A program made the translations under genes and the position numbers. Shown piece by piece: positions 1 to 64,000 of a stretch of DNA of 64,000 bases (position 1 is its first letter; every line of letters starts with the position of its first letter). The DNA lies in assembly GCA_963924555.1 (NCBI GenBank), contig OZ004585.1:8758556-8822555 (forward strand), in the 5' to 3' direction. The notes beneath the pieces were generated by a model. The model worked only from the letters and a program-made list of their open reading frames with translations. It did no database searches and was not told where the DNA came from. This DNA is from Crambe crambe. Its lineage: Eukaryota; Porifera; Demospongiae; Poecilosclerida; Crambeidae.

Positions 1-192
1 AGTTTTCCTCTAGTGGGGTGGATGAATTCTCCCTCACGTTTGTCTGTCATTTCTTTATCCCTGCCAGCACCTTGCTCACTCTGGTTGCCCTGCATACAAC
101 AGTTCACCCCACCAATGTACACAAAGTGAATTGAACATTTCTCTGCTATGTGAGATTGCTAGCAAAATTGCTCCAGTTATTAAATGACTTAC

Positions 193-1264
193 TTGATAGG
201 GGTCGTAATCAATTGGCACGAAGCTCCCCCTCTCATTCCATGAATCAGGAAAATATCTCCATTTCTTCAAAATCATTAAAAATTTGGTCACTTTTTCTAC
301 AGTAGCAGCTTTTAAAATACCTGTTCTTCAAAGTCAACATAAAATCTTTTTCCATCTTCCCTGACATATACGGTGTAATCTTCTCCATCGTGAGTTCTAA
401 ACAGCTCAAACATATTGCCTGTCTTCTCGCTCAACGTCGACAGTTCCTCTCCTGCCATCCCTACACTTTTGCGATCACCACGGTGACCAGTATACTTTGA
501 AACGGATCCATCCTCAGTTCCTGTATCCATGGTGACAGCACTGAAGCTGGAAAGACCGTAACCATTCTGATTTGAAGACAGGTGGTGATGGTGGCTTTGC
601 CTATCTTTTTCCTTCCTGGGCGTCATGTGATCATCATGTGAATTCGTAGGAGGCTGTTTTTCAAGTGGAGTTGAAGCATCGCTCCTTGATTCTCCCATTC
701 TGTCAATGGCGGGATGTTTTGCTCGCTCCAAGTGATATAGATCTTGGGGGTCATAAAATGAGGGCTCCATCTCATGCAAGGGGGGTGTGGTAGGAGACTC
801 TCCACCATTGTGAGGATGCACTGAGAATAAAGAGTTAGTTAGAACCATAGCTAGTAGCTACACAAGGATTGGATGAACTTGACTAAATTTCCTACCTTTT
901 CATGCAGGGGGGTGTGTGGTAGGAGACTCTATGAGGATGCACTGAGGATAATTTAGAGTTACTTGGTAGTACAATAAGCATTGGATGAACTTGACTAACT
1001 CTTAAGCCAGCTAGCTAACTTTCCCACCTTCTCATGCAAGGAGGGTGTGGTAGGAGGACAAAGAATCTATAGCTAGGCGTTATAGAGTACTGGATGAACT
1101 TGTCAGACTAGCTAGCTAACTGCACTTTCTTCCCCACCTTTGCCTGGCTTCCTGAGGGAGGTGTATGTTTGTCTGAGGACTTTAGCGTCCATTTTCCCAT
1201 TTTCTTGCGATTGGACCACCACAACATGGACCTCCGGCTCTCTTCTAGATGCACTCCCACCCAT
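193..1264 (-). CDS. N-myristoylation-type protein of unknown function, 5' part
   Basis: Three exons fit together in phase: 1138-1264 (ATG at 1264), 321-820 and 193-264, giving 233 residues before the model leaves the window. The N-terminus MGGSASRREPEV has Gly2 and Ser5/Ser6-like spacing typical of N-myristoylation, so the protein is probably membrane-tethered on the cytoplasmic side (inference). Residues about 45-180 are polar and probably disordered, with a His run. A compact segment follows: YTVYVREDGKRFYVDFEEQ joined across the intron to KWRYFPDSWNERGSFVP, rich in aromatics and faintly WW-like. I do not recognise the family. It is transcribed away from the receptor kinase across a short shared promoter. 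Donors GTGGGG, GTATTT and GTAAGT and acceptor CTCAG are visible; the exon 3 acceptor (TTGAAG) is weak and was chosen because it keeps the frame open. Confidence 0.6.
772..1146. repeat. Three tandem copies of a ~125-bp segment covering an exon edge
   Basis: Three degenerate copies start near 772, 900 and 1030. Each carries the words CATGCA-GGGGGTGTG, TGGTAGGAG and TGGATGAACTTG. The first copy contains the true acceptor of exon 2 of the leftmost gene. The second keeps a usable acceptor (CTCAG then TGCATCC on the minus strand near 942) and a GTAGGA donor near 899, so it is a decayed or optional exon copy ending in a stop. Confidence 0.65.
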
Positions 1265-1460
1265 AACTCAACGCCCTTTAGCTATGGATATCTTCAGGAG
1301 ACAGATCTAGCCACGCCCTTCTTTCGTGGCATTATAGCCCCGCCCCCTTTGCGCATGCGCATTCGTGGTTAAAGAATCCCTAGAAAACGTCTCACGCTTG
1401 CGCCCTGACTGAAAGCAATACTTTAGTACTTATCAGGTAGTGTATTAATTCTCTTCTACC
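1265..1460. promoter_or_regulatory. Shared divergent promoter with NRF1-type palindrome
   Basis: Only 196 bases separate the start codons of the leftmost minus-strand gene and the receptor kinase. The stretch holds a GC box (CCCCGCCCCC, 1339-1348) and a perfect TGCGCATGCGCA palindrome at 1350-1361. In animals that palindrome is the consensus of NRF1, a factor of CpG-type promoters. No clear TATA box is seen. Confidence 0.6.
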
Positions 1461-4400
1461 ATGGCTACTGTTACTGCTACAGTCACTGTATCGACTCTTT
1501 TGATGTTTCTGGTGCCAAAATTCTTTGCTGAAGTTCCTGAGTTTCCTCCAACCAACAATGAAGAGACTTTTCGGAATCTCATCAGAACTGAACGGCATTT
1601 GATAATAGGATCAAGTGGAGCATTATATCGTATTAATCCGAGCAATTTGACCATGGAAGAAAAACGTCCTCTTCTTGCAGCAAACAGACTATTGGTTGCT
1701 GATACTGACGGATCTTATCGTGGCAACTTTCTCTCCTGTAGCAATGTTCAATGCTTTCTTGCTGAGATTGTCAACTTTGCAAATATAAGCTGGCAAGTCA
1801 ATAACTCGGCTGTGATTCGAAGTGTTGGCACACAAAATGTTGCTGGTGTCTTTGCACCTTCCAGCAATGGTACTACAGAACTCACGTTTGGTGAGACTGC
1901 AACAACTGAGTCCTCAAGGCGTTTCGTAAAAGGGGGACTCCTAAATGTAGATTTTTCCAGCTCTGCAGTGAATGCCAAGAATTTTGCATTTTCAAGGATT
2001 GCAGCGCATACTGATACTACTAGTTCCTCTTTGACATTCAACTACCACACCCAGTTCTCCTACAATGGTTTGATCTACTTTGTCACAGGCCCTGTAGGTA
2101 GCGAGTCATCTCCAAGGGTAGTGAGATTCTGCCAAAATGATACAGGATTCAGAGATTCCTTTCGATCACACTTTGAAGTTCGACTTAGTTGTGCAAGTGG
2201 TGTTATTACTGCAGCTACATTCGTGAACAGTTTGCCATTCACCCAGCCCACGATACTTATCACAGTTAGAGAGGATGTTGCTGGTAACAGGAAAAGGATG
2301 CACGTTTGTGCCTACAGTTTGACAGATATCGATCGTGTGATGTCGGAGTACTATAATAATTGTATCATCGGAGCTGCTAACACCTTTGTTGGATTCTCAA
2401 GAGGGTCAACTGACAGATGTATGCGTTTAACTGACAGAATACTGGAAAATATTGTGAGTTAGCAATAGTAACAATAGAGTCCATCAGAGTTTATCCCTTT
2501 GTGGTTGTAGCAGTGCCCTCATAACCACAATAACAACAACATGACAAGAACAACATCTATTTGTTTATCTCTCCCTTCCCACTACCCCTCCCCCTCCCCT
2601 CCTTTTCCTCTCTCTCCTTCCCCCCACTGCCCCTCCCCCTCCCCTCCTTTTCCTCTCTCTCCTTCCCCCCACCCCCCTCTCTCTTCCTCTTCCCTCTCCC
2701 TCCTACCCTCCCTCTCCCTCCGTCCCTCCCTCCTCTCCTCTCTCCCCCCTTCCCCTCTCCCCACCACTCCCTCATTGCCCTGCACCTAAAGAGGGAATGC
2801 AATCTCATCGGTTCCTTGACTAGAGGACTGGAAGTGATGGATCCAGTACAGGGTCAAGTAATCACCACCTACACCCCCACCAGAGCAGATGAACATTTCA
2901 CTTCACTTACAACCTCCATTCTACAAGACTCACTGTCTCTCTTTGCTGGCTCCAGCAGATCTGGCCTCTATCAGGTATTAATATAATTATCATCGAGTAC
3001 AAAATTAACTATCATTTCTTCATTTGAAGTTGACTTGTTCAATCTGTCATTGTGACAGTGATTCATATATTATTTCACAAGACTTTTTCTTGCTGTGCAG
3101 TTCAACATTGGCTCCAGCTCAACATCTGCCTTCATTCGTCAGATCTCCCTAAATGAATCTACAATTGTCACCAGTGTGACCCACATCCTCTCCTCCGCAG
3201 ACGGGGAACATATTTACGCAATGACACAAAATAAGGTAACTAGATGTGCCTCTGATCCGATGGAGCACATTCCAAGTTTATTATCCCAAGAGATTAGTTG
3301 GCTTCCAGTTTGCAATATTGTTCACTCATGTCAAGTAAAAATTGTGTTTCTCAAACATGATTTTACTAATCTTCTCTAAAATGGTGTATCTTGTGGTTCC
3401 CCCAGTTACCAACATAGCAACCACAAAGATGTCTGACCCAAAGGTCTCAGAGAGGAAGCTGTGGGTAAAAAGACTTTGATTCCACGAAAGTTTAATCCCT
3501 CGAAAAATTTCACAGTATAGCTATTACCCGAACAGTTACTGATCAACTGATCATTGGTCCCCTTCTGAAATTTCAGTGTTTGTTCAAGAAACTATCAAGG
3601 AGTATTTACGGTGGCCCATAAGGGCCATGTCAAAGTAAGATTTTTCAATTTCCAAACTGAATCTATTTTCTGAAATGAGTATTTCTAAAATGCATATTTC
3701 CAAAATGCGCATTTCCAAAATTGCAAAATGTACAATTCCACTACACGGTGGAACCCCACATACTTTACCACTTACCTAGGCTAGCTACATGAATAATTTC
3801 AGCCAGATTGTGGTCTCATTCAGTGTAGTTTTTTGAATAGTGGCGGATCCAGGATTTAGACAAAGGGGGGGGGGGCAAAGGTTACTAGTGGTTATCGTCT
3901 CATGAACCAGACCCTACGCATGCGGGTTCACGAGACTAATCACCACCCATTTGCTGAATAAACTACTGATGCAGTTTCATAAAAGAAATCTAACTTAAAA
4001 CCAAACAGCTGAAATATCAATCTACATAGCTAATCACACACCGAAGTCATAGGCGGTGGAACAGGTCAGGCCAGTCAGGCCCAGGCCTGACCAATATTTT
4101 TTGGGGGAAAAGTTAACGTATCAATGACTATCAATCAATGAGAAAAGAAAGTATCCTATGATGCCCAAATAATTATAGTATAAATTGTTGAACTGGGGGA
4201 TTACAGGCCTGGAAGTAGGTCAGTGCCACACCTTTTTTCATGGCAAAAGGGGGGGGGGGGCAATCGCCTCCATTGCCCCTCTCTGGATCCGCCTTTGCTG
4301 AAGAGTTCGAAGGCTAGGCTAGCTGATATAGTTACATGATTCTATATAGCTAGGTTGGAATTTTGAAAAAGCTTGTATGCTGCCTAGCTAGCTGCATGTA

Positions 4401-7400
4401 AGTTCATGTTTGATCACTCTGTTTCTAAATGTTGCTCACTCCTCTGCATAGACAGCAAGCAATATAGCTATTTCCAATCTTGCCATTTCCAACCTTACCA
4501 TGAAGAGCAAAATAGCAAGATTGAAAATAATAAGATTGGAAATAGTAATTGGAAATGGTAAGATTAGAGATAGCAAGAATGGAAAAGTTCACTGCAAACT
4601 AGCATTATTATTATTATGTGGAGGAGTAAGCAACATTTAGAAACAGAGTGATTGAACTTAGGCACACAAACTTTTTCAAAACACTCCAACCTACATCACA
4701 CTGAATGAGACCACACCCTATTAATTTGAGCCTTTGCCATTGATCTATAGCCACATAGCCTAGTAAGATTTAGCTATCTATAAAGCTATTTATGATCTCA
4801 AAAGAACAACAGAAACAAAGTTTAGGTTGATAACACTTTGCCTACCTGAAATCCTTCAGTTGATGCACTATAAACATCCAGTTGGTATACCCAACAAGTC
4901 TACCTATCAACTACTATCATAGGCGGATGAAGCAAAATAAAAGTGGGGGGGGGGGGGGTTGGGGGCAATGTAGTCTAGCTATATATTGTTATGACTATTA
5001 TGGAAAAAAACAAAGTGCATATACAGCTATTACAGCTAAAAATCACCAAAAAAATTCTTCCTCCTAACATTAACTTTGATAAATTCTTTAGTAATAGAGT
5101 TTATACGTATGTGTAATGTATATGTAATGCTGACTAATGGCCAGCAAAAAAGTGGGTGGGGGGGGGGCATTATATATTAGAGTAAATGACTATCTATGTG
5201 CATGCATGTTTTCAGAATCTTATCAATTTTGGAAATGTGCATTTTTAAAAATACCCATTTCAGAAAATTGAAATGTTTAGTTTGGAAATTGAAAAAATCT
5301 TACTTTGACATGGCCCTTCTGGGCCACCGTAAGTATTGAGTCTCTGACCAACCAGCTCTAGCTTTGAAGTTGTTGTTGTTGTTTTTTCATTCCTTTCTGC
5401 AGTTACACCTTCACACTGTTGACCAGTGTCATCAGTTCACCAGCTGCACCAGTTGCTTGACCTCTAGTGACCCCATATGTGGCTGGTGTGCTCTGACGAA
5501 TGCCTGTGTGCGAGAGAGCAGCTGTTCCGCTATCAATGACGACAGGGGGGTCCCCAGGAGGATATTCACTAATGACAGTGTCCGTTGTCCCACCATCGTC
5601 TCTTCTACTCCATCCATCATTCACTTGGAGCAACTTCAGGTATGTATGTGTGTGTATGTGTGTGTGTATGTATGTATGTATGTATGTATGTATGTATGTA
5701 TGTATGTATGTATGTATGTATTAGCTCTAGTGTACATGTGATGAAAGGAACCACACCCTCCAATAGCTACCTGAAATCCTATCACTCATACATATGTAGC
5801 CCAGAAATATGGTGGCTGTTTCAGGTCATTTCCTTCCGCCGTTTTTCCATTCTAATACAGTATTTCCACTTCAATTCCAACCCTCCGAGCCACTTTCACT
5901 TTAATTCCATGCAACATGTAGCACATAATACGTGCAATAACATGCACACATCTTATTGATATCATGTGACATCATACACAACATGAAGTTGCAACATGGA
6001 TTCTAATTTGAAGATCAGGCTTGTCATGAAGCTGGGTATTCCTACAAACTGATTTTAAGATTCTTAGCTTGTCTCCATGGAATTTTTAGTCACTGAGAAC
6101 CTTGAAGCTACTAGCTACTACGTTGAGAAAAAGAGGCTGTGGTAATGTCATCGGACTTGTGATTGATTCTGTTGAGGTTTGCAATCATAGTTAACCTTTT
6201 CCCTCATGTAGTCTGAACTTTCTCAATCTGGTTCCCTCCTTGGTTACTGTGCTATGCATCTCAGATTGCTAGTAATTATTGACCATGAATAATAGATACT
6301 AAAAGATGATGGTTACTATTATGACGACTTATTGTATAGCTGTGCACTATTAATTCATTGTTTGAAGTATGCGTTTATGAATGTCATCCAAGCTGATCTA
6401 GACAGGAAGTGGGTTGGAATTGAAGTGTAAATACCACATTAGAGTGGAATAGAGGTGGAAGTAGGTTGGAATTGAATTGAAGTGGAAATATTCTGGAAAA
6501 ACGGCAGAAGGAAATGGCCCAAAACAGCCACCATACAGAAATCATGCTCATGCTGTAATGGTACTTCAATCAGAGGAATGTGGTTTTTGCTCACACATAC
6601 ATCAGTTAGGTCAACTTAAATCCAATACAATTCACTTGGACATCCAGTCCTTCAATTTGATCACTTTCTGGCTCCTTGTAATATGTATGACTGACATAAG
6701 TACCATGAATCTCTCATTTCTTACTCTCATATTAATGAGTAGCTAGAGACGCCCTCTTTCAAATACTATTAATGGGTAGTAGAGGGTTTTAATAAGAGAC
6801 TCCTTCTTTCAAAAATTCATGTACACAATAAGGGAGGAAATAACATCGACATCACTTTGGAAACCAGCAACATTCTGAGTGATCCTGCTGCCAGGGACTT
6901 TACTTACCAGTGCGTCTACTCCTTCCAGTCAGTCACCACCACTCGTCCAGATTTCACCACTCCAGCCAATAAGGGGGCAAACCCCTCCTCCAATGCCTTC
7001 ACTTGTTCCTCTCCTGGTCTGCCCAATGTTCCTCCTCTTCCACCACAGACTGGTAAGATAACTTCCTTCTCCCCGGCCTACCTATGTAAAGCCTATTTTG
7101 GAGAGAGGTACTGTAACATCAGAGGGGCATTACAGTTTATTAAGCCCATTTCAGCATTTCTCTCTAAAGGATCCAGAACAGGTCATTTCAGTTTCCCTTC
7201 CTCTTATTTTCACTCCAAGAAAAAGTAACATTAGATGATTATGGCCTGTTGACATCTCTTCGTTTATTCCTGTTACTATAGATACAGTCAATATGCTGAT
7301 CTCTGTCAGGAACACATGGACTGGGAGGAACTTTGCTACCTCACAAACTCCCATACAATTCACTAACTGTTCCATCCACACCAGGTGAGTAGGATTAACT

Positions 7401-8593
7401 ACTAGTTTAGGCACGAAAAAAGCCACAAATGACTGCATCAAATAAGACATCAGTGTTTGACCTTTGTACTTGTTGATATTCTAGTTGTGGCAGCTGTATC
7501 TCCAGTGGAGCCAACAAGTGTCGCTGGTGTGCCCTCAGCTTCACCTGCATCTCTGACTTGCAGTCTTCAAACTGTCCCAGACAGAATGAGGTAATTAAGG
7601 AGTGGGGGGAGGGGAGAGGGAAGTGGAAGAGAGAGGGATGAAGAGATGACTGGTATCGACATCCTTCAGAAGCAGTGGGTATGTTGTGATATTGTCTATT
7701 ACCTATAGATAAGTGTTCGATCTGGTGGCGTGTGTAACATCAACATCCTCCCTCACCCCAACAACACCAACTACCTGATCCATTCAGGGTACACCTACCC
7801 CTCCACCCCTCCTCATTCTCTCTGAAGGACTACATCTCTTCACCAATGGCATCTTCACGTAAGCAATTAGAGCCGTAATCAGATGAGAGTCAAAAGTACA
7901 CAGTGTGATATTTTTGTGGAATAAAAATAATATTTATAAGGAACTATCATTTAGCAAGTGATGGTCATCATTGCAATGGCTTTAAGGGATATGGAGATTG
8001 CTTATCCAGACTGAGTCATTGTTTTATGTAGATGTCATATCTGTGAGACCAGTTCCTGTAGTAATATGGTGGCTAGTGTGTCTGCACAACTGGATGTGGC
8101 CACTAACACTGTCCGCTGCAACCTGAACAGGCTAGAGTACACCCTCTCCCGAGACAGACCCAGTGCAAACCTCACCCTCCAAGTGCTGGTCAATAACTCC
8201 AGGATTGATAATCCTAATAACACTCAAGGTATGTGAGAGGTCTTAATAGAGAGGTGGTCTCATTACAGGGTGGTCTGATTAGACAGGTTTCACTGTAGCT
8301 GGAATAGGTGCGTTGGGACACGGTGGAGTGGTCTTAATAGAGTCTGATTAAACAGTACACTTATAATTTTGCATGCACATACATAATTCCATCTGGTGTA
8401 TGGATGTCCATATATGGGTACCAACTGTGCTCAGTGTCTCTCTCTGGACAACAAGTTCGGATGTGACTATTGTGGGATGCAAGTGAGAAACCCTGGCAAC
8501 TGCTTGCTAACTGCTGGTAGTACTGGAATGTGCAATACTATGAGGATTTTCAATGCAATACGTGACTGTGATGCTCCTTCAGTTACTGATGTG

Positions 8594-8670
<77 letters not shown>

Positions 8671-9551
8671 CCTCAAAGCTTACATAATGGATTGAATTTC
8701 TTTTAGTTCTCCCCTAAAGATGGCCCCACACCAGGGGGTACCAAGATATCTATAAGAGGCCACAACCTGGGGGTCATTGAGAGTGATATTGGCCGCATAT
8801 CCATCGGAGGGATTGAGTGCACCAGAACATCTTACACACCAGGTGTTGGGTAAGTTCCCAGGCTTGTTGGGTTTTGATAATAAGTATGCATACTAAAAGT
8901 GAAAATTCCCTTTTCTCCCCGGACTTGGCGGGATAAAATAATAGAATTTTAGAGACCTCTTTTATCCTGGGCTTGGTGGGTTAATAGTGAGCATGCCTGT
9001 TGAGAGATCCCTTTCCTGGGCTTGCTTTTTTTTTTGTAGGATCACATGCACCACTGGCTCTATGGAGGTCAGTTTGGTGACAGCTGCCATAAGGATAGAC
9101 CTTAATTTCCAAACTGAGAGCATCGAGTCGTCGGATCATTTCAGCTATAAGGTACATGACTCTGGAATGTGGTAATGGTCATCAAAGCTATATATTATAA
9201 TTTTGGTAATGGTCATCATTGTTATAAACTCTGTTATGTAGGTACCTTCCTTGCACACCCCTCCTGCCTCTCCCTCTGAAGGGCCAACATCAGGTGGAAC
9301 CAATATCACAGTGAGTGGTTCCGATATCGGAATTGGATCCAGACACAAGGTTCTTATCGGACAGAAAGTCTGCGAAGTACTGGAGGTCAAGAATGACAGC
9401 ATTTTGTGCAGAACTTCACCAAGTGAGACACCCAGTCTCAATCTCCTTCGTGTGGAGATCGATAACTGGTCATCCCAGAGTAATGGGTACAACTATGTCC
9501 AAGACCCCACCTTCCAAGGGATCTCACCATCTCTGTCGTTCAGAGAGTAAG

Positions 9552-9584
<33 letters not shown>

Positions 9585-9822
9585 TCAATAAAAACAGCAA
9601 TTGGTTTTCATTTTGTAAACTAGACACATTTTTCTTCTTTTAGAGGAGGAACTAACTTCACAGTGACTGGCGACAATCTGAATGTGGTTCAGAAACCACG
9701 CCTCCTCCTCTATGTGACCCCAGATCCATCCAGACAACAAAGGAGACAAACAGACAACCCAGTACAAATGAGACTTGAATCTAAGGTATGTAGACATTGA
9801 TATCAGAGCTAATGCTTATGTA

Positions 9823-9887
<65 letters not shown>

Positions 9888-12613
9888 CCTCCCTCCCTCC
9901 AGCCTTGTACAGTGATGAGTAACTCCATGATGTACTGCATGGCTCCCTCTGTCAGTTCCCTATTGAGTGGCACCTCCACCAGTGCTGGTGTGGGACTGCT
10001 TATGGATGGAGTGCAGTCCCTTCTGGACTTGAACCGGACAATAATGATCCACCCCAACCCTCGTATCGTGATGTTTGAGAGGATGGTATTTGCCCAGGGT
10101 GACCAAATATTCCTTATGATAACGGTAAAAATTACTCTGATGTGATATCCTGACATGTCTTGTTTTGGTTCTTTTATTTTAGGGTAAAGGATTTCTCTTC
10201 ACTGCTGATCAAGTTCAAGTGTTGATCACTCTTTGTGACCAAGAGTGTGTGTGTTCTAATGTTCAAGTCTACTCACACAATAATGTAAGAGCTTGCATGA
10301 TCACACGTACAGCTAATAAGTAAATGCATGGTGACCTTTCATCCTCATATGCCAATATTACTGATGGTGACTATTATAAAGTAATTGAAATGTTTGTGTA
10401 TCAAAGATATTTGACTAATGCAGTTTGAATAATTATGTCTAATAAACATATTCGTATGTACAATGTTGCAGCTTTTTTGTGATGACCTTGGATAAACTGA
10501 GCATATGCACTCACCCCACAATGCTTTAGTAACATTAAAGAGTGTGCATTGTATGACAGGGAAATTTCATGAGGTGAAATTTTCATGGATCAAAAATCAG
10601 CTCAAAAAAACAATGGAATTTAAAAAATTATACCCAATGAATGATAAATTTTCACTAAAAACGGTACTCTGTACAGATGGTTATTTTTACAGACTCTTTT
10701 GTGTGAGGTGACCAATCCAGGTGATCTCTCTAAGGACACAGACCTCACTGTTGTGGTCCACATCGGATCCTTCAGTGCCTCCGCAGGGGTAATAACAATC
10801 ACTACTCCCCCGAACTTGTTGGTGATCTTAATCCCAGTCTTTGCGGGCTTGTTTATGGGTTTGATCCTGATCATTGTTGTTATCTGCATCTCTAATCAAC
10901 GTATCAAAAATAAGAAAAGGAAATTGACTTATGAGGTGACAGAGCTGAAGCATAGAACTACTGACAAAAGTTTAGTATTAAAGTGTAAGTAAAAGTAACA
11001 AAACCACATTGTGCAGTGGCAGCTGGTCTTATGAATAATAGCTATAAGTACCTAGTTGCACTGGCTATAAGATACCATCTAATGTGATCTAAACTCATGA
11101 GTTGCTTTTTCTTTTGGGTGGCTCTTGTATAAATTATTGTAGTATAAACTCTCTGTATGCTTAAGTATAAACTCTCTGTATCATGCTTAACTATAGCTGA
11201 TCTATCAGAATTTATCAGTCAACTACCATCCAACCTCATTATCCCAAGCAGTACCATCAGAATATTAGATATCTCCCTGGGACAAGGTGAGCAAGGATCT
11301 GCTGCTAGCCATGAGGAATCAGCTATTTTCTACAGGTCAATTTGGAGTCGTCTACAAAGCTCATTTGGTGAAGTCTCGTGGGCTGAATGATCAATATACA
11401 GAAACAGTAGCAGTTAAAATTCTCAAAGGTACATTATAATGTTTGAGTGGGTCATAGCTTGGTCATAAGACTAAACTTTCTCTGTCATAGGAATGTTACA
11501 GCAGTCAGATGTTCAGAGTGTGCTATCTGAGGTTTGTAAGATGCAAGACTTGTCCCATCCAAACGTCATGACTCTTGTGGGAGTGTGTGCTGATTCAGCC
11601 TCAGGGCCATCCATCGTGATGCCTTATATGGTAAATGGGAGTTTGGTGGACTACCTGAAGAAAGAGAGGACTAACTTAGACCTGGACTACAATGCAGAGA
11701 CAGATGAAGTGGGTCGTATTGAGAAATTCACAATAAGCTTACATGATTGTAGATTATTTCTGTGAGGAAACTGCTGTTGAGAATGTGTCATCAGATTTCT
11801 CTTGGAATGGCATATCTTGCCTTACAGAAGATCATTCACAGAGATCTGGCTGCAAGAAATTGCATGTAAGATTACTACTTCATAAGGTATAGCTTGCAGA
11901 ACAGACAGTTAATTAGCTATAACCTTGCATGATAGGCTTGATTCTAAAGGTATTGTAAAAGTAGCTGATTTTGGACTCTCTGAGGATGTCTACAATACTG
12001 GCTACTTCAGACAGAATAAGGATGATGTAGTGAGACTGCCATTCAAGTGGATGGCTCCAGAGAGCCTAGAGGATGGCTTTTTCTCAGAGAAAACAGATGT
12101 AGTATGTTGAACTATCATAGCTACCACATAATTATAACTAAGATATTGAATTTTTATAGTGGTCCTTTGGAGTTACTTGCTGGGAGGTGTTCAGCATTGG
12201 AAGGTCTCCATACCCAGCCGTTGACCCTATTGACCTTCCACGATTACTAAGAGAAGGGATGAGACTTGAATACCCCAACTCTGCCGCCAGTGCCACTGAA
12301 AGGTGATAGCTAGTTAATTATGCCACATGTAGAGTCATTGAAGCTTCTTGTGCAGTTATGCCATCATGCGTAAATGTTGGAAATCTCCCGAAGAACGTCC
12401 AACTTTTGAAGAGTTATCATCCCTTTTTGATGCAAGGCTGCAGTCAATTGCTGGCTACATGGAACTGAAGATGGTTTTAGAACAACCACAAGGTAAATGT
12501 ACCTGCTAGTGAAGAAGTGGTTGACCTGAAATGGTTTCTATTGTTTTTCGTTACTTGCAGATGAAAATGATAGGGTGACAGAGGAGAATGCTTTATATGA
12601 AGCACTGGCCTGA
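1461..12613 (+). CDS. MET-like: MET/RON-like receptor tyrosine kinase (Sema-PSI-IPT-TM-kinase)
   Basis: About 1,615 residues from 25 exons: 1461-2453, 2792-2974, 3101-3235, 5403-5639, 6833-7052, 7282-7384, 7485-7590, 7709-7858, 8032-8228, ~8390-8590, 8707-8849, 9040-9151, 9242-9546, 9644-9785, 9903-10124, 10183-10284, 10693-10984, 11197-11286, 11336-11428, 11491-11708, 11753-11865, 11936-12101, 12160-12302, 12356-12492, 12561-12613. A signal peptide leads into a Sema propeller. A PSI domain follows ([11 protein letters not shown] then CGWC), then two more PSI-like cysteine clusters (exons 7 and 10), IPT/TIG repeats ([35 protein letters not shown]) and one TM helix (exon 17). The kinase (about residues 1300-1590) shows [30 protein letters not shown], two activation-loop tyrosines (YNTGYF) and FKWMAPES. 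Tail tyrosines lie in YMEL and LYEAL. Sema plus IPT plus kinase is diagnostic of the MET family. It should be an active cell-surface kinase. Two flaws: a one-base excess in exon 8 and no canonical acceptor for exon 10. Confidence 0.9.
2541..2791. repeat. Pyrimidine-rich tract in kinase intron 1
   Basis: About 240 bases almost wholly C and T on the + strand, built from CCCTCCCC and TCTCTC words, running up to the acceptor of kinase exon 2. It acts as an outsize polypyrimidine tract; mirror-symmetric parts could form triplex DNA. Apparent proteins across it are low-complexity artefacts. Confidence 0.8.
3842..4293. mobile_element. Nested small inverted-repeat element
   Basis: GGCGGATCCAG at 3842 is mirrored by CTGGATCCGCC ending at 4293, with poly-G stretches just inside both ends. 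It looks like a MITE inserted in the larger 3607-5331 element. A similar fragment (AGGCGGATGAAGC plus poly-G) is at 4921. Confidence 0.55.
4346..4694. repeat. Long fold-back palindrome inside the intron-3 transposon
   Basis: AGGTTGGAATTTTGAAAAAG (4350s) and GATCACTCTGTTTCTAAATG (4411s) are mirrored in inverse order at 4621-4694. The arms could fold into a hairpin of over 300 bases. Further inverted matches near 3805 and 4700 suggest that the interior is built from stacked palindromes. Confidence 0.6.
5641..5722. repeat. (TGTA)n microsatellite
   Basis: About 80 bases of TATG/TGTA repeats begin immediately after the donor of the PSI exon of the receptor kinase. Confidence 0.9.
5745..6588. mobile_element. 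~0.84-kb fold-back element in kinase intron 4
   Basis: The segment TTTCCTTCCGCCGTTTTTCC (about 5829) with TTTCCACTTCAATTCCAAC is mirrored near 6430-6520. The outer parts (GAACCACACCCTC and GAATGTGGTTTTT) also match loosely. The core lacks a protein. Ends are approximate because they have decayed. Confidence 0.55.
8594..8668. repeat. (CT)n microsatellite
   Basis: A pure TC run starts right after the donor of kinase exon 10. The Leu-Ser and Arg-Glu proteins it appears to encode are artefacts. Confidence 0.95.
9826..9902. repeat. (CT)n/(CCCT)n tract before kinase exon 15
   Basis: A TC run then CCCT units serve as the polypyrimidine tract of the exon starting at 9903. Confidence 0.9.
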
Positions 12614-13441
12614 ACCTCAGAGCATGATTTACCTGTATTTGTGGATCCTCTAGCTATAGCTACCTATATAGAGTAGAACTGCATGTGAATTTTTTAATAG
12701 CATGATAGTTAAGACAGCAGAATCTTTCTAAAGCCACACTGTTGTTAATGTAACTGTACATAGAATACTGTTAAGGGTGGTGGCACATCCCTCTCACACT
12801 TGGTTGCCAATCTTACAGATAAGGACTTAAAACTCCACAGAACTAAGGGAAATGGACCCAAGATATGAAGCTTTACCAATCTTTCTCAGATCAGCGGCTG
12901 ATATTTTTTATATCACTATTTTCTTTACTGTTGATCTTCAGTTTACTTTCTCGTGACATCCATGACACGGCTTGCTATCTGAAATTCTGGGCAAGATAAT
13001 AATAATCCTATTCATAGCTAATGTACATGTATGCAAATTTTGACTCAGTGCAAGTGCTATACATGCAATTATATGATCTCACTGAAACTCTCTGGAAATA
13101 GTAATTTTCGATCACATCACCACCCTAGCAGTCCAAGTCCTGGACCCCCTGATATAGCTACTTGGTTTGGGGTGCTGATCAGTGCATGTGCAATTGTCAA
13201 TTGTGCATGCATGTGTGTTTTCCAGTAGACTGAGTGACAAAAAGTCATGAATACCCGTCTAGCATGTTAATTGCTGACCTGCCAAGCTTCCTAGCATTAT
13301 TTGCTGCAATTGTACTAATTATTCTCAGCTAGAAGACAGACTGATGAATCAGTAATATTATCTGCAAGTCATAATAGGTACTTTTCCTCGCTACAAGCCC
13401 CGCCCCCGGCCCGGCTAGCCACTTCCGACCAAGACCTGAAA
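12614..13441. other. 3' flank of the kinase gene and promoter of the adaptor
   Basis: No gene is seen over about 800 bases. The right end (13388-13441) is a GC-rich promoter-like stretch with GCCCCGCCCCCGGCC and an ETS-like ACTTCCG just before the adaptor ATG. The rest is A/T-rich with no repeat that I can name. Confidence 0.5.
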
Positions 13442-14513
13442 ATGGCGACTCCTGAATACAAGGCAATGCAAACATGTGGAGCAACGCTTACAAGGGAGAT
13501 ATCGTCAGCTTTTGTACTCACTTTAGCTGAAGATTTAAACGCCAAGAACTTCATCCCCCCAAATATTCTATCCGAGATGACTTTGCCTGCTGTAACTAAT
13601 GAAGTTAAGGCTTCTAAGCTTGTTTCTGCTCTCACTATGAAGATAAAGAACTTTCCGAAGAAGTTCAAAGTTTTCATGGAGATTTTAGAAGGATATCCAT
13701 TCTTGAGTGATGTGGTGGATCTCCTTTGGTCTACGTATAAGCAAAGTAAGTAGAAGTAGAGCTAGCTAGCTACATCATTCTAAGCTGGGATTCCCCAAAT
13801 CATATAGATGGTGGAGTTCATGAGAGTTCCGGTGCTTCTCCATCTCAACCAGGTGACTTATTACAAAGCTTGACGGGATCATTTAATAAATTTGTCCAGA
13901 AAGGCCAAGATAGGATAATAGGAAACACAAAACAACTAGCTACTTCCTTTCCTCAACCACATTGACCCCTCAACCAGAAAATTATTCCTACTCTATACCT
14001 TATGCCTACAAAATCTGTAATATGGCATTTTTCTCCACAATTTTAATAGGTCAAGCAAGTAATACCGCAGTAAGTGACATTATTAGCTCAATACATTCAA
14101 TCATTACCAGTATAATTTATAGGTTGGTTCAACTTCAACGACCAAATCTGGTCAGGGTGGTGGTGCTCCTAGTAAGTGGATTAAGCTAATCATTCTGATG
14201 ATCATGACTTGATTGTTATTATATGAACCCTTTAAATGAAGGTCGTCGTGATGTGAAGCTAGCATTGATTGGCATCACTAAAGAATGGAAAGACCTTGCT
14301 GAGGCCCTTGGATTGCCAGAACCAGATATTGATGCCATAAGTATCAATCTTTCTTCTGATGTGACACAATGTGTGAAGGAAGTTGTAGAGCAATGGTTCC
14401 AGGGGAAAGGAAGTGAACCACCATCATGGACCAACCTCTGCATAGCCCTGAGAGACCCTTTAGTCAACCGCAAGGACATTGTGTCAAAAATTGAACAGCA
14501 ATATTTGCAGTAA
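13442..14513 (+). CDS. CARD-like plus Death domain adaptor
   Basis: 229 residues from exons 13442-13745, 13808-13852, 14050-14069, 14123-14171 and 14242-14513, all consistent in phase. Residues 1-100 form an all-helical segment (LTREISSAFVLTLAEDLNA to FLSDVVDLLW) that resembles a CARD or related death-fold domain. A Gly/Ser/Thr linker follows, then a clear Death domain (WKDLAEALGLPEPDI, VKEVVEQWFQGKG, ALRDPLVNRKDIVSKIEQ). Paired death-fold modules without an enzyme define adaptors such as CRADD/RAIDD, which bridge death receptors or PIDD-type proteins to caspases. It lies 150 bases upstream of the first Ig receptor gene. The N-terminal domain could also be a DED; that assignment is less sure than the Death domain. 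Confidence 0.75.
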
Positions 14514-14579
14514 TTGTTTTAAGTACTTCCTTATTATTTTTTTACAACATAGGTATACTACATAGTAGGCAAAACCATT

Positions 14580-14591
14580 TGCGCATGCGCA
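14580..14591. promoter_or_regulatory. NRF1-type palindrome, promoter of Ig receptor 1
   Basis: A perfect TGCGCATGCGCA lies 76 bases before the ATG of the first Ig receptor. Confidence 0.6.
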
Positions 14592-14666
14592 CGTACAGCT
14601 GCATTGTTGACATGATTGATTGAATAATTATTGATTGATTGAGTGATTTTGGACCACCAAAAAAGT

Positions 14667-17600
14667 ATGGACGCGCTCAGAATGCAACTAAGAGATTTAC
14701 TGATCATTTTCTTCTTTTGGTCTAGTTTGGCAGTCTTTTCATCTTCCCAAATACCTTCCTCCTTCCTCCTGGAAGGCCTTCGTGGACGAGTGGAACGTAA
14801 CCTTATCAGTTTCCAGTGCACAAATGCAGAAACAGCCCAACCTGCTCCCGATGCCATCTTCATGCTGAATGGCACGGAGCTGGGAGAAAAGGCGGGCAGA
14901 ACTCTCTCCAGAGGATCGAACCCCAACACCATTCTCTTCCAGATCACAAGGGAATTCGAAGGCAGCTATTCTTGTGGATTTCGTGTGGACAGGAATAATA
15001 TCAGAGTGAGCGATGGCGTTCTTTTTATCGGTAAAGGTAGTAAAATATTACCTAGATAGAAGAGTGTCTATCATGTTGTAATTCTGGATAGTTCAAAATG
15101 AAAACTGCTGAGACTTGAGAGCTCTATTTTGAAAAAAAATTTTTTTTCCTACTGTCTTATCTAGTAGATCATATAATAGCCTATATTTGAACCATCCGGA
15201 ATTTATTACCTGCAGTCTGAATATAGCTACACAGGATATTCATCTATTTACATGGAAGAATAGCCTCCTGGTTTATTCATTGCCAGATGCTATTAATAGG
15301 GTAAAACGGGGTAATTCCGGTCACTCTTTATGACTATGTTCAGTCCCTCGAAACGCAGAGGTTAAGCAAGGATGAGCTTCGAAATTTTTTTCCCAGACAG
15401 CACCACATTAGTACAGTTTATGCTCCAAAAAGATAGAGTGCAGGTTGAAATAATGTAGAATTAAAAATAATTTAAAGTGTGCAGCTAATAAATTGATAAA
15501 ATCAAATTCATGGGGTAATTCCAGTCGGCTCATCTATTTTGCAGTTAAAGCTGTATAAAAGATTTATGAAGTTGTATTATAATTATTTGCACCTGTTTAG
15601 ATGCAACATGGACCTGGAGACAGTTGTAACTAAGTTCTATCAACCATTTGCAGTGATTTAGATTGAAAAAGATGATGAATTCAATAATAATGTCTGGATA
15701 CTGTAATAGCATAGTCAATTCCTCTCCTCCTTGCCCAGAACCTTGAGGGTTACTTCTCTGGCAGTTCCAGATAAAGGTTAAAACTTAATACTTACAAAAA
15801 AATTTTTCACACACAATCGGTAAGGGGTCTGGCTCGAGAATAGTCTAGATACTAGGTCCTGTAAGCTGTAAACTAGTGGCGATATTTCCTCTGTCTGATC
15901 TTTAGCTGCAAACTAAAGTGTAGTTACTTTCAGTATAAATGTAGTTAACAGTCTCACAGTTATGAGCTGCCTGCTTGCCTTATCTCAGTAGCTATATACA
16001 AAATTCTGAAGTTTTGACTAACAGGCCTACCGTGATCATGTCAAACGTGACAGAATAACAAGTGCTCCTCTGCCAACAGGAAACAAGGTATATGCTAATC
16101 ATTCTACTCAAATGTAGTCAAGTGAACTAGCTACCTGTAGCAGGAAAAAAAAATTGATTTGGTGCAAAAACTCTGTAGATACTGACATTCTTTCTCCGCG
16201 TGACCGGAATTGCACCGCGACCGGAATTACCCCGCTTTACCCTAACCTATAAGGCACTCTTTTGATTAGCCATTTTACGATGTTATCTCCTCATGTAGCT
16301 CTTCCAGGGCCCTTCACTCCTGCTCATCCACAGACATTTGTCACTGAACTTGGTTCCAAGGCAGTACTCAACTGCTCCATATCCCCAGGTTGTCTCATTC
16401 AGCGATACTTTGTGACTTGGACCAACGGGACTTCAGGACGACCCTACACACAGAATCACTTAAGTCTTCCACCAATAAACACGCCAACATCTGATCCTCG
16501 CTACACGATTGACCCCTCCACTTTATCACTCAGGATATCAAATGTGGAGTTTGCTGATGCAGATTCTAACTACATCTGCATCCTGGGCGTGTCCAACCCT
16601 CCTGATAATACTGAGTTCTTCTACAATCAAACAAGATATACTAGTCTTGGACTCTTCATTTATAGTAAGCGGTAGCTGCAGATTTAACTGTTGTCTATTT
16701 ATAGTTATTCATTCCAGAACGACCTGTGATCACTGCGCCTCCAATATCCACTGTGATACCATTTGGGAAATCTTCTGTTTCCTTCAGCTGCAGAGCAGAG
16801 GGCTTTCCTTCTCCAATCATTACTTGGAGGCATGCTGGTCATAACATCACCTCCTCAGACAACAAGTACTTCATCTCATTCAATGTTTCTAATGAAGGAA
16901 AAGTGAACAGCAGTGTGCTTACCTTAATGAATCCTCAGATTAGTGACACAGGAATGATTGAGTGTCTTGCTGATGCGTCTCCAAATTCACATACTGTCAG
17001 CCTTCAACTGGCTGGTGCTGTAGCTTCCATCCCATTCACTGTTTTAGGTCAGTGACAAGTGATGTTACAGTATAACCTCAGGTTATCCGCACCTCCTTTA
17101 TCTGGAACCTCATTTATCTGGAACCTCATTTATCTAGTCTCCCGGGCCAGACTCGATTCTTTCCTTTTTCTTGGGGGGGGGAGGGGGGGTGGGGGAAAGA
17201 AAGAGTCTGGCCAAACTGCATTGGACGTTTTGTTTGTATTATGCCACAAAAATCGTGGCGGACATGCGCAGAAACAGCGTTGGAATTTTTAAACACTATA
17301 CATCACAGTAGCGGTTAATTTTTTATTGGCCAGCTGTTTAATGTTTTATCATGGTACGTCATAGTCAAAATGCAACACCTGCGCTATACCCCTATGATGC
17401 ATGCTGAGTCAGCACAAATAAAATGTCCAATTGAGACTATACATGCATTACAAGCATGTGTAATGGCATTATTTTTTGAGAGTGCTTTGTACAGACACAT
17501 AGTTTGATAGTTAGCTAGCTACAGCTACATCCAAAAAGTGTGTGGTTAGGTAAACCATACTAGAGTAAGTGATCAATTACCAGACAAATCAATTACCGAA

Positions 17601-19195
17601 CACTTTATCAAAAGATAGCCAATTGATAACTGATTCAGAATCCTGACTTTCAGTCATGACTGTTAATTCATATAGATTTTATACATCATTAAAACAGGTG
17701 TCCGAAAATATCAATAATCAGATCAATATTCAGACAGCAAAAAAATGGGTTGGTTAGCCATGACTGAAAGTCAGGATTCTGAATCCTTTTGATACCTAAA
17801 TGGTATAAACCAAATGCCAGAAAAAGTGTCTGGTAATTGATCTGTCTGATGATTAATCACTTACTCTAGTCTAGCTATGAAACCAACATAACCACAACAC
17901 TATTATAATATTATTGGACCACTTATCAGGCAGCCTGGAAAAAAAAGCTTGGACAAAGGTGTCCAGATAACCGAGGTTCGACTGTACTCCTGAAAGAGGT
18001 CAAACCTCAAAATTAACTGAATATAAAAGTAGCTAATTAGCTTTATACTCCATACAAAATAACCTCCAAGAAAGGACGACCTCTCTACAAACTGGGTCTC
18101 ATGATTGTGTGTTCATTATTTGGAGGTTCCACTGTAATAATAGACTGATTCTAAGTCTTGGATTGATGACATTTCTGTCTGTATGTAGGTGAATTTGCAA
18201 CTTCAAATGTCTTCATCACTACAACACGAAATGTCATCTTTTCGCTCACCTTCCCCACCATCCTCCATCCTGTCCAACTCCGATTCCGCTACCATGAAGT
18301 GGGTGGAGAGAAAAGATCTTTTAATGCCACTCCTCCAACAGTGTACAATAACACAGTGGAGATAAACTATTTTGCCCCTGGGGACTCCATACCCGACAAA
18401 TTTCGTGTTGAAATCTTTCTCCTTCATGGGTCTGTAGTTGGCCCTGGGAAAGACACCATGTTGATCTATGGTAACTTATTATATTAAAAATTTACTGAGT
18501 AGACTCTATTCTCTTATGATAAGATGATCAACTTGATTTCACTCTTAATTAATAATTTATATAATGCAGATAAAACAAAGCCCTCAGATATCTCAGGCCT
18601 TGTTCTTACTACTGCTCTTCCTAGTGTCCTAGTGACTGGTGTTGTTGCGATCATCATGATCTCTGTCATTTGTCTCTGCTTCACTTATCATTGTAAGAAA
18701 TCAAAGAACAAACATGAGGAAACAAACAACAAATGCGAACTGGAAAGTGAATTGGCCAAGCACGAGCAGGAAATTGCTGCAACACAGCAGGCTCACTCAA
18801 ACAAAATGGAGGAAATGGACATGACTCATTGGCATAAAATGGAGGAAGCTGAAATTGATGTGAGGATTGAGCAACAGGAGGCTATTAGTAGCACACTTGA
18901 TACCTTGAGGGCACAACTGTGCAAGGAGAGTAATTCAGAGATTAAGAAAGCATTGATTGATGGTCTAGTTGCACTCCATAGTGTCAGCGTCAGCAAACGT
19001 GTCAGAGAGGATGGAGGGGAACTGTGTTCTTCCGATGATGAACAAATTGATAGTATCACTGAAGATGTTGCGGAAAAATTCTCCAAGGTAGCAAAGCATA
19101 TTTTGGAACTAGGCTTCAAGAATGAAAAAATCAGTCCTCATCTTAAAAAGTCGGTTTCCACGGTGATGAAAGAACTCCCAGATGAAACTGAATGA
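14667..19195 (+). CDS. Ig receptor 1: SP, three Ig-like domains, Fn3-like, TM, coiled coil
   Basis: 655 residues from five exons with phase-1 introns: 14667-15030, 16299-16664, 16718-17047, 18189-18470, 18570-19195. Exon 1 has a signal peptide and an atypical Ig-like domain (ISFQC to EGSYSCGF, no core Trp). Exon 2 is a regular Ig (LNCSISPG, FVTW, YICIL). Exon 3 is an Ig (FSCRAEGFPSPIITW, MIECLA). Exon 4 is a cysteine-free, Fn3-like beta domain with KFRVEIFLLHG and VVGP. Exon 5 holds one TM helix, a charged coiled coil (about residues 490-560) and the conserved tail module ITEDVAEKFSKVAKHILELG. It is a type I surface protein; ligand unknown. Exons 1-2 are closest to receptor 3, exons 3-5 to receptor 2. 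The start was set at 14667, the ATG that opens the signal peptide. Confidence 0.85.
15299..16242. mobile_element. 944-bp element with GGGTAAA termini and TA duplication
   Basis: GGGTAAAACGGGGTAATTCC (15299) is mirrored by GGAATTACCCCGCTTTACCC ending at 16242, flanked by TA on both sides. TA duplication points to the Tc1/mariner superfamily. No transposase frame is present. It fills most of intron 1 of receptor 1. A 118-bp relative is at 61491-61608. Confidence 0.8.
17068..17984. mobile_element. 917-bp pogo/Tigger-like element with a nested fold-back
   Basis: The left end CAGTATAACCTCAGGTTATC and right end GATAACCGAGGTTCGACTG are inverted copies flanked by TA. Ends of the form CAGTNGAACCTC with TA duplication are typical of pogo-type elements. 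Within it, 17558-17875 is a second fold-back: CTAGAGTAAGTGATCAATTA is mirrored near 17875, and TGACTTTCAGTCATGACTG is mirrored at 17758-17775. It lies in intron 3 of receptor 1. Confidence 0.7.
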
Positions 19196-19360
19196 TCATA
19201 ATAGTACACGGTGCCCTGAGGTGGCACAGTGTAAAATCTTATTTATTCATTTATTTATTTACTTACCATCAATTTATACATCCATGCTCCTCACAGAGTG
19301 ATATTGACTTTTTTGACTTCGACTTTTATTACAGTAGGCCTAGTGCTTATGAAAAAAATG

Positions 19361-19366
19361 AATAAA
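19361..19366 (+). promoter_or_regulatory. Polyadenylation signal of Ig receptor 1
   Basis: AATAAA lies 166 bases after the stop codon of receptor 1, in an A-rich context. Confidence 0.5.
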
Positions 19367-19462
19367 ACTGCAAGAGCTGGAGATGACCTGTGTCCTTACT
19401 CAATCCAATTCTTACACATCATGTAGGAATCATCAAGAAGACTTCACTTTCCGAATGATTTT

Positions 19463-19556
19463 CTAGGACTTCCCAAATGAGACCTATTGACCACTCTTCC
19501 ACCTCACACAGGATCCTGCACTGATGGCCTTGTGTGGTGGAGATGCTTTATGCTGG
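19463..19556 (+). pseudogene. Fossil exon of a Mesh-like gene
   Basis: This stretch aligns closely with the exon of the Mesh-like gene at 54980-55222. It shares AGGACTTCC, AATGAGACCTA, ACAGGATCCTGCA and TGATGGCC, then TGTGGTGGAGAT. Indels break the frame and no splice sites remain. It is in + orientation, whereas the intact gene is on -. Confidence 0.75.
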
Positions 19557-19790
19557 AGGTGGATGGAGGAGGTGTATGACCTGCATGGAAGTGGATGGAG
19601 GAGGTGGATGGAGGAAGTGTATGGCCTGATGGATGGAGTGGATGGAGGAGTGAAAGGGATGGAGGTGTATGGCCTGAGGGATGGAAGAGTGAGGGATAGA
19701 GGTGGAAGGAAGTGTATGGCCTGATGGATGGAGAGGTAAATGGCCTGAGGGAGGGATGGAAGAGGCAGAGTGGCGAGAAGAAGGCAGAGA
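19557..19790. repeat. GGATGGA-based minisatellite
   Basis: An imperfect array built from GGATGGAGGAGGTG and GTGTATGGCCTGA words directly follows the fossil exon. Open frames across it are repeat artefacts. Confidence 0.75.
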
Positions 19791-19904
19791 GAGAAAGTAA
19801 TTGAGTGGTTCTCCCCTTTTTGTCTGATTTGCAAGGTGTCTAGTGTGGTTTAAAAAGGAGGCTCATGATGTAGCTAATACCGGCCATTGAAATTTTCACA
19901 GTTT

Positions 19905-19985
19905 TTTGACATTTCTCTGAGGTAGCGAACTAGGCAAGAATGATCAGTCCTCATCTAAAAAGTCAGTTTCCATGGTGATGAATGA
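19905..19985 (+). pseudogene. Decayed copy of the receptor-1 tail end
   Basis: The segment around GAATGATCAGTCCTCATCT and AAAAGTCAGTTTCCATGGTG repeats the final coding stretch of receptor 1 (about 19100-19170) with substitutions and deletions. It is a leftover of a partial duplication. Confidence 0.7.
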
Positions 19986-20111
19986 TTATACAGTACAGAA
20001 CCTATGAAAAAGTGCACACCCACAAATTAGAGCACTGCAAAAATTCAAAAATTTCATTGTAAAGCCCGCAAGGGATACATACAGAGAGAACATAATATGA
20101 AATAACCAGGC

Positions 20112-20714
20112 TTATGATGTGACATGATACAATAACTTGCTATAGAGTTGTGTGCAATATTGTTCTAAGTGATAGTGCCTTTCAAAGGTTTCCTCGCAAG
20201 GAGTTGTGAGAAGGTGCAGCAGGTGCTTGAGTTCGCAGCCGAGGTGAACCTTGGTGATGTGGTCCGCAGGAAGGTTGCTCCTGCCGTACTTGTGCCCGCA
20301 CACAGGACAGGCAAAGTCATCTGTGAACACTGGGATGGTGATAACGCGAAGGACTGTGGCAATTGCCCTGGCGCCTCGAATACCTTGCTCCCTGGCCTCA
20401 TCCCATAGTCTCATCCAACTAATATCACGGGAGAGAGCAGCAAGGTTCTCACGTGAAGACACTAGGGACCAAATGTAGTCACGATCAGCAGCCTGGAGTT
20501 TGTCTTTAACTGCTCTCAGGGTGAGATGATTTTCAAAATTCTCTTCTTGCTGCAAAATAACTTCTGTCAGATTGGTCTTATAAACCTGCTCCAGGAACTT
20601 GCACTGCTGAATCACTAGTGGCTCAGAATCTTTCTCCCTCAGACAGTTGAATACCTCCACACTGATGGACACCTTTTGGGGTGTACGCACGTAATTTGCA
20701 CGTAAATTGCGCAT
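20112..20714 (-). CDS. Intronless protein with a C2H2-like zinc knuckle, unknown function
   Basis: A single open frame of 200 residues. It is mostly helical and charged, with one metal-binding-like motif near residues 135-157 (CPVCGHKYG then H and H: C-x2-C-x15-H-x4-H). I do not recognise the family. It could be an intronless host gene, a retrocopy, or part of a domesticated transposon. The only early ATG (20714) lies inside an NRF1-type palindrome, 41 bases from the ATG of receptor 2 on the other strand, so the two must share one very short promoter if both are expressed. Confidence 0.55.
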   Translation of the reverse strand: MRNLRANYVRTPQKVSISVEVFNCLREKDSEPLVIQQCKFLEQVYKTNLTEVILQQEENFENHLTLRAVKDKLQAADRDYIWSLVSSRENLAALSRDISWMRLWDEAREQGIRGARAIATVLRVITIPVFTDDFACPVCGHKYGRSNLPADHITKVHLGCELKHLLHLLTTPCEETFERHYHLEQYCTQLYSKLLYHVTS

Positions 20715-20755
20715 GCGTATGATTAAAAAACCGCAAGAAAATTAAGGCTGCAGCT
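20708..20755. promoter_or_regulatory. Very short divergent promoter with NRF1-type palindrome
   Basis: TGCGCATGCGTA at 20708-20719 lies between the zinc-knuckle gene (-) and Ig receptor 2 (+, ATG at 20756) and overlaps the start codon of the former. Confidence 0.5.
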
Positions 20756-23700
20756 ATGGTATTTGTGCTGGCGTTCTCTCTCTTAATCTTCTCGTTGCCT
20801 TCATGTTTGTGCACCACAGGCTCACCTCCATATATCCTGGAATACTCACGTGGCAGGTTCGCAGACACCCTCAACCTTCTTACTCTCGTCTGCACTGACA
20901 CTGCCACAGCCCAGCCCATCCCCAATGCAGTCTTCTTCCGAAATGGTGTCATATTTTTCGCCTTGAGCAGTTCTGAAATGAGCCTTCCAGAGAGACCAAT
21001 TCCTCAGAGAGTATTTCGGACAGGAATGAACCTGGATCGCATCCTGTTTGCTCTCACCCGTCAAGCAGAGGGGAATTATTCCTGTGGGGTGCGTCAAGAT
21101 GAATTGAATTTCATCAGAAGTCCTTCTCTTCAGTTTGTTGGTAAAAAGATCTGATTAGCTAGATGTCACACCCGTACCCAACACTTAAAGTTAACTGTAG
21201 CTAATACTGTTATGGTGCATTAATCAGAGTTTATGTAATAATTATTATCACAAAGCTGTGTGTGGTATAGAATTAAAAGTACAGAGATAATTGTGGTTAT
21301 ATTTGATTGAATTCCTTACATTATACTAGTCTACTATATATTTAGCAATATGATAGACATAGCCCAGAATAGACTCCAATTTTTCATACTGTCCTGATAT
21401 TAGGATCCACCCTCCCGACTGGTGTTGGAAAGAGCTAGTCACATTGCTTTAACACATAGCTAGGAATTCAAACTACTTATGCATGATTATGGTACTAGCT
21501 AGTATTTATTGCAAGGGCTAGCTGTGTCTTTTTGATTTGATTCATTCTCTTGTCTTATTGTGTTCCCCACCTCCTCCCCCCTCACAGCATTCCCCATCTC
21601 CTCCTCTGCTACCCCTCCCCCGTCCCAATCTTTCTTTGCTAAAGTGGGCTCCCAGGCGCGTGTCAAATGCCCACAGCAACCAGGCCAACTCTTCCAGCAG
21701 TACTTTGGCCGATGGAGGAACATCTCGTCGGGTGAAGTGTTTGCAGAAATTCGCAGCCCAACTACTCGATCTTTAGGTTCCTCTCCCTCCAGCAACCCTG
21801 TCTCCCGATACAGCATAGAAGCAGAGACTTTTTCTCTCGTGGTTGATAATGCAATGCTGTCTGATTCCGGTAATTGGTACCAGTGTGAGCTTGAGGTGCA
21901 AGACCCCCTTGATGTAAACGGAAGGAGTTTTTCATATGGTGCATCGGAGAGTCAAGAATTGCTGGTATACAGTAAGTGGCAGTTTACTTACCATCTCCAC
22001 ACCAAATTTAGAAGGTCACCTTGTTATAGAGTTTAGAAGGTCGCCTTGTTATAGAGTTTAGAAGGTCACCTTGTTATAAGAGTTTAGAAGGTCCCCTTGT
22101 TATAGAGTTTAGAAGGTCGCCTTGTTATAGAGTTTAGAAGGTCGCCTTGTTATAGAGTTTAGAAGGTCGCCTTGTTATAGAGTTTAGAAGGTCGCCTTGT
22201 TATAGAGTTTAGAAGGTCGCCTTGTTATAGAGTTTAGAAGGTCGCCTTGTTATAGAGTTTAGAAGGTCACCTTGTTATAGAGTTTAGAAGGTCACCTTGT
22301 TATGGAGTTTAGAAGGTCACCTTGTTATAAGTTTAGAAGGTCACCTTGTTATAGAGTTTTTTTGTTTCTTTCCAGGAGCGCCCATCATCAATGTGTCTCC
22401 AGTATCCACGGTGATATCTGTCAGCGAAGCAACTGCTACTTTCAACTGCAGAGCTGAAGGACTTTTCTCCCCAATCATCACCTGGAGACATGCTAATCGA
22501 AACATCACCTCCAGGGACACCAGATATGTCATCGCCTTTGAAGAATTTGATACTTCTGAGGGAGGGAGAGGATCGAGCAGTGTGCTGAGGTTGTTGAATC
22601 CAAGCGTCAGAGACACGGGTGAGGTTGAGTGTTTGGCCGACGCTGCTCCCAGTCTGCAGACAAACAATCTCCAACTGCCTGGAGATGCAGTCTCCGTCCC
22701 CTTCACTGTTCTAGGTATGTTGTAGTTCCATAACAGGAGTTGTGTGGTGTGGTGTGCATTAGGAGAGGATGGGAGGTGGGGGGAAGTAAGGGAGGATGAC
22801 GTGGGTGGGAGGGGGGATAGTAGGTGAGGGAAGTAGGCAAGAGTGCTGTGCAGGGTCATACGTACATATCACACAGTAGAGAGTTTAGGGGATTCTGCAG
22901 ATCTATAGATTATTATGAGGGAGTTTAATGAATGGAGCATATTGGAGTACAATTAAGATATTAACTTCATCGTGGTCAAAATTTCCCTTCAAAATGCCAT
23001 ATTATGATGAATCTTACTCCGCAGGGAAGAGGATAAGATTATCTCTTACTATTGTGTTGGGATTGAACTCTATAGGGGAAGATTTCCCAGCCCTTATTGT
23101 ACTACATCACTTTTAAGGCTGCTACCCAAAACAAGACTAACCAGTCTAAATCAAAAATTGTCTTCATTCCTTTGACCTTATTGTTTGTCCTGGATCTTCA
23201 GGGGATATCTCCCTCTGTCTCAGATGTGTTTTATTATTTGGGTTAAGAGAGAGAGAGAGGGTTCATTCCATGGGGATTGATAATCATTCTGTAATCCTAG
23301 CTTTTTTTTCAAGTGAGCATTTTTGCAGCTGCCAGGGGCAGAGTTTGAAACGTCTATAGGCTTAGGTCTTCACCACACATAAATTCATAAGCATTTGCTC
23401 AATGATCCTTTGAGGAAATTAGCTTAAGACTGTGTAAATTAGATTATTGATCATTCCTAGCCTTAGCCATAGCCATAGCCATAGCCCCTAGCCCTCCCAA
23501 GCCCTAGCCCCTGGCCCTAGCCCTAGCCATAGCCATAGCCATAGCCCCTAGCCCTAGCCCCTGGCCCTAGCCCTAGCCATAGCCCCTGGCCCTAGCCATA
23601 GCCATAGCCCCTGGCCCTCCCAAGCCATAGCCCCTAGCCCTAGCCCTAGCCCTAGCCCTCATAGGTTTCTCGATTCTTGCTTAAGATACCAGCTTGGTGG

Positions 23701-26700
23701 GTTCAGCACGTTATTAAAAGCAGGCAGGAAAAATTCACTTTTTATTTACCATGGGAACTATAATTATAACAAGCAACTTATTTGTGCAGGTGAATTTGAT
23801 GCTTTGGACGTCTTCATCACCACCACCCAAGACGTCATATTTTCCCTCACCTTCCCCGTCGCTCCCCTCCATCCCGTCCAGCTTCAATTCCTCTATCACG
23901 AGGTGGGTGGAGCTGGAAGGAGTGTCAACGTGACTCCGAGCATGATGTACTTGAACGTGACGGAGATGAACTACATAGCTCCAGATAGCTCCGTGCCTTA
24001 CGACAGGTTTCGTGTGGAGATCTTTCTAGTTCACGGAGTGGTCGTTGGTCCTGGAAGAGACACTACACTAAAATATGGTACAGAGTATACTAATTGTGAT
24101 TTTCTTGTTTTGAGTGCATAATTAGGCATCAGTCTATTATGCTAATTTTTTGGCCTTTCATGCTTTTGAGCAATTCCAGGCCTGTAGCCAGCAGGCGGCT
24201 CAACAGGCTTGAGCCCCCCCCCCCCCCCCCCTTTGATGGAAATGAAATGATTATAGACTTGCATTAGTTTGCAATTGATGACCATAAATTTTAGTTCTCA
24301 CACATTAAAAATATCTTAGCTGAGTAACAATCTTCATTTTTCTAAAATCCTGGCTACAGGGCTGAATTCCCCTAAACGGTTTGCTTTTAATTACGCCTGT
24401 TTGACCTCATTATGCTCTAGATAGTGCCCATAATCTTACTTTGAAAATCAAGGTTTTCTTTCTACACACACACTTACTCAGCCTAAAGATAGTTCAGTCA
24501 TGTTGTAGCTAGCTATAATGCACTGATAAGATGTCATTATTGCATGCATTCCAATGATACACGATTTATAAATAATATGGTTCATGAGATAACTAAGCAT
24601 CACTTGCTTCCTTAACGTTTGGTCTATAAAAATATATTTGGACACTTTTTTTTGCATAATATGCCTGAAAATTCACCTATTATGGTCTCAATTGTAATGA
24701 TACATTTATTATTATTGAAAGGTAAGAAATGGAAAATTATGCTTCTGCTATGATGCTCGGCAGTACCTATCATGCCTAAACATAATAGGCTGGTCCTTAA
24801 GTTCACAAAATTCACACAAAAAATTTGACCCCACAAAAATAATCTGTGCTGTATGATTGCTATAGGCTACGAGTAACAGTCCTGAGTAAAGGGATCTGTG
24901 TAGTGCATATATCCAGTGAAAGGAAGGGTAGCAGCAACTTTAGGGTGACCTGTTGCTTAATGGGCATCATAAGTACAGGCCCTTACGCAGGATTTTGAAA
25001 AGAGGGGTTACTAGGTTAATACACATGGAAAACCACACCCATTTTAATGACCAAGGGAAGATGGAAATACACATTCCTACATGCATACACTGTTACTTTG
25101 ATCATCAAGTTGTTAATTGTGTAGACCAATTCAACCTAAACAGTTTCTAATCAATGAATTCAAAGGGGGGTTAGCACCTCCCCTGTGTACGGGCCTGAAG
25201 TATTTTAGGTGTACTATTTGGAAAATGACAAAACCGCGAGTGAATTTGATACTGATAACAGAATCCACTGAAAGTATTTGAACCTCTCCAAGAATTCGGA
25301 ATATGAAACGCCCATTTACCTAATTCTCTCTGAATATTGAGCATGACCATAAAAAGGGGTTCAGGTTTCAGTCCAGTGGGAAAGTACAAAGAAGGAGAGT
25401 TAGGAAGGAGTTAATGATAGGGGCAAGTACAAGGCAGGGGTTAATCAAGAGTTAATGATAGGGCAAGTACAAGGAAGGGGTTAATCAAGAGTTAATGATA
25501 GGGGCAAGTACAAGGAAGGGGTGATCACGAGTTAATGATAGGGGCAAGTACAAGGAAGGGGTTAATCAAGAGTTAATGATAGGGGCAAGTACAAGGAAGG
25601 GGTTAATCAAGAGTTAATGATAGGGGCAAGTACAAGGAAGGGGTAATCATGAGTTAATGATAGGGGCAAGTACAAGGAAGGGGTAATCAAGAGTTAATGA
25701 TAGGGGCAAGTACAAGGAAGGGGTTAATCAAGAGTTAATGATAGGGGCAAGTACAAGGAAGGGGTAATCATGAGTTAATGATAGGGGCAAGTACAAGGAA
25801 GGGGTAATCATGAGTTAATGATAGGGGCAAGTACAAGGAAGGGGTAATCATGAGTTAATGATAGGGGCAAGTACAAGGAAGGGGAGAATTTGCTTTGTTG
25901 CTTTGATTTCCCTCCTTTCCAATGTTACTACAATGATGTAATGGAGTTTGGCAGGTCAATTCTCCCTTTACCTTTTTTGCAGATAAAACAGAACCTTCTC
26001 AAGTGGCAGAGATTATCCGTGAAGCCGTCCTTCCCAGTGTTCTAATCCCCATAATCCTTGGCATCCTGATAATCTCCATTCTTATTGTGACTCTTTACTA
26101 TCTTCACCGCCAGAAGAAACTGAAATACAAACATGAAGTGCGGAGAACCGAGAGCCAGAGGAGAAAGCTTGAAGAGGACCATAGTTTCGAGCTACAGAGA
26201 CTCAATAGTGGACGGTTGAAGATTGAGACAGATTACAAACATGAACTGGACACAAAGAAAGAAGATTACCAGCGGAAGATTGCGGAGATGGAAGTGGCAC
26301 ACAAGCATAAGATTGAAACGAAAGAGAAGGCGATTTTAGAGTTGGAGCTGAATCATAAGCATGACATGGAAACTAAGGAACAAGCCTGCCTTAGGAGGAT
26401 TGAGAAGATGGAAGTGGAGCATAAGCATAAGATTGAAGTGAAGGAGAAGGAAATGAAAGAGATGGAGCTATGCCACAAACATAATATCGAGACTAAAGAC
26501 AAGGAGCTTGACGAGAAGAAGGTGGAACTTCAGAAGATCACAAAAGAATTTGAGATGAGTATTAAAGAGAAGCAAGCTGAGACGAATGAAAAGGTCCAAC
26601 ATCAATGGTCCAACAGCATCAACGACACCATTGAGCTGCTAAGGGAGCAGTTGGCTAAAGACGAGAACACATCAGAAGTGAAATTCCTCAAGCTTCTTGA

Positions 26701-27271
26701 CGTTTTAGCGATTGCTCTTACAGTGAAACCAGCATACCTTAGAATGTCTACTTCTTCAATACATATTGAACAGCAGTCACCAATGAGTTCCTTGTCAATG
26801 AATTATTCTGCTAACGCCCACAAGGAAGATGCCGCTCATGAAAAGCAATCCCTCGAAAGAAAAGGTGGTAATGAAGTGAATGCAATTAGATTTTCTCATG
26901 ATACTGACAATGATGATGTTGACGGACCTTATTCGATAGATGTTGCTGATTTTGTTGAACCTTGCGACACCATCGATGGAGGACACTACTCTGATGAAGA
27001 TCGTTCTTCATTAACATGCATTAAGAGTAGGGGCACGGCATCAGTCTGTACTCAATCACCTGGAAGGGTGATGTTTGATGGAGGAGAAGAGATCCAATCA
27101 TCATCAGATGAGATTGATCAAGAAGGCCACATCACTGAAGCAGTTGCAGAAAAGTTTGCCATTGTTGCTCGTCGAATGTTGGAACTGGGGTTCCAGAACC
27201 AGAGAATCAATCCATATCTCAAAGGTTCCATCACTTCAGTGATGAGTGAGATCCATGGTGATGCTGAATAA
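20756..27271 (+). CDS. Ig receptor 2: like receptor 1, with a long KHK coiled-coil tail
   Basis: 894 residues from exons 20756-21140, 21588-21971, 22376-22714, 23790-24077 and 25983-27271, all phase 1. Exon 1: signal peptide and atypical Ig-like domain (LVC to EGNYSCG). Exon 2: Ig with VKCPQQPG, FGRWRN and WYQCEL. Exon 3: Ig with NCRAEG, IITWRHA and VECLADA. Exon 4: Fn3-like with RFRVEIFLVHG and VVGPG. Exon 5: TM helix then a coiled coil of about 170 residues containing four copies of HKH(K/D/N)(I/M)E every 18-22 residues. An acidic Ser-rich linker and the tail module ITEAVAEKFAIVARRMLELG follow. It is a type I receptor with the longest cytoplasmic tail of the family. Introns 2 and 4 are swollen by minisatellites. 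Confidence 0.85.
22012..22360. repeat. ~25-bp minisatellite in receptor-2 intron 2
   Basis: About 14 copies of the unit TTAGAAGGTCGCCTTGTTAT-AGAG, alternating GTCGCC and GTCACC variants, end just before the polypyrimidine tract of exon 3. Confidence 0.9.
23455..23664. repeat. CCATAG/CCCTAG hexamer array
   Basis: About 200 bases of mixed CCATAG and CCCTAG hexamers in intron 3 of receptor 2. It is telomere-like in composition but differs from CCCTAA. Confidence 0.85.
24976..25197. mobile_element. ~220-bp MITE with CAGGCCC termini
   Basis: CAGGCCCTTACGCAGG (24976) is mirrored by CCTGTGTACGGGCCTG (to 25197); the body is noncoding. A related end (CCAGGCCTGTAGCCAGCAGG with poly-C) is at 24177-24232. 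Confidence 0.55.
25386..25882. repeat. 40-bp minisatellite in receptor-2 intron 4
   Basis: About 12 tandem copies of a 37-41-bp unit containing GAGTTAATGATAGGGGCAAG and TACAAGGAAGGGG. Copies are nearly identical, so the array is young and probably variable in length. Confidence 0.95.
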
Positions 27272-27733
27272 TAAGAAATCTGTAGTCAGAGAGCCAGATA
27301 TTTCCAGACTTTTTTTTAGTGAATTTTAGTACTACGTATATATATCATAATACTCCAGTAGTATAATAGTCACTGTTTTTAAATTCAATTTATGCTGCAT
27401 ATTATAATTTTATACATTTTTGGTATCAGTTTGGCTCTATTCTTACGACATACATATACAGCAATGCATTCACTCGAGAAAAAAATTTTTTTTCAAGCTA
27501 CTAAAAATAATACATCATATGAACAACTTATGATACCAATAAAAAAAGAGGTTGATAATAGCAAACAGATTAAACAATGAATTGAATAACTCTAAATAAT
27601 AATAATATTGTCGAAGGATATAAAGGCAAACTGCAATGATAAGTGTGATGCTGGGGGGGGGGGGGGGGGGGGGGGGGGGGGAGAGAATTTCAATAAATAG
27701 TTATCTAGCTAGCTATAGTTCAAAAATCTAAAC
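27272..27733. other. Convergent 3' intergenic space with poly-G run
   Basis: This gap lies between the ends of receptors 2 (+) and 3 (-). It is A/T-rich, with an uninterrupted G run of about 28 bases at 27653-27680 that could form a G-quadruplex. No gene is seen. Confidence 0.7.
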
Positions 27734-29578
27734 TTATTGCAGTTGGGTTTCCTTCTGCTCTTCGATGATTACTTCTTCTGGAGGTGCAGCAGAGGAAGGA
27801 GCAGGTGCGGAAAGGAGAGGCTGGTAAACATGGCTCCCTGATTCTGAACTTGGGTTAGAGGAATTCAAGCCAGTTGTGGCATAATACTTGTCCTTCCAGT
27901 GCTGTTTCAGTTGAGGTACCTCCATCAAAGTATCGACCATCTCTTTCATGCGGGATACAACTTTGCTTTGCTGCCTTGAAAGCTGCCTGTTGAGAAGTCT
28001 AGGAGGAGGATTGGGACAGTCTGTCATATCCTCCGTTGGCAGATCCTTGCTTGCCTTTTTCAGCACAGTGTTGCAGTTCTTTGTCGCCACGTGAGGCTTT
28101 TTGTTGTGAATCCGGCAAATCAGAGTCATGATGATGATAAAGACAAAGAGAAGGAAGAAAAAGATGACTGGAGTGGCAGCTGCTACGATTATCCGGAACA
28201 TTGTGATATCTGTGGATATGACAGTCGGCCGGGAAGTATCTGTATGTGTGTGAGGGGGTGTGGAGTAGTTAATGGAGGACGGCAGGTACATAAGATAACA
28301 GTAAGTTGATAAATCTACTCCCTCCCTCTTTGTCAACTTTCAATACTCTCTCAATTCCTCTCCTTGCCTTGACTCCTCCCCCTTCTCCCCCCCTTCCCTC
28401 TTCCCATTCTTCATCCCCTCCTCACTTTCCCCCTCTAGCTTCCCCCTCCTCCCCCCACCCCATCCCCCCCCCCCCTCCCCATTGCCAAACATCCTTGTGA
28501 CTCACCATACACCAGAGGCATAGAGTCCAGAGGCCCAGCAGTGAGAGAGATACTGTCTATAATGCCCACACTGACACGAAACCTCGGGAAGGGGATACGG
28601 GACCTGAACTCAATGTGGATGATGTTGTTGGTGTTATTGAAGGAGATGGTGGTGGTCCTATTATAGGGCATACCCGTCGCCGCGTCCGTGTACATCAACA
28701 GGAGATGTACAGGGATGTTGATGGTGCTACGGAGACGAAGCTTATAAATCACATCTCCATCTTGTGTGACTATTATATCCTTGTTCTTGAATCGACCTAC
28801 AAGGAGAGAAGAAATTTAAAAAACTTCATCATGACAACTGCTTTGAGGTGCATGTGTGTGCAGTGGAATCTTCAGGAACAAAGAACGATCTATTTTATGC
28901 GCTCTACGTAAACTCCAAAAGAGGACAACCTCCCAACAAAGGACAAAAGGCTAGGTCCCATGGCAAAGTGTGTTCATTATTCAGACTGTACATACCTGAA
29001 AGAGTGCTAAAGGAAAATTTAAAGACAAGAAGCTCTCGGACTTCTACTTTCTATTTGTACAGTTTAGAGAAATTGGATAAGAAAAGGGGTAAGAATTTCC
29101 ATTACATGATTTACATCTGCCCCAGACAGACAACATTACTTCAATGATGCTCAGTCTTTCACTTTCTCCTGCCCCACGAAAAAAAAAAGGGGGGCCAGGA
29201 TACAAGGCTACATGATCACACTTACCAAGGACAGAGAGCCTGGCCTTCCTGGTGTCACTAGGGACAACCTGTCCACCTGTGTTCTCTGCACTGGATAGCA
29301 CACTGGCCACACACTCGACTGACCCGGTACTTCTAGCCGACAGGGAGAAGATGCGGATGGTCCCGTGAATCATGTATCCCCGTCCCTGGGGATCTGGAAC
29401 AGGATCAGACTGTGAGGGAACGTATGTCTGGGGTGAGGTAGCATTTACTCTCCATGTTATCTTTGGGGCAGGATCACCTACAGCTGTGCAGTTGAAGCTC
29501 GTTTGTCTAGCACTCTTTAAGGACACTGTTTGATCAGTGGGTGGGACTATGATCCTTGGTGCTTCTGTAGGTAGAAAA

Positions 29579-29623
<45 letters not shown>

Positions 29624-30963
29624 GGGGGGGGGGAAGAACGTAAATACCCAGAGCATGAATACTCACTGTTCTATAGTAAATGTTTCAGGGCTTTGTTGTT
29701 GTAATATTTTTGCACACTTGTTAGTGTACAGTATTTTACAAAAAAAAATAATCTGCAATTAAAGTTTATTATTAAAATTTTATTACTGTATTGTATGAAA
29801 TTTGAACATTTTCAGTCCTGTGTATAAGTGAGCATGCTCAGTCCTGTGTATAAGTGAGCATGCTCAGTCCTGTGTATAAGTGAGCATGCTCAGTCCTGTG
29901 TATAAGTGAGCATGCTCAGTCCTATGCATGTGCTTCAAAACAATAATTCACTATTCCCAACACAGTGAGCATATTCAATTATGCCGAATTTAGTATTGTT
30001 TTCTGAAGCCCTTGGGCCATGCATACAAGTTGTCATTACTTGCACACGCTCAGACGCACACAAGAATGCAAGCACTTAGAACCATTAACTCACTCAAATT
30101 GTCCCAACTTTAGTATTACCCACTGATTGTTTGGACTTGGTCATTTATCATTCATGATGAATGATAAATAATGATGGTTAATTTTCACTATAAACTATTA
30201 AACACTAGCTATAGTGAATAACAATACTTCCTGATCCAAAATTCAACCCTTCTATTTATTACCAGGATGGCTCTATCAATCAGGACACCTCTCTAGATAG
30301 GACACCTCTCTAATCAGGACACTAATCTAACAACAATCTAAACAGGACACTTTGTTCTGGTCCCCAAAGTGTTCACATTGAGAGGTGCCCACGCAATGCA
30401 TTATCGCTGGAATCATGCTTGAATAAGGTCATGTTGAGATCAATTTTCACTACTTGCAGCCGGACCAAGTAGAATTATTTTGTAACACTGCATCTCTAGA
30501 GACAACACGACTCATTATACATTTTATGAGTCATCTGCTGCCTGCTGAAGGGGAATTTAGGATTTTAAACTGTTTTGGGGTGTAATGAAAACTTACTGGC
30601 GCTACTTACAGCCCCACATCCTATGAGGAAGGACACACATCCTATGAGGGGGGTGTCAGACCAGTGCATAACGTGATGTGTCTATAATTATTATAATCAA
30701 GACTGCAGCATAATAAGTGTGTTTCAAGCCAGCCAAGCTAGAGACTCAGAATGCCTTCAAATCACCAGTGCATAACGTGTGATGTGAAATTATAATACTC
30801 TACAAAGGTCAGCCAAGCTGCTTATCAACACACACTATACACATAGGAATCTGCATATAATAATATACCTAATTCTGGTGTTTCAACTCTTAGTGTCCAT
30901 TAATTTTGTGTTTACTTGATTTGTTGATGGTTCATTCTAACTGCTATGACTTTCTCCATTCTT

Positions 30964-31007
<44 letters not shown>

Positions 31008-33149
31008 AACACCAGCCCATAGAGTGGTTTATCAGCTCTCTGCTGGTGTTTTAAATTGGCAGCAAAGATCAAGTGAATGAAAAAAGACTTTAATTACATG
31101 AGTTAAATTTTGGTCTTCCATTTCCTTAATGGTCAGGAAATGACCTGTGACCTCCAACCATGAGAAACTTACTATAAAAGATGAGAAACTTACTATAAAC
31201 GATAAGCCTGATATTAGTAGTAGCAGTTTGAGTGTAGATTAAATCATTGTCATTTGCAGGGTCAGTGACACCAAGGGTGCAACGATAGTAGGGGTCGGAA
31301 TCGATGAGTTGGACATTTGATATCCTGAGTGATAAAGTGGAGGGGTCGATTGTGTAGCGGGGATCAGATGTGGGAGAGTTTATTGGCCTTCGATGTCTGT
31401 CCCTATAGACTTCTCCCGAGGACCCATTGGTCCAGGTCACAAAGTATTGCTGGATGAGACGACCTGGGGTTATGGAACAGTGGAGGACCGCCGTGGAACC
31501 AAGCTTGGCAAAAAATGTTTGTTCAGCCGGATTGAGCGACCTTTCTGGAAGAGCTGCACAGAAGAAGGGAGTGAGGGAGGGAGGGGAGGGGAGGGAGGGG
31601 AGGGGAGGGGAGGGGAGGAGATAGATATGTGCATTGATGTCTGACTAGGATAAATTGGTGATTAAAGATTGGGAAGTGATTGTATGTGCAGTGGAACCTC
31701 CAATTAATGGACACACTTGGACCCAGCATTTTGTTCTTTGTATATAGACCTTTGGAGAAATCATCTTCTCTATGTCACTTCCTGGATACCCACTTAGACA
31801 AAGTTGGGGGTTCATGTACTATAAAATCAAAGCTGTCTGGAAGATATTATAAAAGGTCTCTAGGAACCTAAGATCATTGACCTTGAAGAGTGTTAATAAA
31901 ACTGTGATCATGAAGACGTTGCAATGATCAAAGCTATTTTACAAAGCATAATTATTATTTGGTTTGAGGACATTATACCACTTCCTTCGGTGCATCATTC
32001 AAGTTATTCCTATCCACCCCCACATTCAAGTTCAAGTTATTTTTACAGTGATCAAAGTCAGCCAAGCAGTTTATAAATCTTGAAAGTCTGACAGGATATT
32101 GGAATAAAATACTTTCAGTTTATTTACGCATATACAGCATCACCATAGCTACGACTCAAATGCAGTTAGCTGCTTAACTTGAAACCCATCAAGTGAAGAG
32201 CTAGATAAACTATTAAAGTTAATGATCATTTCCTTCTTATCAATTAAATCAGAATCACTAAAAGAGAATGAATGAAAAGGATCACACAAGAAGCGTCTCT
32301 TCTACATAGTAAGGACTGCCCCCTCCCCAATAGTTTTATGATCCTGATTTGTGACCACCTCGCACTCAGCGAGGAAAAATATGCAAGGAATTGGGACTCT
32401 ATGAAATACATTATAGATTAATGCTTCCTCCTCTGCCATGCTACCACACACATGCGTGCACATGGGGGCACACACACACATGCACGAGTTCCCCCTATCC
32501 CTAGAGAAACAATTGAGGGCAAACACTGTGATTGGACAAGAATTTTGGACTGATATGATTGAAACTGAAGAAGCAAGCAAAAATCTCATAGCTAAGTGTG
32601 CAATAATAAAGTCTGGAGGAAGCAATACAACTCAAGAATGACAATTCAATACTAGTGATCATGAGGCTTCAAGCAGCTGCTAATCAGTAAAAATATAATT
32701 AGAAATGTGACTATGACCAATGAGAATTGTTATTAACTCATTATTATTATCATCATCGCTAGCCACCAATTAAACTATAACTGTTTAGTTACAGACATCA
32801 ACTCACCCACAAATGGGACAGGATTGCTCACTATGATATTGTTGTCATCCACACGAAATCCACAAGAATAGTTGCCTTCGAATTCCCTTGTGATCTGGAA
32901 GAGAATAGTGTTGGGGTTCGATCCTCTGGAGAGAGTTCTGCCTGCCTTTTCTCCCAGCTCCGTACCATCCAGCATGAAGATGGCATCGGGAGCAGGTTGG
33001 CCTGTTTCTGCATTTGTGCACTGGAAACTGATGAGGTTACGTTCCACTTGTCCACGAAAGCCTTCAAGGAGGAAGGAGGACGGTTGTTGCGAGAGGACTG
33101 CAACTCTCGTACAGATAAGGAGAAGGATGCGTAGAGACCCGAACTTCAT
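27734..33149 (-). CDS. Ig receptor 3: no coiled coil, short proline/serine tail
   Basis: 612 residues from exons 32807-33149, 31194-31553, 29226-29564, 28506-28796 and 27734-28239, all phase 1. Exon 1: signal peptide (MKFGSLRILLLICTR) and atypical Ig-like domain (ISFQC to EGNYSCGF), nearly identical to receptor 1 over about 80 residues. Exon 2: Ig (LHCSITPG, YFVTWTNG, YYRCTL). Exon 3: a diverged Ig (FNCTAVGDPAPKITW, VECVA). Exon 4: Fn3-like (RFRVSVGI). Exon 5: TM helix and a tail of about 130 residues without a coiled coil, ending in a Pro/Ser/Glu-rich segment with HVYQPLL. Exon 2 ends in two tandem donor sites 21 bases apart. An upstream in-frame ATG (33230) was passed over because it would bury the signal peptide. 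Confidence 0.82.
29582..29632. repeat. (GA)n then poly-G run
   Basis: A simple repeat just upstream of receptor-3 exon 3: about 30 bases of GA then about 20 G. On the minus strand it forms C and TC tracts next to the acceptor. Confidence 0.9.
29813..29923. repeat. 26-bp tandem repeat, about four copies
   Basis: The unit TCAGTCCTGTGTATAAGTGA-GCATGC is repeated almost perfectly in intron 2 of receptor 3. Confidence 0.9.
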
Positions 33150-33261
33150 GCTTCCTTCACTAGTGATCTCTGGATTCTTACTGCCGCCGGCTTTTATAAT
33201 TGTTACACTCAATTCCGCTACAGCTGACATTGTGGTTTTATCATTTCCGTTATTAATTTCA

Positions 33262-33273
33262 TGCGCATGCGCA
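33262..33273. promoter_or_regulatory. NRF1-type palindrome, promoter of Ig receptor 3
   Basis: A perfect TGCGCATGCGCA lies 113 bases upstream of the ATG of receptor 3, between it and the stop of receptor 4. Confidence 0.6.
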
Positions 33274-33397
33274 TTGGTATATTTGTTGTATAAATAAAAA
33301 ATTAATAAAATTTAAAAAATTTAAAAATATATATATATTTGTGATCGATTTCCTTCAGTTTTTTTAACTTCCAGACTTCCCAACTATGAAAAAAATG

Positions 33398-36300
33398 TTA
33401 TATACCTATTCTACTGGCTCGTTTTGTTCCATTTGGCACATTCTGATTGGTCAGTGCAGTACTAGTCTCATCTTCATCGTCCTTCAGACATTCCCTGAGC
33501 ACATTGTCCAGCTCAAGTTTGATTTTACTGTTCCTTCGCCCATAAGTTATAGCAGATTCGACAGCCTTTGCATATTCTTTAGCTGTTTCTTCAGTGAACG
33601 TATTCTCATCTTGGCCACCATCATCAGCTCGAATACGATTAGCTTTAGGCCTACTGTCATTGCAACAGTTGTAATTGACAGAACAATATTGTTGTTTGTT
33701 GATCATCTTATCAATTTTAACAAACTTGCCGATGACAGCCTGCAGACTCGATTTGGTGTTCTTGAAGTGAGCAAAGAGAATAATTAGGGCAATGATAGCA
33801 AACAGTGAGAACACCACCAGCAGGCACAGAAGCACCCAAAACCCACTTTCTAAGCCTGATAATCCAGCTCGATCTGAGGGGAAGGAGAATAGGATAAACA
33901 AGATAACAACAACAAAAACGTGTATTAGTACTAACACACAATACTCCGATCAGAGATGCTAGAAGTGGATGAGGTCTAACTGTGTCCTGTAGCTGATGCA
34001 ATAAAGTTTGTGGTCGATGGTATAACTATAGCTGTATGTATACTGCTCAGCATTTTAAGCTGCACTGCAAAATTAAATTAACTTCAAGAGAAGTCTATAT
34101 AAGGTAGAGAGTGACCATGGCAGGCATGCAGTGTATGTGGTTTTAGCTAAACTTCCAAAGATAGTGCAACAACACGACAGATTGTTGTGAGTTGAGTATA
34201 ACAGTTGTTGATATTCAAACTTAGTTTCTAGTCTCCTTCTTCAATGGACGAATAATTCCCAGAAGTAGCCATGCAGTCAAATTTTGCTAATTCTGGCCTG
34301 TAAACTTTCACTTTTGCTCTCAGAAACTCATTCATGCCAATCACTACCATCCTCTGATATCTTTGTTGCTAAAGCAAAAAATGAGTCTATATCACAAAAC
34401 TGTTTAACTAAACTCTGGATTGAAGTAAGATCTCCAATTATGCATGTGCTATGCACATGCTATGCATGCGCTATAATTATGTACTTACTATAGACATTAT
34501 TATCAATGTAGGGTGGTCCCACTGTACCATCATGCACCACACGAACTTCAACTTTGAAGCTATCGTAAGGGACCCTGTCTCGAAAGGCTATGTGGTTAAT
34601 GGTGCTGGTATTATAGTAGAAGATGGAGGGCTCTCTTGTCGTGGTCAGTGCTTCGTTCTGAGCGTCCGTGTATTTGATCTGCAGAGCGATTGGCACCAGT
34701 AGAGGTCTCAGTAGACTCACTTCAAACACGAATCCACCATTTCGCAGAGCAATGGGATTCAAGTCACGAAGTGTACCTGTATCACAGGGAAGTAAGAAGT
34801 ATTTTGACATCAGCCCAGCCTACCAGGGGCAAGTATCATTAGGTCTAATTATGCCGATTAATGATAAATGCTTTTAGCATGGCATAAAATAATGATTATT
34901 ATAGAGTGTCATGACTTTGGGGTTTCCTGCTGTGAGTAGAACTTGTAAGTTTGTAATGATAGAGTCTGTGGTCACATTACCTCTATTCAAAATACAAATC
35001 TGTGTCTAGAGGGTATTTTTGTTTAGACAGGTTTTCTATAATTATTTGGAAGTTCTACAAAACAGGTTCTTGAGTTTCCATTAGGATATTTTCCTTGCAA
35101 AAAAGGGGACAGCCATGGATGCTATTCCCCTATTTCAGCTGCAAATAAGCTAGCTAGCCAGCTGGCTGAATTCAAGTGCCGTTTCTAACCTATCACTGAT
35201 TCACAGGAAAAAAAATTTTGTGTTGGTAAAAAACAAAATCTCACAAAATCGTTGCACTCTTCACCCTTCCCCCTCTCCCCCAAGCTCTCTCTCTCTCTCC
35301 CCCCCCCCCCCCCCAAGACCAAACACGCAAGGGTCTGATTGTGTTCATGCATTGGAAAAGGGAAAGTGTCCTTGTAGCCTGCACTAGAAAGGTGACCCCA
35401 GAGCTAGAGGAGAGCAGCCTTGCGGCCTGCACTGGTAACCTGAATCCCCCCTTTAATGATCAAAACAGAGGCTGACCAAATGCATTTCTTGGGAAGCATC
35501 TCTAAGTATGCAATGTTTCAACACTTTAGCACACGTCCCAGCCCATCCCACATGTACTGTACCAGGTAAAAAATGCATGCATGCAGAGAGTTGATAGCTA
35601 CAATGCCACATGGAAGTAACTGAGCCTAATTCGATGTCTAGTTGGACAGATACGCAGAATAGCTGTTTGCTGTGCACCTCCATACCTCCTCTATCCAAGA
35701 AATTGATGGAATTTTTTTTTCAAACAAGAAAGCTATTCATGTAGTTCTCTGTAGTATGGATGAGCCCCAAGTATGTCCATGCATTGGCATAATTCATATA
35801 GGATCACATGCATGCATGCAACATGCGTACATGCATGCATGTGGGTATTTCCTGACTGAAAGCCCAGATACTTCAAATAAAGTACTTAATAAGGAAGGGT
35901 AGACCTCGCACACATAATATGGAGTGTCCCAGGTTTTAGGTGTAGTAAGTAAGTCACCCAATTGAATTTCCCCAAATGCTTCCTCAAATTCTCCCTCATC
36001 AGAACTTTGACCTGAGGTTTAGTCATAATTACATCATTTTACAGGCTCACAGTAACACTCTGTTATTGTCCAGACATAATAGCAGTTTTAATGTATCTAT
36101 AAAAAAAATGGTTGGACAAAGGCAGAAAATGACCGGACAAATGAAGAAATTGATCGAAAATTAATGTCCTATGACTGACTGTTATTATGAGCCCTGTAAT
36201 TATAATGAATGGGAGAGTCTGTAGAGTGAGGCATAATATATTAGCATTACATAATTGTTATTATTACCACTTGGCACTCACTCAAGACTGCTAATGATGC

Positions 36301-37785
36301 TTGAGCAGTCTCTGTAGCGATCACTTCCATCTGCTCTGAGATGTAGCGAGCAACACACTCTACAATGCCGCTATCGAATCCCTCCAGATTCTTGACAGTC
36401 AAGACGCTATTGGATACCATACCCCCAACTTCTCTATTGTTGTTGGGCATTGATCTCGTTGAAATGTCGTATTTGTCTCCATCCTCTGCCACGCGTTCAT
36501 TATGTCTCCAGGTTATGTACGGATGACGAGGGGAACTTAAAACAGAGCACTTGAAGGTGACATTGGAGGCTGTCTGTAAAGTAACCACCTCCGAATCCGG
36601 TCCAGTGATAAATGTAGGAGGTTCTATGGAGAAGAGAAGATAACTGAAGTGCTAAAGTGTCCCTAAATCTTCGAATCAGGGTATTATTTTTATCGCTGAA
36701 GGGATCCCCTCTCCTAGATTAGCGGTGTTTCTGCCCCCATATTTCAATATTCAAAGTCCCTTCTAATTAGTCTTTACTGTTAGAGATCACATGGTTGTGT
36801 TTGAAAGTTTTTGTTGAACTCTCACCTTTATGATAACTTTTTTACTTATGGAATACTTACTGAAAATTGAAAGCCTTAAGTTTGCATTTTCTGTCTGGTG
36901 GTAAACGTAATCGCTCCTCAGTTCTTCCACTCCCAGCACACACTGGTAAGGTGTCTCACTGTCTGAGGGAGTCACGTCATCAATGAAGAGAGAGAAGTTA
37001 TTATAGTCCAGTGAGTAGCGATCGCTGAGGCGAATTGGAGCAGCATTATCTGCACGCAATCTTAGTGGTGGGATTTTGAAGAACTCGATGGTGTTATTGG
37101 AGGCATTTCTCCATGTGACGTAATATTGAGATACAAGGGCTCCTGGCGTGATGGAACAGTCCAGACGAGCCGTTGAACCAGTGGATGCAAAGGAGGTCCT
37201 GATCACTGGATCCTCACCATTGTTCGGTCGAGCTGTGTGCATGCATCAACAGAGAATATGTCAAAAGATTTTGTACGTGGGCTTATTATTATTATTTTAT
37301 TATTATTGTTGTTGTTGTTGTTGTTGTTATTATTATTATCTTTCAGCATTCAGTTTGTACTGCTATACCAAACCCACAGAACCAGATTATCACAAAACTT
37401 GTGGTTGGTAAATCAACTGCAGCTAGATATTCTTACTTTTGTCAATGATAAGCTTACCTACAAGTTGTATCGGAGGGCTCTGAGTTACACTACCAAAGGT
37501 CTCTGAGCCGCATCGGTAGCTTCCTTCATAAAGAGGGCGAATTAAATAAAGAACCCCCTCCGGGATTTCGGTAGCCCCTGGTAATTCGAAGCGACTCCCA
37601 TTCAAGAAGAAGTCGGCATCTCTCTGGAGGACCGTACTAGCGGCATCCCTACACTCCAGAATCACTAGGTTCCAGTCCACAGGGTCATCACTTCTCGAAA
37701 CGACCAAGAGAGAGTACTCTATTGGCTGCGCAGGTAGAGACAGCAAGAAACTGCCGAATGCTAGGAAAGTTAGAGTCGTTTTCAT
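33398..37785 (-). CDS. Ig receptor 4
   Basis: 601 residues from exons 37458-37785, 36861-37232, 36282-36623, 34489-34776 and 33398-33873, all phase 1. Exon 1: signal peptide (MKTTLTFLAFGSFLLSLPAQ) and atypical Ig-like domain (VILEC to EGSYRCG, FFLNG in place of the Trp strand). Exon 2: Ig (LDCSITPG, YYVTWRNAS, YQCVL). Exon 3: Ig (FKCSVLSSP, YITWRHN, VECVA). Exon 4: Fn3-like (SFKVEVRVVHDG, VGPP). Exon 5: TM helix, a short Cys-rich stretch and the tail module FTEETAKEYAKAVESAI, without a long coiled coil. The ATG at 37785 was chosen because it opens directly into the signal peptide. Receptor 5 ends 129 bases upstream. Confidence 0.83.
37276..37338. repeat. (TTA/TTG)n trinucleotide tract
   Basis: A simple repeat in intron 1 of receptor 4. 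Confidence 0.9.
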
Positions 37786-37835
37786 CGCTGCCAATGCATG
37801 CCCGCGGCAGAATGTGTGATTGAAGAGCACTTTAA

Positions 37836-37844
37836 GCATGCGCA
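37836..37844. promoter_or_regulatory. Half-intact NRF1-type site, promoter of Ig receptor 4
   Basis: GCATGCGCA lies 51 bases upstream of the receptor-4 ATG, between it and the receptor-5 stop codon. Confidence 0.45.
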
Positions 37845-37913
37845 ATGTGTTTTAACATTAATTTTATTTAATATGCTAATAATGACTAATATGACTAGTG
37901 GAGTAGTTTATAA

Positions 37914-42360
<4,447 letters not shown>

Positions 42361-42361
42361 A

Positions 42362-42394
42362 AGGCCACTCCAAATCAATTAGTAGTTTCTCATC
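42362..42394. repeat. Left arm of a 33-bp perfect inverted repeat
   Basis: It begins AGGCCACTCC and ends TTTCTCATC. An exact inverted copy is at 43812-43844, enclosing about 1.4 kb with one gene. This arm sits in the 5' leader of receptor 5. Confidence 0.85.
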
Positions 42395-42653
42395 CTGCTT
42401 CAATTTCCGCCCGCATGTGTTAATTAATGTTAAAATTTTCTCATTTGCGCATGCTCAATAGACCATGAGGTTAATGCTTTGAGTTCTTGCTATCAGTTGG
42501 TGGAAAGGTGAGTTTAATCCGTTCAAATCAAGAAGTTTACATGTATTTAAGTGTATTCAACTGCATTTATGGTTGTATTTATGGTCGTATTTAAGCTGGG
42601 ATAGTGTATAAATAGTTAGATCCTAATTGAAGCACACTTCTTTTACAAAATAG
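42395..42653. promoter_or_regulatory. Divergent promoter and 5' leader intron of the unknown gene
   Basis: TGCGCATGCTCA at 42447-42458 (NRF1-type, one mismatch in the right half) lies between receptor 5 (-) and the gene at 42654 (+). A donor (AAAG then GTGAGT at 42508) and an acceptor (AAATAG ending 42653) suggest a noncoding first exon for the + strand gene, with its ATG right after the acceptor. Confidence 0.5.
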
Positions 42654-43574
42654 ATGTCTCTTATAAAAGTGATGGTGACTGGTGGACCTGATTATCCAGT
42701 ACTGCTTCCTTGGCAGATACTAAGTGTACATGAACCGGATGAAACTTTCTTTTCCCTATTTGGAGGAAGGGTAAAGCCAAAATTTCTTGAAAAGCTTGCT
42801 CCAGATTGTGCTGCAGGTATGAAGCTAGAGAAATGTTGTGTGGGGGAATGTAAGGATGCCCTAGATGAAAGTGACTTATCATTGTCAGTATGTGAAGTAA
42901 CATCAGCTTTCGGTGTGTATGTCAAGTTTTTTGTGAGCATTCCTAGTTCCGAACAGGCTGAAAGTGCTGGCACTAGCAATCCTACTCGAAATGCATTTGA
43001 TATCCTCATGGAATCGTCTGTATCTTTATCCACTCCAGACACCCCATGCCGAGTTTCTGCTCGAAATAGGAAAGATGACCTCTATAATGCTATTATTGAT
43101 ATATTTGAAGAAAAAAATCTTGTTCTTCCTCGTAGTGATGCGAATGTATCAGGGAAACAGTTGGTTAAAGCATTATGCAATGTGTTATGGTATATTGATG
43201 GCCATCATGAAACTCTTGCTGTTCGATCCTGTCGTATTCCAGAAATTTTCTCACCTTTTCAGAACTATAACAAGCCTGAGCTTTCTAAGCACAGAAAACG
43301 AGAGCATACTAATTTCAGTGAAGTAGATTTACGAGGTTTGTCATCTGAACTATTTGTGTTACTACTCAATTCATATTGGAAACGAAGTGCATGGTCTTCT
43401 TTTAAAACCCATATTGAAGCTTTAGCTAGAAGCTTAGTTGATTATGCTGACTATTTATCAGATCAAAACAAGAAAATGAAAATTCACCATTCCCAGAATC
43501 TTCCTTCTCGTCAGATCTCTCAAGTTCATTTATTTCATCTTCTGTTAGTAGACCATCTCTTCTCAGTGACTTGA
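42654..43574 (+). CDS. Unidentified 306-residue protein between inverted repeats
   Basis: One long open frame with ATG directly after a plausible acceptor. The N-terminal 100 residues (MSLIKVMVTGGPDYPVLLPW to VYVKFFVSIPS) look like a small alpha/beta, perhaps ubiquitin- or PB1-like fold. A Ser-rich linker follows, then a helical domain (about residues 130-275) with W, H and C residues. I recognise no known family. Codon use is A/T-rich compared with the receptors. The 33-bp inverted repeats on both sides raise the option that it rides on a transposon or came in with one. The reading frame may continue through a donor near 43583 (GCAG then GTTATG). Confidence 0.55.
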   Translation: MSLIKVMVTGGPDYPVLLPWQILSVHEPDETFFSLFGGRVKPKFLEKLAPDCAAGMKLEKCCVGECKDALDESDLSLSVCEVTSAFGVYVKFFVSIPSSEQAESAGTSNPTRNAFDILMESSVSLSTPDTPCRVSARNRKDDLYNAIIDIFEEKNLVLPRSDANVSGKQLVKALCNVLWYIDGHHETLAVRSCRIPEIFSPFQNYNKPELSKHRKREHTNFSEVDLRGLSSELFVLLLNSYWKRSAWSSFKTHIEALARSLVDYADYLSDQNKKMKIHHSQNLPSRQISQVHLFHLLLVDHLFSVT

Positions 43575-44507
43575 ACAAGTGCAGGTTATGCATCTATAAT
43601 TATGTGTGTATTGTGCCTGTGATATGGAGTCTGATTCTCCCGACTTCTATCCACAGTGTTCTGACTGCAGCAACAGAGAAAAGATTCACAAATATGTTTT
43701 GCAAATTTTTAATTTTTATATTTATAATTTTTGACAAGGTGTTAACGAGGTGTTTATTTATAATTATACTTATTAAACCGCCCGCCCGCCCTCCCGCGTG
43801 CAATAGTAAGCGATGAGAAACTACTAATTGATTTGGAGTGGCCTAATCTGCAAAGATAGCTTATTCTTATTTTCTAGCTATTAATCGTGGCTCAGTTTAT
43901 TAGCTGCACGTCTCGCTACTCTTGCTGGTAAATCTATCGGCCACCGCACTATTTAACTGCTAGATAAAAAAAAATCTGAAGACTACCTGTACTTATTACT
44001 CATTATATACCGGTAAGTGGACTGGGAAAGTCCAGGTATTCATTTAAAAATTTAATCATTAATATTAATCTAGCTAGAAAATTAGCTTCCTGTTTACGTA
44101 ATGCCTATAAGGTAAGGCGCGGGGCTAGGGTATAATGTATAAGGTGGGGAAACTGCCCCATTGCTCCGCCTTGCCTTACAAGATGATTACTGAAGAGTAC
44201 AGTGGAACCCCTAAATGTGCTCTAATCAGGACACTTTTTCTTGTCCCAACACAATATAAATGTGTATAATTTAACCCCTGAAATAGGGACATCTCTCTAA
44301 TCAGGACACTTTTCGCTGGTCCCAAAGGTGTCTGCATTTAGAGGTTCCACTGTATAGGAAAATGATGATGTTTTTCTTATTAACTCTACAATTAGACTAA
44401 TGAGATCATAACAGCCAAAGATGATGATACTCCTAAATGCACTGGAATCAAGCTGACACACAAACATAGATTAATTATGCAATATACTCCTAAGTCCCTG
44501 CCATGAA
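43575..44507. other. Intergenic stretch with inverted-repeat arm and a MITE
   Basis: It holds the right arm of the 33-bp inverted repeat (43812-43844), a C/G-rich word CCGCCCGCCCGCCCTCCCGC (43779-43797) and a small TA-flanked MITE (44200-44352). No gene is seen. Confidence 0.7.
44200..44352. mobile_element. 153-bp MITE with CAGTGGAACC termini
   Basis: CAGTGGAACCCC (44200) is mirrored by GAGGTTCCACTG (to 44352), with TA on both sides. The interior contains CTCTCTAATCAGGACAC, the monomer of the giant satellite at 55245-56882. Confidence 0.8.
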
Positions 44508-47426
44508 CTAGTTGGATTCTTCTTCAATGATGCGCTGAGCAATAAGAACGCATTCATGTGCCAGTTTCATACATTCTTCATCATATCCTTCATCTATTTC
44601 ACTGCTGTCGTCTTTGTGTGATCTGAGAGGACCCCCATCAAATTGGATTCTTTTTCCTTTAACGTGTTCTATCAGTCTACTGAAACCTTCTAATTCTCCC
44701 TCTTTATACTTCAGTTGTCCCCTTACACTTTCCAACACTGTTCTCATGGTAACCAACTCTTTCTCGGTCTTATCCAATGCAGACTCCTTCTCTCGTAGTC
44801 TTGTTCTTGTGTGTTTATGATTGTTCTTCTCGGTTTCTACCTGTTGATTCACAATGATCAACTTTTCCTTAGTTTCCTCTAATTCCTTTTCTGTATCTTT
44901 CAAATTCTTCTCTGCAGTGGATAAATTTTCTCTCTCTGTTTCCAATTTTTTGCTCGTATTGTCATGATTGTTTAATTCTACTGTGTAATCTCTTTCTGCA
45001 TTGTTTTTTTTCTTGGAGAGATGCATACAGATGATGAAAGCAACCAGTGCACCAATGAGCAAGAGCGTGAAGATTATAGCAAGGGGGACAATGAAGAACA
45101 GGAGGGTCTTGTCTGCAGTAATAAATATACAGTAAAAGGGGGGGAGGGGAGGAGGAGGACGAGGGGAGAGGGGAGGGGAAAGGGGAGGGGAAAGGGGAGG
45201 AGGAGAGGGGAAGGGGAGAAGAAGGGATCGAGGGGGAAGAAGGGGAGGCCCAAGGGGGAGGGGGAAAGGGGAGGGGAAGAGAAGGCTGGAGGAGGAATTA
45301 GTAGTCTGGTACAGCCAACCCTTTACCATCTTTAAATTACATGTTAGACCAACTTTCCAGCTATGCCAGACTATCTTCCCCCACCCACAACTTCCACTCT
45401 AGTGATCTGCTTACTGAATTTGCTATATTTTTCTCCATTTCCACTGTAAGGTCCAACTGTATCCTTGTGAGCAAATGCCACTTCTACTCTGAAGAAATCA
45501 TAAGGAATAAAGTCTCTCTCCAGTGTGACACTGATCTTATCCTCATCCATGAATGGACCATAGCTCCTTGGCATTGAGTTCCCAGTGGCAACTTCAATGA
45601 AGCGAACGTTGAGTCTTAAAGGACTGAGGGAGAGTTGAGGAGGAGTCATTATCACAAGCACCTTCTCACCATGTATTGTCTGAAGGATCCTGAAACCATT
45701 ATGTTTGCCTGCATACATGATCATCATACGAGTCATTAAAAACCCGGTTCCCAAAAACCTGGGGAATCTCGTGGAGTGTTTGAGGTTACTATGTCACTAT
45801 GAACTCTTACCACAGAGCTCATAGAGTATTATATCACTCTTAGTATCTTACCACAGAGAGGAACTGACAGTAACTGACTACCTTAAGTGGTATTTGCCTG
45901 CAGACTATAATACTTCCATGTTGAATAAATTACTCACCTATAACAGAGAGCTCTGAGTGACTTTCATCCATTTCGATACCGTCCTCTGACTGGACCACAG
46001 CTACACACTCCACAGGTCCTGAATCAATTGCATCAAGTGCTAAGATAGTCAGGAAACTCTGGACAACGAAGTCGTTACTCCTTTCTGTACGGTTGGTCAT
46101 ATTAATTGCATACTTTTGATCAGTGACTGACACGTTTCTTCCTTTGTGCTTCCACATGATCACAGCCCTACCAGGAGAGCTCCTTGCTTCACACATGAAA
46201 GTAGTGCTTGAATCCTCAGTTGACAAAACTCGCATTTCTGGAAGTCTCTTTGTAATATGTGGGTTCCCTGAAGTCAAAGCAATACTAGCTCACATCATTA
46301 ATTAAAGAAAATTAGCTAGGGTAGAAGGTAATAGGGGGATTCTTTTCCTGTGTGACCAAATTAAAACCACAGTTAAGGGTAATTGCTTCCAAGGATCTTC
46401 CAGCATACACCATGAGGGGGTCTGCATGCATATGGGTACGAGGTTAACACCATGGATTGGCAAACTTGAACTCCTCTGGTTTAACAAGGTCTACTATCTA
46501 GTTAAACCCTAAAGAGTGAAAAGCTGTTGCTAAGCAGCTAGAGATTTCTTAGTATAGTGTTGTACTCACTGATGACAGTAAGCCTTTGTGTAGCTCTTTG
46601 TGTCTGGTTGTAAGGAAGTAGGCCTATGTTGAAATCTTGTACTTCCAGCAAACACCAGTAAGAAACAGCTCCATCCGCAAAATCGGCATCTCTTATGGAG
46701 AGTGAGAAGCTGTTTGGATTGATGGTATATTTCAGTGCTCCTAAGGCATTTGGTACAGGAGGTATGGCTGCAAATATAGTGCTTTGGTTAGAAGCATCGA
46801 CCCATCGGACGTGGTACCGAGATAGCTCTCTTCCTGGTGTTATCGAACAGTTGAGATTAGCAGTGGATCCGAGCATAGCTTCAAAAGTCCGTGATTCTGC
46901 TGTAATGGAGTTTTCTGGGCGAGCTACAGAATAATATAGCCATTAGCTAATGCATCATAATTATCAGCTGCAAGGAAATTTGTTCATGCAATGATTGCAG
47001 GGTATGAGCCTCAGCCTGTGAAGGCTGAGGAAACTCTTGGACTCAGAAACTGCATGATGCATTGATTTCTTCTTATAAAGATTTATTCTCACCTACTATG
47101 CGGATGGGTGAGCTACGCACTTCACCCAACCTGCAAGTGTAGTTGCCTTCAAAATTTCTGCTGATGGTCACTCGAGCTATCCCATTGCTGCCCACAAAGG
47201 CCCCAGGAAAAGGAACGTCATTGTAGTAGATGAGAGCATTGGTGGCAGGTATGGTGGGCAACCCATCCTCATCCAAAACGTGACATCTGAATTCTATCAA
47301 GTTCCAGGTGACAGGATCTGTATCAGATCTGGAGTGTATGAAATCCAACTCTAATTCTTGCGAGCTTGGTGTGCTCAGCACCACATTCAGCAATATGAGA
47401 GCTGCTACTATTAACTTGTAGTTCAT
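44508..47426 (-). CDS. Ig receptor 6, coiled-coil tail
   Basis: 638 residues from exons 47093-47426, 46570-46923, 45938-46267, 45415-45708 and 44508-45112, all phase 1. Exon 1: signal peptide (MNYKLIVAALILLNVVLS) and atypical Ig-like domain (IEFRC to EGNYTCRL). Exon 2: Ig (LNCSITPG, YHVRWVDAS, YWCLL). Exon 3: Ig (FMCEARSSPG, VIMWKH, VECVA). Exon 4: Fn3-like (FFRVEVAFAHKDTVGPYSG). Exon 5: TM helix, a coiled coil of about 110 residues rich in Glu/Lys, and an acidic end SSEIDEGYDEECMKLAHE that matches receptor 5. A TTTCAG acceptor three bases before the ATG suggests a noncoding 5' exon near 47510-47560. Neighbouring intron sequence is CT-rich. Confidence 0.85.
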
Positions 47427-47710
47427 CGTCTGAAAGGATTATGAAATTGTTTTATCTCAAGACATGCATTCTAAAAGACCACTACGTAGCTTACAGCTAT
47501 GCACTCACTCAGTTCAATGTATAAAACGGCGGTGGAAAGCGAGGTGGGTAGGTAGGTAGATCTGATTGCAAATTAGCTAGCGTCTCTCTTATTTTATGCA
47601 GCACAGAAGCTTGGGGGGAAATAGTCCCACGGACTTTCCCAGGTAGTTTTATGAGCTATAAATGGATCCATGCGGAAGTGGTTTTATACTCTAGTTACCA
47701 CGAATGTCAT

Positions 47711-48172
47711 TGTCATGGTTAGGCGTGGGGCTAATATGCTCTTTTTTTTGGGCCTATTATTCTATTCTGCAGTGCTCCCACAGAAGACCCATTATTCTTT
47801 TCATAGTAGTCTATTATTCTCAACAATATATATCGAAATATCATGAAAGAGTACTTTTTAAGCTGTGTACAGCATTAAAGATGTATACAGTTTTCTTGCT
47901 GATCCCTAAAAGGATGTTTTTAAAATAAAAAAATTCTCACTCAGAATGCACACACCAGTATCAATTTTGTGCCAAGTCAAGACGCCGGCATGCACTGGAC
48001 AATCAGACAAGGGCTAGGGAGGAGCAAGGTTAGTAGCTATAATAATGACTGCAGCCTATTATTCTGGTTTTTTTTTTAAAGCCTATTACCTATTATGCTG
48101 GGATTCCAGTGAGGCCCTATTATTCCCATTATTATGCTAGCATATTAGCCCCATGCCTAGTCATGGTTCTTG
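47711..48172. mobile_element. ~460-bp inverted-repeat element
   Basis: GTTAGGCGTGGGGCTAATAT (47718) is mirrored by ATATTAGCCCCATGCCTAG (about 48144-48163), with CCTATTATTCT words repeated inside. CATGG occurs near both outer ends. Noncoding; in the gap upstream of receptor 6. Confidence 0.65.
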
Positions 48173-48339
48173 ATATTAACTGGTACAGTGATAAGTATTA
48201 ATTATAATGGGAGGCACTAAAATTGCAATGTTAATACAAAATAATAATAATAATAATAATAACAACATTAATTCAACAACACAAACAACAACAACAACAA
48301 CAACAAGCTGCAATATATAGTTTACAATTGACTATACTA

Positions 48340-48715
48340 ATCATAATAAAAGACCCTATTCTTGCGTGCAGTCTTTTGTATGATTTCAACACACTTGCTT
48401 CTCCAGTTACTTTCTGTAGGTTCACTAAAATCGGCTACAGTCTTTTTATTCACAGTCCCTTCAGTCTTTCTACCTTCACTAGCTACCTTCAGTCGATGCG
48501 GATAAACATAGCATTCTAATTTCTCCTAATCTTTTATCTATTATAGTTCTGTCAATCTTCTCTCTAATCACCTCTGTCTTATCATCTAAAGCTTGTTTTT
48601 TTATTCTTCAAGTCTTTCCAGCAATAAATACTGATAATAACGACCAGAAAAATGGTAACAAGTAGGAGGAATACAAGGAGGCACAAAGGAAGAATGAGGT
48701 CAAAATCTGCAGAGA
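48340..48715 (-). pseudogene. Dead copy of the receptor-7 TM/tail exon
   Basis: It aligns with receptor-7 exon 5 and its flank. The acceptor and TM helix are preserved (DLILPLCLLVFLLLVTIFLV). A one-base gain in an A run then shifts the frame into a stop, much of the coiled coil is lost, and a tail (EPTESNWRSKCVEIIQK) still resembles receptor 7. Flanking sequence including the adjacent MITE is also duplicated, so a segment of about 0.6-0.7 kb was copied in tandem. Confidence 0.8.
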
Positions 48716-48743
48716 TTTAATAGGCACCACATTACTCTCAATA

Positions 48744-48895
48744 CAGTAGAACCTCCGAATAATGGACAGACTTGGGACCCATCCTTTTGGCCTCTATAGA
48801 GAGGGCGTCCTCTTTTGGAGGTTATTTTATAAAAGGTACTTTAAGAATTGAGAGGTTTGTCCTCTTTTGGAGTGTCCCTATCAGAGGTTCCACTG
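48744..48895. mobile_element. 152-bp MITE, CAGTAGAACCTC family
   Basis: CAGTAGAACCTCC is mirrored by AGAGGTTCCACTG, flanked by TA. Its twin, partly deleted, is at about 49984-50118 beside receptor 7, confirming the tandem duplication. Confidence 0.75.
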
Positions 48896-48935
48896 TATAA
48901 CTATGTAACTACAATAGTATAATAGTTACTATTAT

Positions 48936-49300
48936 GGACACGCAATCTTCATCATGTCCCGCTGCGCATGCCCAGCAAGGGGTTAAGTACTGTGTACTGT
49001 GCTGTGTGGTCACAAATTGGTCCCGTCAACATCTGCTAAGTGCTTGGGCCATTGGTGGTTATGGGACCTCTCTTCTGACAAAGCCATCGATGAAGCCATT
49101 GAGAAAGCAAGGAAATACTTCTTTGCTTATGGTGCTGCAGGTGCTTTTGATGGCCAGCTGAACCCCTCTCAGGAAGAGCCATTTTTGAAGCATGTGTTGA
49201 ACCGGTTCTCCTTTACAACTGTGAGAACTGGTTCCTCACCGAGCCTCTTCTTGCTAAGCTGGTGTTATTTCAAGCTGAGATCAGTGCCTCAGGGACATTG
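48936..49300 (+). mobile_element. Decayed LINE reverse-transcriptase C-terminal fragment
   Basis: Two frames together give a protein typical of the end of non-LTR retrotransposon reverse transcriptases: AIDEAIEKARKYFFAYGAAG then, after a frame change, LLYNCENWFLTEPLLAKL. No start, no full domain and several frame breaks. It is a dead fragment. Confidence 0.65.
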
Positions 49301-49436
49301 AACTCTATATTATGAGCTCTAATTGTTTTCATGTGACTGAATATTATTATACCTAGTAGGTACCTGGTCTTAATACAATGAAAAAAATACAAAAGACTAC
49401 AAGATAGTTTGCAATTTGGAAAAACTATAGAAGATC

Positions 49437-51960
49437 CTATTCTTCTTGTGAACATTCTCTGATAGACTCGATGATTTTAACACATTCACTCAATAGACTC
49501 ATGTAGTCAGGAGTTGGTTCACAAAAATCCTCCTTTGTAGTTGCCTTTTTTCCATTTTCAGTCACTTCAGATGCAGCCATCATTGTGGGCAAACTGCAAA
49601 TTTTTGAATCCTCACCAAGCTTCATACCATTTTTGAGGAATTCCAACAAGTTGTCAATTCTTGCATTCAGTTTTCTTTTCTCTTCTCTATAATATTCTTT
49701 CTCTTCTCTAAGTTCCTTTCTTAATTCATTCTTCTCTCTTGTATGGTTTTCTATTAATCCATCCTTCTCTCTCGTGAGGTTTTTAATTAATCCATTCTTC
49801 TCTCTAATTGATCCATTTTCCACCTCTAAAGCTTTTTTTTTATTCCTCAAGTCTTTCCAGCAATAAACACTGATAATGATGACCAAAAAAATGGTAACAA
49901 GTAGAAGGAATACAAGGAGGCATAAAGGAAGAATGAGGTCCAAATCTGCAGAGATTTAATAGGCACCACATTACTCTCAATACAGTAGAGACTTGGGACC
50001 CATCCTTTTGGCCTTTATAGAGAGGTTGTCCTCTTTTGGAGGTTATTTCATACAAGGTACTTTAAGAATTGAGAGGTCTGTTGTCTTTTGGAGTGTCCCT
50101 TATCAGAGGTTCCACAGTAACTACGCACAATTATTATATTACTTAATTCTCACTGGATTTATTGTATCTTTTCCCATCTGTTTTGTAAGGTCCCACCGTG
50201 GTGTCGTCATAAGCAAAGGCAACATGTACTGTGAAAAGATCAAAGGGGATATTGCCACGGTACAGCACAAAGTAGAACACATTAGTATCATTGATGTACT
50301 GGTCGGGGTTCCTCAAGGCTGTGTGTCCAGTATGGACCTCGGTGAAGCGAATATTAAACCTGAGTGGAACGAGGGAGTGTACATTAGCGTTTACTACAAA
50401 CGTTAAGTGTCCGTGGATGTTCTGAAGGATGTCAAGAGAATTGAATTCACCTACATCAGTCATACAAAAGAACAGATAATAATTGAAGAGGGCTCCTCAA
50501 TTTAACATCAAGGTTTTCAAGATCCAAACAAATAGATAAATAAATAAATAAATAAATAAATAAACAAACACACAAATAAATAAATAAACAAACAAATAAA
50601 CAAATAAATAAATAAATAAATAAACAAAGAAACAAATAAATAAATAAATAAATAAATAACCCACCTAGGAAAAAGAGCATTGATTGGCTCCTATCTGTTT
50701 CATTGGTTGCAGTTTCAGCAATACACTCAACACTTCCTGAATCGTGGACCTCAGGGTTGAAGATGGTCAGGAAACTCTGAACGATAAAATCATTACTACC
50801 ATCTGTCAGGTTGGTTTCATTCATTGCAAACTTTAGGTTGTTGGTTGAAATACTTTTCTCTTTGTGCTTCCATGTTATCACAGGGCGGTCGGAAGAACTC
50901 CGTGCTTCACACTTGAAGGTGACAACCGTCAAATTTTCTAGAGATAATATTTTTTCCTTTGGGAGATTTTCTGTGATTCGCATGTTCCCTACAAGTAAAA
51001 TATGATCAATGATCAGAATAATTAAGGACCAGAACTATCCTTACTCCAAAAACAGGTTTTATTACTATTAATATATAGTGACTCACTTAAAACAACTAAA
51101 GTTTGTTTGGCAGTTCTTATCTGTGTGAAGTTATATCTCCGATTGGTGGTGGCATCCTGGACTTGTAATAAACAGAGGTAAGTATTACCATCAGAAAGAT
51201 GAGAATCACGTATAAAGAGAGAGAAGTTGCTACGTTCGATGGAGTATCTTTGGTCCCCTACAGTATTCAGTGCTGTGGGATCGATGGCTGCAAATATTCT
51301 GTTCTGTTTGAAAGCATCGACCCATCGGACGTAGTACAGGGATAACTCTCTCCCAGGGGTTATCGGACAATCAAGACGAGTGGTGAATCCAAATCTGGCT
51401 GACATTATCCGTGAGGGTGCTTCAATGGGATTATTATCTGGATATGCTGTGGGATTGTTAGATTCATGCTATGTAATGACACTTGACACTAGCTATGTGC
51501 AAGAGTTTTATAAAAATTTCACCATCTAGCAGTATTGGTATAGGCATCATATTTAAAAAAAAAACAACTGAACGATAGACCTCAATGTTCAGTACATGCA
51601 GACTGTGCCAAAGTGCTTACCCACGATACGGATGGCTCTACTTCGTAAGTCCCCCAGTCTGCAAGTGTAATTTCCCTCCAGGGATCTGTTGACTACAACT
51701 AAAGCAATTCCATTGTCATTCAAAAGATCTAGAGGGAGCTGTATTTCATTGGAGTAGATCACCAGGGTTGAGTTTGTAGATACAAAATCTCCATGTTCAT
51801 CCACCATTCGACATCTAAATTCTATTAAGTTCCAGGTCACTGGGTCGTCTTCATTTCTTGGTGTGTTTAAGATAAAATCTAAGCTTTGTTCTTGAGTGCT
51901 GAGGGCAACAGTCAGCAATATTAGGGCAGTTGAAAGTAGCTTGAAGTTCTTCTGATCCAT
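49437..51960 (-). CDS. Ig receptor 7, coiled-coil tail, most compact gene
   Basis: 609 residues from exons 51621-51960, 51087-51446, 50665-50988, 50154-50450 and 49437-49945, all phase 1, spanning only 2.5 kb. Exon 1: signal peptide and atypical Ig-like domain (IEFRC to EGNYTCRL). Exon 2: Ig (LDCPITPG, YYVRWVDA, YLCLL). Exon 3: Ig (FKCEARSSSD, VITWKH, VECIA), using a GTGGGT donor. Exon 4: Fn3-like (LFTVHVAFAYDD, VGPY). Exon 5: TM helix, a Glu/Lys coiled coil with LTREK/HTREK repeats, and the end PDYMSLLSECVKIIESI. The tail keeps a tyrosine where receptors 5 and 6 have EGYD. Its terminal exon has a dead copy at 48340. Confidence 0.85.
50525..50660. repeat. (TAAA/CAAA)n tract in receptor-7 intron 3
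   Basis: A simple AAAT/AAAC repeat that directly follows exon 3 on the minus strand. Confidence 0.9.
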
Positions 51961-52348
51961 TATTACAATATCTAGACCTACAGGAGCAACATGCTTGTAA
52001 AATTGGCTACTTAGTCATATCTACCGGTACCAACCAGGCCTCATTTCCCTTTATTATAATCAAATAAAAGCACCGATTAGCTACCTCAATATCCAGCGAC
52101 TAATCATAGCAAAAGTTAGCGTTACTTAATGGAGCGTGTGGTTGCGCTAGGTAACTAGGTACCCACAATCATACCTTTTCTTGTGTAGCAGCTAGGGTCA
52201 AGTAAAACGTCTCCCGAGAAGAATTGTGCAGAGTCGTTTTATAATTAATTTTGCAAATCACGCATGCGCACGAATTATTGTGGTTTTATGACACAATACA
52301 ATTATAAGTGCAATAGTGTGACAAACATGCCCACAAAATGGGCGTGTG
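51961..52348 (-). promoter_or_regulatory. 5' region of Ig receptor 7
   Basis: CGCATGCGCA at 52261-52270 is an NRF1-type site 300 bases upstream of the ATG. A donor (AAGAAAAG then GTATGA near 52173) and an acceptor (CTCCTGTAG near 51979) on the minus strand suggest a noncoding first exon. The stop codon of the Mesh-like gene lies just beyond, so this is a compact head-to-tail spacing. Confidence 0.45.

Positions 52349-64000
<11,652 letters not shown>

Follow-up and report, generated by a model that had tools for sequence, protein, structure and literature searches.

To our knowledge, the genes for self/non-self discrimination in sponges are not settled. A cluster of seven immunoglobulin (Ig)-type receptor genes in the demosponge Crambe crambe raises the question whether it is a recognition locus, and whether its exons have in fact been exchanged between neighbouring genes. 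The cluster extends over positions 14667..51960 of the window, i.e. of the whole 64,000 nucleotide stretch of DNA that was analysed, and comprises seven genes with five coding exons each, as deduced from reading frames and splice signals. Splice sites were picked by consensus and agreement among the paralogues, such that all gene models are predictions. Two genes are encoded on the + strand: g1 (14667..19195, 655 aa; exons 14667-15030, 16299-16664, 16718-17047, 18189-18470 and 18570-19195) and g2 (20756..27271, 894 aa; exons 20756-21140, 21588-21971, 22376-22714, 23790-24077 and 25983-27271). The other five are encoded on the - strand: g3 (27734..33149, 612 aa; exons 33149-32807, 31553-31194, 29564-29226, 28796-28506 and 28239-27734), g4 (33398..37785, 601 aa; exons 37785-37458, 37232-36861, 36623-36282, 34776-34489 and 33873-33398), g5 (37914..42360, 601 aa; exons 42360-42039, 41364-41008, 39757-39431, 39050-38748 and 38410-37914), g6 (44508..47426, 638 aa; exons 47426-47093, 46923-46570, 46267-45938, 45708-45415 and 45112-44508) and g7 (49437..51960, 609 aa; exons 51960-51621, 51446-51087, 50988-50665, 50450-50154 and 49945-49437). 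All 28 introns are of GT-AG type and in phase 1; since the genes are duplicates, they are worth about four independent introns. Each spliced coding sequence is in frame with one terminal stop (7/7), giving proteins of 601-894 aa. The models thus bear out a previous sequence-only reading of this DNA, which had claimed seven intact five-exon genes with a shared phase-1 plan, and its claimed bounds are the outer coordinates of the assembled models. In g1, g3, g5, g6 and g7 the exon-2 acceptor is followed by a further AG at a distance of 9 nt. At 48585..48897 (- strand) DNA comparison revealed a duplicate (88%) of the first part of the g7 transmembrane (TM) exon together with its acceptor; the frame of this duplicate closes shortly past the TM segment. 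This copy may be a decayed exon or an alternative short-tail exon.

All seven predicted proteins share one domain order: a Trp-less Ig domain (D1), a V-set Ig domain (D2), an I-set Ig domain (D3), a domain with Fn3-like predicted fold (D4), and a TM segment with tail. An N-terminal hydrophobic, signal-like segment and a strong membrane segment C-terminal to D4 were found in each protein by hydropathy only. With an Ig-fold ectodomain and, as judged by hydropathy only, a signal peptide and a single TM segment, the proteins have the make-up of type I Ig superfamily receptors. In g6 an additional marginal membrane segment (1.61) lies within D3. Sequons for N-glycosylation number 7-14 per protein, counted along the full length. 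D1 carries two cysteines without a Trp between them in 7/7 proteins, and no single Pfam Ig model matched more than two of the seven D1 sequences at E<=1 (weak Ig_3 and Ig_2 matches, 2/7 each). A D1 profile searched against the PDB nevertheless matched Ig proteins, best FcRL5 and carcinoembryonic antigen, and also CEACAM, contactin and neurotrimin entries, and the predicted D1 fold is Ig-like (pLDDT 72). D2 scanned alone matched V-set in 7/7 and I-set in 6/7 cases at E<=1, while V-set exceeded its cut-off in 4/7 whole-protein scans; the best PDB match of the D2 profile was CD4. In all seven proteins the top Ig_3 stretch exceeded the curated cut-off and corresponded to D3. For D4, none of the seven sequences matched any Pfam family at E<=10. 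Its predicted structure is confident (pLDDT 90.6) with many Fn3 domains among the structural neighbours; no Foldseek match reached E 0.001, and glycoside-hydrolase beta sandwiches are among the top VIA rows. D4 is thus Fn3-like by its predicted fold, not by sequence. The previously claimed order of atypical Ig, Ig, Ig, Fn3-like and TM exons therefore stands for D1 to D3, and for D4 at the level of predicted fold but not of Pfam sequence matches. In the tails, ITIM, ITAM and ITSM patterns were sought and were absent in 7/7 proteins.

That the exon plan itself is special is not supported by our comparison. In a sample of 48 Pfam-ig exons from eight other stretches of the genome, assessed by a crude splice-site score, the best-scoring donor was in phase 1 for 44 exons and the best-scoring acceptor for 35. 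Animals as a rule encode their shuffled extracellular modules with a single domain in each phase-1 exon (class 1-1; excerpt of PMC8001218), and the sponge Dysidea avara by itself contains 637 I-set and 564-594 V-set sequences (excerpt of PMC12909245). Given this rule, the majority state of the sampled exons and the abundance of such sequences in D. avara, the shared five-exon plan is ordinary.

The claim that the exons are swappable fared better, with tree evidence for real exchange between g1, g2 and g3. By amino acid identity, g1 is nearest to g3 in D1 (77%) and D2 (57%), and nearest to g2 in D3 (55%), D4 (66%) and the tail (40%). Trees were computed with a simple model (LG+G4) from short, divergent domains, and the tested clades were chosen after the identities were known. 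For D1+D2 the tree grouped g1 with g3 (99/99) and the g1+g2 grouping was rejected (AU p 0.00885), whereas for D3+D4+tail g1 grouped with g2 (100/100) and g1+g3 was rejected (AU p 6.6e-6). Single-domain trees pointed in the same direction (p 0.049 for D1, 0.047 for D2, 0.001 for D3 and 0.012 for D4). Before the 53 bp intron 2 of g1 (16665..16717, + strand) the gene closest to g1 is g3, and after it g2. Within this intron the DNA similarity between g1 and g3 ends at 16669 and that between g1 and g2 begins at 16708; as DNA similarity between the paralogues generally stops near exon edges, these positions need not mark the exact switch point. At least one exchange evidently happened: either g1, which is g2-like from D3 to the tail, acquired its g3-like D1-D2, or g3 took D1-D2 from g1. 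The mosaic of the three genes indicates that the swappability of phase-1 exons was used here.

A second, later event may have affected D1. Over 14745..15014 (+ strand) g1 is identical to g3 at 249 of 270 nt (92%; dN 0.059, dS 0.163); the matching g3 tract in this DNA comparison lies at 32823..33092 (- strand), and the 92% tract is limited to the D1 part of exon 1. The bootstrapped 95% range of the g1-g3 dS was 0.10-0.34 for the last 90 D1 codons versus 0.61-1.60 for D2. The dS of 0.163 in the tract compared to 0.92 in D2 suggests a later conversion of D1 alone, and the tract is likely the product of gene conversion or of a recent exon exchange. As a separate observation, a homogenised D1 in g1 and g3 argues against pure diversification.

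The seven genes are diverged from one another. The amino acid identity of D1 ranges from 19 to 77%, the tails are very different in the pairwise identities by exon, and most paralogue pairs share less than 60% identity per exon. For all 13 usable comparisons dN/dS was below 1, namely 0.18-0.45 in ten of the eleven ectodomain comparisons with dS<1.5, and 0.75 in the remaining one; two comparisons of tails gave 0.64 and 0.72. Values of 0.18-0.75 indicate that the coding sequence is under constraint. Raised dN/dS in the distal domains was not found where dS was measurable, D1 providing one usable comparison with the others saturated or failed.

We searched the genome (143.1 Mb in 119 contigs; the cluster lies on contig C8) with the ectodomains of g6, g1 and g4. 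For g6, one of 21 matches fell outside C8, in D3 (E<=0.1), and for g4 two of 25, both in the D3 part (E<=1). With g1, 57 of 76 of the matches listed (99 of 137 candidates scored) were outside C8, with a best E of 5.9e-6; among the matches listed all of these involve the generic D3, some extending into the neighbouring end of D2 or D4. Matches of D1, D2 and D4 of their own were obtained within the window only with the three queries, for g1 among the matches listed, and the previously claimed clustering is in this respect upheld for D2 and D4. As a sensitivity control, the g4 query picked up every D2 and D4 of the seven genes, with E 0.35 for the weakest D4. The search was weak for D1: g6 found three D1 exons, g1 three, and g4 its own and that of g1 (E 0.6). 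As each query recovers D1 of one to three members at E<=0.1, D1 relatives elsewhere could be missed. From these sequence matches the D2/D4 family does not seem to extend beyond the window, which is less sure for D1, and we infer that the family is lineage-restricted. The same queries (g1 again among the matches listed) detected no second haplotype copy of the cluster in the one assembly. Protein searches of 5.8 billion sequences returned generic Ig proteins only. When a profile of six of the seven proteins was compared by shared words with these 5.8 billion sequences, 7999 candidates were scored and 6 of them matched, none named Alr. Denser Ig arrays were located on C12 and C19 among the matches listed (150 of 971 candidates scored). 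Among the matches listed for Calx-beta (150 of 1021 candidates scored) none was on C8, and large arrays were on C10 and C3. In the same genome, a DNA pattern for the silicatein active-site motif occurred at six sites in one 12-kb stretch of C15, with none for the reversed control; the closest solved structure to the translated C15 piece was silicatein alpha (5.4e-14), ahead of cathepsins. Both results point to the genome of a silica-forming demosponge.

How do these genes compare with known systems? The likeness to Hydractinia proposed from sequence alone holds for the layout (a cluster, type I Ig proteins, sequence exchange) but not for the domain order or for ITIM and ITAM motifs in the tails. 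In Alr proteins the V-set-like domain is the first, distal one, whereas it comes second in the sponge proteins, which in addition have a membrane-proximal Fn3-like domain. The Alr genes of Hydractinia symbiolongicarpus are likewise linked in a cluster and encode diverse Ig-superfamily proteins that span the membrane once and have little identity to one another (excerpts of PMC11067881 and PMC3276163). Alr loci are thought to donate sequence to one another (PMC3276163), as seen here in the g1/g2/g3 mosaic. Their V-set-like domains are hypervariable and their intracellular motifs resemble immunoregulatory motifs (PMC3276163), whereas the seven tails lack ITIM, ITAM and ITSM patterns. The sponge cluster has seven genes compared to at least 41 Alr loci in Hydractinia; in the related Podocoryna 22 lie in the complex and others outside (excerpt of PMC13119343). 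Vertebrate Ig receptors of the CEACAM, FcR/FcRL and CD4 types gave the best PDB hits for the profiles of D1 (FcRL5, carcinoembryonic antigen) and D2 (CD4), a likeness at the level of Ig domains only. Sponge aggregation factors, which are Calx-beta proteins, are the usual candidates for sponge allorecognition. These are also clustered surface or adhesion genes of sponges, but the seven proteins have no Calx-beta match at E<=1 and the large arrays listed are on C10 and C3. From class 1-1 modular Ig/Fn3 receptors of Metazoa, with which they share one domain per exon and phase-1 introns on either side, the genes differ by the demonstrable exchange between paralogues and by D2 and D4 being found only at the cluster (three queries). 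Sponge Ig adhesion molecules and a Geodia receptor kinase are mentioned in the reviews PMC11999971 and PMC12018476, whose excerpts do not mention such a sponge Ig receptor cluster; polymorphic loci are treated as background in PMC8129030.

Read from its predicted gene models, the cluster is a real Ig receptor family of a demosponge, its genes intact and of mosaic origin, with architecture, clustering and mosaic history all visible in the sequence. It is very improbable that wrong joins, pseudogenes or misassembly produced the apparent family and its mosaic: though the choice of splice sites from consensus and from agreement among paralogues leaves room for this, each of the seven models is in frame and their junctions match, dN/dS indicates coding constraint, pairwise DNA similarity ends near exon edges, and at below 60% identity per exon most pairs are too diverged for assembler collapse. 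The family is probably one of lineage-restricted type I surface recognition or adhesion receptors that duplication and exon exchange have diversified. Tandem and inverted duplications at the locus would have expanded it. D1 and D2 would form a membrane-distal pair on a D3-D4 stalk, followed by a single TM helix and a tail that is charged and variable. As each domain is a phase-1 exon, recombination or gene conversion between neighbours could swap tips and stalks with the frame kept. D1-D2 would bind a ligand on another cell or a microbe, and from fold and family behaviour the proteins would act in surface recognition or adhesion. The same fold and family behaviour are also common to adhesion molecules.

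The narrower versions of this reading overlap with it in probability, as concerns immunity and allorecognition. Receptors for immunity or symbionts, whose variable tips bind microbial or altered-self ligands with variety from duplication and exon exchange, are a possible but unlikely case: seven diverged tips (D1 identity 19-77%) on a common stalk plan with differing tails would fit, as would the finding of one study that, among the immune-type domains it counted in sponge genomes, I-set and V-set were the commonest (PMC12909245), whereas dN/dS below 1 in 13/13 comparisons and tails devoid of ITIM, ITAM and ITSM (0/7) argue against it. Somewhat less likely are plain adhesion or developmental signalling paralogues without recognition diversity. 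Adhesion molecules typically have ectodomains of Ig and Fn3-like domains, CEACAM, contactin and neurotrimin are among the matches of the D1 profile, and selection is purifying; a single-cluster family whose distal domains were exchanged and whose tails differ greatly would however be unusual for conserved adhesion genes. An allorecognition locus is defined by high allelic polymorphism and by co-segregation with fusion or rejection. We consider it improbable that the cluster is all or part of such a locus in the sponge, with polymorphic D1-D2 tips binding the same allele on a neighbour and tails signalling fusion or rejection as for Alr1/Alr2. Clustered type I Ig receptors with inter-locus exchange, as suggested for the Hydractinia complex (PMC3276163), and sponge graft responses, which imply a polymorphic genetic system (PMC5450542), speak for it. 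Against it stand the lack of ITIM, ITAM and ITSM patterns (0/7), the second place of the V-set domain, Calx-beta arrays that among the matches listed are large on C10 and C3 and lacking on C8, an assembly without a second haplotype copy that could show diversity, and the denser Ig arrays listed on C12 and C19, which make the cluster one of several candidates. Even more doubtful is that the 37-kb cluster is a demosponge histocompatibility locus with exchangeable V-set-containing tips as self labels, an Alr-like system independently assembled out of class 1-1 exons close to the root of the animal tree.

Under the preferred reading of a surface recognition or adhesion family, the cluster is a candidate surface recognition system, for which by analogy an allorecognition role is possible. 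While the class 1-1 exon plan is already known, swapping between neighbouring genes is less ordinary. A compact, intact cluster with evidence of exchanged distal domains provides a concrete and easily genotyped candidate recognition locus. If its role is in immunity or adhesion, it would still present class 1-1 exon exchange at work between paralogues of a demosponge.

Directly upstream of g1, the first gene of the receptor cluster, the window contains a death-domain reading frame (14208-14513), whose Pfam Death match (2.7e-06) was above the cut-off. Near g7, at the other end of the cluster, we found a partial copy of that gene's TM exon on the minus strand (48585-48897); this copy matches the beginning of the exon at 88%. 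Its acceptor is intact and a stop occurs in frame shortly past the TM segment; the copy represents either a decayed exon or an alternative short-tail exon. Two open frames between cluster genes are part of repeated elements. For the frame at 42654-43574 copies of 97-99% were found on contigs C16 and C20, while the one at 20112-20741 has about 20 near-full-length copies genome-wide (94-96%). Both are probably young insertions in the cluster.

Elsewhere in the genome, the silicatein active-site motif occurs six times at C15:872855-884857, with alternating orientation and a repeat spacing of about 5 kb. This region is a tandem silicatein array. Large Calx-beta arrays at C10:5.7-6.6 Mb and C3:5.6-5.8 Mb, among the matches listed, are perhaps aggregation-factor-type genes.

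Similar Ig exons form a tandem array at C19:6417033-6421295, repeating roughly every 370 bp; 8.2 copies with 88% matches were obtained for the 3 kb examined. Such an array corresponds either to alternative exons or to a repeated multi-Ig gene. Many of the 150 genome Pfam-ig matches listed, none of which fell into the g1-g7 cluster, are held by two arrays at C12:6.28-6.67 Mb and C19:6.34-6.43 Mb. These two Ig arrays are rival candidates for any recognition locus.
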